Shown here piece after piece: positions 1 through 46,406 of a stretch of DNA of 46,406 nucleotides. The translations under genes and the position numbers were made by a program. Location: NCBI RefSeq assembly GCF_000235425.2, contig NZ_KI912266.1:1522000-1568405 (forward strand), read 5' to 3'. This DNA is from Pseudofrankia saprophytica. Its GTDB lineage: Bacteria > Actinomycetota > Actinomycetes > Frankiales > Frankiaceae. The notes beneath the pieces are model-generated. The model ran no database searches and had not been told where the DNA came from. It saw only the letters and a program-made list of their open reading frames with translations. Positions within the stretch are counted from its first letter, which is position 1. Every line of letters begins with the position of its first letter.

Positions 1-2
1 GC

Positions 3-1262
3 CGCCCAGCGGCGGCCCGTCAGGAGGAGCAGGGCGAAGCGGCGGCGATCGCCGAGGCGGACGCCGACCCCATGGCGGACGCCGAACCTCTGGCCGGCGT
101 GGCCGGCGCCCCGGCGGCCAACGCCGGCGGCCGGGTACGCCGACGGGCGGGCGGGCGCCCGCGGCCACCTCGGTCCGCCTCGAGCGAGCGGGGGCGGGCC
201 CGGATCGCCGGCACGCTGACGCGCCTCGGCGCGCGCCCGAACGCTTCGGCCTCCCGCCAGGACTTCGCCGAGGATGGGGACAGGCTGCCGCCGAACCTCA
301 TTCCCGACGCGCTCGAGCTGCTGACCGGCGCAGCCGGCCGCCGGCCGGTCCCGCCGCGCTGGACGCCGTTGACCACGCTGCCCGCCGTGACCAGGCCGGC
401 GCGGCCCGCCTCCACCGCCGGGCTCAGGCCCACCGCGCCCACCTCCTCGCCTGTCGCCGGCCAGGACTGGGGTTACGCGGTCAGGGAGGCCGCCCGCTCG
501 GACTCTTCGTCCCCGTACGCCGCATACGCGGAGCCGGTGAGTGCCCGGCCCGGAAACGTCGGGCCGGCGGATGCCGTCGCCGGGGACGCGGGTTCCGAAG
601 ATGTCTCATCCGCGCCGGTGGGCGGTGGCTCCCCACCCGTCGGCGGGCCGCTGGCGGACGGCGCGCACGTTGGCGGTCCGCCGGCGGTGGACATGTCGCC
701 CTTGGTGGACACGTCGCCCTCGGCGCAGACCAGGGCGGCCGCCGTGTCGGCCTCGGACCTGACCGCGCCCGTCGAACCGCCCGCGCCCGTCGAACCGCCC
801 GCGCCTGCCGAGCCGGTGGTCCAGGTGCCGCGCGACCCCGTGGCCGAGGCGGCGGGGCAGGTGGTCGTCACCCTGGCCAGCGCGATGCGTTGTGAACCGG
901 ACGCCTTCGCCGACTGCGTGGGGCCGCTCACCGACATCCTCAACGAAGGCGGCTGGTCGGCGCCCACGCTCGCCACGCACCTCGTCCACCTGGTGGTCGG
1001 CGGGGTGAAGGTCGGCTCCGACAGTCCCGCCGACGGCCTCACCTGGCGGCTCAAGCATCTGCCGAGAACCAGCGTCGAGTGCCCGTGCGGCGCCTGCCGG
1101 TCCTGGCGCGCGGTGACACCCGCGCCGCGGGCCACCTCCGACCGGTCGGAACCCGGCGGGGACGGGGCGGCGTCCGCGCTGCCCGACCTGGCCGAGATCG
1201 AGCGGGCCGCCGCCGTCGGCGCCGAGCAGGCGGCCCTGCTCGCCCGGGCACGCGCCTCCTGA
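3..1262 (+). CDS. Hypothetical protein, 5' end outside the window
   Basis: The reading frame is open from the window edge (codons in phase with position 3) to the TGA at 1260-1262, so the first in-frame ATG at 72 is probably internal and the gene is 5'-truncated. The first two thirds are Ala/Pro/Arg-rich and disordered, with short PVEPPA-type repeats near 766-810. A compact, probably folded C-terminal part follows (about 850-1110), with predicted helices and a CPCGAC cysteine motif near 1080-1100 that could bind a metal. I do not recognise a family. The ordered C-terminus recalls regulatory or replication-type hypotheticals of actinobacteria, but that is only an impression. The next gene starts 53 bp downstream on the same strand. 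Confidence 0.6.
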   Translation, partial: RPAAARQEEQGEAAAIAEADADPMADAEPLAGVAGAPAANAGGRVRRRAGGRPRPPRSASSERGRARIAGTLTRLGARPNASASRQDFAEDGDRLPPNLIPDALELLTGAAGRRPVPPRWTPLTTLPAVTRPARPASTAGLRPTAPTSSPVAGQDWGYAVREAARSDSSSPYAAYAEPVSARPGNVGPADAVAGDAGSEDVSSAPVGGGSPPVGGPLADGAHVGGPPAVDMSPLVDTSPSAQTRAAAVSASDLTAPVEPPAPVEPPAPAEPVVQVPRDPVAEAAGQVVVTLASAMRCEPDAFADCVGPLTDILNEGGWSAPTLATHLVHLVVGGVKVGSDSPADGLTWRLKHLPRTSVECPCGACRSWRAVTPAPRATSDRSEPGGDGAASALPDLAEIERAAAVGAEQAALLARARAS

Positions 1263-1315
1263 CTCTCCCGGTCGGCTCGTCTGCCGGCCGCCGGCCCGGG
1301 CGACATGATGGAGCC

Positions 1316-3298
1316 ATGGGCAACGCCAGCTCAGGTCTCGAACCTGACGAAACCGGCGGTTTCGATGTGGATGTCCTGGTCGTCGGGAGCGGGTTCGGCG
1401 GCAGCGTGACCGCGCTGCGCCTGGCCGAGAAGGGCTACCGCGTGACGGTCGTCGAGGCCGGCCGCCGCTACACGGCGCCTCCAAAGGCCTCCGGCGCCAC
1501 CAGCGAAAGGCATTCTGGTGGCGCCTTCGGCCAGGCGCCGCCAAAGGCCTCCGGCGCCACCAGCGAAGAGCACCCTGACGGTGGCAGCGGCGTTGGCCAG
1601 GGGCCCGCGGCTGGTGGCGATGCGCCGGAGAAGCGGCGTTCTCGTGGCGACGTGGTCGCCCCGCTGCCCCGGACCAGCATGGACATCCGGCGCTACCTCT
1701 GGCTGCCGCGGCTCGGCTGCCACGGTATCCAGAAGATCACCCTGCTCGGCCGGGTGCTGGTGCTCTCGGGCGCCGCGGTCGGCGGCGGCTCGGTGGTCTA
1801 CGCGAACACGCTGTACCGCCCGCTGGAGCCGTTCTACGCCGATCCGCAGTGGGCGGGCCTGACCGACTGGCGGGCCGAGCTGGCGCCGTACTACGACCAG
1901 GCCGAGCGGATGCTCGGCGTCGTCCGTAACCCGACGACCACCTACGCCGACCAGGTGTTCCAGACGGTCGCCGAGGAGATGGGCGTCGGCGACACCTTCC
2001 AGCTGGCCGACGTGGGCGTGTACTTCGGCCCGGACGGGCGGCCGGCACCGGGCGAGCCCGCCGACGACCCGTACTTTGGCGGTGTCGGCCCGCGGCGAGT
2101 GGGCTGCCTGCAGTGCGGCGAGTGCATGAGCGGCTGCCGGCACAACGCCAAGAACACCCTCGACCGCAACTACCTGTACCTGGCGGAGCGACTTGGCGTC
2201 ACGATCGTCGCCGACACCACCGTCAGTTCGGTGACGCCGCTGCCGGGCGGCGGCTACGAGGTGGTCGGCGAGCCGACCGGTGCCTGGCCGACGGTCACGG
2301 CCTGGGGCCGGGCGAAGGCTCGGCGGCGGCAGCGCCGCTGGCGAGCCGGGCAGGTGGTGTTCGCGGCCGGCGCGCTCGGCACCCAGCGGCTGCTGCACGC
2401 GATGCGCGACGGCGGCCAGCTACCAGGCCTGTCGGACCGCCTCGGTCACCTGACCAGGACGAACTCGGAGGCCATCCTCGGCGCGATGAGGCTGCGGCCG
2501 GACGAGCGGATCACGCGTGGTGTCGCGATCACGTCCAGCTTCTACCCGAACCCGTACACCCACGTCGAACCAGTCCGCTACGGCCGCGGGAGCAACGTGC
2601 TGGCGCCGCTGGGCGCCCCGATGACCGACGGCGGCGGGCGGCTGCCGCGGTGGGCACGGTTCCTCGGCGCCTGCCTGCGCCGGCCGCACCTGGCCGTCGC
2701 GGCCGGGCTGCCGTGGCGGTGGTCGGAGCGGACGATGATCGTTCTGGTGATGCAGTCCCAGGACAACTCGCTGGTCGTGCGCCGCCGCCGCGGCCCGCTG
2801 CGGACCAGCTGGCTGACCAGCCGCCAGGGCCACGGCCAGCCGAACCCGACCTGGATCCCCGCGGGCAACGAGGCGACCAGGCGGGTCGCCGCCAGGATCG
2901 GCGGCCACCCGGCCGGCTCGATAACCGAGATCGCGAACATCCCGCTGACGGCGCACATCCTGGGCGGAGCGCCCATCGGGGACAGCCCCGAGCGCGGGGT
3001 CGTCGACGCTTACCAGCGGGTGTTCGGGCACCCCGGGCTGCACATCGCGGACGGTGCCGCCGTCTGCGCGAACCTGGGGGTGAACCCGTCGCTGACGATC
3101 ACCGCACAGGCGGAGCGCGCCATGTCGCTGTGGCCGAACAAGGGTGACTCCGACCCACGTCCCCCGCTGGGCGCGCCGTATCGCCAGATCGACCCGGTGG
3201 CGCCGCGTCATCCCGTCGTCCCGGCGGACGCCCCCGCCGCCTACCGGATTGGCGACCTGCCGGTGGTCGCGATCCCCAAGGTGCCCCAGAAGCACTGA
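1316..3298 (+). CDS. GMC-family FAD oxidoreductase (cholesterol-oxidase-like) with an in-frame repeat insertion
   Basis: A 660-residue protein starting at ATG 1316; the frame is open further upstream but overlaps the preceding gene. The N-terminus has the FAD-binding Rossmann motif GSGFGG (residues 24-29), with strand 2 ending in VVEAG (45-49). A four-cysteine motif, C264-x2-C267-x2-C270-x3-C274, followed by HNAKNTLDRNYLYLAE, is typical of the actinobacterial sterol/alcohol oxidase branch of GMC enzymes. The C-terminal part has the GMC closing motif (GLHIADGAAVCANLGVNPSLT). The substrate cannot be read from the sequence; oxidation of a sterol or other alcohol is likely. Residues about 54-115, between the FAD motif and the conserved LPRTSxDIRRYLW segment, are extra sequence made of two copies of APPKASGATSE and low-complexity filler. 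They are encoded by a repeat insertion. Confidence 0.88.
   Translation: MGNASSGLEPDETGGFDVDVLVVGSGFGGSVTALRLAEKGYRVTVVEAGRRYTAPPKASGATSERHSGGAFGQAPPKASGATSEEHPDGGSGVGQGPAAGGDAPEKRRSRGDVVAPLPRTSMDIRRYLWLPRLGCHGIQKITLLGRVLVLSGAAVGGGSVVYANTLYRPLEPFYADPQWAGLTDWRAELAPYYDQAERMLGVVRNPTTTYADQVFQTVAEEMGVGDTFQLADVGVYFGPDGRPAPGEPADDPYFGGVGPRRVGCLQCGECMSGCRHNAKNTLDRNYLYLAERLGVTIVADTTVSSVTPLPGGGYEVVGEPTGAWPTVTAWGRAKARRRQRRWRAGQVVFAAGALGTQRLLHAMRDGGQLPGLSDRLGHLTRTNSEAILGAMRLRPDERITRGVAITSSFYPNPYTHVEPVRYGRGSNVLAPLGAPMTDGGGRLPRWARFLGACLRRPHLAVAAGLPWRWSERTMIVLVMQSQDNSLVVRRRRGPLRTSWLTSRQGHGQPNPTWIPAGNEATRRVAARIGGHPAGSITEIANIPLTAHILGGAPIGDSPERGVVDAYQRVFGHPGLHIADGAAVCANLGVNPSLTITAQAERAMSLWPNKGDSDPRPPLGAPYRQIDPVAPRHPVVPADAPAAYRIGDLPVVAIPKVPQKH
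1474..1567 (+). repeat. Intragenic repeat: two 34-bp copies with a perfect inverted repeat
   Basis: A 34-bp unit occurs at 1474-1507 and 1534-1567 with one mismatch (position 1480 versus 1540) and a 60-bp period, so it stays in frame with the oxidoreductase. Between the copies, GGCGCCACCAG (1493-1503) pairs perfectly with CTGGTGGCGCC (1515-1525) across an 11-nt loop. A decayed version of the second arm follows copy two. This looks like a small palindromic element that landed in the gene without breaking the frame. Confidence 0.8.
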
Positions 3299-3342
3299 CC
3301 CCAGACGTACGGACGTAGTGGCCCCCGGCACCTGGCACACAC

Positions 3343-3389
3343 GACAGAAGCGACCCTCGCGGCGGGAGCCGCGAGGGTCGCTTCCTGTC
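3343..3389. terminator. Bidirectional terminator hairpin between convergent genes
   Basis: A 17-bp perfect stem (3347-3363 with 3368-3384) closes a 4-nt GGGA loop. It extends by four more pairs (3343-3346 with 3386-3389) across a one-base bulge. It lies between the stop of the plus-strand oxidoreductase and the stop of the minus-strand gene ending at 3430, so it can serve both. Just downstream, a 17-nt CAGAGACTC-containing unit is tandemly repeated at about 3390-3435. Confidence 0.85.
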
Positions 3390-3429
3390 CAGTCCTCAGA
3401 GACTCCAGTTCTTCAGAGACTCCAGGTCC

Positions 3430-4893
3430 TCAGAAACGACGGGACGTCGACGGATCGCTCAGCGTGTCGACGCCGGGCATCTCCTCCATCCGACCGGAGG
3501 TGGCATCGCTCGCCATCCGCTCCGACAGCCGGTCGGTGCCGGGGAACCCGCCGGGAGTCGTCGGCATCGGCCGCTGGCCGGCCTGCTCCTCGCGCGGCAT
3601 GGCCGGCTGGTTGACGCCCTGCTGCCCCAGGAATCGGCGGGCGGCCACGGCGGCGCCGGCTCCCGCGCCGGCCAGGAGCAGCAGTCCCAACCCACGCCGA
3701 CGGCGCTGGTGCGACTGGGCCATCCGGCGCTCGGCGCGGACGAGGTGCTGCTCCAGCGCGCGCTGGGCACGGTCGGCCTGCGTCGTCGCCTTGTGCTCCG
3801 ACCGGCGCGCCCGGCGCGAGTGGCCATGCCGCATGGCCCGTTCGCTCGCCTCATAGGCACGCTGGGTCAGGTCGTCGGCCGCGCCCTGGGCCTTCTCGAT
3901 CCGCCGCTGCTGCCGCTTGGACACGCCGTGCACCCGGGCCTGCCCCCTGGTGAGCTCCTCCCAGGACAGCCCTTCCGGCAGTGCCCACCGGGGCGGCTCG
4001 CCGCCCTGCTCCCGCCAGGAACGGTCGCCGGCGCGCATCCGCTCGCCCTGCGCCACGCGCCGGCCCTGCTCCTCGCGCCGGCCCACGCCCCGCCCGCGCC
4101 CGCCGGGCTGCTCCCAGCGCTGCCCGCCATCGGCCGGAAGCCGCTCCCGGAGGCCATCCTGGTCCCACGGCTGGCCACGCGTCGGCATCCGGCGGGGCCG
4201 GTCCTCGACGCGCCCTGCCAGCTCCTCGCCGGGCATCATCAGCTCCCGCCGCCGACCCAGCCGGGCCGTCCGGCCCGTCCGGCCGCCGCCGGCCGGCTCG
4301 CTCCACGGCCGCTGGCCGGGCGTCTCCCAGGATGGCTGGTCGCGCGGCTCGTCCCAGGACCGCCCGCGCTCGCGCCTCGGCCGCTCGCCGAGCCGGCTTG
4401 CCGCCCAGTCCAGGTCGGCGTCGGAATGCTCCGACGCCCGCTCGGACCGCTCCGACATGCGGGTGGAGACGTCCGACATCCGGTGAGCCAGCGTGGTGCT
4501 GGCGTCCCGGGTCGCCGAGGCCGCCGACTGCCCGGCACGGGCGGCCATCCCGGCCGCGCCGGTGACCGCCGAGCCAGCCCGGCCCGCGGCGCCGCGGGCG
4601 GCCAGCTGGAGACCGGCCGATCGCTGCCCGTCCTCGCCGAAGGCGCCCCGGATCCCCGCCCTGCCGGGGGCACCCGAGCCGGCGCCGCCGAGCAGGTGCG
4701 ACGCCCCGAGCAGGCCCGCCATGGGGCCGCCGCCCTCGTGGCCGCGGCCGGACCGCTGCTCGACCACGCTGTCGGGGCGCAGGCGGCGCATCAGGCCGCC
4801 CCGCTCCTGGCCGCGTGCGTCCCGGCCTCGCCTCGCGTCGCCCGGCGCCGCCTCGGTGACGCGTGAGAGCCGGTTCCGCATACTGCTACCCAT
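3430..4893 (-). CDS. Hypothetical Arg/Gly-rich protein with one membrane segment
   Basis: A 487-residue, mostly disordered protein of no family I recognise. It starts at ATG 4893 (MGSSMRNRLSR). The order is an Ala/Gly-rich N-terminal third with many Ser/Arg-rich stretches (MSDVSTRMSERSERASE), a long Arg/Gln/Trp/Gly-rich middle, and a probable basic coiled-coil (about 320-400: KRQQRRIEKAQGAADDLTQRAYEASER). A single hydrophobic segment follows (GLGLLLLAGAGAGAAVAARRFL, about 410-430) and then a short tail. The Arg cluster before the hydrophobic segment suggests an inside-N, anchored topology. Third-position GC preference and the terminator at its end support a real gene. The neighbours give no functional clue. 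Confidence 0.6.
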   Translation of the reverse strand: MGSSMRNRLSRVTEAAPGDARRGRDARGQERGGLMRRLRPDSVVEQRSGRGHEGGGPMAGLLGASHLLGGAGSGAPGRAGIRGAFGEDGQRSAGLQLAARGAAGRAGSAVTGAAGMAARAGQSAASATRDASTTLAHRMSDVSTRMSERSERASEHSDADLDWAASRLGERPRRERGRSWDEPRDQPSWETPGQRPWSEPAGGGRTGRTARLGRRRELMMPGEELAGRVEDRPRRMPTRGQPWDQDGLRERLPADGGQRWEQPGGRGRGVGRREEQGRRVAQGERMRAGDRSWREQGGEPPRWALPEGLSWEELTRGQARVHGVSKRQQRRIEKAQGAADDLTQRAYEASERAMRHGHSRRARRSEHKATTQADRAQRALEQHLVRAERRMAQSHQRRRRGLGLLLLAGAGAGAAVAARRFLGQQGVNQPAMPREEQAGQRPMPTTPGGFPGTDRLSERMASDATSGRMEEMPGVDTLSDPSTSRRF

Positions 4894-5622
4894 CGGTCTC
4901 CCTCTCCTGGCGTTGCCTCTTGGCGTGGTGGGGCGACCTGGCTACCGCCCGCTCGCCGCCTGGCCTCCGCCGGTCGGTACCGGGGTTCCTGCCGGATCGG
5001 CGAAGCCGATCTGGAGGTCCGGCGCCGGGCGGGCCGGCGTCGTGGCGGGAGCCCGGGCCAGCGATGTCCGCCCCGGGGATGTCCCCTGACCACCGCCAAA
5101 CATCACTTTCACGCTGCGTAGTGCTGGTAGCACTCTCGCGCCTCGGCCCGCTTCTGTCGCGCCCACCGCCCGGTCGGCCGGCTTCGCCGGACATCGGCGG
5201 CCAGGCATGCTGATCCCGACTCGGTCGGCGGCGGGTGCCGGCGCCGGCGCGGGCCGGGTGGCGGGCGGGGAGCGGCGCCCTGTGATCGGGCGCCGCGTCC
5301 GAGGTGGGCGAGCGGCACATACGATCGTCCTCGGCGCGGCCAGCTCGGGGCAGCCGTGCCGGGCTGGGCCGGCCGCGGTTCCCTGATCCGGGTCAGCCCG
5401 TTCGAGCCCGCGAACAACGCCCGCGGGCGAGCCCCGATGTCGAGCCTTGCGCTCGGCCGCGCCGAGCCGAGCCGACACCAGGGAGTCGCTGCCCCAGGGA
5501 CAGCACGTCGTGCCTCGCGGGAACGTCGCGTGGCGCGCAGCCGTCTTCCGGTTGGGTATGCGGCCGGTGACGCCAATCCGGCGCGGGCCAGGCGGCCCGC
5601 GACATGAAGAGAAGAGAGACAC
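4894..5622. other. Gene-free spacer between divergent genes
   Basis: About 730 bp separate the minus-strand membrane protein from ppiA. Long open frames cross it on both strands, but none has a recognisable product or credible start, so I treat it as non-coding. It must hold the divergent promoters. A short inverted repeat (AGTGCT-GGT-AGCACT) lies near 5120-5136. I see no clear promoter hexamers. Confidence 0.5.
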
Positions 5623-6150
5623 ATGGCCGAGGAGCTGTACGCGACGCTGCGGACGACTCAGGGCGACATCGAGATCCGGCTGTTCCCGGATCACGCTCCG
5701 AAGACCGTCCGCAACTTCGTCGGTCTCGCCACGGGTGAGCAGGAATGGACCGACCCGAGCACCGGCGAGAAGAAGACCGGCACCCCGCTCTACGACGGCA
5801 CGATCTTCCACCGCGTCATCCCGAACTTCATGCTTCAGGGCGGCGACCCGCTCGGCAGCGGCCGCGGCGGCCCGGGCTACAAGTTCGCCGACGAGTTCCA
5901 CCCGGACCTGTCGTTCGACCGGCCGTACCTGCTGGCCATGGCGAACGCCGGCCCCGGCACGAACGGCTCGCAGTTCTTCATCACCGTCGGCCCGACCGAC
6001 TGGCTGAACCGCAAGCACACCATCTTCGGCGAGGTCACCCGCGGCACCGAGGTCGTCGACGCCATCAGCAAGACCCCGACCGGCCCGCAGGACCGGCCGC
6101 GCACCGACGTGGTGATCGAGAAGATCGCCATCGAGCGCCGCCCCGCCTAG
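5623..6150 (+). CDS. ppiA: Peptidyl-prolyl cis-trans isomerase, cyclophilin type
   Basis: A 175-residue cytoplasmic cyclophilin with no signal peptide. It starts at ATG 5623 behind a purine-rich GAAGAGAAGAGAG ribosome-binding stretch. Family landmarks are ordered: [16 protein letters not shown], the catalytic-arginine segment [15 protein letters not shown], then [29 protein letters not shown] and HTIFGEV. It catalyses proline isomerisation during protein folding. The length is normal for bacterial cyclophilins with the short insert after residue 40. In mycobacteria the orthologous ppiA sits at the same place, just upstream of the crgA/pknB block near the origin. A strong terminator follows at 6163-6200, so it is probably monocistronic. 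Confidence 0.95.
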
Positions 6151-6162
6151 CTCGCCGCACGG

Positions 6163-6200
6163 CCGGGGAGGTGGGCCATGACCACGGCCCACCTCCCCGG
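6163..6200 (+). terminator. Terminator hairpin downstream of ppiA
   Basis: A perfect 15-bp inverted repeat, 6163-6177 with 6186-6200, has an 8-nt loop and begins 12 bp after the ppiA stop. There is no T tract, as is usual in GC-rich actinobacteria. Confidence 0.85.
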
Positions 6201-6363
6201 GGCAGACCTCGGCTGGGAGCTCGGCGGACGCGGCCGAGGCTCGCCCAGCGGCGCCGGGTGAGGCCTCGCGCGACCGGAGGCCCTGAACTGGACCACACTG
6301 GACAGGCCGAGAAGCTCGGACGGACAGGATCGCGGGCCGGCTGGCCCGGAGGGGGTGGCGCTG

Positions 6364-7566
6364 GTGACGGCGCAGGGCATCGAGCCCGAGCCGGCAGCCG
6401 GCTCTGGGCGGGCGGCATCAGGCACCGGCGACGCGGGTCCCGGCCACGGCGCGCCGACCGCGGGCGACGAGCGCTCCCCTTGGGCTCGTCCGACCGGTGC
6501 CGGGGAGCCGCCCGCCGAGTCCGCGCCGGCCGCGTCACCCGGGCAGCACGGGCATCCCGGCTGGGGGACGCCGCCCGGGCCGCCGCCCGCTCAGGTGTCC
6601 TGGGGCGCGCCGAGGGTTGATGGCGCCGCGCCAGACGGTCCCGCCCAGGGCGGTCCCGGCCAGGGCGCACGGCCGGGCGGTGGGGGTAACGCCGGGCAGG
6701 CTCCGGGCTCCGGGCCCTCCGGGCAGCAGACGCGCTGCTATCGCCATCCGGAGCGGGAGGCGTACGTCTTCTGCCAGCGCTGTGGCCGGCCGATCTGCCC
6801 CGACTGCATGCGCCCGGCCTCGGTCGGCTTCCACTGCCCGGAGGAGCAGGGCGCCTCGCCGAGGCCGCAGCGGCAGCCCCGCACCGCGCTCGGTGGCCGC
6901 GCCCAGGCCTCGTCGGGCCTGGTCACGAAGATCCTCATCGGCCTGTGCCTGGTCGCCTATGTGCTGCAGGGTGTGCCCGGGCTGACGGGCACCAGTCGGA
7001 TCAACCAGTTCACCATCGACTACTCGCTGATCGGCGTCAAGATCGCCTTGGACGACGAGTACTGGCGACTGGTCACCGCCGCGTTCCTGCACGGCAGCGT
7101 CCTGCACATCCTGTTCAACATGTACGCGCTGTTCCTGCTCGGGACGCAGCTCGAGGCGGTCCTGGGCCGGGCGCGGTACCTCGCGCTGTTCTTCGCCTGC
7201 GCGATCGGCGGTAACACGCTCAGCTACCTGATGTCCGGCGAGCGGACGTTCTCCTACGGCGCGTCCACGGCGATCTTCGGGTTCTTCGCCGCCTATTACC
7301 TGATCGCGCGCCGGCTGCGGCTGAACACGAACCAGATCCTCATCGTGGTCGGCATCAACCTGGTGATCACGTTCACGATCTCTGGCATCGACAAGTGGGG
7401 CCACCTCGGCGGCCTCGGCACCGGGTTGCTGCTGGGCCTGCTCTACGCCTATGTGCCGTCGCGCCGCGTGGCCCTGCAGGCTCTGGGCACCGGCGCCGTC
7501 GTGGCGGTGCTACTGGTCGCCGCGGTGCTGAACTCCCAGAGCCTGACGTCCATGACCGGCGGCTGA
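6364..7566 (+). CDS. Rhomboid-family intramembrane serine protease with an N-terminal zinc-binding segment
   Basis: About 400 residues. GTG 6364 is chosen because GGAGGG (6348-6353) is 10 nt upstream; GTG 6355 in the same frame is too close to it. The order is a Pro/Gly-rich disordered N-terminus (to about residue 120), then a cysteine/histidine segment (CYRHPEREAYVFCQRCGRPICPDC, then HCPEE) resembling a B-box or zinc ribbon. The rhomboid core follows with about six membrane segments. The catalytic serine is in YGASTAIFGFF (GxS motif) and the catalytic histidine in WGHLGGLGTG; the loop-1 region HGSVLHILFNMYALF is also present. It cleaves substrates within or near the membrane. The position next to ppiA and crgA matches the rhomboid-like gene of other actinobacterial origin-proximal clusters. 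Confidence 0.92.
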   Translation: MTAQGIEPEPAAGSGRAASGTGDAGPGHGAPTAGDERSPWARPTGAGEPPAESAPAASPGQHGHPGWGTPPGPPPAQVSWGAPRVDGAAPDGPAQGGPGQGARPGGGGNAGQAPGSGPSGQQTRCYRHPEREAYVFCQRCGRPICPDCMRPASVGFHCPEEQGASPRPQRQPRTALGGRAQASSGLVTKILIGLCLVAYVLQGVPGLTGTSRINQFTIDYSLIGVKIALDDEYWRLVTAAFLHGSVLHILFNMYALFLLGTQLEAVLGRARYLALFFACAIGGNTLSYLMSGERTFSYGASTAIFGFFAAYYLIARRLRLNTNQILIVVGINLVITFTISGIDKWGHLGGLGTGLLLGLLYAYVPSRRVALQALGTGAVVAVLLVAAVLNSQSLTSMTGG

Positions 7567-7585
7567 TCCTCAGCCGATCGCGACG

Positions 7586-7620
7586 GAGGCCAGGCGCGGT
7601 GAGGCCAGGCGCGGTGAGGT
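7586..7620. repeat. Short 15-bp direct repeat between convergent genes
   Basis: GAGGCCAGGCGCGGT occurs twice in tandem, followed by a partial third copy, just before the stop of the minus-strand gene. A small hairpin (GGCTGA-TCC-TCAGCC, 7561-7575) overlaps the rhomboid stop codon. No strong terminator is seen here. Confidence 0.6.
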
Positions 7621-7622
7621 CG

Positions 7623-8753
7623 TCAGTGCCAGCCGATCGAGGCGTACACGGGAAGCCGGCCGAAGTGCGGGCGGGAACACTCGTCGGGCGCGTGCCACTC
7701 CTCGGCCGGGACCAGGCCCGGTTCGATCGGCTCCCAGGTGCTGACGACGTCGACGGCCTGCGCGTGCGGCCGGGGACTGCCGGGCAGTCCGGCCTGGGTG
7801 AGGACCCAGCGCAGACCGCGCGCGGAGCCTTCGTCGCAGAGCTGGGAGAAGATCAGCAAGCTGCCCCGGGCCGTCGCCTCCCGGTAGCCGAGCAGCACGG
7901 CGCGTAGGTCCTCGTGATCGGCGATGTGCGGCATCCCGGGCACGACCAGCAGGGCGATCGGGCGGGTGACGTCCAGCCGGGCGCGTACGCCCCGGTGCGC
8001 CAGCACCTCGGCCGGGCGGGTGGGGTCGGCTCGCACGACGGTGGCCAACTCCGCCGGGACGTTCGACGCGACGCGGGTCATTGTCTGCGAACGCGGCTCC
8101 ACGTAGACCGTCCGGCTTTCCGGCGCGACGGCGCAGGCGATCTCGTGGACCGGGTCGGCGGCGTACGCGCCGCCGCTGAGGGCGAGGAACTGGCGCACGC
8201 CATTGCGGGCGGCGAACCTCACCGCCTGAACGAGGAACTCCTTGGACGCGTGGGCGGCGGCGGGCGCCTCCGGCCACTCCAGCAGGATCCGCAGCGCCCA
8301 TTGCCGGTCCACCCGGCGGTGGGAGGTGCCGCCGAGCAGCGCGTCGTGGATTCCACCCGGGGTGGGGAGCTCGTTGAGGTCCCCCTCTGGGTGGAACTCG
8401 GTGGGGATCGGGACGGTGAGGCCGCCGTCCGGACCGGTCTGCTCGACCGGACGCCGTGGCCCGACGGGCCGCATCGACTCGTCCTGCCCGCCCTGCCAGA
8501 ACGAGCCGGGCGAACCGATGAGGTTCGAGACCCACGCCGGGCCGGCCGGTCCGAGGGGTTCGGCCGTTCGCGACGGGCTGGCGGACCTGAGCAGGCTGAC
8601 GGCCGGGAGGCCCGTCGGGCGTGCCGGCTGGGCGCCACGGACGGGGCCGTCGACGAGGCCTCGATCCCGGCCGTTGGAGCGGGCCGGGATCGTCACGGGT
8701 ATGGGAATGCTGCCGCCGTGCCTTCTGGCGAGCATGGGCCCGGTGGACGTCAT
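7623..8753 (-). CDS. Degenerate SAM-methyltransferase-like protein (DUF574/Methyltransf_19 type)
   Basis: A 376-residue protein. ATG 8753 is chosen because AAAGGTG lies 8 nt upstream; the longer frame upstream has no ribosome-binding site. Residues about 1-120 are disordered. The rest follows the actinobacterial Methyltransf_19 (DUF574) plan: IHDALLGGTSHRRVDR corresponds to the usual YDYLLGGKDNFxxDR, then FLVQAVRFAARNGVRQFLALSGG, a strand VYVEP, RADPTRP, a VVPGMPHI segment in place of the usual LHF, and GSLLIFSQL. The glycine-rich SAM motif (normally D-x-G-x-G) is replaced by LALSGGAY and the acidic residue binding the SAM ribose is changed, so SAM binding may be lost. Neighbours give no pathway context. 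Confidence 0.75.
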   Translation of the reverse strand: MTSTGPMLARRHGGSIPIPVTIPARSNGRDRGLVDGPVRGAQPARPTGLPAVSLLRSASPSRTAEPLGPAGPAWVSNLIGSPGSFWQGGQDESMRPVGPRRPVEQTGPDGGLTVPIPTEFHPEGDLNELPTPGGIHDALLGGTSHRRVDRQWALRILLEWPEAPAAAHASKEFLVQAVRFAARNGVRQFLALSGGAYAADPVHEIACAVAPESRTVYVEPRSQTMTRVASNVPAELATVVRADPTRPAEVLAHRGVRARLDVTRPIALLVVPGMPHIADHEDLRAVLLGYREATARGSLLIFSQLCDEGSARGLRWVLTQAGLPGSPRPHAQAVDVVSTWEPIEPGLVPAEEWHAPDECSRPHFGRLPVYASIGWH

Positions 8754-9388
8754 GTCATCACCTTTCAGTGTTTGCGCGTCGGTGGCCACCAGCCGGGGCG
8801 GCGGACACCGTGGTCGGAACACCCTGTTCGTCGACAGCGGGCGCGCGGGCCACGGGAAGGCCCCTGGACGCGGCCCGATGGCGGGACCGAACACGGGTCG
8901 GCGGCATCCGGGGCACGGATCCGAACGTCGCCGGGACAGCGGACGCACAGCCAGTGATGACCACGAGTGGGGCCGGCCGTGACGCCATGCCTGGGCAGGA
9001 ATGAGTGCGATATAGGCATTCCTGCTACCTCGGCGGGTAGTCGACCCAATGGGTACGGCCGAGCATGCGGTCCCCTCACCGTGCGCGGGGTCAGATTAGC
9101 CGCGTGTCTCACCGCCGTGAATGAGGGCTTCCCCCCGATCGCGATGCCGGTTTTCTGCGCGAAGTCGCCCGGAATCGCCCGGGTCGGGAGGGAGCCGGCC
9201 GCGGCGACCGACGCATGATTACTATGCGCTCCCATCGTCGATACAATGAGCGATGGCTCGGGGTCGTGAGGTCCCGGTGGGCGGACGGGTCGCCGGGGCC
9301 CGTTCCGGACCAGGTAGCGGACGGGCCACGCGAGGCGCAGAGGGTTCTTCCCCGGTGCCACCGCGGGCCCCGGAAGGCGGGGGTCGCG
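8754..9388. other. Divergent intergenic region
   Basis: About 635 bp lie between the methyltransferase-like gene (minus) and the GH15 gene (plus). It probably carries both promoters. I see a small inverted repeat GGAATG...CATTCC around 8999-9023 and an AT-richer patch near 9215-9250 (GATACAAT resembles a -10 hexamer). No gene is supported. Confidence 0.4.
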
Positions 9389-11293
9389 GTGGCACACTCA
9401 CCGACGCGTCGGCTCGGGGGCAGCCCGTTCCCGCCGATCGCCGAGTACGCGTTCCTGTCGGACTGCGAGACGTCGTGCCTGGTGGCGCCCAGCGGGAACG
9501 TCGAGTGGATGTGCGCGCCGCGCCCGGACGCCCCCAGCGTGTTCGGCTCGATCCTGGACCGCTCGGCCGGCGGGTTCCGGTTCGGTCCCGAACGAATCAT
9601 GATCCCGGCTGGCCGGCGCTACCTGCCCGGCACCAACATCGTGGAGACGACCTGGCAGACGCCGAACGGCTGGTTGATCGTCACCGACTGCCTGGTCGTC
9701 GGCCGCTGGCACCGCACCGCGGCCCGGTCCAAGACCCTGCGGCGCACCCCGATGGACTGGGACGCCGAGCACGTGCTGCTGCGCACGGCGCGCTGCGAGC
9801 ACGGTGAGGTCGACCTGAGCCTCGTCTGCGAGCCGAACTTCGACTACGGCCGCCAGCCCGAGTCCTGGGAGTACGAGGGCGAAGGCTACTCGTCCGGGGT
9901 CATCTCCAACGCCCGCACCGGCCTCACGCTGCGGCTGCGCACCGACCTGCGGCTCGGTTTCGACGGTCGCCGTGCCCTGGTGCGCACCACCCTCAAGGAG
10001 GGCGACGCGGCGTTCGTGGCGCTCACCTGGCGGGCGCACGAGCCGATGCTGCCCGCGACCTACGCGCAGGCCATGGCGGCTGTCGAGTCGACCACCGAGT
10101 TCTGGCGGCAGTGGCTCTCGCGCGGGATGTTCCCCGACCATCCCTGGCGGCGGCACCTGCAGCGCAGCGCGCTCGCCCTCAAGGGCCTGACCTACGCCCC
10201 GACCGGCGCGCTGCTCGCCGCCGCGACCACCTCGCTGCCGGAGACCCCCCAGGGCCAGCGCAACTGGGACTACCGGTACAGCTGGATCCGCGACTCGACG
10301 TTCGCGCTGTGGGGCCTGTACACGCTCGGGCTGGACTACGAGGCGAACGACTTCTTCTCCTTCATCGCCGACGTCTGCGAGGAGAACGGCGACATCCAGG
10401 TGATGTACCGGGTTGGCGGCGAGTCCGACCTGCAGGAACGGGTGCTCGGGCACCTGTCCGGCTATGACGGGGCCATCCCGGTGCGCGTCGGGAACGACGC
10501 CTACAAGCAGCGTCAGCACGACGTGTGGGGCACCGTGCTCGACTCGGTCTATTTGCACACCAAGTCGCGGGACTACCTCTCCGAGCGGCTGTGGCCGGTG
10601 CTCGTCCGGCTGGTCGAGTCCGCGGCCACCCACTGGCGGGAGCCGGACCGCGGCATCTGGGAGGTGCGCGGCGAACCCAGGCACTTCACCACGTCGAAGG
10701 TGATGTGCTGGGTCGCGCTCGACCGGGGCCGCCGGCTCGCGCAGATGCGCGGCGACCTGAAGTCCGCGGCCCGCTGGAAGACCATCGCCGAGGAGATCCA
10801 CGCCGACGTCTGCGCGCACGGCGTCGACGAACGAGGCGTCTTCACCCAGTACTACGGGTCGAAGTCGCTCGACGCGTCCGCCCTGCTCGTGCCGCTGCTC
10901 GGCTTCCTGCCCGCCTCCGACGACCGGGTCAAGGCCACCGTGCTGGCGATCTCCGACGAGCTGACCGTCGACGGGCTCGTGCTGCGCTACCGCACGGACG
11001 AGACCGACGACGGCGTGGGCGGCGAGGAGGGCGCCTTCATGATCTGCTCGTTCTGGCTGGTGTCCGCGCTGGTGGAGATCGGCGAGCTGCACCGCGGCCG
11101 GCAGCTGTGCGAGCGCCTGCTGTCCATGGCGAGCCCGCTGGACCTGTTCGCCGAGGAGGTCGACCCGGCGACCGGGCGTCACCTGGGCAACTTCCCGCAG
11201 GCCTTCACCCACCTGGCGCTGATCACCGCGGTGATGTACGTCATCCGCGCCGAGGACGCCGAGGCCTACGCCCGGCCGTCCCCCTCGACCTAG
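9389..11293 (+). CDS. Glycoside hydrolase family 15 (trehalase/glucoamylase-like)
   Basis: About 634 residues. GTG 9389 is preferred because the protein then begins just before the conserved FPPIAEYAFLSDCETSCLVAPSGNVEWMC segment and GGAAGG lies upstream; the frame is open further upstream without conserved sequence. The N-terminal beta-sandwich is followed by the (alpha/alpha)6 barrel with GH15 landmarks: NWDYRYSWIRDSTFALWGL, EENGDIQVMYRVGGE, and EEGAFMICSFWLVSAL, which carry the acidic residues expected for catalysis. No signal peptide is seen, so it is cytoplasmic. Actinobacterial enzymes of this branch hydrolyse trehalose or related alpha-glucans; which one cannot be read here. Its stop is only a few bases before repeat element A. 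Confidence 0.88.
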   Translation: MAHSPTRRLGGSPFPPIAEYAFLSDCETSCLVAPSGNVEWMCAPRPDAPSVFGSILDRSAGGFRFGPERIMIPAGRRYLPGTNIVETTWQTPNGWLIVTDCLVVGRWHRTAARSKTLRRTPMDWDAEHVLLRTARCEHGEVDLSLVCEPNFDYGRQPESWEYEGEGYSSGVISNARTGLTLRLRTDLRLGFDGRRALVRTTLKEGDAAFVALTWRAHEPMLPATYAQAMAAVESTTEFWRQWLSRGMFPDHPWRRHLQRSALALKGLTYAPTGALLAAATTSLPETPQGQRNWDYRYSWIRDSTFALWGLYTLGLDYEANDFFSFIADVCEENGDIQVMYRVGGESDLQERVLGHLSGYDGAIPVRVGNDAYKQRQHDVWGTVLDSVYLHTKSRDYLSERLWPVLVRLVESAATHWREPDRGIWEVRGEPRHFTTSKVMCWVALDRGRRLAQMRGDLKSAARWKTIAEEIHADVCAHGVDERGVFTQYYGSKSLDASALLVPLLGFLPASDDRVKATVLAISDELTVDGLVLRYRTDETDDGVGGEEGAFMICSFWLVSALVEIGELHRGRQLCERLLSMASPLDLFAEEVDPATGRHLGNFPQAFTHLALITAVMYVIRAEDAEAYARPSPST

Positions 11294-11294
11294 T

Positions 11295-11880
11295 TGCCTG
11301 GCCCGCTCCGTGCGGGCTGTATTGCCTGGTTCGCTCCGTGCGGGCACGGCGCTCTGTTTCTGGTTCGCTCCGTGCGGGCACGGCGCTCCGGCCCCGTGCT
11401 CGCTTCGCTCCCACGGGACCTCCGCGCCGTGTCCTCCTCCGCTCACGTGCGCTGCGGCGACCTCCGCTGCGGCACCCCTACCTCGCTGCGCTCGTAGGGA
11501 TGCCTCCGCGGAGGCGCGCCTCCGCGCCAGCTCGGTTGCGTGCCGCTGTGCCGTCACCAACCGAAACCACAGCGCTCGTATGGCACCTCGCTGCGCTCGT
11601 GGCGGTCTTCGCCACTGTTCAGCCACCTCACGAGCGCAGCGAAGTGGCCTTACGGACGAGCCTGCTCCGGGTGCGTGACGTTCAGCGGTAGGTGACCGTG
11701 CGGCGCGGAGGCGCGCCTCCGCGGAGGCCCGGCCACGGAGCGAAGCGAACGTGGTTGGGCCGCAGCGGAGGTCGCCGGAGCGCCCGTGAGCGGAGGAGGA
11801 CGGCGCGCGGAGGTCCCGTGGGAGCGAAGCGAGTACGGGGCCGGAGCGCGCCGCCCGGACGGAGCGAACCAGAAACACAG
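11295..11880. repeat. Palindromic repeat element A (large inverted repeat)
   Basis: The left arm 11362-11473 and right arm 11759-11870 are both 112 bp and match in inverted orientation at about 90% by eye. Weaker similarity runs inward to GGAGGCGCGCCTCC palindromes at 11510-11523 and 11707-11720. The left edge carries two extra partial copies of the arm end (11295-11317 and 11323-11354). The arms contain hairpins with a near-constant loop (see findings). Reading the reverse complement of element B at about 35 kb gives the same arm order, so A and B are copies in opposite chromosomal orientations. It fills the gap between the GH15 gene and the 118-residue protein. Open frames through it are Arg-rich noise. 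Confidence 0.9.
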
Positions 11881-11896
11881 CTTCTAGCATGGGGGC

Positions 11897-12253
11897 GTGG
11901 CGAAGGTGGAGGTCGCGGGCGGGCGGGTCGAGGTCGTTCTCAGCCAGAAGGAGCGGCTCGCGGCGCTGCGCGGGGATGTGTCGGCGGCGCTCGACGAGAT
12001 CGCCGCCGTGCGTGTCTCGCCGCACCCGTTCGGCGAGCTGCGCGGCATCCGCGCCCCTGGGACGGGGGTGCCGGGGGTGATCGCGATCGGTACCTGGCGA
12101 CACCGCGGCGGCAAGGACTTCGTCGCCATCTATCGCAGACGGCCGGCGGTCGTCGTCGAGCTCGCCGCCGGCAGCGAGTTCGAGCGTTTCATCGTCGGCG
12201 TCGAGGACCCGGATGAGACGGTGGCCAGGATCCAGGCCCGTCACATCAGGTAA
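11897..12253 (+). CDS. Conserved hypothetical protein with PH-like features
   Basis: A 118-residue protein starting at GTG 11897. The pattern (VEVAGGRVEVVLSQKERLAALRGDVSAALDEIAAVRV...GELRGIRAPGTGVPGVIAIGTWRHRGGKDFVAIYRRRPAVVVEL) is that of a small actinobacterial conserved family of unknown function with alternating strands, plausibly a PH-like fold. It has no signal peptide or membrane segment. Its start lies 27 bp beyond the inner end of element A, so its 5' leader is largely repeat-derived. It ends before a DnaA-box-like cluster and a bidirectional terminator. Confidence 0.75.
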   Translation: MAKVEVAGGRVEVVLSQKERLAALRGDVSAALDEIAAVRVSPHPFGELRGIRAPGTGVPGVIAIGTWRHRGGKDFVAIYRRRPAVVVELAAGSEFERFIVGVEDPDETVARIQARHIR

Positions 12254-12292
12254 CCAAGTCGATACTTTGTGCTCCGTTGTTCTGGTGGACCT

Positions 12293-12325
12293 CTATCCAC
12301 ACATGTGGACAACGGTTGTGGATAA
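12293..12325. promoter_or_regulatory. Cluster of three DnaA-box-like sequences
   Basis: Three 9-mers lie in 33 bp: CTATCCACA at 12293-12301 (plus strand, one mismatch to TTATCCACA), TGTGGACAA at 12304-12312 (reverse complement TTGTCCACA, the actinobacterial consensus), and TGTGGATAA at 12317-12325 (reverse complement TTATCCACA, a perfect E. coli-type box). They sit in the spacer downstream of crgA. The block is origin-proximal in related bacteria, so DnaA titration or an accessory site is plausible, but binding is an inference. Confidence 0.6.
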
Positions 12326-12345
12326 ATCTCGGCCGTGCAACTTCA

Positions 12346-12378
12346 CCGGCGCCACGACCTGTGGGGTCGTGGCGCCGG
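12346..12378. terminator. Bidirectional terminator between convergent genes
   Basis: A perfect 14-bp stem (12346-12359 with 12365-12378) closes a 5-nt loop (TGTGG). It lies between the plus-strand 118-residue gene and the minus-strand crgA stop at 12409. Confidence 0.85.
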
Positions 12379-12408
12379 ACGTTTACCGACTTCGGGCGGA
12401 TGGCACGG

Positions 12409-12672
12409 CTAGTGCCACTGAGTGGCCACGCCCAGGCCAATTACCACAAAACCAAATCCAATCAGGATGTTCCAGCCGCCCAACGACTCCATCCCCAGAA
12501 CGCCACCGTTGGAGAAGTAGTACGTCAGCAGGTAGGCGATCCCGATCAGAAAGAACGCAAGGATCATCCCGCCGAACCAGCGCGGCGACGGCGCCCTGCG
12601 CTTCGCGGCGACGGTCGTGCTGGGACGGGCCGAGGTGGACTTCTTCGGCTTGCGACGTCGCGACTCGGGCAC
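12409..12672 (-). CDS. crgA: Cell division protein CrgA
   Basis: An 87-residue small membrane protein. GTG 12672 is chosen because GAGGAG sits 8 nt upstream; a longer frame upstream lacks one. A basic N-terminus (ESRRRKPKKS) is followed by two membrane segments, WFGGMILAFFLIGIAYLLTYYFS and WNILIGFGFVVIGLGVATQWH, with the conserved ILIGFGFVVIGLG signature of CrgA. CrgA acts at the septum, where it interacts with FtsZ and division transpeptidases and tunes Z-ring assembly in Streptomyces and mycobacteria. Its neighbours on the other side form the conserved DUF881/trpG/pknB block. Confidence 0.95.
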   Translation of the reverse strand: MPESRRRKPKKSTSARPSTTVAAKRRAPSPRWFGGMILAFFLIGIAYLLTYYFSNGGVLGMESLGGWNILIGFGFVVIGLGVATQWH

Positions 12673-12859
12673 GGAAGGTTCTCCTCGTCGGGGGCTACAC
12701 AAACACTGCGAGAAGGCTACCCTCCCACCCCCGCCGACTGGCTATGTGAGGGCTTGGCCCTTATCGACGTGTTCCAGGTCCGTCCGGTCGGGCGGCCAGT
12801 CCGCCGGTGCCGGCGGGCAAGGTGGACGCGGCTGTCCCGACCGTAGGAGGGTGGCGCGT

Positions 12860-13657
12860 GTGGGATGGACGGGGCGGCGGGCGCGGCGGCCGCGCCCGCC
12901 GGGTGCCCGCTCACGGCGCGCGCTGGCGGGGATGCTCGGCGCCGTGCTCGCCGGCCTGGTCGTCGCGCTCGCCGCAGGGAGCAGGGACGAGGCCGGCGAC
13001 AGGAGCGCGTCCGCGACCAGCGGTCTGAGCGCCTACGGGAGCGGCCTCGCGGCCGTCGCCGCCGCCGACCAGGCTGGCGTGGACCGAGCGCGCGGCCGGC
13101 TCACCCAGCTACGCGCGAACGGCCCGGACGCGTCGCCCACCGCCGCCGGCCCGACCGGCGCCGCACCCGCGTCGCCAGCCGGCGCGCTGGAACGCGCGGG
13201 CCTGACCGAGGCCCACGGACCCGCGGTGACGGTGACGCTGGACGACACCCCGCGGGAGCGGCGCGCCGGGCCGTGGGACCCCCGGTTCCGGCCGCCGGTC
13301 GCGGACGACCTCGTCGTGCACCAGCAGGACGTGCAGGCGGTGGTCAACGCGCTCTGGGCCGGCGGGGCGCGAGCCATGACGATCATGGGGATACGGGTGA
13401 CCGCGCGCACCGCCGTCCGGTGCGTCGGGAACACGCTGCGGCTGGAGGGTGGCGTCTACGCCCCGCCGTTCGCGATCTCAGCGATCGGCGACCAGGACCG
13501 CCTCGTCGCGGCTCTCGAGGACGACCCCGACGTGGTCCTGTATCGCCAGTACGTCGCCGCCTATGACCTCGGCTACCGCATGGAGAGGGTCGGGAACGCC
13601 ACGTTCCCCGCCGCGGACCTGCCCAGCGCCCACTACGCCACCCCGCTGCCCGGCTAG
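12860..13657 (+). CDS. DUF881 family membrane-anchored protein
   Basis: About 265 residues. GTG 12860 is chosen because AGGAGG ends 9 nt upstream; GTG 12851 in frame abuts that site. A basic N-terminus and one membrane anchor (LAGMLGAVLAGLVVALAAG, about 21-40) are followed by an extracytoplasmic domain with the DUF881 pattern: GPAVTVTLDD, DLVVHQQDVQAVVNALWAGGARAMTIMGIRVT, and GGVYAPPFAISAIGD. The function of DUF881 is unknown. It is conserved next to crgA and trpG/pknB in actinobacteria and is presumed to be envelope- or division-related. It diverges from crgA with a 187-bp gap. Confidence 0.88.
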   Translation: MGWTGRRARRPRPPGARSRRALAGMLGAVLAGLVVALAAGSRDEAGDRSASATSGLSAYGSGLAAVAAADQAGVDRARGRLTQLRANGPDASPTAAGPTGAAPASPAGALERAGLTEAHGPAVTVTLDDTPRERRAGPWDPRFRPPVADDLVVHQQDVQAVVNALWAGGARAMTIMGIRVTARTAVRCVGNTLRLEGGVYAPPFAISAIGDQDRLVAALEDDPDVVLYRQYVAAYDLGYRMERVGNATFPAADLPSAHYATPLPG

Positions 13658-13675
13658 CCAGGCAGCGGGGTGGCG
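13636..13675. terminator. Terminator hairpin overlapping the DUF881 stop codon
   Basis: A perfect 15-bp inverted repeat, 13636-13650 with 13661-13675, has a 10-nt loop that contains the DUF881 stop (13655-13657). The left arm is coding. It lies between convergent ends (trpG ends at 13681) and can work in both directions. Confidence 0.85.
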
Positions 13676-13680
13676 CGGGC

Positions 13681-14331
13681 TCAGGCGAAGGCGGCCTCGC
13701 GGAGGGTCTCCACCTCGGTGGACAGGGCCGGCGCCAGCCGCAGCGCGGCACCGCCGTCACCGCAGGAGTCCAGCCAGCGGGCGAGCATCAGGTGGCCGCC
13801 CTGGGTGAGCACCGACTCGGGGTGGAACTGGACCCCCTCGATCGGCAGCGTCCGGTGCCGCATGGCCATCACCACGCCGCTGTCCGTCCGCGCGGTGACC
13901 TCGATCTCCGCGGGCAGCGTGGACTCCTCCACCGCGAGCGAGTGGTAGCGGGTCGCGATGAACGGGTTCGGCAGGTCCGCGAGCACCCCGGCGCCGTCAT
14001 GGTGGACGACCGAGGTCTTGCCGTGCAGCAGCTCGGGCGCGCGGTCGACGGTCGCGCCGAACGCGACGCCGATCGCCTGGTGCCCCAGGCAGACGCCGAA
14101 CACGGGCAGGCCGGCCGACGCGGCGGCCGTCACCATCGGGATGGTGACGCCGGCCGCCTCCGGCGTGCCGGGACCGGGGGAGAGCAGCACGCCGTCCACC
14201 CCGAGCTCGCCGACGAGCACCGGGTCCACCTCGTCGTTGCGGCGGACCAGGCACTCCGCCTCGAGCTGCCCGAGGTACTGGACGAGGTTGAACACGAACG
14301 AGTCGTAGTTGTCGACGACCAGGATGCGCAC
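13681..14331 (-). CDS. trpG: Anthranilate/aminodeoxychorismate synthase, glutamine amidotransferase subunit
   Basis: A 216-residue class I glutamine amidotransferase. MRILVVDNYDSFVFNLVQYL opens it, LLSPGPGTPEAAG is the oxyanion-side motif, GVCLGHQAIG carries the nucleophilic cysteine, and GVQFHPESVLT carries the His/Glu of the triad. It releases ammonia from glutamine for chorismate amination, for tryptophan (TrpG) or folate (PabA); the partner is not in the window, so the symbol is provisional. The start is 4 bp after the pknB stop on the same strand, so it probably belongs to the fhaA-pknB operon. From memory, the mycobacterial counterpart faces pknB convergently. Confidence 0.93.
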   Translation of the reverse strand: MRILVVDNYDSFVFNLVQYLGQLEAECLVRRNDEVDPVLVGELGVDGVLLSPGPGTPEAAGVTIPMVTAAASAGLPVFGVCLGHQAIGVAFGATVDRAPELLHGKTSVVHHDGAGVLADLPNPFIATRYHSLAVEESTLPAEIEVTARTDSGVVMAMRHRTLPIEGVQFHPESVLTQGGHLMLARWLDSCGDGGAALRLAPALSTEVETLREAAFA

Positions 14332-14335
14332 GTCG

Positions 14336-16438
14336 CTACCCGTTCCCGCCGGCGCCGGTGGTGGGCGCCCCGGTGCCGCCGTCGGGCGTGGTGGGCGGCG
14401 GCGTGGTCGGTGGCTCGCTGGTGGGCGGCTTGGTGGTCGGCTTCACCGTCGGCGAGGCCGTCTCGGTGGGGGCGGTCTGCGCCGCGACGAACAGGGTGAT
14501 CGTGTCGCCGCGGTTGACGGTCGCGTTCTTCGGGCTCTGGTCGAGGACGGTGCCCGCCGGCTGGTCGGCGAGGGCTCGCTCGGTGATCGTGACCCTGAGG
14601 CCGAGCTTCTCCAGCTCCGACTGGGCGGTGCCCGCCTGCTGGCCCGTGTAGTCACCGATGTTGATCTTCGAGCTGACTACGTAGATCGTGATCTTGCTGC
14701 CCTGGGGGGCCGCCTGGCCGCCGGGCGGGTCGGTCTTCTCCACCGTGCCCGCCTTGTGGGTGGCCTGGCCGATGAAGTCCTGGACATCGGGTTGGAAGCC
14801 CGCCTGCGTCAGGATGTTCACCGCGTCGTTCCTGCCCTTGCCGGTCACGTCCGGGATGTCGACCGAGTCCGTCGGGATCGCGACCGTCAGGGTGATCTTC
14901 GCGGTCTTGTCGATCGTGCTGCCCTCGGCCGGGTCGACCTTGGCGACGGGGTTGCTCCCGTCCTTCGGAGCGTCGGCCGTCTTGTTCTGCTCGATCGTGA
15001 TGTTGGTGAAGCCCAGCTCGTTCAGCCGGGCCTCCACCACCTTCTGCGGCTGGCCCTGCAGGCCCTGTGGGATCGTCGCCTGGCCGGTGCTCGCCGTGTC
15101 GCCGTCGTTGCCCTTCTTGTCGCCGAGCAGCGACGTGGCTACCAGCGACACGACGACGAAGGTGAGCACGACCGCGAGCCCGGCGAGGACCCACTTCCAC
15201 GCGTTGGAGCCGCGGCTGGGCTCCGGCCCGGCCGGACCGCCCCCCGCGCCGTAGCGGCCGGGGCCGCTGGGGGCGCCGGCCCGGTCGAACTCGTCGTCGT
15301 AGCGGCCGGGGTAGCCGCCGATCCGCGTGTGCTGGTCGTCGTCGTAGCCGCCGCCGTAGCCCCCGGTCGGGTAGGGACCGGTCTGGTCGTCGTAGCCGGT
15401 GTCGCGGTAGCCCGTCTCGCGGTACCCGGTGTCGCGGTACCCGGTGTCGCCGTAGCGGGGGCCGGTGCCGCCGCGGTAGTCGTCGCCGTAGCCGCCCGGG
15501 GCCAGCTGGGTGGCCGCCGCGGCGCCGGTCCCGCCGCCGGCCGGCCGCGGCGACGGCAGCTGCGCGAAGACCCGCCGGCCGGACAGCGCGCGCTCGAGGT
15601 CGTCACGCATCTCGCCGGCGCTTCCGTACCGGTCGTCCGGCTCCTTCTCCAGCGCCTTGAGCGTCACCGCGTCCGCCGTGGCGGACAGCTGCGGGTTGCG
15701 CCGCGACGGCGGGTCGGGCAGCTCCCGGACGTGCTGGTAGGCGACGGCGACCGGGTTGTCGCCGCGGAACGGCGGCTCGCCGGTGAGCAGCTCGTAGAGC
15801 AGCACGCCGGTCGAGTAGACGTCGCTGCGCGCGTCGACCTTGGCGCCGCGGGCCTGTTCGGGGGAGAGGTACTGCGCGGTGCCGATGACGGCCTGCGTGG
15901 CCGTCATCGTCGACGAGGTCGCGTTGTTGGCCTTGGCGATGCCGAAGTCCATCACCTTGATCGAGCCGTCCGGGCTGAGCATCACGTTCGCCGGCTTGAT
16001 GTCCCGGTGGATGATGCCCAGACGGTGGCTGTAGTCGAGCGCGGCGCAGATGTCGGAGGTGATCTCCATCGCCCGGCGCTCGGGGAACGGCCCCTCCTGC
16101 TGGAGCACCTCGCGCAGCGTGCGTCCCTCGATGAACTCCATCACGATGTACGGCAGATGGACGCCGTTGATGACGTCCTCGCCTGTGTCGTAGGTCGACA
16201 CGATCGCCGGGTGGTTGAGACCGGCGGCGGACTGCGCCTCCCGCTGGAAGCGCTTGAGGAAGTTCGGGTCGCGCGCGAGGTCCGAGCGCAGCACCTTGAC
16301 GGCCACGTCCCGGCCCAGCCGGATGTCGCGGCCGCGGTAGACCTCCGCCATGCCGCCGTAGCCGATGCCGGCGCCCAGCTCGTACCGGCCGCCGATCATG
16401 CGTGGGTCCGTTCCGTACATCTCCGTCACATCAGACAC
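14336..16438 (-). CDS. pknB: Ser/Thr protein kinase PknB with PASTA domains
   Basis: A 700-residue receptor kinase. GTG 16438 is chosen because GAGGGA lies 7 nt upstream inside the end of pknA; the two genes overlap by 8 bp. The kinase domain spans about 14-280: ATP loop GIGYGGMAEVY, K48, HRDIKPAN (D146), DFG 164-166, and a Thr-rich activation loop about 173-181. A disordered juxtamembrane linker with YRDTGYRETG-type repeats follows, then one membrane segment (WVLAGLAVVLTFVVVSLVATSLL). Three extracellular PASTA repeats follow, versus four in mycobacterial PknB. PASTA domains sense muropeptides or lipid II; targets are cell-wall and division proteins. The tail is Pro/Thr-rich. Confidence 0.96.
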   Translation of the reverse strand: MSDVTEMYGTDPRMIGGRYELGAGIGYGGMAEVYRGRDIRLGRDVAVKVLRSDLARDPNFLKRFQREAQSAAGLNHPAIVSTYDTGEDVINGVHLPYIVMEFIEGRTLREVLQQEGPFPERRAMEITSDICAALDYSHRLGIIHRDIKPANVMLSPDGSIKVMDFGIAKANNATSSTMTATQAVIGTAQYLSPEQARGAKVDARSDVYSTGVLLYELLTGEPPFRGDNPVAVAYQHVRELPDPPSRRNPQLSATADAVTLKALEKEPDDRYGSAGEMRDDLERALSGRRVFAQLPSPRPAGGGTGAAAATQLAPGGYGDDYRGGTGPRYGDTGYRDTGYRETGYRDTGYDDQTGPYPTGGYGGGYDDDQHTRIGGYPGRYDDEFDRAGAPSGPGRYGAGGGPAGPEPSRGSNAWKWVLAGLAVVLTFVVVSLVATSLLGDKKGNDGDTASTGQATIPQGLQGQPQKVVEARLNELGFTNITIEQNKTADAPKDGSNPVAKVDPAEGSTIDKTAKITLTVAIPTDSVDIPDVTGKGRNDAVNILTQAGFQPDVQDFIGQATHKAGTVEKTDPPGGQAAPQGSKITIYVVSSKINIGDYTGQQAGTAQSELEKLGLRVTITERALADQPAGTVLDQSPKNATVNRGDTITLFVAAQTAPTETASPTVKPTTKPPTSEPPTTPPPTTPDGGTGAPTTGAGGNG
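15388..15466 (-). repeat. 18-bp tandem coding repeats in the pknB linker
   Basis: Near-identical 18-bp units encode the YRDTG/YRETG repeats between the kinase domain and the membrane segment. Four to five units are visible. Such arrays often vary in copy number between strains; that is inference here. Confidence 0.6.
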
Positions 16439-18155
16439 CAGCGATTCCCTCCCCGACGACGATCCCACCACCACTGGGACCGGTCGTCACCGCCTGTGTG
16501 ACGGAGGCCGCTGCGTGCGAAGAACCGCCCGAGCCGGCGAGGGAGCGGGTGATGAGCGCGGTGACAGCCACTGTGAGCAACAGCAGCACGATCAGCACCG
16601 GCAGGGTCAGCCGGCGCCGGCGCCTGCCCGCCGCGCCGGCCCGGCGGTTGGCCGCCCGGCCGCCCGCTGCCCGGCCGCCCGGCTGCCAGCCGCCCGGCTC
16701 GGCGTCCTCGGCGTCGGCCGCGGGATGCGCCGCGGCGAGCCCGGTCTCGGCGAGCTGATCGTCGGCTTCGCCCGGCGGCCAGGAGCCGCCGGCGGTCGGC
16801 TGGTAAGCCGTCGGGGACGGCTGGTAGGCGGAGTGTCCTGGCTGCTCCTGCTGGTAGCCGGCCGGCGCGGCGGCGGGCTGGTAGCCGCTGGCGCCCTGCT
16901 GATAGCCGGTCCCGCCGCGCTGGTAGCCGCCGCCCGGCTGATAGGCCGTCGCGCCCGGCTGGCCGGCGGCGGCACCCGGCTGATAACCCGTCGCACCTGG
17001 CTGGTAACCCGTCGCGCCCGGCTGGTAGGCGGTGGCCCCCGGCTGGGGTGCCCCCGCCGGGCTGGGGGTGCCTCGCCCGGTGCCACCCGCACCGGCGTAG
17101 CCGGGCCGTGCGCCAGGGTAGGCCGCTCCCGGGCCTCCGGCGGGGCCGTCGGCGACCCAGGAGGGCGCCCTGTTCCGGCCGCGCGGCGGCGGTCCGGAGG
17201 GGGCGGGGTGCCGCGCCGTCAGGTCGGGGCTCACGCCGGCGCCGGAGGCCCAGCGCGGCTCGGAGGCGAACAGCTCGCGGCGGATGCCGGCGGCGCTGCG
17301 CGCGAACGCGCCGGCCGACGACGGCCGGCGGGCCGGGTTCTTCGCCATCGCCTGCTCGACCAGCGAGCGCACCTGGTACGGCACGTCCGCCGGCAGCGGC
17401 GGCGGGGTGTCCTGCTGGTGCGCCATGACGACGACGATCGGGTTGCGGTCGTCGAACGGCCGGCGCCCGGCCAGGCACTCGTAGGCGACGACGCCCAGCG
17501 AGTACACGTCGCTGGCCGGGGTGACCGGGCGCCCGGACGCCTGCTCGGGCGAGACGTAGTACGCCGTGCCCATCATGATCCCGGTCGCGGTCAGCGGGGC
17601 CGCGTCGACGGCCCGCGCGATGCCGAAGTCGGTGACCTTGACCACGCCGTCGGGGCGGATCAGCAGGTTGCCCGGCTTGATGTCCCGGTGCACGATGTTG
17701 AGCGCGTGCGCGGCCTCCAGCGCGTCCGCCGACTGGCCGAGGACGTCGAGCATCCGCTCGGGCGAGAGCCGTTTCTCCCGGTGCAGCACCGCCGACAGCG
17801 GCTCGCCCTCGACGAGCTCCATCACCAGGTAGGCCGTCGGGTGGTCGTCGACCGTCGCCACCTCGCCGTAGTCGTAGACGGAGGCGATGCCCGGATGCGA
17901 GAGCCGGGCGGCATGGCGGGCCTCGCCGCGGAAGCGGACGAGGAAGGACTCGTCGCTGGCGTACTCCGGGCGCAGCAGCTTGACCGCGACCGGGCGGCCG
18001 AGGGTCTGGTCGACGCCCCGCCACACCTCGCCCATGCCGCCGGTGGCGATCCGGCCGTCGAGGCGGTAGCGGTTGTCGAGAACGGTGTTCGGCGGAACGG
18101 CTCCGGCGAACGGCTGGGCTGGCTGGTGGGCGGGCTGACCCGACGGGTTGTTCAT
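16431..18155 (-). CDS. pknA: Ser/Thr protein kinase PknA
   Basis: A 574-residue membrane kinase. ATG 18155 overlaps the pbpA stop as ATGA. Residues about 29-290 form the kinase domain: GRIATGGMGEVW, K59, HRDIKPGN (D158), DFG 176-178, and a Thr-containing activation loop. A long linker of degenerate YQPGATG repeats (about 390-480) follows. A basic stretch, one membrane segment (LPVLIVLLLLTVAVTALI) and only about 40 extracytoplasmic residues end the protein, without PASTA domains. PknA works with PknB to control growth, septation and cell shape. It sits between pbpA and pknB in the overlapping operon, the conserved arrangement. Confidence 0.95.
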   Translation of the reverse strand: MNNPSGQPAHQPAQPFAGAVPPNTVLDNRYRLDGRIATGGMGEVWRGVDQTLGRPVAVKLLRPEYASDESFLVRFRGEARHAARLSHPGIASVYDYGEVATVDDHPTAYLVMELVEGEPLSAVLHREKRLSPERMLDVLGQSADALEAAHALNIVHRDIKPGNLLIRPDGVVKVTDFGIARAVDAAPLTATGIMMGTAYYVSPEQASGRPVTPASDVYSLGVVAYECLAGRRPFDDRNPIVVVMAHQQDTPPPLPADVPYQVRSLVEQAMAKNPARRPSSAGAFARSAAGIRRELFASEPRWASGAGVSPDLTARHPAPSGPPPRGRNRAPSWVADGPAGGPGAAYPGARPGYAGAGGTGRGTPSPAGAPQPGATAYQPGATGYQPGATGYQPGAAAGQPGATAYQPGGGYQRGGTGYQQGASGYQPAAAPAGYQQEQPGHSAYQPSPTAYQPTAGGSWPPGEADDQLAETGLAAAHPAADAEDAEPGGWQPGGRAAGGRAANRRAGAAGRRRRRLTLPVLIVLLLLTVAVTALITRSLAGSGGSSHAAASVTQAVTTGPSGGGIVVGEGIAGV

Positions 18156-19666
18156 CCTCGAACGTCCAATGCGGTCTGCATGACCTTCTGCGCGATCGGG
18201 GCAGCGATGGCGCCGCCGGTCCCGACTTCCCCGCCGCCGTCCTCGACGACGACCGCGATGGCGATGGTGGGGTTTTCGGCTGGGGCGAAGCCAACGAACC
18301 ACGCGTGTGGCGGCTCGTTCGCCCCATGTTCGGCTGTACCGGTCTTGCCTGCGACCGACACGCCGCTGATCTGTGCTTTCCGGCCAGTGCCTGACGTGAC
18401 CACGGACTGCATCATGGTAGTCAGCTGGTCGGCCACCTGAGAGCTGATGGGCTGGCCGAGTTCCTTCGGTTTGGTTTGGGCAATCCGCTTGAGGTCTGGC
18501 CCCTGAAGCTCCTGGACGACATACGGCTTCATCATCCGCCCGTCGTTCGCGATCGCCGCGACCACCTGTGCCATCTGCAGCGGGGTGACCCGCACGTTGA
18601 ACTGGCCGATCGCGGACTGCGCGGTCTCCGGCTTGTCCAGGGAGTCCGGGAAGACGCTCTTGGCCTGCGGCAGCTCGAACCCGTCGATCGTGGTGTCGAA
18701 GCCGAACGCGTCGGCCTGCTCCCGCAGCTTGTCGCCCCCGAGGTCCATGCCGAGCTGCGCGAACGCGGTGTTGCAGGAGATCGTCAGGGCGTGGATCAGG
18801 GTGTCGGTCTGGCCGTTGCCACACCGCTCACCGCCGAAGTTCGGCAGCTCGACGGTGCTCTGCGGCAGCGGTAGCCGGTCCGGCGCCGGGATGACCGAGT
18901 CCGGGGAGTAGTTGCCGGTCGAGAGCGCCGCGGCGGAAGTGATGATCTTGAAGGTGGAGCCGGGCGGGTAGGTCTGCTGCGCGGCCCGGTTCAGCAGCGG
19001 ATCGTCGTCGTCGCCGCTGAGGGTGTTGTACTGCTGCTGGACGGCGTTCACATCGTGGCCGGCGAGCGAGTTCGGGTCGTACGTCGGCGCCGTCACCATG
19101 GCGAGGACCGCGCCGGTGCGCGGGTCGATCGCGACCACCGCGCCCTTGCGGCCCGCAAGCGCCTGCGAGGCGGCCTGCTGGATCGCCGGGTCGATCGTGG
19201 TGATCACCGAACCGCCCTTGCGGTCCGAGCCGGAGAACAACGAGCTCACCCGGCTGGCCAGCAGCCGGTCGTCGTCACCGCTGAGGAAAAGGTTCTCCGA
19301 CTGCTCCAGGCCGGTCGCACTGTAGAGCGTGTAGTAGCCGGTCAGCGGCGCGTAGAGCGAGCCGTCCGCGTACTGACGCAGGTACTTGAACTCGTCGTCC
19401 ACGGGCTTGGACGACGCGATCGTGGTGGAGCCGGCGAGGATCATCCCGCGCTGGCGGTCCAGGCGGGCGGCGATCTCACGGCTGTTCGTCGGCTCCTGCT
19501 TGAGACTGTGCTGCTCGCCGACCTGTACCCAGTTCGCGTTGACGAGCAGGCCGGCGAACAGCGCGCCGCAGACCAGCATGACCCGTCGGATCGGCCGGTT
19601 CATGTGGGCGGCGCGCTGGTCCGGGCCGGACCGCCGGGCGTCGCCCGGACTACTCGGCTGGCTCAT
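18152..19666 (-). CDS. pbpA: Class B penicillin-binding protein (PbpA)
   Basis: A 504-residue peptidoglycan transpeptidase. ATG 19666 is chosen for its AGGAGA site 5 nt upstream; it overlaps the rodA end by 17 bp. ATG 19603 (MNRPIRR) is an alternative without a ribosome-binding site. One N-terminal membrane anchor (VMLVCGALFAGLLVNANW) is followed by the dimerisation domain (NSREIAARLDRQRGMIL). The transpeptidase domain has S237TFK240, S297CN299 and K441TG443. It cross-links peptidoglycan outside the membrane, in partnership with the SEDS protein encoded directly upstream. Confidence 0.96.
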   Translation of the reverse strand: MSQPSSPGDARRSGPDQRAAHMNRPIRRVMLVCGALFAGLLVNANWVQVGEQHSLKQEPTNSREIAARLDRQRGMILAGSTTIASSKPVDDEFKYLRQYADGSLYAPLTGYYTLYSATGLEQSENLFLSGDDDRLLASRVSSLFSGSDRKGGSVITTIDPAIQQAASQALAGRKGAVVAIDPRTGAVLAMVTAPTYDPNSLAGHDVNAVQQQYNTLSGDDDDPLLNRAAQQTYPPGSTFKIITSAAALSTGNYSPDSVIPAPDRLPLPQSTVELPNFGGERCGNGQTDTLIHALTISCNTAFAQLGMDLGGDKLREQADAFGFDTTIDGFELPQAKSVFPDSLDKPETAQSAIGQFNVRVTPLQMAQVVAAIANDGRMMKPYVVQELQGPDLKRIAQTKPKELGQPISSQVADQLTTMMQSVVTSGTGRKAQISGVSVAGKTGTAEHGANEPPHAWFVGFAPAENPTIAIAVVVEDGGGEVGTGGAIAAPIAQKVMQTALDVRG

Positions 19667-21335
19667 GGGTCTCCTGGGTCTCCGGAACCTCCTGGATCGC
19701 TTGGACCTCCTGGACGTCGACCCTGCGGACGATCTCGGTCTGCACGTTCGCGATCTGGTCGGGCTCGACCTCCAGGACGTCCTGCGCCTCCGCCTGGCGG
19801 CGGCGGACCGTATCGCTGATCCGCAGCAGCAGGGCGATGATCGCTGCGTTCGCGACCAGGGACGACCCACCGTAGGAGACGAAGGGCAGCGTCACACCGG
19901 TCAGCGGGATCAGCCGCATCACGCCACCGACCTGCACGAAGACCTGGATGCCCAGCGTCGCGGCCAGCGCGGTGGCGAGCAGCTTCCCGAACGGGTCCGG
20001 GGTGGTCAGCGCGATCCGCATCCCGCGCACGACGATCAGCAGGTACATCACCAGGATCGCCATGACCCCGGTGAGCCCCAGCTCCTCGCCGAGGCTGGCC
20101 ATGATGAAGTCGGTGTTCGCGAACGGCACCTTGTTCGGATGGCCCCGGCCGAGGCCGGTACCGGTGATCCCGCCCGCGGCGAAGCCGTAGAGGCCCTGGA
20201 CCAGCTGGTAGGACTTGTTGCTCGGGTTCGTCCCGTCGAACGCGTGCAGCCAGATGTCCACCCGCACCTGCACATGGCTGAACAGGTGGTAGGCGGCGAG
20301 GGCCGCGGCGATGAACAGGCTGAGGCCCACGACGACGAACCGGGCCCGCTCGCTGGCCACGTAGAGGACGACCAGGAACATCCCGAAGAACAGCAGCGAT
20401 GAACCCAGGTCACGCTCGATGACCAGGACGCCGAGCCCGGCGACCCAGGTGAGGATCGCCGGCACGTAGAAGCGCGGCCCCTTCGACCACACCCGGCTGA
20501 TGACGCCGGTGTATGTGCCGCTCGAGTCACTGACGCCGGCCGGCGCCGCCTGCTCGCCCGGTCCGTGTGCCCCCGGCCGCAGCCGCCTGATCGCGCCGGT
20601 GAGGGCGGCGGCGGCGTTGCCGGCCGAGCGCCTGCGCGCCTTCGTCACCACGTGCGCCGACATCAGCGCGCCGAAGGTCCGCAGGTAGCCGGCGAAGAAG
20701 ATGGCCAGCAGGATCTTCGAGATCTCGCTCGGCTGGAAGGAGAACGGGCCGACCTGCAGCCACAGCCTGGCCCCGTTGATCGTCGCACCGATGCCAGGCA
20801 GCACCGGCAGCAGCAGGAACACCAGGCCGGCCAGGCCCGCGGTGAAGGTGTAGCGGGCGAGCGTGCTGTGGTTGCGCACCAGCGCCAGCACCACCACGAA
20901 CACGATGGCCGTCAGCGCGGTCCAGATGACCTGGGTGTGCGCCGCGCTGGGGGGGATGGCGCGTCCGGCCTGCTTCGCGGCGTCGGACCTGGCCAGGTCC
21001 AGCCGGTAGATCATGACGAGGCCGAGCCCGTTGAGCGCCGCGCACAGCGGCATCAGCAGCGGATCGGCGGCCGGCGCGAACCGGCGCATCGCCAGGTGGA
21101 CAAAGCCCCACAAGACGTAGAACCCGAGCGCGTACGTGGCGATGTGGTAGGTCAGATGGCCGTCATGCGCCAGCGTCAGCGCGGAGAGCGCCGCGGTCGT
21201 CAGAATGCCCGCGGCCACCAGCAGAACCAGCTCGCTCCGCCGGTAAGGGGGTAGCTCTACCCCCTGTGGCGACGGGACGCGGGCGAAGGCTGCCGTGAGG
21301 TTCGCGGACCATTGCCGGCGAGGCGGCAAACTCAT
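19650..21335 (-). CDS. rodA: SEDS-family peptidoglycan glycosyltransferase RodA/FtsW
   Basis: A 561-residue polytopic protein starting at ATG 21335, which overlaps the pstP stop as ATGA. About 12 hydrophobic segments are visible. Conserved SEDS segments include NGARLWLQVGPFSFQPSEISKILLAIFFAGYL, ERDLGSSLLFFGMFLVVLYVA, and FIMASLGEELGLTGVMAILVMYLLIVVRGM, then GVMRLIPLTGVTLPFVSYGGSSL. SEDS proteins polymerise lipid II into glycan strands. A loop at about residues 235-275 is Arg/Ala/Gly-rich and longer than usual. The C-terminal tail is cytoplasmic and acidic (VQEVQAIQEVPETQETHEP). The gene lies between the phosphatase and its cognate transpeptidase. Confidence 0.95.
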   Translation of the reverse strand: MSLPPRRQWSANLTAAFARVPSPQGVELPPYRRSELVLLVAAGILTTAALSALTLAHDGHLTYHIATYALGFYVLWGFVHLAMRRFAPAADPLLMPLCAALNGLGLVMIYRLDLARSDAAKQAGRAIPPSAAHTQVIWTALTAIVFVVVLALVRNHSTLARYTFTAGLAGLVFLLLPVLPGIGATINGARLWLQVGPFSFQPSEISKILLAIFFAGYLRTFGALMSAHVVTKARRRSAGNAAAALTGAIRRLRPGAHGPGEQAAPAGVSDSSGTYTGVISRVWSKGPRFYVPAILTWVAGLGVLVIERDLGSSLLFFGMFLVVLYVASERARFVVVGLSLFIAAALAAYHLFSHVQVRVDIWLHAFDGTNPSNKSYQLVQGLYGFAAGGITGTGLGRGHPNKVPFANTDFIMASLGEELGLTGVMAILVMYLLIVVRGMRIALTTPDPFGKLLATALAATLGIQVFVQVGGVMRLIPLTGVTLPFVSYGGSSLVANAAIIALLLRISDTVRRRQAEAQDVLEVEPDQIANVQTEIVRRVDVQEVQAIQEVPETQETHEPAE

Positions 21336-22702
21336 CGGGACGAAGCGGACGCGTTCAGGCAGTTGACGGGGTCGGCGGCGCACGCGGACGCGGTGGCCGC
21401 CGCCGCGTTCGGGTCCACGACGCCCGGACCTGTCACCGACGCGCTCGGTGTCGGGGTCGGGGACGCCGACGAGTTCGGTTCCTTGGTGTCGGTGCTCGGG
21501 TTCTTCGGCAGGTCACGGACCTTGGCCTCTGCGTCGGCGAGGCTGTCCACGCGCACACCGGACTGCACGGCGCTGCGTTGCGGCTCCGCGATCTCGGAGA
21601 TCGGGCCGAAGGTGGTCTTGACGTTGGCTAGCGCGCCGAGGCTCGGGACGCCCTGAAAGATCGCGACCTTGCCCTCGTGGACGCCGACGTAGTACTGGTC
21701 GCGCATCCACGCCAGGCCCGCCACGGCGGTGACGACCAGCAGCACGACGACCGTCGCGCCGATGACGATGAGGCGCCGCTTGCCGCGGCCCCGCCCGGTC
21801 CCTTCGGCGAAGTCCTCGGCCGACAGGCCGCCGCGCTGGGCGCCTCGCCCGATCCGCGCGGCCTTGGCGGCCGCGGAGTCGGTGTCCGGGTTACGGGGGT
21901 TCGGGCCGACCCGCGCGGCGGTCGCGCCGGGGACCGTGCCCTTCTCGGCGGCGGCGCCGGCGACCAGCGCGCCCTCGATCGGCTCGTCGTCGTCGACGAC
22001 GTCCGCGACGACGACCGTGATGTTGTCCGGACCGCCGCCCTTCAGCGCCAGCTCGACCAGACGGTCCACGGCGTCCCGCGGGGTCGTCCCGAGCAGGGCC
22101 TCGAGGATCGTCTCGCCGCTGACGACGCCGGACAGGCCGTCGCTGCACAGCAGATAGCGGTCACCGACCCGGATCTGGCGCACCGTGAGGTCCGGTTCGA
22201 CCTCCCGGCCGTCGAGCGCGCGCATGAGCAGCGAACGCTGCGGATGGGTGTTCGCCTGCTCCGGGGTTATCCGGCCCTGGTCGACGAGGTCCTGTACCAG
22301 CGTGTGGTCATGGGTGACCTGGCTCAGTACCTCGTCGCGCAGGAGGTAGCAGCGCGAGTCGCCGACATGCAGCACGCCGAGCTGGTCGCCGGAGGCGAGC
22401 AGCGCGGTGACCGTGGTGCCCATCCCGTCGAGCGTCCCGTCCCGGGCGGACATCGCGCGCAGCTGCGCGTTCGCGTCGTGCATGGCGGCGACGAGGGCCT
22501 CGAGGAGGTCGTCGGCGTCGATCTCGGTATCCAGGTCGGCGAGCGCCGACACGACCGTCGAGCTCGCCACCTCACCGGCGGCGTGACCACCCATGCCGTC
22601 GGCGACGGCAAGCAGGTAGGGACCGGCGTAGGCCGAGTCCTCGTTTCCCTCTCGGACGTGGCCGACGTCCGAGCGGATCGCGTAGTGAAGCCGAAGGCTC
22701 AC
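21332..22702 (-). CDS. pstP: Ser/Thr protein phosphatase PstP (PP2C family)
   Basis: A 456-residue protein starting at GTG 22702, which overlaps the fhaB stop as GTGA. The catalytic PP2C domain covers about 1-240: SDVGHVREGNEDS, D35GMGGH (metal-binding aspartate), GTTVTALL, HVGDSRCYLL, CSDGLSG, and GGPDNITVVV. A linker of about 60 residues, one membrane segment (LIVIGATVVVLLVVTAVAGLAW) and an extracytoplasmic domain ending in a Ser/Thr/Pro-rich tail follow. It reverses phosphorylation by PknA and PknB, the natural partners in this operon. Confidence 0.96.
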   Translation of the reverse strand: MSLRLHYAIRSDVGHVREGNEDSAYAGPYLLAVADGMGGHAAGEVASSTVVSALADLDTEIDADDLLEALVAAMHDANAQLRAMSARDGTLDGMGTTVTALLASGDQLGVLHVGDSRCYLLRDEVLSQVTHDHTLVQDLVDQGRITPEQANTHPQRSLLMRALDGREVEPDLTVRQIRVGDRYLLCSDGLSGVVSGETILEALLGTTPRDAVDRLVELALKGGGPDNITVVVADVVDDDEPIEGALVAGAAAEKGTVPGATAARVGPNPRNPDTDSAAAKAARIGRGAQRGGLSAEDFAEGTGRGRGKRRLIVIGATVVVLLVVTAVAGLAWMRDQYYVGVHEGKVAIFQGVPSLGALANVKTTFGPISEIAEPQRSAVQSGVRVDSLADAEAKVRDLPKNPSTDTKEPNSSASPTPTPSASVTGPGVVDPNAAAATASACAADPVNCLNASASSR

Positions 22703-23250
22703 CGGCGGAACTCCAGGACCGTCTTGCCGATCCTGACCGGCGCGCCGAGGGATACCGGCATGGGCGTGGTCACTTTCGTGTGTTCGAGAAACGTTCCATT
22801 GGTCGAGTTGAGATCTTCGACGAACCATCGGCCGTCGTGATGGACGAGTCTCGCATGTCGACCGGACGCGAAGTCATCGTCGAGAACCAGCGTCGAGTCT
22901 GGCGCGCGTCCGATGGTGATCGGTTCGCCGGTTAGTGGGATCACGGTGCCCGCGAGGGGACCCTTTGTGACCACAAGCTTGCTTGGCGGGTATGCATTGG
23001 GCGCGTTCAGTGGTGGCGGGACCTGGACGCCCCCCCGTGGCTGAGCCGGCCGCGGCCTCGCCGGCCCTCGCGGGGCGGGGCCGCGACCGCCCGCTCCGTC
23101 GAGAGCGCCACGACGCGCCTGTCGGCGCGTCGGGCCGAGCAGGTCCGCCCGCACCGCGCGGACCGCCAGCAGGACGAACGCCCAGAGCAACGTCAGGTAA
23201 CCGATTTTCACCAGCAGCAGGACGAGCTCGTTCGGCTGGGATGGATCCAT
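22699..23250 (-). CDS. fhaB: FHA-domain protein FhaB (FipA)
   Basis: 183 residues from ATG 23250, 6 bp after the fhaA stop. An N-terminal membrane segment (LVLLLVKIGYLTLLWAFVLLAVRAV) is followed by a short Arg/Pro linker and a C-terminal FHA domain: ITIGRAPDSTLVLDDDFASGRHARL and VEDLNSTNGTFLE carry the phosphothreonine-binding Arg, Ser, His and Asn. It recruits phosphorylated kinases or divisome proteins at the membrane. The length and layout match mycobacterial FhaB. Confidence 0.95.
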   Translation of the reverse strand: MDPSQPNELVLLLVKIGYLTLLWAFVLLAVRAVRADLLGPTRRQARRGALDGAGGRGPAPRGPARPRPAQPRGGVQVPPPLNAPNAYPPSKLVVTKGPLAGTVIPLTGEPITIGRAPDSTLVLDDDFASGRHARLVHHDGRWFVEDLNSTNGTFLEHTKVTTPMPVSLGAPVRIGKTVLEFRR

Positions 23251-23256
23251 CAGGCT

Positions 23257-24879
23257 TTACCAGCTCCGGTCGCTCGGAGGGGGTGGGCCCGGCCGACGTC
23301 GGTGGTCGTCGGGCCGAGGACGAGCAGGGGTCCGGCCGGGTAGTTCGGTCTCGGCATCGTAGATCTCGTTCTGAGCACGGTCGTCACGGCCACCGCGGCC
23401 GGGCCCCACCCGTTCGGCCGGAGGACCGTCGAAGCCGTTCGCTCCCCGCGGCGTACCTCGACGTTCAGCACCGGGACGGTCCGTACCTGGACGTTCAGCA
23501 CCGGGACGTTCAGTGCTGGACCGGTCAGAACCATAGCGTTCGGATCCATAGCGTCCACGGGGGCGTCCGTCGGCACGGCGACCGGGGCCATATTCGTCCT
23601 CCCCGTCAGGGTACAGATCGGTGTCGACGCCCTGTCGGGAGCGGACATTTCGGGCATCGTGTCCGTCACGCGGGTCCCGGCCGCCGCCGTCCCGATACGG
23701 CTCGTTACGTGGGTTTGACGGGACTCTGTCGGCCTCCTCGCGATAGCGCTCGCCTCGGGGCGGACCGGAGCGGTCGACGAATGAGTCTGGCCGCCCTGGC
23801 CGCACTGGCCGTTCCGGCCGGGCCGCCGGGGGCGGTGGTACCGGCGGCGGCGCGTCCCGATACGGCTCGCCGCGGGGGTTGGAACGGTCGCGAGGCTGGT
23901 CGCCGCGCGGGTGGGGACGTTCCCGGTCCGCGTACGGGTCCGGTCGGCCAGGTGGCGGCGGTATGTCCCGGACGGGCTCGGGGCGGGGGGTAACGCGGTC
24001 CGCATAGGGCTCGGGGCGGGGGGTGACATGGTCCGCGTAGGGCGGCGGCTCGGGGCGCCGATCGCGATCCCGTTCACGGGGGCGATAAGGCTCCTGGCCA
24101 CCGGGGCGGCGAGAATGCTCCGGTGGCGGCGGCGTCGACGTCCGAGCGGGCCGCGCGTCCTCGCGCACGAACGTGATCAGCGCGTTGCCGAGCTCGATGA
24201 GATCCCCGTTGACCAGCTTCACCTGCGTCGCCGGCCGACCGTTCACGATGCTGCCGTTCGTCGAACCGGCATCGACATAGAGAAAATTGCCGTCCGGCAT
24301 GCGCCGGATCTCGCCATGCTGGCGCGACACCCCGGTGTCCGTAAGCCGGATGTCGCATTCCACGCTGCGGCCGATCAGCGTCGACTCGCCTGTCAGCGAG
24401 TACTCCCGCTCCGCCCCAGGTGGCGCGTCCTTGCTCGTGATCATCAGGTGGGGGGTGCCTGGCGTCGCGCGCGGCGCCGCGCCGCGCGGGCCGGCGACAA
24501 CTCCCGGATCGGCCGAGGCCACGCTGCTGCGGATCCGGAACACACCGACGTCGAGGTCCTGCGCCTCCGACAGCTTCACGCTGACCGGCCCGACGAACGT
24601 GTACCGCTGCTCCGCCGCGTGCTCCCGGACCATCTCCGCCAGCTCGTCGCACAGCGCCCGGGCATAGGGCGCGAGCCGCGCATAGTCCCCGTTCGCCAGC
24701 TCCACCGCGAACTGGTTCGGCACCAGCACCCGGTTCGAGCTGATCGCCCGCCGGTCGTCGGTCTCCCGCGCCAGGGCGCCCGCGATCTCGACCGGTTCCA
24801 CGCCGCCCTTGAAGACCTTCGCGAACGCGCCCTCCACGAGGCCGCCCAGGCGGCGTTCGAAGCGTTGCAGCACGCCCAT
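23257..24879 (-). CDS. fhaA: FHA-domain protein FhaA with an unusual domain order
   Basis: 540 residues. ATG 24879 has GGGAGG 6 nt upstream. The N-terminal FhaA_N (DUF3662) domain spans about 1-120 (MGVLQRFERRLGGLVEGAFAKVFKGGVEPVEIAGAL). The FHA domain follows almost directly at about 150-240: STLIGRSVECDIRLTDTGVSRQHGEI and VDAGSTNGSIVNGR. A disordered tail of about 300 residues, rich in Arg/Pro/Asp/Tyr with repeats such as TPRPEPYADRV and ERPGAERPGTDR, ends the protein. In mycobacterial FhaA the disordered segment lies between the two domains and FHA is C-terminal, so the order here differs. The protein reads kinase phospho-signals during peptidoglycan synthesis. It is the first gene of the operon. 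Confidence 0.93.
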   Translation of the reverse strand: MGVLQRFERRLGGLVEGAFAKVFKGGVEPVEIAGALARETDDRRAISSNRVLVPNQFAVELANGDYARLAPYARALCDELAEMVREHAAEQRYTFVGPVSVKLSEAQDLDVGVFRIRSSVASADPGVVAGPRGAAPRATPGTPHLMITSKDAPPGAEREYSLTGESTLIGRSVECDIRLTDTGVSRQHGEIRRMPDGNFLYVDAGSTNGSIVNGRPATQVKLVNGDLIELGNALITFVREDARPARTSTPPPPEHSRRPGGQEPYRPRERDRDRRPEPPPYADHVTPRPEPYADRVTPRPEPVRDIPPPPGRPDPYADRERPHPRGDQPRDRSNPRGEPYRDAPPPVPPPPAARPERPVRPGRPDSFVDRSGPPRGERYREEADRVPSNPRNEPYRDGGGRDPRDGHDARNVRSRQGVDTDLYPDGEDEYGPGRRADGRPRGRYGSERYGSDRSSTERPGAERPGTDRPGAERRGTPRGANGFDGPPAERVGPGRGGRDDRAQNEIYDAETELPGRTPARPRPDDHRRRPGPPPPSDRSW

Positions 24880-25010
24880 GCCCGACCTCCCTTCGCCCGG
24901 TCTGTGGATCGTATGACGAGGACGCGCGCCGCCCCCGTCATCGGGCGCCGGCAGCGCCCGGCGGGACTGGTTACGAGTCAGTGTGTATGGCGGGACCAGC
25001 CGGGGTCGGC

Positions 25011-25061
25011 GGCGGGGGACGCTGGTTGGCGGGGGACGCTGGTTGGCAGGGGACGCTATCT
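25011..25061. repeat. Three 17-bp tandem repeats upstream of fhaA
   Basis: Two identical 17-bp units (GGCGGGGGACGCTGGTT, 25011-25027 and 25028-25044) and a diverged third (25045-25061) lie about 130-180 bp upstream of the fhaA start, in the likely promoter region of the operon. They could be regulator sites or simple repeats. Confidence 0.6.
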
Positions 25062-25334
25062 GACAGGGCGCTGGCCGCCACCGTCTTCGGGTGCTTCGCG
25101 TAGGTCGTCTTACCGATACCCCGTCAAGCCCGATGTCATAGGTCCACCCCGGGCCGGATCGCGCGCCCGTCCGCCCGTCCACCGGCCCGGCCGGAGACCA
25201 GCCGCGCGCCGCCATACCGCCTGACCCGCAACCAGTCCCGCCGTGCACCGCCGATGTCCGATGGCGAGGCCGCCCCGCGTCACCGCCCCACGCGGACGTG
25301 GTACGGTAGCTCCGGTCACGAGATAAGACCACTC

Positions 25335-25417
25335 GGGCGAGTGGCGGAATGGCAGACGCGCACGGTTCAGGTCCGTGTGTCCGAAAGGACGTGGGGGTTC
25401 AACTCCCCCCTCGCCCA
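25335..25417 (+). tRNA. tRNA-Leu (CAG)
   Basis: An 83-nt cloverleaf. The acceptor stem GGGCGAG (25335-25341) pairs with CTCGCCC (25410-25416), with discriminator A at 25417. The anticodon stem-loop CACGG-TTCAGGT-CCGTG gives anticodon CAG. A long class II variable arm (GTCCGAAAGGAC) and a T-arm GGGGG-TTCAACT-CCCCC follow. CCA is not encoded. A tRNA-Leu next to fhaA is also found in mycobacteria. Confidence 0.97.
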
Positions 25418-25439
25418 CGCGATCGGCTCAATCTTGTTC

Positions 25440-25461
25440 GTAAATCCCTTTCGGGATTTAC
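25440..25461 (+). terminator. Terminator hairpin after tRNA-Leu
   Basis: A perfect 9-bp stem (25440-25448 with 25453-25461) has a 4-nt TTTC loop, 22 bp beyond the tRNA 3' end. It is notably AT-rich for this genome. Confidence 0.75.
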
Positions 25462-26534
25462 TCCTGGGCTCCCGCGTTATGTTGCTCCGGGGCCGAGCCC
25501 CGGTCCCCGCGCCAGGGAGGGCTTCGCCCCCTGGAACCCCCATTCGGTTGGTTTCCAGCTTTTGCGTGCTGTTGGTGGGGCTTCGGATCGCTTTAGCGAT
25601 GTTGCTGCGGTGTTTTTTGGGGCCGTATGGGATTGGCTCTTTCGCTGGGCCTCGGATAGCCGGTGCCGCGGCGAGACTGGTGGCTGGGGGTGCGGTATTC
25701 CGGGAGCTCTTCTTTTGTCGGGCGGTCCCGGCTCTTGTGTTGGCTGACGCGGGCTCTGGCGGGGAGTCGGGGCGTCGAGCTGGGGATTCGCCTCCTGGTC
25801 CCTCCTGATCGGGGTTGGTGGAGGGGGCGGGGAGGAGACCGGGGACGGCTGGACGACGCTTTCGTCGTGGCTGTATCGGCCTTGGTCGGGGCATGTGGTC
25901 GAGGTTGGTTGAAGTTGTGCGGTGGATCTGTTCCTGGCTTGGGTGGGCGGCAGGCTGGGTCTCGTCTTCTCGTCGGCGTCGGTGGCGCTGGATCGAAAGG
26001 GCGTTCGAGGCCGTGACGGGGTGGATGAGGTGAACTCCGGCGGGTGGGTGAGGTGACCGAACCTCGGACCCGTCGTCGCGGTGCCACTGATCCGAACGGG
26101 ACGCGGCCGGGTGTCGATATGTTCCCCGGCGATTCTTTCCGGCTACCTTTCCGAGTTTTGGTACCCATTCGCGAGCAGGGGCACATTGGTAAATCTTTTG
26201 AAAACTGCCGGATTGGGAAATACTGGTAGGTGTGAGCGGAAGTGGCGGGGTTGCCGTGTCCGTCGCGGCTACTGGCGCCCGCTCGCTACGCCGGCGTCAC
26301 CGGTGGCGATCTGGACTCCTTGGTCCGGATCGCCACCGGCGTGGTGGCACGGGCCCGCCGTCCCCACGAGCCCGCCGTTCCGCGGGCCGCCCTAGGACAT
26401 CTCATGGCCTCGGCTGTCTGGCGACGAGGCGGGACGCGAGGTTCCCGGTCGTCCGGGATCGCGACCCGACCACCGCTGGCGACGCGAGGCCGGGGTCCCT
26501 GCTGGGGCGCGAAGCGTCCGGCCGCGGGACCGCC
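25462..26534. other. 1.1-kb gene-free region of lower GC
   Basis: I find no supported gene here. From about 25540 to 26040 the plus strand is strikingly rich in G and T, with many TGG/GGT runs. From about 26110 to 26230 the DNA is AT-richer than anywhere else in the window. Small hairpins are present, for example CCGGGG-CCGAG-CCCCGG and CCAGGG...CCCTGG at about 25486-25540. Open frames through the tRNA and this stretch have no plausible product. Being immediately 3' of a tRNA gene, it could be an old integration site, but I see no integrase or direct-repeat att site. Confidence 0.5.
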
Positions 26535-27278
26535 CTACTCGCCCAGTTCGGGCTGGGAGGGGCAGGTGGACAGGACGCCGCGCATGGCATCGGCCTCGGC
26601 CTGGGTGACCCAAAGGTGGTAGCGGGCCTTCAGGCCGACCTGACGGGCGACGTAGCTGCACTGGTAGCCCTTGGCGGGCGGGAGCCACTCGCTCGCGTCC
26701 TGGTCGCTCTTGTCGATGTTCGTTGGGCCGTCGACGGCGAGCAGGTTCTGCGGGTCGTTGGCGAAGGCCTCCCGCACGTCGTCGGTCCAGGCGTACGCGC
26801 CGGTACGCCAGGCGTCGGCGAGCGCGACGACGTGATCGATCTGCACCGCCGAGGAGTCCCGGCCCCGGTTGAAGCGGATGATCCGGTTGGTGTACGGGTC
26901 GCTCAGCTCGCCCGAGAGCACGATGCAGTCGTCGTTCTTGCCGACCGTGACCGAACGCAGGTCGCGGTGCAGGATGTCGTTGCGGGTGTCACAGCTGTTG
27001 TGGTCGACGTCCTTCCAGGCGGTGCCGAACTCGTCGCGGTCGTACTTCTTCTCGGTGCTCAGCGGCTGCACCTGCAGGGTGGCCAGCACCGCCAGCGCCG
27101 AGCCATCCCCGGCCGCGCCGCCCGTCGCCGGGCCCGCCGCCGGCGTGGGTGTTGGGCTCGAGAGACTGTCGACGGCCTGCTGGACCCCATCGCACGAGGT
27201 CAACAGCATCGCGGCGACCACACTGGTCACCAATGCCGCGGCCGCCACGCTCATTCGTCGCGACACCAACTTGCTCAT
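26535..27278 (-). CDS. Secreted HNH-family nuclease-like lipoprotein (DUF1524)
   Basis: 247 residues from ATG 27278. An N-terminal signal with a lipobox (AAMLLTSC, C29) marks it as a surface lipoprotein. A short Pro/Thr linker is followed by a DUF1524/HNH domain: YDRDEFGTAWKDVDHNSCDTRNDIL, QIDHVVALADAWRTGA (D148, H149 as the metal and catalytic pair), and FANDPQNLLAVDGPTNIDKSDQDASEWLP (conserved Asn residues and K190). Such proteins are probable extracellular nucleases for DNA scavenging or defence; activity is inferred from the family. It diverges from the TetR gene. Confidence 0.88.
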   Translation of the reverse strand: MSKLVSRRMSVAAAALVTSVVAAMLLTSCDGVQQAVDSLSSPTPTPAAGPATGGAAGDGSALAVLATLQVQPLSTEKKYDRDEFGTAWKDVDHNSCDTRNDILHRDLRSVTVGKNDDCIVLSGELSDPYTNRIIRFNRGRDSSAVQIDHVVALADAWRTGAYAWTDDVREAFANDPQNLLAVDGPTNIDKSDQDASEWLPPAKGYQCSYVARQVGLKARYHLWVTQAEADAMRGVLSTCPSQPELGE

Positions 27279-27506
27279 CTACGCCCGCCTGTCCTTTGTC
27301 CGCTGTCCGCCGCCGCCGCTGCGACCGCCGCCCGATCGTCCGTGGGCAGTCTGCCTCGTCGGCCCAATCTTCCGGGTAGTCGACGAGAAGCGCGATCCGC
27401 CCCCCATCCTGCACTTTGGCACCTCCGGCGCCGGTTGCGACCCACGAATTCGGGTGTGTGATCGAATGGGCCGATCCCGCTGGCTTGGGGCCCTTACAGT
27501 GGCCGC

Positions 27507-28187
27507 ATGCACCCGGGGGGCTCGCAGGTGGTCAAGGTAGTCAAGGTGGTTGGGCCGGGTCGGCCCTTGCGTCGCGACGCGGAGCGGAACCGGGAGCGCA
27601 TCCTACGGGCGGCCCGCGAACTGTTCATCGAGCAGGGCCTGAGCGTGGGCGTGGACGAGATAGCCCGGCGCGCCGGCGTCGGCATGGGCACGCTGTACCG
27701 CCGGTTCCCCAACAAGGACGCGCTCGTGGAGGAGACCCTCGTGACCGCGGTCGGGCGGGTGCGTGAGCTCGCGGTCGTCGCCATCGAGGCACAGCCGCCC
27801 GGGCGGGCGCTGCGCGAGTTCCTGGTGACCGGACTGAGCGACGACGCCTGCCGGTGGGCATTCGTCTCCCGCCGGCTTTGGACCGGACGCACCCGAGCGG
27901 CCGTGTTCGACGAGGTGGTGCCGCTGATCGGGACGATGTTCGCCGATGCTCAGCGGGCCGGCCTGTTGCGCGCGGACGTGGTGCTCGCGGACCTGATCGT
28001 GCTGCTACGTGCGTTGCGGGTGATCCTCGAGCTCACCGACGCGCCGACCGGGGGCACCTGGCGCCGCTATGTCGACCTGATGCTCGACGGACTGCGCCCC
28101 AGCGACCACAACAGTCGCCTCGAGGACCCACCGGTCTCGCTCGCCCTGCTGGCCGGCGCGCCCGTGACCATCGCCGAGCTCAGGTAG
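27507..28187 (+). CDS. TetR-family transcriptional regulator
   Basis: 226 residues from ATG 27507. The N-terminal DNA-binding domain spans about 22-70 (RDAERNRERILRAARELFIEQGLSVGVDEIARRAGVGMGTLYRRFPNKDALV) with the canonical helix-turn-helix, followed by a helical ligand-binding domain. It is divergently placed from the DUF1524 lipoprotein across 228 bp, so autoregulation or control of that gene is possible. No operator can be assigned with confidence. The ligand is unknown. Confidence 0.92.
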   Translation: MHPGGSQVVKVVKVVGPGRPLRRDAERNRERILRAARELFIEQGLSVGVDEIARRAGVGMGTLYRRFPNKDALVEETLVTAVGRVRELAVVAIEAQPPGRALREFLVTGLSDDACRWAFVSRRLWTGRTRAAVFDEVVPLIGTMFADAQRAGLLRADVVLADLIVLLRALRVILELTDAPTGGTWRRYVDLMLDGLRPSDHNSRLEDPPVSLALLAGAPVTIAELR

Positions 28188-28250
28188 GCCACCCGACGCG
28201 GGACAGCGCGGGCAACCGCCGCCAGGGAACGCCCTCGCGGGAACGCCTTC

Positions 28251-28270
28251 GCGGCGGGCCGGCCCGCCGC
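28251..28270. terminator. Perfect 20-bp palindrome between convergent genes
   Basis: A 20-bp perfect palindrome of GCGGCGGGCC and its complement touches the rhodanese stop codon (28270-28272) and lies downstream of the TetR gene. It probably acts as a shared terminator. A 14-nt unit (GGGAACGCC...CGCG) is repeated just before it. Confidence 0.6.
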
Positions 28271-28653
28271 TACAGGACGAAGGGCGGGACTGACGTGTCG
28301 GCCGTCATCGGGCGGGCGGCCGAGGCCCAGGCCATCATGCCGCCCTCGAGGTTGTAGGCGTCCCAGCCGCCGTCGACCAGGAAGGCGGTGACCCTGCCCG
28401 AGCGGTGGCCGGAGCGGCAGACCGCCACCACCCTCGCCGAGCGCGGGACCTCGTCGAGACGGCCGGTGAGCTCCCCCATCGGAATATGGACCGCTCCGTC
28501 GATGTGACCGGCCGTCCACTCCTCCGGCTCGCGCACGTCGAGCAGGAACAATCCGGCCGAGGTCCCTCTTGGATCGGCGGCGCCGAGGTCGGAGGAATGG
28601 TTCGGCGGGATGTCAGCGACCGTGACGGTCGGCAGTTGGTCAGCTCCCACCAC
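28270..28653 (-). CDS. Rhodanese-domain protein
   Basis: About 127 residues. GTG 28653 (or the adjacent GTG 28650) is chosen because GCGAGG lies 5-8 nt upstream; the frame is open further upstream without conserved sequence. The single rhodanese domain has LFLLDVREPEEWTAGHIDGAVHIPMGEL and the active-site loop VCRSGHRSGR with its catalytic cysteine. It is likely a cytoplasmic sulfurtransferase or persulfide carrier; the partner is unknown. It lies 145 bp downstream of the fpg gene on the same strand. That gap holds a direct repeat of the word GGAAGTGCCTCCG. Confidence 0.85.
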   Translation of the reverse strand: MVGADQLPTVTVADIPPNHSSDLGAADPRGTSAGLFLLDVREPEEWTAGHIDGAVHIPMGELTGRLDEVPRSARVVAVCRSGHRSGRVTAFLVDGGWDAYNLEGGMMAWASAARPMTADTSVPPFVL

Positions 28654-28798
28654 GCCATCCTCGCATTCCGAGACGGCGATCCGGCGACTGGGGCCCGCCG
28701 TCGGCGCGGTGGCCGGCCTGGCCCCGGGACCCGGAAGTGCCTCCGGCCGGCACCGGGAAGTGCCTCCGATCATGGCCAGAGGTGGCTCCGGCCCGCGG

Positions 28799-29677
28799 CT
28801 ACTTGAGCAGGCGGGACAGGCGGCGGTCAGCGAGGATCCGGCCGCCCGTCTGGCAGGTGGGGCAGTACTGCAGGCTCCGGTCCGCGAAGGCGACCTGACG
28901 CACGGTGTCGCCGCAGCGCGGGCAGGCCTGTCCGGTGCGGCCGTGGACAGCCAGGTTCGCCTTCTTCTCCGCCTTCAGGTCCGCGGCGCCCAGGCCGCCG
29001 GCCGCGTCGACGGCGGCGCGCAGCACCCCGACCACCGCGGCATGCAGCGCCGCGACCTGCTCGGCGCCGAGACCGCTCGCGGGCGCGAACGGCGAGAGCC
29101 TCGCCGCCCACAGCGTCTCGTCGGAATATGCGTTACCCACCCCGGCGAGCACCGACTGGTCGGTGAGCACCCCCTTTATCTGGGCCCGCCCGGCGGCCGC
29201 GAGCAGCCCCGCGAGCGCCTCGACGGTGAACGCGTCGTCGAAGGGGTCGATCCCGAGCCTCGCGACGCCTGGCACCTCGGCCGGGTCGCGCACCAGGTAG
29301 ACGGCTAGCCGTTTCTGGGTGCCCGCCTCCGTCAGGTCGAAGCCGGACCCGTCGGTGAACACCAGCCGGAACGCGAGCCCCCCTCGGCCGGCGCGTCCCG
29401 GCGCGGCCGGCTGGCTGTCCTTCCAGCGCAGCCAGCCGGCTCTGGACAGATGGGTGACCAGGTCGAGCCGCTCGCCGCCCGCCGCGGCGAAGACCAGGTC
29501 CAGGAACTTCCCGTGCCGGGTGGCGTCGACCAATGCCGCGTCCACCAGGTCACCGGGCCCCGGAGAGACGGTGCGCAGCGCGTTGATCGCGACCGGCTCC
29601 GCCCGCGCGACCACCTTGCCGACCGCGCGCTCTCTCAGGACCGACGCAAGCGCTTCCATCTCCGGTAGCTCCGGCAT
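28799..29677 (-). CDS. Formamidopyrimidine-DNA glycosylase / endonuclease VIII family
   Basis: 292 residues from ATG 29677. It begins MPELPEMEAL, with the Pro nucleophile and Glu exposed after Met removal. Further features are RHGKFLDLVF (the DNA-binding lysine), THLSRAGWLRW, GIDPFDDAFT, the H2TH region (KGVLTDQSVLAGVGNAYSDETLWAARLSP), and a C-terminal zinc finger CPRC...CPTC followed by a short tail. It excises oxidised bases and cuts the abasic strand. Fpg versus Nei specificity cannot be settled by eye, so no symbol is given. It diverges from a small zinc-ribbon gene across 37 bp. Confidence 0.93.
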   Translation of the reverse strand: MPELPEMEALASVLRERAVGKVVARAEPVAINALRTVSPGPGDLVDAALVDATRHGKFLDLVFAAAGGERLDLVTHLSRAGWLRWKDSQPAAPGRAGRGGLAFRLVFTDGSGFDLTEAGTQKRLAVYLVRDPAEVPGVARLGIDPFDDAFTVEALAGLLAAAGRAQIKGVLTDQSVLAGVGNAYSDETLWAARLSPFAPASGLGAEQVAALHAAVVGVLRAAVDAAGGLGAADLKAEKKANLAVHGRTGQACPRCGDTVRQVAFADRSLQYCPTCQTGGRILADRRLSRLLK

Positions 29678-29714
29678 GTGCCCAGTGTCTCCTACCGCAT
29701 GCGATCGTGGAGGC

Positions 29715-29927
29715 ATGACAACTGGCGGTTCTGTCCACGACGGCCAGACCGACGGCCCGTGGCTGACCTGCCCCTGGTGTTCCGGGATCGTCCCGCTGGC
29801 TCACCTCGTTCCCTCCGACGAGGAGCCGGGAGCCGCGGTCGCCGTCTGCGACGACTGCGGTCGCCGTGTCTCGTTCCTCCCCCCCGACGACCCCGACAGG
29901 TCGTCGCCCGGGGTGTCGGCTAGCTGA
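29715..29927 (+). CDS. Small zinc-ribbon protein
   Basis: 70 residues from ATG 29715, with GGAGG very close upstream. It has two cysteine pairs, CPWC and CDDC, about 30 residues apart, the layout of a zinc ribbon. The function is unknown. It lies divergent from the DNA glycosylase with only 37 bp between starts, so the two promoters must overlap. It could be missed by annotation because of its size; I judge it probable. Confidence 0.6.
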   Translation: MTTGGSVHDGQTDGPWLTCPWCSGIVPLAHLVPSDEEPGAAVAVCDDCGRRVSFLPPDDPDRSSPGVSAS

Positions 29928-30091
29928 ACGCGGGGGGCGGGGAACCGGGGTGATGGGGCAGACTGCGGCTGGTGGGTCGCGCCAGGTCGCGCGGTGCTCA
30001 CTGGCTGGCGGCATGGCGGGACGGAAGCGAGAGCGGGCGGGACAACGGCGAGGGTGACCGGGGTCATCGGGCCAGGAGACCGGGGGCGCGG

Positions 30092-31909
30092 GTGACGGAG
30101 GACGTGGCGGGCGCGGCGCGACGCCCGGCCTCCGGTGTGCCAGGCGAGCCGCTCGCCGCGCACGACCCCCGCCGGATCGGTCCGTACGCCCTGCTCAGCC
30201 GGCTCGGAACCGGCGGGATGGGAACGGTCTACCTCGGGCGGGGGCCAGCCGGCCGGCTGGTCGCCGTGAAGGTCATCCGGCCCGACCTGGCCGCGGACGA
30301 GGAGTTCCGCCGCCGCTTCCGCCAGGAGGTGGCCGCCGCCCGCCGGGTCGCCCCGTTCTGCACCGCCGAGGTGCTCGACGCCGACCCCGACGCGTCCGCG
30401 CCATACCTGGTGACCGAGTTCATCGACGGCCTGCGCCTGGACCAGGCGATCGCCAGAGGTGGCCCGCTCACGTCGTCGACGCTGACCGGTCTCGCGGTCG
30501 GGGTGGCCACCGCGCTCACCGCGATCCACCGGGCCGGGCTGATCCACCGTGACCTCAAGCCGAGCAACGTGCTGCTCTCGCTGTCCGGGCCCCGGGTCAT
30601 CGACTTCGGCATCGCCCAGGCCGTGGCCGCGGACAGCAAGGCCAAACCGACGTCCTGGGGGTTCGGCTCCGCCGGCTGGATGGCGCCCGAACAGATCAAC
30701 GGGCAGCCGATCGGGCCGGCCGCGGACGTGTTCACCTGGGGCATCCTCATGGCCTACGCCGGTACCGGCCGGCACCCCTTCGGTGAGGGGCAGGACATCG
30801 ACCTCGCCTACCGGACCGTCTCGGCCGAGCCCGACCTGATCGGCCTCGCGCCGCCGCTGTACGGCCTGGTCGCCGCGGCGCTCACGAAGGACCCCGACGG
30901 CCGGCCCAGCGCTCGCGACCTGCTGCTCGCCCTGGTCGAGACGGGCCCGAGCGGCGGCGCGGGCCTCGCCCCGGGGGAGGAGCTGCTCGGGCTCGCCGCG
31001 GATCGGGCGGACGTGATGGCCGGCCCCGTCGTGGCGGCGCTGACCGGCCCCGACCAGCACGGCCCAGGCCAGCAAGGACCGGACCAGGGCGGCGTGGGCC
31101 GGGCCGGAGGGCTGCCCAGGACGAGGGTCGCGCCGCCCGGCTACGGCGCCGCCGGTCACGGTCCTGCGGGTCAGCGCCCACCGGGGGCCCGGGAAGCGGG
31201 GCAGGGGCAGGCCGCACCCAACCGAGGCCAGGCCGCCGCCTACCCCGGAGCTTCCGGGGGGATCGTGTCGCCGCGGCGGCCGTCGACCCCCGTCGGGGGC
31301 GAACGGCACTGGCCCGGGGGCGGCCCACCAGGCGGAGGGCCGGGCGGTCCGCCGCCTGCCCGGCGTCGCGGGCCGGGCAACCGCGGCAGCCGCGTCGGGC
31401 TCTGGCTCACCGTCCTGCTGCTCGTCCTGGGAGCGGCGGCGATCGCCGCGATCGCGCTGAACCCGGGCACGTCCAGCGACGTCGGCTCCGGTTCGTCCGG
31501 GACGTCGGCGACGCCGGCGACGCCGACGCCCACCGAGCGGGTCTACCGCGACGGTTCGCTGGAGTTCACCATCAAGGACGTGCGCTGCGGCGTGACCGAG
31601 ATCGGTGTGATCATCAAGAAGCATCCGGACGGGCAGTACTGCCTGGTCAAGGTGAGCGTCCACAACGCCGGGAACACCGCGCGTGGCCTGGTCGCCAACC
31701 AGCAGTTCATGTTCGACCAGAACGGCGGCAAGCACGAGGCCTACTCCAGCTCCCGCTGGTACTTCCCGTTGGAGAGCCTCTGGAACTCGGTCAAGCCGGA
31801 CGGAGAAGTCAGCGGCACGCTCGTGTTCGACATCCCGTCGGTGGCCCATCCGTCACGTCTCGAGCTGCACGACGGACTCCTCGGCGACGGCGTGACCATC
31901 CAGCTCTGA
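30092..31909 (+). CDS. Transmembrane Ser/Thr kinase with an extracellular DUF4352-like domain
   Basis: About 605 residues from GTG 30092 (CCAGGAGA upstream, rather far). The kinase domain spans about 30-290: GTGGMGTVYLG, K60, HRDLKPSN (D154), IDFGIAQ, GWMAPEQ. A Pro/Gly-rich linker is followed by one membrane segment (LWLTVLLLVLGAAAIAAIAL). The extracytoplasmic domain (about 480-605: LEFTIKDVRCGVTEIG, YCLVKVSVHNAGNTARGLVANQQFMFDQNG) resembles DUF4352, an immunoglobulin-like fold. This gives a receptor layout with a sensor quite unlike PASTA. It is not linked to the pknA/pknB operon. Ligand and targets are unknown. Confidence 0.9.
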   Translation: MTEDVAGAARRPASGVPGEPLAAHDPRRIGPYALLSRLGTGGMGTVYLGRGPAGRLVAVKVIRPDLAADEEFRRRFRQEVAAARRVAPFCTAEVLDADPDASAPYLVTEFIDGLRLDQAIARGGPLTSSTLTGLAVGVATALTAIHRAGLIHRDLKPSNVLLSLSGPRVIDFGIAQAVAADSKAKPTSWGFGSAGWMAPEQINGQPIGPAADVFTWGILMAYAGTGRHPFGEGQDIDLAYRTVSAEPDLIGLAPPLYGLVAAALTKDPDGRPSARDLLLALVETGPSGGAGLAPGEELLGLAADRADVMAGPVVAALTGPDQHGPGQQGPDQGGVGRAGGLPRTRVAPPGYGAAGHGPAGQRPPGAREAGQGQAAPNRGQAAAYPGASGGIVSPRRPSTPVGGERHWPGGGPPGGGPGGPPPARRRGPGNRGSRVGLWLTVLLLVLGAAAIAAIALNPGTSSDVGSGSSGTSATPATPTPTERVYRDGSLEFTIKDVRCGVTEIGVIIKKHPDGQYCLVKVSVHNAGNTARGLVANQQFMFDQNGGKHEAYSSSRWYFPLESLWNSVKPDGEVSGTLVFDIPSVAHPSRLELHDGLLGDGVTIQL

Positions 31910-31963
31910 CGCCGATCCGGTCGGCGCCGGCCGGCGAGCGAGCGCGGTCGTTAGGCTCAGGGA

Positions 31964-33394
31964 GTGTCAGATGGTGCGCCTGCTTCTTCGCTGGTTGTCG
32001 GGTTCGACCTGGACCTGACGCTGTTGGACGCGCGCCGCGGCATCGCGGCGACATACGTGGAGCTCTCGGCGCGTACCGGCGTCCCGGTCGACAGCGCGCT
32101 GGCCGTCAGCCGGCTGGGCCCGCCGCTGGAGGAGGAGCTCGCGAACTGGTTCCCGCCCGGCGAGATCGCGGCGGTCGCCGCGCTGTACCGCGAGCTGTAC
32201 GCGGTGCACGCGATCCCGGTGTCCGAGCGGATGCCCGGCGCCGTGGAGGCCATCGAGGCGGTGCGCCGCGAGGGTGGCCGGGTGGTCGTGGTCACCGCGA
32301 AGAACGAGCCGCAGGCCCGTGCCAGCCTCGCGGCGATCGGCATCGAGCCGGACGTCGTCGTCGGCAACCGTTACGCCAGCACCAAGGGTGACGCGATCCG
32401 CGAACTCGGCGTCGAGATCTTCGTCGGCGACCACGAGGGCGACATGATCGGGGCCCGTGCCGGTGGCGCCCTCGCCGTCGGGCTGACCACCGGGCCGCAC
32501 GACGCGGCGGCCCTCGCCGCCGCGGGCGCCGACGTGGTCCTGGGCGCGCTCGCCGCGTTTCCCGACTGGCTGGCCGACACCGTGCTCGACCGGCGGGGCG
32601 CGGCCCTGTCCGCGAGGCTGACCGACCTCGGCTCGGTGCTCGTCGCCTTCTCCGGCGGCGCCGACTCCGCCTTCCTGCTCGCGTGGGCGGTGCGCACGCT
32701 CGGTCCGGACGCCGTCGTCGCGGCGACAGCCGTCTCGCCGTCGCTGCCGGCGGCGGAGCTCGCCGGGGCGCGCGCGCTCGCCGGCGACCTGGGCGTGCGC
32801 CACGTGCTGCCCGCGACCGACGAGCAGTCCCGGCCCGGCTACCGGGCGAACGGCGCCGACCGGTGCTACTTCTGCAAGGCGGAGCTCACCGAGACTCTCC
32901 TGCCGTTCGCGGCCGAGCTGGGCCTCGCGCACGTCGTCACCGGGACCAACGCCGACGACGCCGTCGCCGGGTTCCGTCCCGGCATCCGGGCGGCGGCCGA
33001 GCGCGGGGCCGCCACCCCGCTGCTCGACGCCGGCCTCACGAAGCGCCAGGTGCGGGCCGCCTCGCGCCGGCTGGGCCTCGTCACCGCCGACAAGCCGGCC
33101 GCCGCCTGCCTCGCCAGCCGGATCGCCTACGGCATCGAGGTGACCCCCAGCCGGCTCGCCCGCGTCGAGCAGGCGGAGGGGGCGCTTCGGCTCGCGCTGG
33201 CGGGAGCCGGGCTGGACTACAGCGACCTGCGGGTGCGGGACCTGGGTGACCGGGCGCGCATCGAGGTGGACGCCGGGCTGGTGACGACCCTCGCCGACCG
33301 GCCGGACCTGGTCGCCGTCGTGGAGGGCTTCCCCGCCGTCGAGGTCGACCCGCGTGGCTTCCGCTCCGGCTCCATGAACGAGCTGCTGTCCTGA
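31964..33394 (+). CDS. larE: HAD hydrolase fused to LarE (sulfur transferase for the nickel-pincer cofactor)
   Basis: 476 residues from GTG 31964, one uninterrupted frame. Residues about 1-205 are a HAD phosphatase: nucleophile D15LDLT, T111, K141, and D156/D160. Residues about 212-476 are LarE: PP-loop SGGADS 230-235, then C301YFC304K, TGTNADDAVAGFRPG, C382 in AACLASRIAYG, and the closing GFRSGSMNELL. LarE adenylates the pyridinium biscarboxylate nucleotide from LarB and inserts sulfur. C382 aligns with the sacrificial cysteine of the Lactiplantibacillus enzyme; having C301 and C304 as well fits the three-cysteine, [4Fe-4S]-type LarE. The HAD domain may act on a nucleotide by-product (inference). 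larB and larC lie 8 kb downstream on the same strand. Confidence 0.92.
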   Translation: MSDGAPASSLVVGFDLDLTLLDARRGIAATYVELSARTGVPVDSALAVSRLGPPLEEELANWFPPGEIAAVAALYRELYAVHAIPVSERMPGAVEAIEAVRREGGRVVVVTAKNEPQARASLAAIGIEPDVVVGNRYASTKGDAIRELGVEIFVGDHEGDMIGARAGGALAVGLTTGPHDAAALAAAGADVVLGALAAFPDWLADTVLDRRGAALSARLTDLGSVLVAFSGGADSAFLLAWAVRTLGPDAVVAATAVSPSLPAAELAGARALAGDLGVRHVLPATDEQSRPGYRANGADRCYFCKAELTETLLPFAAELGLAHVVTGTNADDAVAGFRPGIRAAAERGAATPLLDAGLTKRQVRAASRRLGLVTADKPAAACLASRIAYGIEVTPSRLARVEQAEGALRLALAGAGLDYSDLRVRDLGDRARIEVDAGLVTTLADRPDLVAVVEGFPAVEVDPRGFRSGSMNELLS

Positions 33395-33457
33395 CCGCTG
33401 ACTTTCGGCTGTCGGCTGTCGACCGCTGACTGGCGCGGATGAATTCCTGCGCCTGAC

Positions 33458-33565
33458 GGGCGCGCGCCCTATAGCCTGATGACCGTCGTTGGCTGGTCGA
33501 GCCGCCCCGGTCGCCCGGGGCGAAGGCCGGCGAAGGCGCGGCCGGGTACAGGTGGCCGCGCCTTC
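33458..33565 (+). promoter_or_regulatory. Candidate promoter and structured leader of the cold-shock gene
   Basis: A 12-bp palindrome GGGCGCGCGCCC (33458-33469) abuts TATAGC (33470-33475), a plausible -10 element. Further down, a perfect 12-bp stem (33532-33543 with 33554-33565, 10-nt loop) followed by TTTGG resembles a terminator 44 nt before the GTG of the cold-shock gene. A long structured 5' leader fits known temperature-responsive control of csp genes, but the function here is inferred. Confidence 0.5.
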
Positions 33566-33609
33566 TTTGGCCCTGTTCCATCCCGTCGTGTCACAGAACG
33601 AGGTCGCCC

Positions 33610-34005
33610 GTGCCCACCGGCAAGGTCAAGTGGTATGACGTCGACAAGGGATTTGGTTTCCTTAGCCGCGACGACGGCGGCGACGTGTTCGTCCACAAGG
33701 CGGCGCTTCCGCCCGGTGTCGAGAAGCTCCGCGCGGGCGACCGCGTCGAGTTCGGCGTCGCCGCCGGCCGCAAGGGCGACCAGGCCCTGTCCGTCCGGGT
33801 GCTCGCGGCGCCCCCGTCGGTGGCGAAGGCGGCGGCACAGGCCGCCCGGCGCAGCCCCGACGAGCTGCACAGCATGGTCGAAGACATGATCAAGATGCTC
33901 GACGAGGTCCAGCGGGACCTGCGACGCGGCCGCTACCCCGACCGCCGCGCCGCCCAGCGCGTCGCCAAGGTCGTCCACGCCGTCGCCAGCGAGCTCGAAG
34001 TCTAG
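33610..34005 (+). CDS. Cold-shock domain protein with a C-terminal extension
   Basis: 131 residues from GTG 33610 with GAGG 7 nt upstream. The cold-shock domain occupies about 1-66: [19 protein letters not shown] (RNP1) and DVFVHKAAL (RNP2). It binds single-stranded RNA or DNA. A helical, Arg-rich extension of about 65 residues follows ([50 protein letters not shown]). A cold-shock/DUF3027/futalosine-gene neighbourhood recurs in actinobacteria as far as I recall. A 19-nt stretch containing its stop codon is duplicated immediately downstream. Confidence 0.93.
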
Positions 34006-34033
34006 GGCTGGCGTTCGAAGTCCAGGGCTGGCG
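33995..34033. repeat. Tandem duplication of the cold-shock gene 3' end
   Basis: A 19-bp unit (33995-34013) recurs at 34015-34033 with one mismatch and a 20-bp period. Copy one includes the last codons and stop of the cold-shock gene; copy two is untranslated and lies just before the convergent mqnD stop. Confidence 0.8.
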
Positions 34034-34035
34034 GT

Positions 34036-34968
34036 TCAGCGCAGGGCGGTGGGAAGGCGGGGGACGAGGCCCTCGGCGGCGGCCCGTCCGAGGAGCTCCT
34101 CGACGGCGGCGTAGCCCTCGTCACCGAGATCGAGGCTGAAGTCGTTGACGTAGAGGTTGATGTGCGCCTGGACGACCTCGGGCGCCATCTCCTGGGAATG
34201 CGCCAGCACCCAGCCCGCGGACGCCGCCCGGTCGGTGAAGGCGGCCGCGACGCTGGTCCGCACGGCGACGCCGAGGTCGCCGACGGCGGCGGGCAGATCC
34301 CGGCGGGCGAGGATCGCGCCGAGCGGGATCGGCAGGCCGGTGGCTCCCTCCCACCAGTCACCGAGGTCGGCCACCGACACCAGCCCGTAGGACGGGTAGG
34401 TGAACCGGGACTCGTGGATCACCAGGCCCGCGTCGTAGCGGCCGTCGCGGACCGCGGGCATGATCTGGTCGAACGGGAGCACGTCGACCGAGGCCACGTC
34501 GACGCCGGCGGCCCAGAGCCGGAACAGCAGATACGCCGTGGTGCGGGTGCCGGGGATGGCCACCCTGGCGCCGCGCAGGACTCCCGGGCCGGCCGTGCCC
34601 GTCGCCCGCTCATCCACCTGGGCGGCGTCAGGGCCGCCGCCGGGCGCGCGGCCGGCGGCCATCAGGACCAGCGGGCCGCAGCCGCGGCCGAGCGCGCCGC
34701 CTGACGGCAGGAGCCGGTAGCCGTCGAGCAGCCACGGCAGCGCGGCGTAGGACACCTTCACCAGGTCGTCCAGGCCCTCGGCCGCCCGCGCGTTGAGCAC
34801 GTCGATGTCGGCGAACGTCACCGACACCGGCGGCATCCCCGCCACCAGGCCATGCGCCAGCGCATGGAACGCGAAGGTGTCGTTCGGGCACGGCGAGATA
34901 GCCAGACTCAGCGGCGCCACACCCCCGGGCGCGGCGGTCGGCCTGGGCTGGGTCAGCTCGGTTGCCAT
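34036..34968 (-). CDS. mqnD: 1,4-dihydroxy-6-naphthoate synthase MqnD (futalosine menaquinone pathway)
   Basis: 310 residues if it starts at ATG 34968; GTG 34920 is an in-frame alternative. The MqnD pattern is clear: LAISPCPNDTFAFHALAHG near the N-terminus, VTFADIDVLNARA, LDDLVKVSYAALPWLL, GARVAIPGTRTTAYLLFRLW, DAGLVIHESRFTYPSYGL, and GLPIPLGAILARRDL. It converts cyclic de-hypoxanthine futalosine to 1,4-dihydroxy-6-naphthoate, a menaquinone precursor. The ATG directly abuts the end of repeat element B and no Shine-Dalgarno sequence lies at normal spacing; the closest GGAG is about 18 nt away inside the repeat. mqnB lies upstream on the same strand beyond the repeat. Confidence 0.93.
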   Translation of the reverse strand: MATELTQPRPTAAPGGVAPLSLAISPCPNDTFAFHALAHGLVAGMPPVSVTFADIDVLNARAAEGLDDLVKVSYAALPWLLDGYRLLPSGGALGRGCGPLVLMAAGRAPGGGPDAAQVDERATGTAGPGVLRGARVAIPGTRTTAYLLFRLWAAGVDVASVDVLPFDQIMPAVRDGRYDAGLVIHESRFTYPSYGLVSVADLGDWWEGATGLPIPLGAILARRDLPAAVGDLGVAVRTSVAAAFTDRAASAGWVLAHSQEMAPEVVQAHINLYVNDFSLDLGDEGYAAVEELLGRAAAEGLVPRLPTALR

Positions 34969-35573
34969 GCTGTGTATTTTGGTTCGCTCCGTGCGGGCGG
35001 CGCGCTCCGGCCCCTTCCTTGCTTCGCTGCGGAAGGGACCTCCGCGCGCCGTCCTCCTCCGCTCACGTGCGCTGCGGCGACCTCCGCTGCGGCCCAACCA
35101 CTTCGCTTCGCTCGTGGTCGGGCCTCCGCGGAGGCGCGCCTCCGCGCCGTACGGTCACCCGCCGTTGATCGTCACCAACCCGAAACGGCTGTGCTCCCAG
35201 GGCCACGTCGCTTCGCTCGTGGGTCGGGTCTCCGCGGAGGCGCGCCTCCGCGCCGCACGGTCACCCGCCGTTGATCGTCACCAACCCGAACGGCTGTGCT
35301 CCCAGGGCCACGTTCGCTTCGCTCGTGGGTGGCTCCCGCAAGGATCTGCTCCAGATCGGGCCCCGATCTTGGACTAGCGCCGGTCAAGCGGGTCGCAACC
35401 GAGCTGGCGCGGAGGCGCGCCTCGCGGAGGCCCGACCCACGAGCGAAGCGAAGTGGGCCGGGCCGCAGCGAGGTCGCCGGAGCGCACGTTCGCGGAGGAG
35501 GACACGGCGCGGAGGTCCCGTGGGAGCGAAGCGAGTACGGGGCCGGAGCGCCGTGCCCGCACGGAGCGAACCA
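34969..35573. repeat. Palindromic repeat element B (large inverted repeat)
   Basis: The left arm 34981-35093 and right arm 35462-35572 are inverted copies of one another and of the arms of element A. The left arm of B matches the right arm of A (shared GCTGTGT edge, GCGCGC and ACGGTCACC inner end). The right arm of B matches the left arm of A (inner end CCAGCTCGGTTGCG). B is therefore A in reverse orientation. B also holds a tandem duplication of about 105 bp in its centre. It fills the whole gap between mqnB, whose stop is 4 bp away, and mqnD. Confidence 0.9.
35101..35330. repeat. 105-bp tandem duplication inside element B
   Basis: The segment beginning TTCGCTTCGCTCGTGG at about 35102 and ending GGGCCACG at 35207 is repeated from 35208 to about 35312 with only a few differences. 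A third partial copy starts at about 35313. Each copy contains the GGAGGCGCGCCTCC palindrome and the shared ACGGTCACCCGCCGTTGATC stretch. Element A has one diverged copy of this segment. Confidence 0.85.
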
Positions 35574-35576
35574 ATG

Positions 35577-36476
35577 TCAGAGCGTCTGGAGCAGGCCGTC
35601 AGGGTGGGCGACCAGGGCGCCCGCCGCGGTGCGCAGGCTCGCGAGCGCGGACGGCATGTTCCAGCTGCCCCGGTCGCGCCGGCCCACCTGGTTGCTGATC
35701 GCGCGGATCTCGCCGACGGGCACCCCGAAGGCCGCGGCGGCGATGCCGACCGCGTAGCCCTCCATGCCCTCCGCGACCGGGTCGAAGCGGGCGGTGAGAG
35801 TCGCCGCGCGAAGTTCGGTGCCGGTGACGGTGGCGACGCTGAGCACCGGGCCGGCGGCCACTCGGCGGCCGGTCAGCCCGAGCACGGTGCGCAGCCGTTC
35901 GACGAGCTCGGGGTCCGGGACGATCGTGGACGAGCCGAGACCCAGGTCGTCCAGGGTGAGGAACTTGCCGTCGACGGACGAGCTGGTGGTGCGTGGCAGC
36001 GGCGGCGCGCCGGTGCTGTGGAAGCCGAGGCTGCGATCCATCTCGTGGATCTGGCCCTGCGGCTCGCGCAGGTCGTCGAGGCCCGACTCGGCGCCCAGGT
36101 CGGCGGCGATCAGCCGCCCCGCCACCGCGAGGTCGCCTATCTCGGCCCAGCCGCGAAACCCGCCCGCGACCCCCATGGACAGCACGAGGGTGAAGGGGTC
36201 GCCCGCCGCCTGCGCGACCGCGAGCGCCACCGCGGTGCCGGCCGAGGCCGCCGGCCCGCCAGTGCCGGCGGCGAGCACCGTCACGGGGCCGCGGCGGCGC
36301 CCGACGTAGGGGCCGAGGGTGGACGTGGTCAGCAACTGCCGGTCCCAGTCGGGCGAGACGGGCGCGCTCGGCGCCTCGGCGGAACGTCCGCGGGAACGCG
36401 ACCAGCTACCCATCAGGCCCGCGCACACCGCGTCCGCCTCCGCCTGCACGGCGGTGACGATCAGGGTGCGGCTCAT
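35577..36476 (-). CDS. mqnB: Futalosine hydrolase MqnB
   Basis: 299 residues from ATG 36476 (MSRTLIVTAVQAEADAVCAGL). The nucleoside-phosphorylase-like fold shows LAAGTGGPAASAGTAVALA, LVLSMGVAGGF, AEIGDLAVAGRLIAADLGAES, a VATVTGTELRA segment, and MEGYAVGIAAAAFGVPVGEIRAISNQVGRRD (the catalytic and purine-binding Glu/Asp region). It releases hypoxanthine from futalosine. An insert at about residues 28-45 is Arg/Ser-rich. mqnD follows on the same strand beyond element B, so the pair would form an operon only if the element is transcribed through. Confidence 0.92.
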   Translation of the reverse strand: MSRTLIVTAVQAEADAVCAGLMGSWSRSRGRSAEAPSAPVSPDWDRQLLTTSTLGPYVGRRRGPVTVLAAGTGGPAASAGTAVALAVAQAAGDPFTLVLSMGVAGGFRGWAEIGDLAVAGRLIAADLGAESGLDDLREPQGQIHEMDRSLGFHSTGAPPLPRTTSSSVDGKFLTLDDLGLGSSTIVPDPELVERLRTVLGLTGRRVAAGPVLSVATVTGTELRAATLTARFDPVAEGMEGYAVGIAAAAFGVPVGEIRAISNQVGRRDRGSWNMPSALASLRTAAGALVAHPDGLLQTL

Positions 36477-36993
36477 CGGCGTGTCCGAGGCATGGTTCCT
36501 GGCTTTCGTGTCGCTGTTACGTTGCGTCGCACTATTGTCACGCCTGAGGCGCGTGGTCGGTCCTGCCGGTCACGTTCCTTCGGGGTCCGGGGTCGGCCTG
36601 GCGGCCCTGGGTCGGTTCCGTGCGCCATCGAAGGAATCAACATGCCCACCGGAAGCGCCACCGTGTCGGATGGCGCGGTAACAGCACGGGGTTTCCAAGA
36701 CGGGCAAACAGGACTTTGTTGACGGACCTTAGCATCGCCGTCGACGGTGCGTGGTGCCCCGCATCTCCATGTCCGGCTCGGTGGCGACTCGACCCGGATC
36801 GGCACGTCCGGCTCGTGCGCCACCGCCGCGGACCCCGGGCATCCCGCGGGCATGCCGGGGGCGGCGGGGACGCCGGCGGCCTGGCGGCCCCGGGGGCCTC
36901 CGCCGAGCGGTGTCGATGCCCCACCGGGGGGCCGGTTGGGCCGCCCGGCGGAGCGCGCGCTTCAAAGGCGGTCCACGCGCGGTTCAGACCGGT
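36477..36993. other. Spacer upstream of mqnB
   Basis: About 517 bp lie between the mqnB start and the stop of the DUF3027 gene. This should hold the mqnB promoter. The only coding candidate I can point to is a 26-codon frame at 36642-36722 (separate entry). Longer open frames here are Arg/Pro-rich noise. Confidence 0.4.
36642..36722 (+). CDS. Candidate 26-residue small ORF
   Basis: ATG 36642 follows GAAGGAATCAAC, a good AAGGA site at 6-nt spacing. The short frame starts MPTGSATVSD and ends at TGA 36720-36722. There is no known family. It could be a real small protein or chance. The first four residues, MPTG, equal those of the cold-shock protein in this window, but the similarity stops there. 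Confidence 0.2.
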   Translation: MPTGSATVSDGAVTARGFQDGQTGLC

Positions 36994-38331
36994 TCAGGCG
37001 TGACCGTATGGCTCCGGGCGGCCGGCGTGGCTGATGCCGGAAGCGTCCCCGCCAGCGCCGCCCGCCGTCGCGCCGACCAGCTCGACGTCCGTCGGCGTCA
37101 GATCGGATGGATCCTCGTCGAAGGGCACTGACTCGGGATGCGCCGACGGCGCGACCAGCGCCTCGGAATGGGCGCCGCAGCCGTGGTCGATGGAGGTCAC
37201 CCGTGCATCGTCCGGCGCCAGCTCGTTGGCGCACGCGCCGAACAGGCGGCCAAGCGCGCCGGCCAGCCGCACGTGGAAGCCGCAGGTGAGGCAGGTGGCC
37301 GGGGCGACCTTCGCCACATGCGCGTCCGGGCCGGGCTCCCCGGCGTACCAGCGCGCGCTGGCCTCCTCGCGGCCGATCGCCGACAGCACCCGCGGCCGGC
37401 CGAGGCCGAGCTCCAGGAAGTCGTCGGTGTCGACGAGCTCGTCGACGTCGCTACGGCGCAGCGCGAGCCTGGGGTCGTCGACGGCGGTCGGCAGCAGATC
37501 GCCGACGCCGACGTCGCCCGGGCGCAGCCGCTGCGACCACGGCACCCAGGGCGGCGCGAGCAGCGCGCCCTCGCCCGGCATCAGCACCACGTCGTCGACG
37601 GTCACCCGGCGAACCCGTGGCGCCCGCGCGGTGATGACGGCCCACACCCAGCCCCGGTAGGCGGGTGTGCGGCAGGCGAACCGGTGCAGCACCAGTCGCT
37701 CACCCTCGGCCTCGACGCTGAGGTGCTCGCCGACCGCGTCCGCGTCGCCGGCCTCCTCGACGGCGGCCTCGCGGGCGACGTCGACCGCGGCCGCACAGAC
37801 CGGGTCGGGGGCCCGGACGGCCCGCCCCGCGCGACCACGGCCCCCCTCGTCGACCGTCTCGTCCTCGTCCGCCGCGCCCTGGATCTCGGCGACAGCCGGC
37901 TCGGGCTCGGGTGGCGTGACTGCTTCGGGTTCCTCGGAGGCCTCGGCGGTCGGCACCGTCTCGGGCTCGGCTTCGGGTGGCGTGACTGCTTCGGGTTCCT
38001 CGGAGGCCTCGGCGGTCGGCACCGTCACCGTCTCGGCAGTGGGCTGCTCCCCGGAGAGTGTCTCAACGGTCGGTGTCTCGGCGGCCGGCGTATCGGGAAC
38101 CGGGGGGTTACTCGTCGGGGCCTCGGCCGAAACGGCAACCGGCTCGGCGGCCTGGCCGGCGAGCGCTTCCGGTGCCTCCTCGCTGGTCACGGGGTCTGGC
38201 GTCCCGGCCGCGATCGACGTATCCGGCTGCGCGGCCACAGGCGTAGCTGAGGCCGCGGCCGGCGTCGCCGGGGTTGCGCTCACGGCGTCGTCAGCGCCTG
38301 TCACATCGTCCACGAATACATTCTCGCCCAA
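36994..38331 (-). CDS. DUF3027 family protein with a repetitive acidic N-terminal extension
   Basis: 445 residues from TTG 38331; GTG 38313 is an equally possible start. The N-terminal 170 residues are disordered, Ala/Pro/Glu/Thr-rich, and contain a 22-residue tandem repeat (VPTAEASEEPEAVTPPE core). The DUF3027 domain follows (about 175-400): CAAAVDVAREAAVEEAG, a beta-rich part ending PPWVPWSQRLRPGDVGVGDLLP, and ATCLTCGFHVRLAGALGRLFGACANELAPDDARVTSIDHGCGAHSE with probable zinc-binding cysteines. The function is unknown; the family is actinobacterial. It diverges from the MFS gene. Confidence 0.85.
   Translation of the reverse strand: MGENVFVDDVTGADDAVSATPATPAAASATPVAAQPDTSIAAGTPDPVTSEEAPEALAGQAAEPVAVSAEAPTSNPPVPDTPAAETPTVETLSGEQPTAETVTVPTAEASEEPEAVTPPEAEPETVPTAEASEEPEAVTPPEPEPAVAEIQGAADEDETVDEGGRGRAGRAVRAPDPVCAAAVDVAREAAVEEAGDADAVGEHLSVEAEGERLVLHRFACRTPAYRGWVWAVITARAPRVRRVTVDDVVLMPGEGALLAPPWVPWSQRLRPGDVGVGDLLPTAVDDPRLALRRSDVDELVDTDDFLELGLGRPRVLSAIGREEASARWYAGEPGPDAHVAKVAPATCLTCGFHVRLAGALGRLFGACANELAPDDARVTSIDHGCGAHSEALVAPSAHPESVPFDEDPSDLTPTDVELVGATAGGAGGDASGISHAGRPEPYGHA
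37907..38026 (-). repeat. 66-bp tandem coding repeat in the DUF3027 gene
   Basis: Two copies with a 66-bp period (first from about 37907, second from about 37973) are identical over about 54 bp and encode a 22-residue direct repeat. The frame is kept. The near-identity points to a recent duplication. Confidence 0.85.
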
Positions 38332-38442
38332 CCGTGACCGGTACGCCCGGCGTGGTCGTGGCCCAGCGGCTGTTTCGCGAGCACACTCGGCAGGGTGGGT
38401 ACTGGCGGGATCGGCCGAACGGTGGGAAAGGCCCGCGCCGGG

Positions 38443-40254
38443 ATGGGCACGGGCCTGACTCGGGTGCGCGCGTCGACGAGACGGGATGGCGCGGACCGAT
38501 CAGGGCTCGCGGCCCTGCTCGACCTGTCCGTGATCAATGCCGCCGGCGACGCGTTGGTCACCGTGGTGCTGGCTGGATCGCTGTTCTTTTCCGTCCCGAC
38601 GGGTGAGGCGCGCTCCAAAGTCGCCCTTTATCTGTTGATCACGATGGTGCCGTTCGTGCTGCTCGCGCCCGTGATCGGACCGGTCCTCGACCGGTTTCCC
38701 TACGGGCGGCGCTCGGCCCTCGCCGCGCTCTGCCTTGGCCGCGGCATGCTTGCCTGGCAGCTGGCCGCCTCGCTGACCGGGCTCGCGGTCTACCCGCTTG
38801 CGCTCGGCCTGCTCATGCTCTCGCGGGCGTTCGGGGTCGCGCGCAGCGCGGTCATCCCGCGGGTGGCTCCGCCGGAGCTGACCCTCGTCAAGGTCAACTC
38901 GCGAATGTCGATGGTCAACATCGTTGCCGGCACCATCGCCGCCCCGGTCGGCCTCGGCGTCGCGCACATCCCCTACGTCGGTTACCCGTGGGTGCTGCGG
39001 ATCTGCGCGGTGCTCTACCTGGCCGGCGTGCCGTACGCGTTCAAGCTGCCGAAGCGGGTCGACTCGAACGAGGGAGAGCGCCGGCTGCGGGACGTGGTCG
39101 CCTCCGCGACCGGCCCGCGGGCTCCCCTGGTCGCCGGGGAGAAGAAGCAGAGGAACCAGAGCCGGCCGGCCCGGGCGCGCGCCGCCGTGCGGGCGGTGCT
39201 CGGCGGGTCACCGGCGGCGCTGCGCTCGACCCTGGTGCTGCGCACGATTGTGGGATTCCTGACCTTCTACCTGGCCTTCCTGCTGCGCGCCGAGGGCGGA
39301 ACCTCGCTGTGGCTCGGCGTGCTGGCCGCGGCGGCGGCTGTCGGCAGTGGTCTGGGCGTCCTCATCGGCGGGCGGCTCGGCCGGCGTCGCCCCGAACGTC
39401 TCCTGACCCTCGCGCTGCTGCTGACGACGGGCAGCTGCGCGCTCGCGGCGGTCACCTACGCGAAGCTCACGGCGTTGCTCGCCGCGCTGTTGGCGATGCT
39501 GGCCGCCTCGATGGCCAAGCTCGCCCTGGACGCGATCATCCAGCGGGACACCGCCGACGACGTGCGCAACTCGGCGTTCGCCCGCTCGGAGACCGTCCTG
39601 CAGCTCGGCTGGGTCGGCGGTGGCGCCGTCGGGCTGATAGAGATGCCCGGCCCGCTGGGCTTCGTCCTCGCGGCCGCGGCGGCCGGCGCGACGGTGTTCG
39701 GGCAGGCGCGGGAGCTTCGGCGGATCCGCGCGGCGCGCCGCGCCGAGGCCGACGCACCGGAGACGGCGGGCGACTGGCCGACCGGCGAGCCCTGGTCGGG
39801 CGGTGAGACCTGGTCGGCCGGGCGAGAGGTTCTTCCGGCGATGATGCCGCCGCCCGGGGACCAGTCGCCGCCCGCTGGCTGGCCAGCGGCCGCCACGGTT
39901 CCCAGGGACCAGCCGAAGCCCACCCGCAGATGGGGAAGCCGCACGCGGCCGCAGGCAGCTCCGCGACCACCGTCGACCTCGGACTGGCCCCAGTCTTCGT
40001 GGTCCGGGGACCCGTCGCAGACGGATGGGCCGGGCTGGGGAGAAGGCGACGACTGGCCGCCCGCCGCCGCGGCGGCGGGCGGCCCGGTGCCAGCCGTAGA
40101 CGCGGAGGTGACCCTGCCGGCCCGCCGGCGCCGGTGGGGGCCGCGCGCGAGCGCGCGGCCGATCGAACCCGACCCGGACACGACCCGCCCCCTCGACCAG
40201 GAACGGCGGCACCCGCAGGTGCCGCCGCCCAGGGCCGATCTTCCTACCGACTAG
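38443..40254 (+). CDS. MFS transporter with a disordered C-terminal tail
   Basis: About 603 residues. ATG 38443 is preferred (GGGAAAGG upstream); GTG 38395 is possible. About 10-12 hydrophobic segments run to residue about 430, starting at LLDLSVINAAGDALVTVVLAGSLFF. The loop PVLDRFPYGRRSALAALCLGRG corresponds to the MFS motif-A region. The final 150 residues are Pro/Trp/Gly-rich and cytoplasmic. The substrate is unknown. Similar transporters beside DUF3027 genes recur in actinobacteria (recollection). A terminator follows at 40261-40282. Confidence 0.85.
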   Translation: MGTGLTRVRASTRRDGADRSGLAALLDLSVINAAGDALVTVVLAGSLFFSVPTGEARSKVALYLLITMVPFVLLAPVIGPVLDRFPYGRRSALAALCLGRGMLAWQLAASLTGLAVYPLALGLLMLSRAFGVARSAVIPRVAPPELTLVKVNSRMSMVNIVAGTIAAPVGLGVAHIPYVGYPWVLRICAVLYLAGVPYAFKLPKRVDSNEGERRLRDVVASATGPRAPLVAGEKKQRNQSRPARARAAVRAVLGGSPAALRSTLVLRTIVGFLTFYLAFLLRAEGGTSLWLGVLAAAAAVGSGLGVLIGGRLGRRRPERLLTLALLLTTGSCALAAVTYAKLTALLAALLAMLAASMAKLALDAIIQRDTADDVRNSAFARSETVLQLGWVGGGAVGLIEMPGPLGFVLAAAAAGATVFGQARELRRIRAARRAEADAPETAGDWPTGEPWSGGETWSAGREVLPAMMPPPGDQSPPAGWPAAATVPRDQPKPTRRWGSRTRPQAAPRPPSTSDWPQSSWSGDPSQTDGPGWGEGDDWPPAAAAAGGPVPAVDAEVTLPARRRRWGPRASARPIEPDPDTTRPLDQERRHPQVPPPRADLPTD

Positions 40255-40260
40255 CGTCCG

Positions 40261-40282
40261 CGGCCCGGTCGAGACCGGGCCG
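40261..40282. terminator. Terminator hairpin between convergent genes
   Basis: CGGCCCGGTC (40261-40270) and GACCGGGCCG (40273-40282) form a tight stem with a nominal 2-nt gap, so effectively 9 bp around a 4-nt loop. It serves the MFS gene and the minus-strand binding-protein gene. Confidence 0.75.
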
Positions 40283-40293
40283 GCTTCGGACTG

Positions 40294-41334
40294 CTAGGCG
40301 AGCAGGTTCTTGCTCTTCAGGTATTCCTCGGCGACGTCGGAGGTCTTCTCCCGGTCGGAGTCGACCTTCTTGTTCAGCTCGGCGAGGTCGGCGGTGGTCA
40401 GCACGGGCGCCAGCGCGTTCAGCGCCGCGCTGATCTCGGGCGTGAGTGACTTCGTGTTGACGATCGGAACCAGGTTGTCAGCGTTCTGCAGCTTCTTGTC
40501 GTCGTCGAGCACGACCAGGTCGTAGTCGTCGACCGTGGCGTCCGTGGTCAGGACCAGCCCGAGCTGGGCGGTGTTGTCCTTGACCGCGGACTTCGTCTGC
40601 GCGGTGTCGACGCCGGTCTCGACGATCCCGGTGACCTTGATGCCGTAGGTCTTCTCGAGGCCCGGCTGGCAGAACGGCCGGGTCGCGCACTCGGGACCCG
40701 CGGCGATCTTCACCTCGAGGCCCTTGGCGCCCAGGTCGGACAGCGTCTTGAGGCCGTTCTTGGACGCGAAGTCCTTGCTGACGGCGAACGCGTTCTGGTC
40801 GACGGCGTCCGCCGGGTCCAGCGCGGTGAGGCCCTTGCCGGTGGCGAGCTTGCGCAGCGCCGCCAGCGACGCGTCCAGGTCCGACGACGAGACCGACGCC
40901 GCGTCCTTGCCGTTGACCAGCGAGTTGAGCAGGTCGGCGTAGGTGGCGACGTACTGCGGCATGACGTCGATCTGGCCGCTCTCCAGTGAGGACTGGGCGA
41001 TCTCGGTGCTCTGCACCGAGGTCCGGTCCACCTCGAAGCCGGCCTTGGTGAGCAGCTGGCCGTACATGTCGGCCAGGATCTTGCTCTCGGTGAACCCGGC
41101 GTCGGCGATGGTCAGGTGCCCCTTGGCGGCGCTGGTGGTACCGCTGGCGGCAGGCTGCCCGGAGTCGTCGTCGGAGCCGCCACAGGCGGCCGCGCCCAGG
41201 GTGACTGCCAGCACGGCCGCGACGCCGACCACGCGTGGCCCGACGCCGCGGCCGAACAGCCGGCCGAGGTGTGGGCGGCCGCGGCGGCGTGGCCGCGGAT
41301 CGGGATCGTCGGCGAACGGTGTCGTTTCTGCCAC
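40294..41334 (-). CDS. Osmoprotectant/glycine-betaine ABC transporter substrate-binding lipoprotein
   Basis: 346 residues from GTG 41334 with AGGAGAGG upstream; longer frames upstream lack support. A long Arg-rich N-terminus (about 30 residues) precedes the signal segment VVGVAAVLAVTLGAAAC with a lipobox cysteine. The rest is the OpuAC-type fold: LTIADAGFTESKILADMYGQLLTKAGFEVD, IDVMPQYVATYADLL, ATRPFCQPGLEKTYGI, LGLVLTTDATVDDYDLVVLDDDKKLQNADNLVPIV. It captures quaternary amines outside the membrane. No ATPase or permease gene is nearby, so it is an orphan in this window. Confidence 0.9.
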   Translation of the reverse strand: MAETTPFADDPDPRPRRRGRPHLGRLFGRGVGPRVVGVAAVLAVTLGAAACGGSDDDSGQPAASGTTSAAKGHLTIADAGFTESKILADMYGQLLTKAGFEVDRTSVQSTEIAQSSLESGQIDVMPQYVATYADLLNSLVNGKDAASVSSSDLDASLAALRKLATGKGLTALDPADAVDQNAFAVSKDFASKNGLKTLSDLGAKGLEVKIAAGPECATRPFCQPGLEKTYGIKVTGIVETGVDTAQTKSAVKDNTAQLGLVLTTDATVDDYDLVVLDDDKKLQNADNLVPIVNTKSLTPEISAALNALAPVLTTADLAELNKKVDSDREKTSDVAEEYLKSKNLLA

Positions 41335-41698
41335 AGGTACCTCTCCTGAGTGTGGGCGCCCTGCGCCCTGCCCCGTGCACCGGCGGCTGGCCGGGCCTCG
41401 TCGTGTGGAAGTGGGCTGGGCAACGGTCCGCAACACGTTGTCCGGCCGATCGAGGCAACGCAACCAGATACTGCCTATTCCCGGTGGAAAACCACAGAAC
41501 TGTAATCCTCGTGTCATACAAACGAGCCCGGCTGCGGAGCGTGGATGAGCAGCCGTAGCGAGTAGCCGCGGGACGAGGGACGCCGTCGGCCACATCCGCG
41601 GCCACATCCGCGCCGGCCCCCGGCTGCCGGCGGGCGAACGTACGATCGGGCGCCGAACAGACGGCGGCGGAGCGGCGGCGGAGGTGAGACTGGCACCG
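41335..41698. other. Divergent spacer between the binding-protein gene and larB
   Basis: 364 bp that must contain both promoters. An AT-richer patch at about 41455-41525 is the best promoter candidate. I see no convincing hexamer pair, riboswitch or inverted-repeat operator. Confidence 0.4.
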
Positions 41699-42637
41699 AT
41701 GGACACCGAACAGCTGCGCGCGCTGTTGACCGAGGTGGCCGCCGGTCGGGTCGACACGGACGAGGCGATGGCTCGGCTCGCGGCCGGGCCGCTCGGCGAC
41801 GGCGCCGGTTTCGTGGACCTCGGGTACGCGCGGGTCGACACCCACCGCGGCGTGCGCACCGGGGACCCGGAGGTCGTCTACGCGGCTGGCAAGACGGCGA
41901 CCGAGACCGTCGGCATCGTGACCGCGCTGCGCGCGGCGAGCGGTGACGGCCGGCCCACCCTGGTCACCAGGGCCGGCAGGGAGACGGTCGACGCTCTGCT
42001 CGCCCACTGGCCGGACGCCATGGTGACCGACCGAGCCCGCCCGCTGGCCACCGTCGCCGTCGGCCAGCTCCCGCCGGCCCGCGGCCGGGTCGTCGTCGTC
42101 TGCGCGGGGACCTCAGACACGCCGGTCGCCGACGAGGCGGCCCTCACGGTCGCGGCCAGCGGCGCGGGTGTCGAGGTGCTGTGCGACGTCGGCGTGGCCG
42201 GGCTGCACCGGCTGCTCGCGGTGCGCGACGTGCTCGCGGGCGCCGACTGCCTCGTGGTGGTCGCCGGGATGGAAGGCGCCCTGCCCAGCGTGATCGGCGG
42301 CCTGGTCGGAGTGCCGCTCGTCGCCGTGCCCACCAGCGTCGGATACGGCGCCGCGTTCGGCGGGCTCGCGGCGCTGCTCGGGATGCTCACGGCATGTGCG
42401 CCCGGGATTGCCGTTTGCAACATCGACAACGGCTTCGGCGCCGGCCTGTTCGCCGCGCGGGTCGCCCGCGCCACCGCCGGCGCCCGCGGCACGACGGCCG
42501 TCACACCCGACGTCACCGAAGCGGGCGTCGACGACGGCCGCGACGGCCGCGGGCCGCGGGCCCCGGTCGCGGCCGTCCCGAGGCCGGTGGGGCCGGCCGA
42601 ACCGGCCGAACCGGTGGGGCCGGTCGGGCCGCGATGA
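41699..42637 (+). CDS. larB: Nickel-pincer cofactor biosynthesis protein LarB
   Basis: 312 residues. ATG 41699 is chosen for GGAGGTGAG about 10 nt upstream; GTG 41684 is in frame. The N-terminal helical part (MDTEQLRALLTEVAAGRVDTDEAMARL, DLGYARVDTHRGVRTGDPEVVYAAGK) is followed by a PurE-like domain: VVVCAGTSDTPVADEAALT, CDVGVAGLHRLL, VVVAGMEGALPSVIGGLVGVPLVAVPTSVGYG, and TAC233APGIAVCNIDNGFGAG. C233 corresponds to the cysteine that forms an adduct with nicotinate adenine dinucleotide in characterised LarB. LarB carboxylates that substrate and cleaves the phosphoanhydride. The Pro/Arg C-terminal tail is extra. The stop overlaps the larC ATG. Confidence 0.94.
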   Translation: MDTEQLRALLTEVAAGRVDTDEAMARLAAGPLGDGAGFVDLGYARVDTHRGVRTGDPEVVYAAGKTATETVGIVTALRAASGDGRPTLVTRAGRETVDALLAHWPDAMVTDRARPLATVAVGQLPPARGRVVVVCAGTSDTPVADEAALTVAASGAGVEVLCDVGVAGLHRLLAVRDVLAGADCLVVVAGMEGALPSVIGGLVGVPLVAVPTSVGYGAAFGGLAALLGMLTACAPGIAVCNIDNGFGAGLFAARVARATAGARGTTAVTPDVTEAGVDDGRDGRGPRAPVAAVPRPVGPAEPAEPVGPVGPR

Positions 42638-44175
42638 CGCGACGGGTTGGCTGGCTGGACCTGTCCTGCGGAGCGAGCGGCGACATGCTGCTGGGCGCCC
42701 TGGTTGGTGCCGGGGTGCCGCTCGGCGCCATCGCCGGCGCCGTCGACGCGCTGGGGCTGCCCATCAGGCTCGAGGCGAGCCAGGTACGGCGCGCCGGCCT
42801 CGCCGCGACCAAGGTCGACGTCGTCGTGCCCGCTGACGACACCGTCCGCACCTGGGGTGACGTCCGCGGGCTGCTCGCCGGCGCGCCCTTGGCCGAGCCG
42901 GTCAGGGTCCGCGCGGCGGCCACCTTCGCCGCGCTCGCGGCGGCCGAGGCACGGGTGCACGGGATCGCGCCGGATGAGGTCCACTTCCACGAGGTCGGCG
43001 CGCTGGACGCCATCGCCGACGTGGTGGGCGTGAGCGCCGGCCTCGCCTATCTCGGGCTGGACGAGCTGGTGGCCACCGCGGTCGCGCTCGGCGGTGGGCG
43101 GGCCAGGACGGCTCACGGCGTGTTGCCGGTTCCCGTGCCCGCCGTGCTGGAGCTGCTGCGGGCGGCGGGCGCGCCGGCCAGCGGAGGCCCGGCGCAGGTC
43201 GAGCTGTGCACGCCGACCGGCGCCGCGATCGTCGTCACGTCGGTGGCCGGCTACGGCCAGCTGCCGCCGCTGCGGGTGACCGCCGTCGGCGCGGGCGCCG
43301 GCACCCGGGACCTGCCCGGCCGTCCCAACGTCGTGCGCCTCGTCCTCGGCGACGCGCTGGAGGAAGCGCTCGGCGGTAGTGGCTGGCGGGGCGGCGGCCA
43401 CTCGCGCCATGACCACTCGCACCGCGGTCACTCGCGCGGTGACCATTCACATGACGGTGACGGCGCCGTCGCCGTCGCCGTCGCTCTCCCGCCCGACCCG
43501 GCAGAGCAGGCCGACGAGGCGGAGCAGGCTGACCAGGCTGACCAGGCCGACGAAACCCGAGACCGCGGCGGGTCCGGAGGGCGAGGCGAGCTGGGTGGTC
43601 TCGTCACCACCGACGAACTGGTGCTGGAGGCCAACGTCGACGACCTCGACCCGCGAGTGTGGCCGTCGGTGCTCGCGGCGCTGCTCGCCGCGGGCGCGGT
43701 GGATGCCTGGCTGACGCCGATCCTGATGAAGAAGGGCCGCCCGGCGCACACGCTGCGCGCGCTGGTGCCACTCGTGGCCGCGCCGGGCGTGCGGGCGGCC
43801 GTCTTCGCGCACACCTCGACCCTGGGGCTGCGCGAGACGGCGGTGCGCAAACATGCGCTGGCCCGCGGCGTGCGCGTCGTCGAGGTCGCCGGCCACGCGA
43901 TCCGGGTCAAGGTCTCGCCGGGTCTCGCCGGCGCCCACGTCGACGACAGCGGTGCCGGCGACCGGAACGCCGGCGGCCACGTCGGCGACCTTGGAGGTGG
44001 TGATCGGGGTTCCGCTGGCGGCGTGGCCCAGCCCGAGTGGGAGGACGTGGCGCTGGTCGCGGACCGGCTCGGCTGGCCGGCGCGCCGGGTGCTCGCGGCC
44101 GCGAACGCGCTCGCGCACGCCGGCGACTGGTCGGACGTACCCCTGCCCGCCGAGGGCGGCCCCGCCGCGATCTGA
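42634..44175 (+). CDS. larC: Nickel insertion protein LarC with a His-rich insert
   Basis: 513 residues from ATG 42634 (ATGA overlap with larB). It opens VGWLDLSCGASGDMLLGALVGAGV; EVHFHEVGALDAIADVVG and TAHGVLPVPVPAVLELL belong to the N-terminal half. Residues about 255-325 hold a His/Asp-rich stretch (HSRHDHSHRGHSRGDHSHD) and a low-complexity acidic spacer. The C-terminal half (ANVDDLDPRVWPSVLAALLAAGAVDAWLTPILMKKGRPAHTLRALV) is the CTP-dependent cyclometallase part. The gene is one continuous frame, unlike Lactiplantibacillus larC, which needs a programmed frameshift. LarC inserts nickel into the pincer ligand; the His-rich segment probably holds nickel. Confidence 0.94.
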   Translation: MTRRVGWLDLSCGASGDMLLGALVGAGVPLGAIAGAVDALGLPIRLEASQVRRAGLAATKVDVVVPADDTVRTWGDVRGLLAGAPLAEPVRVRAAATFAALAAAEARVHGIAPDEVHFHEVGALDAIADVVGVSAGLAYLGLDELVATAVALGGGRARTAHGVLPVPVPAVLELLRAAGAPASGGPAQVELCTPTGAAIVVTSVAGYGQLPPLRVTAVGAGAGTRDLPGRPNVVRLVLGDALEEALGGSGWRGGGHSRHDHSHRGHSRGDHSHDGDGAVAVAVALPPDPAEQADEAEQADQADQADETRDRGGSGGRGELGGLVTTDELVLEANVDDLDPRVWPSVLAALLAAGAVDAWLTPILMKKGRPAHTLRALVPLVAAPGVRAAVFAHTSTLGLRETAVRKHALARGVRVVEVAGHAIRVKVSPGLAGAHVDDSGAGDRNAGGHVGDLGGGDRGSAGGVAQPEWEDVALVADRLGWPARRVLAAANALAHAGDWSDVPLPAEGGPAAI

Positions 44176-44278
44176 TCCGCGCCGCCCGCGCTGATCCGCG
44201 CCGCTCGCGCTTGACCCCGCGCCACCTGTGCTGATCCGTGCTGACCCGCGTGGCCCGTGCTGATCCGCGCGGCCCGCG
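44172..44278. repeat. Degenerate tandem repeats overlapping the larC stop
   Basis: About five to six units of a 19-20-bp motif (CTGATCCGCGCCGCCCGCG and variants) start at 44172, so the larC stop codon (44173-44175) lies in the first unit. Each unit contains TGATC or TGACC. Confidence 0.75.
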
Positions 44279-44638
44279 AGCCGGCCGCTGACCATGCACG
44301 GGCGGCGCCGTGGTTCCACACTGCTCTGGAGTGAACGGGTGACGACCTCCGTCGTGGGTAACCGTGGGGTGAGTGGTCAGAAGGCGCATGGCACCCACCA
44401 GGGCAAAGTCCCCACCGGACCGGGCGAAGCCCCTCGGATAGGCCCGCCAGAGGGTGGCATGGGACTATGGGGTGGGTGCTTATAGTGATCTTTGGCCATT
44501 TCCGCGCCATGGGCTAGTCCATCGGTGTTCTAGTCACCGGTGGATCCAGCCCCCGACGGAAGGGTTTCCTGTGGACGGAGCGGGCGCCAGGCCGGATCGT
44601 GAGTGCCCCGCCCATGGCGGGGCGGACCGGGCGGGATC
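44279..44638. other. Spacer upstream of the last gene
   Basis: About 360 bp with no gene. It is less GC-rich than the flanks. A TATAGT word at 44481-44486 could be a -10 element for the downstream gene; no clear -35 partner is seen. Confidence 0.35.
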
Positions 44639-46406
44639 ATGAGGAGCGACGCGGACATCGATGCCGGTGACGGGTATCCGCCCTCGCGGTACGCCGGTCA
44701 GCCGCGGGTGGACGTCGCCAGGGCGCCCGCGGGAACGGGCCGTCTCGACCCCACCGCGCTGCCCTTCGCGGCTGGATACCTGGGCCGCGCCGCCGCCGGC
44801 GAGCCCATCGGCGAGCAGGGTGCCGACTTCGGCGGCGCGTACGGTGCCGACGGCCCTCCGAGAACGCCGGGAGTCGGACGCCTGCCGGGCGTGGGCGCGC
44901 ACGGCCAGCTCCCCCCACCCCCACCGCCCCCACCGGTTCCGCCGCCTGGCGGAGAGAACCCGAGGTACGGCGCGTCGGCTGGTCCCGGCTCGGCCGCCCC
45001 CGGCGGCGCTCCGGACGGCCGGCGCCCGCCAGGGCCCGCCGCCTCCAGGCAGGCGCCGGGCGCTCTAGCCGGACCGGGTCGGCCAGGCGGGCCGGGCGGG
45101 TACGGCGCCTCGAATGCTTACGGCGCCCCGAGTGCCTACGGAGACCCGAGTGCCTACGGAGACCCGAACGGATTCGACTCATCGCACGGTCGTGGCGCAC
45201 CTGACGGTCGTGGCGCGCCTGACGGTCGTGGCGTTCCCAACGGTCGTGGCGTTCCCGACGGGTACGGCGCCCCGAACGACCAGGCCTTCGATCCGCGCGG
45301 CTTCGGTGCTCCGGGCGGCTTCGGCGGTTCACCCGGACCCGCGGCGCCGAACGGATTTGGTCGCGCCGAGGTGGCCGACTGGCGATCGGAGGTCGACCTA
45401 GACGGGCGCGCGCACCCCCGCGGCCCGCGGCCCGGTTCGGCGGCCGCTCCGCCGCCCGCGCCGGGCCCCATCGACTTCGATCCGGGCGACCGGATGCCGG
45501 CCCGCCCGCCCGTCTCGCCACCGGGCTCCAACGGTTGGCGCCCCGACCCCTGGGCTCCGGCCCACGCGCAGGCCGGCCCGAACGGGGCCGCGCGAGAGCG
45601 ACGGCCCGATCCGCTCACCGATTTCACCGTCGACGCGTCCGCCTCGCCGGGCGGCCCACCGAGGCCAATGCCCGACGGGTGGTCGGTCGGGGCTCCGGAC
45701 CATCCGTCCACCCACGCCGCCGCGCCGCCGCCGCCGCGTCCGGCCGCCCCGCCGCGTGCCGTGCCCGGCCCGCAGTCGCCCCCGCGGGGCGGGTCGGCGC
45801 CGGGTCCCGGCGGGCCATTCGCGACGGACGGGCGCGTCGAGGACTGGCAGGGGGGCTACCCGGCCCGTGCCCTTCCCGGCGCACCGGCGGATGGTCCCGC
45901 CGCGAGGCCAGCCGGCCCGGCCGAGCAGGCCGCCGGCCGGAACCCGCCGTCCGCCGACCCGTTCGGCGTCGTCGCGCGCGACCCGTTCGTGCTCGGCGGG
46001 CGAGGGCCCGCCAGACCTCCCGCCCCGCCCGCGGGTCCGGCCGCTGAGTTCTCCAACATCCTGGCCCCCGCCAGCGGCACCGCCCGTCAGCCCGCCGACC
46101 CGCGCGAGCCGGCGCGGGAGGGCCACGGTGTTCCTTACGCGCCAGGGCATCCGTCCTGGCCGACCGGCCTCGCCATGGAGAACCCCAACGCCCCATCCCG
46201 GCCACAGACCTCCCGGCAGCCTTCCCAGCCGGCCTCCTACGGTGGCTTCGCCGATCCGGCGGGGGGCCCGGCCGACCTGCCCGGGCCGCCGCGCGTCCCG
46301 GCGGCGAACGGGCGCGGACCCGTCGGCGCGCCGTACGGCCAGAACCAGGCCGGCGCCTTCTCGCCCGCCGGCCCACCGCCGCCGCCCGCACCGCCGGGCA
46401 GGCAGT
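44639..46406 (+). CDS. Large Pro/Gly-rich protein, 3' end outside the window
   Basis: The frame is open from ATG 44639 to the window end (589 codons without a stop); GTG 44603 is the only other in-frame start after an upstream stop at 44600. All visible sequence is low-complexity, rich in Pro, Gly, Ala, Arg and Asp. It has Tyr/Gly repeats (about 45112-45170: YGAPSAYGDPSAYGDP), then DGRGAPDGRGAPDGRG-type repeats (about 45187-45260), and a PPPPPPPPVPPP tract at about 44914-44945. No signal peptide or recognised domain appears before the edge. Long disordered N-termini of this kind precede diverse domains in Frankia-type genomes, so the function cannot be guessed. Confidence 0.6.
   Translation, partial: MRSDADIDAGDGYPPSRYAGQPRVDVARAPAGTGRLDPTALPFAAGYLGRAAAGEPIGEQGADFGGAYGADGPPRTPGVGRLPGVGAHGQLPPPPPPPPVPPPGGENPRYGASAGPGSAAPGGAPDGRRPPGPAASRQAPGALAGPGRPGGPGGYGASNAYGAPSAYGDPSAYGDPNGFDSSHGRGAPDGRGAPDGRGVPNGRGVPDGYGAPNDQAFDPRGFGAPGGFGGSPGPAAPNGFGRAEVADWRSEVDLDGRAHPRGPRPGSAAAPPPAPGPIDFDPGDRMPARPPVSPPGSNGWRPDPWAPAHAQAGPNGAARERRPDPLTDFTVDASASPGGPPRPMPDGWSVGAPDHPSTHAAAPPPPRPAAPPRAVPGPQSPPRGGSAPGPGGPFATDGRVEDWQGGYPARALPGAPADGPAARPAGPAEQAAGRNPPSADPFGVVARDPFVLGGRGPARPPAPPAGPAAEFSNILAPASGTARQPADPREPAREGHGVPYAPGHPSWPTGLAMENPNAPSRPQTSRQPSQPASYGGFADPAGGPADLPGPPRVPAANGRGPVGAPYGQNQAGAFSPAGPPPPPAPPGRQ

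What the first reader, a model, noticed from the sequence alone, without database searches (positions are those of the whole stretch)
11393..35541. Hairpin modules with a constant TCGCTTCGCTC loop and covarying stems
Inside both elements the same loop, TCGCT(T/G)CGCTC or its complement, is flanked by stems whose sequence changes in compensating fashion: CCCGTG/CACGGG (11393-11417), CCCTAC/GTAGGG (11476-11499), CCACG/CGTGG (11733-11754), CCCGT/ACGGG (11815-11839), CCCTTCC/GGAAGGG (35012-35037), ACCAC/GTGGT (35097-35118), CCAC/GTGG (35203-35222 and 35308-35328), CCCAC/GTGGG (35436-35457), CCCGT/ACGGG (35517-35541). A conserved loop with covarying stems suggests the hairpin itself is kept, as RNA or as extruded DNA, and may be recognised by a protein or RNA.
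Basis: seen in the sequence. Interest (0 to 1): 0.85.

Follow-up and report, generated by a model that had tools for sequence, protein, structure and literature searches.

The report
Mobile hairpin repeats in Pseudofrankia
Dozens of gaps between genes in the soil bacterium Pseudofrankia hold copies of a non-coding repeat whose hairpin stems change letters on both sides at once while the main hairpin loop stays the same, so the folded shape itself seems to be what is kept.

Summary
Both window elements (11294-11881, 34979-35575) are inverted pairs of a ~170-nt unit that folds into two branched stem-loops, both carrying the loop word TCGCT(T/G)CGCT. The family has about 70 copies in this genome and was found in 7 of 8 genomes of its genus (Pseudofrankia) and in 0 of 27 other genomes of its family. 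Across 143 units, stems A, B and C vary, yet 97% of scored cells stay Watson-Crick; in a 28-unit test 24 of 37 pairs show two-sided changes (0 of 500 shuffles reach this). Loop C hardly varies. Copies in the same gene gap of different species show it too: 151 two-sided pair changes against 51 that break a pair. One site is empty in one species and holds a 46-nt perfect palindrome, 579 nt or a ~790-nt insert in others. This is a modular, REPIN/BOX-like mobile repeat, but no Y1 (REP-type) transposase was found in the seven carriers. My reading: the folded single strand is the substrate of an unidentified mobiliser. A 3'-UTR RNA role and stem copying by template switching are not excluded; RNA versus DNA is undecided.

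The parts
11294..11881 (.). Element 1: inverted pair of ~170-nt units with a ~170-nt middle; lies between the stop codon (11291-11293) of a GH15/trehalase-like gene and the next open frame (11897)
11294..11379 (+). Three successive copies of the 5' end (TGG[TC][TC]CGCTCCGTGCGGGC), the last one belonging to the full left unit
   Evidence: family D1
11361..11530 (+). Element 1 left unit, helix-A type ACG
11376..11434 (+). Domain 1 of that unit: GGGC+ACGGCGC (11376-11386) pairs with GCGCCGT+GTCC (11424-11434); inner hairpin 11393-11417
11449..11527 (+). Domain 2 of that unit: long imperfect hairpin with inner stem CCCTAC/GTAGGG and loop CTCGCTGCGCTC (11476-11499)
11584..11646 (.). Middle of element 1: two extra loop words in opposite orientation (arms 11584-11601 and 11629-11646)
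11700..11871 (-). Element 1 right unit, helix-A type GGC; hairpins 11733-11754 and 11815-11839
34979..35575 (.). Element 2: inverted pair filling the gap between the stop codon of a futalosine hydrolase gene (35577-36476, -) and the likely start (34968) of a PF02621 menaquinone-biosynthesis gene
34980..35150 (+). Element 2 left unit, helix-A type GGC; RNA fold of 34980-35149 -95.7 kcal/mol, z -3.84
34995..35054 (+). Domain 1 of element 2 left unit; hairpin CCCTTCC/GGAAGGG 35012-35037
35069..35147 (+). Domain 2 of element 2 left unit; hairpin 35097-35118
35203..35328 (+). Extra tandem domain-2-like modules (spacing 105-106 nt), hairpins 35203-35222 and 35308-35328
35404..35573 (-). Element 2 right unit, helix-A type ACG; hairpins 35436-35457 and 35517-35541

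Best explanation
The two elements belong to a modular, mobile repeat family of Pseudofrankia without coding function. SHOWN: a ~170-nt unit with a near-invariant 5' end (TGGTTCGCTCCGT(C/G)CGGGC) and two stem-loop domains; stems that vary by compensated two-sided changes; loop words that stay constant; units found alone, with extra tandem modules, or as inverted pairs; 5' ends a few bases after stop codons in most sense cases; presence, absence and different sizes at orthologous sites. INFERRED: the state under selection is the single strand folded unit by unit (not the long arm-to-arm hairpin), and it is the recognition substrate of a trans-acting mobiliser that reads the loop and the 5' end rather than stem sequence, as TnpA-REP proteins read loop and flank of ssDNA hairpins. 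Stems then drift as long as they pair; template switching between arms during replication probably supplies many paired changes in one step. The mobiliser is unknown; no Y1 (RAYT/IS200) transposase was found.
For: Covariation with 0 of 500 shuffles; the four highest APC-corrected scores, all base pairs, are 26-42 times the sd over all column pairs. Each helix's two arms are tied (normalised MI 0.73-0.97) while different helices assort almost freely (0.04-0.25; A with B 0.19-0.21), although B lies between the arms of A. Copies in the same gene gap: 151 two-sided Watson-Crick changes, 51 that break a pair, C loop changed at 9 of 462 positions, over 42 comparisons whose flanks were verified. Loop orientation kept. 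18-mer 5' end 72 times in G000, 0 for the reversed control. Both window sites lack the element in 5 of 7 other genomes and hold different forms in the two nearest. At six further G000 sites G005 carries element sequence of other sizes in 6 of 6, among them a 46-nt perfect palindrome and a 14-nt remnant. In 72 of 82 ends that follow a gene in sense, a stop codon starts 3-13 nt before the unit. Inverted-pair partners share the helix-A type in only 3 of 31 pairs against 11.6 expected (12 of 20000 re-pairings as low), so arm-to-arm pairing is not what is maintained. Loop dependence of TnpA-REP: passages of PMC8266576.
Against: No mobiliser gene was found: Y1 transposase (PF01797) gave no match in 7 carriers, Y2 gave nothing but its control genomes were silent too, and no copy with a gene inside was noticed among those read (by eye, no systematic scan). 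The free energy of the whole element favours the long arm-to-arm hairpin (-461.6 kcal/mol, z -21.5). The different A helices may simply be inherited from a founder with two different ends. No target-site duplication could be defined. Of the units alone, 76 of 83 had no right end within 900 nt, unlike a two-ended transposon. Some high-scoring column pairs are not consistent base pairs (50-64 and 129-150, 41% canonical). Orthologue comparisons within a group share changes and are not independent events.
Confidence: 0.45

Rival explanations
1. Host-useful structured RNA: the unit is transcribed as the 3' end of the upstream gene and blocks exonucleases, stops transcription or separates genes in an operon; covariation is ordinary RNA selection.
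For: The 5' end follows stop codons closely (72 of 82 sense ends; no random-position control was run); sense outnumbers antisense 82 to 52 and 46 to 29 among units alone that could be classified; one gene gap is occupied in 6 species; RNA fold z -3.84 against DNA -2.59; an almost constant G-U pair extends helix A (26 of 28).
Against: 52 of 134 ends are antisense to the neighbouring gene; no G-U excess among half-pairs (32 against 57 A-C; 18 against 25 in orthologues); presence and size vary greatly between close species; the stop codon is sometimes supplied by the element end itself; no transcription data.
Confidence: 0.25
2. No selection on the fold: template switching between the arms of quasi-palindromes copies each change to the other arm.
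For: Few intermediates (WC 4937, GU 32, AC 57, other 70 cells); a perfect 46-nt palindrome in G005 carries the same unusual end variant in both arms; one reversed loop inside a perfect stem (L084). The process and its loop-inversion signature are described in PMC8794818 (passages).
Against: Loop C (diversity 0.032) is much less variable than its stem (0.260) or the tail (0.468); loop orientation is nearly always kept; mismatched internal loops (TNC/TCC, both domains) persist inside the helices instead of being healed.
Confidence: 0.15
3. A classical MITE: terminal inverted repeats are cut as double-stranded DNA by the transposase of an insertion sequence in the same genome; the internal hairpins are passengers.
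For: Near-invariant inverted ends (diversity 0.040), insertion variation, variable interior, no gene noticed inside the copies read.
Against: 76 of 83 units alone had no right end within 900 nt; no target duplication seen; internal loops are as conserved as the ends; no insertion sequence with these ends was noticed, but insertion sequences were not searched for beyond Y1 and Y2 families.
Confidence: 0.12
4. Whole hairpins are exchanged as blocks between copies by gene conversion, giving linked arms.
For: Copies are similar and numerous; modules are gained and lost in place; helix A and B types are associated slightly above shuffles.
Against: Nested helix A and helix B assort almost freely although B lies inside A, while the arms of each are tied.
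Confidence: 0.03

Closest known systems
REPINs / BIMEs (REP doublets with RAYT, TnpA-REP)
   Same: Extragenic repeats in many copies; inverted pairs of a hairpin unit plus lone units; compensatory stem changes noted for REPINs (PMC3116915, passages); loop important for the transposase in one system (PMC8266576, passages).
   Different: Unit ~170 nt in two branched domains, not 20-40 nt; no GTAG tag at the 5' end; no Y1 transposase found in 7 of 7 carriers; inverted partners differ at the outer helix.
BOX elements of Streptococcus
   Same: Composite repeat with end modules and a variable number of internal modules, predicted stem-loop folds, spread through the genome in the past (PMC3049150, passages).
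   Different: Here the ends of a full element are inverted copies of one large GC-rich unit, and several hairpins share one loop word on freely covarying stems.
MITEs
   Same: No coding function, inverted ends, strong fold, insertion variation.
   Different: No target duplication shown, mostly no right end on units alone, no partner insertion sequence known, not AT-rich (MITE features as in the PMC3049150 passages).
Repetitive hairpin-forming elements of mitochondria
   Same: Dispersed hairpin repeats in intergenic regions (PMC2800124, passages).
   Different: There stems are conserved and loops vary; here stems vary and loops are conserved.

Membership tests
REPIN/RAYT | Y1 (RAYT/IS200-type) transposase in the genome | tested here: not met
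   PF01797 at E 0.001: 0 of 7 carrier genomes, 1 of 1 non-carrier of the genus
REPIN/RAYT | GTAG or CGTC tag beside a 20-40 nt palindrome | tested here: not met
   By reading the aligned units: the near-invariant 5' end is TGGTTCGCTCCGT(C/G)CGGG before a ~170-nt two-domain unit; no separate tag search. Tag definition from title and abstract of PMC3733652 in a listing and the PMC8266576 passages
REPIN/RAYT | Inverted pairs of the unit that can form a hairpin | tested here: met
   31 inverted pairs among 143 units; fold of element 2 z -21.5
BOX elements | Variable number of internal modules between end modules | tested here: met
BOX elements | Sequence homology to boxA/boxB/boxC | not tested
   No BOX sequence was compared
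MITE | Terminal inverted repeats at both ends | tested here: inconclusive
   Present in paired elements, but 76 of 83 units alone had no right end within 900 nt
MITE | Target-site duplication | tested here: inconclusive
   Filled and emptier sites compared; no constant duplication seen, flanks too diverged
Known RNA family (Rfam 15) | Match at gathering score | tested here: not met
   0 matches in the window
Integron attC | R/L boxes and integron integrase | not tested
   Considered only

The most novel reading that the evidence does not exclude
A new class of mobile element whose unit of selection is a branched hairpin fold: an unknown Pseudofrankia protein or RNA recognises the constant TCGCTTCGCTC loop and the 5' end on a folded single strand, stems are free to drift because only pairing counts, and the two ends of full elements carry different (orthogonal) outer helices so that each end folds by itself instead of with its partner.
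Probability: 0.25. Interest if true: 0.8.

Novelty: new variant of a known kind. Interest (0 to 1): 0.6.

Why it matters
Stem covariation is normally read as proof of a functional RNA. This family shows the same signature in a mobile DNA repeat, also between copies in the same gene gap of close species, with many copies, traceable site histories and nested helices that assort almost freely. It is a good natural test of how much covariation comes from selection on a fold and how much from arm-to-arm copying during replication. If a loop-reading mobiliser exists, it would be a new system for moving folded single-stranded DNA without a Y1 transposase.

Tried and rejected
Known RNA: the Rfam gathering scan of the window gave 0 matches. 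Plasmids and phages: no blastn match to element 2. RAYT as mobiliser: rejected. Y2 transposase: uninformative, controls silent. Reverse transcriptases (PF00078): in 7 of 7 carriers and not in the one non-carrier; with one smaller, fragmented negative genome this is only a lead. Block exchange as sole cause: rejected. Arm-to-arm pairing as the maintained structure: inverted partners are less alike than random partners (own 0.852, re-paired mean 0.873, 2000 of 2000 re-pairings at least as alike). Strand test by G-U against A-C: no decision. Possible autonomous copies: a 1-kb copy at G000:C1:2703084-2704129 holds tandem modules, and the pair around 6421212-6422729 flanks a stretch that I take for a host gene (by eye). 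Neighbour orientation by ORF length alone was too crude and was replaced by GC phase. Gene-flanking copies 3.3-3.4 kb apart in three genomes are separate elements in one operon (gene names by eye).

Rows dropped: 212 profile hits, 145 full-length, 143 after removing rows with N; 28 diverse units, 4 of them from the window, for pair count and model. Ends: 223 distinct, 166 kept, 134 classified. The pair list has 36 pairs; pair 127-152 (89% Watson-Crick), which is in the 37, was left out. One search counted 44 orthologue comparisons (157 two-sided, 56 pair-breaking, C loop 11 of 484); re-checked flanks, kept 42 in 14 groups and gave the figures used here. Copies were gathered by BLAST and nhmmer, which favours well-kept ones. 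In one search at most 80 candidates per genome were scored, so its counts are lower bounds.
Full report
What is there. The window comes from a 9.98-Mb genome (G000). The records with many copies of the same 5' end in a public scan are Pseudofrankia sp. BMG5.36, P. asymbiotica, 'Frankia nepalensis' CN7 and Frankia sp. AgB1.9, so the genus is Pseudofrankia, Frankiaceae; that G000 is strain CN3 is recalled from genome size only. Each element is an inverted pair of one ~170-nt unit (longest ungapped arm pairs 82-91% complementary).

The family. A 210-base piece of element 1 gave 71 matches in the own genome, and the 18-mer 5' end occurs 72 times (0 for the reversed control). A search with element 2's left unit matched 7 of 8 genomes of the genus and 0 of 33 others. 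A covariance model built from 28 units matched the same 7 of 8 and 0 of 27 other genomes of the family, with 73 matches among 80 scored candidates in G000. Plasmids and phages gave nothing, Rfam nothing at gathering, and 11 records with a stray 18-mer have no unit.

The fold. In 143 full units the strongest associations are base pairs: 48-66 (TA 84, GC 51, CG 5), 34-80 (GC 74, CG 65), 33-81 (CG 80, GC 58), 132-147 (AT 95, CG 27). The next two, 50-64 and 129-150, covary but are canonical in only 41%, at helix ends where the alignment is uncertain. The pairs define domain 1 (helix A of 7 bp, extended by GGGC/GTCC; a two-pair step; helix B with the loop) and domain 2 (helices E, D and C with the same loop word). 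Both domains share a mismatched TNC/TCC internal loop between GC and GG/CC steps. On 28 diverse units: 92.3% of cells paired, 24 of 37 pairs with two-sided change, covariation score 0.286 against 0.090 shuffled, 0 of 500; slid controls 39-61% paired. Over 143 units and 36 pairs, 4937 of 5096 scored cells are Watson-Crick.

What varies and what does not. Mean diversity per column: stem A 0.249, stem B 0.201, inner stem C 0.260, loop B 0.094, loop C 0.032, 5' end 0.040, tail 0.468; stems D and E are mostly constant, 0.050. The C loop is normal in 142 of 143 units and the B loop in 115 of 143; 27 others have a replaced or altered B loop and one is reversed. The arms of each helix are tied (normalised mutual information 0.73-0.97), while helices assort almost freely (0.04-0.25; A with B slightly above shuffles), although B lies inside A. 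Exchange of whole hairpins therefore cannot be the main cause.

In place. Many units sit in the same gene gap in two to six species. In 42 comparisons (14 groups) whose flank next to the unit was verified there are 151 two-sided Watson-Crick changes, 51 changes that leave one copy unpaired (25 A-C, 18 G-U, 8 other), and 9 changes in 462 C-loop positions (44 comparisons before that check gave 157, 56 and 11 of 484). Comparisons within a group are not independent, and some changes could be replacement by another copy rather than mutation in place.

Mobility and modularity. Both window sites lack the element in G001, G002, G003, G004 and G007. At site 2, G006 has a ~110-nt single hairpin and G005 a ~145-nt form; at site 1, G005 has only a right half and G006 a longer element. 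At six further G000 sites, G005 holds element sequence in 6 of 6 but of other sizes, including a perfect 46-nt palindrome and a 14-nt remnant. At the palindrome site G000 has 579 nt, G006 a ~790-nt insert and G004 none. The palindrome has the same unusual end variant in both arms, which suggests arm-to-arm copying. Tandem internal modules, alternative loops and partial repeated ends are common.

Position. Of 223 distinct ends, 166 were kept and 134 classified: 82 follow a gene in sense, 52 lie against a gene in antisense; in 72 of the 82 a stop codon starts 3-13 nt before the unit (no control positions were run). The stop is sometimes supplied by the element end itself (site d). In the window, element 1 follows the stop of a GH15/trehalase-like gene, and element 2 fills the gap between a futalosine hydrolase gene and a PF02621 menaquinone gene.

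Two different ends. In 31 inverted pairs the helix-A type agrees in only 3, where 11.6 are expected (12 of 20000 re-pairings as low); B, C and D show no such rule. Either a founder had two different ends, or identical outer helices are selected against because they would pair with each other. Both window elements follow the rule. The long arm-to-arm hairpin is by far the most stable fold on paper, but it is not the pairing that evolution keeps.

How it works. Best reading: a mobile repeat whose folded single strand is a recognition substrate; pairing and loop matter, stem letters do not. ssDNA-hairpin transposases read their targets in part this way (PMC8266576, passages; REPIN compensatory changes, PMC3116915, passages). 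No Y1 transposase was found in the carriers, so the mobiliser would be new or unrelated. Template switching (PMC8794818, passages) probably contributes to the one-step paired changes, yet conserved loops and persistent internal mismatches argue that it is not the whole story. An RNA role after stop codons remains the main alternative; the G-U test does not decide (32 G-U, 57 A-C; but an almost constant G-U pair in helix A).

Literature. Eight searches of the open library listed no description of this repeat in titles or abstract starts; only one held paper has both 'Pseudofrankia' and 'repeats', and I saw it only in the listing (PMC11323853). Most subscription papers are not in this library. 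BOX elements are the nearest modular analogue (PMC3049150, passages); mitochondrial hairpin repeats show the opposite pattern, with conserved stems and variable loops (PMC2800124, passages).

Noticed in passing
L084:1542-1711 (G004), domain 1: The B loop with its closing stem is reverse-complemented in place inside an intact outer structure, the only such case in 143 units; a footprint expected of template switching or hairpin inversion.
   Followed up: yes
L208, L212, L163, L034 (domain 1) and L019 (tail): The loop is replaced by a ~40-nt hairpin cassette (...CCTCCGAAATCGGCTTCGCCGATTCCGCAGGGACCCCG...) at the same point in several elements; its 3' end plus loop start has 9 exact copies in G000.
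   Followed up: partly
G000-G007: RVT_1 reverse transcriptases occur in all 7 carrier genomes and not in the one Pseudofrankia genome that lacks the repeat; may be chance or genome size.
   Followed up: partly
G006 and G000 loci, outside many unit ends: A second conserved extension (GGGCGGGAAGGTTGTTGC before TGGTTCGC, and its complement after right ends) marks a subset of copies; the element may be longer there.
   Followed up: no
window 11294-11379; also L002, L015, L174: Partial copies of the 5' end stacked head to tail, as if new copies enter just inside an older copy's end.
   Followed up: no
L083 and L078 (G004 units at C387:69007 and C295:13060): Short tandem arrays directly after the unit (containing CCGGGGGCCCAGTTACGTCGTC, and GCAGTCCCAGCGTCAGGG).
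   Followed up: no
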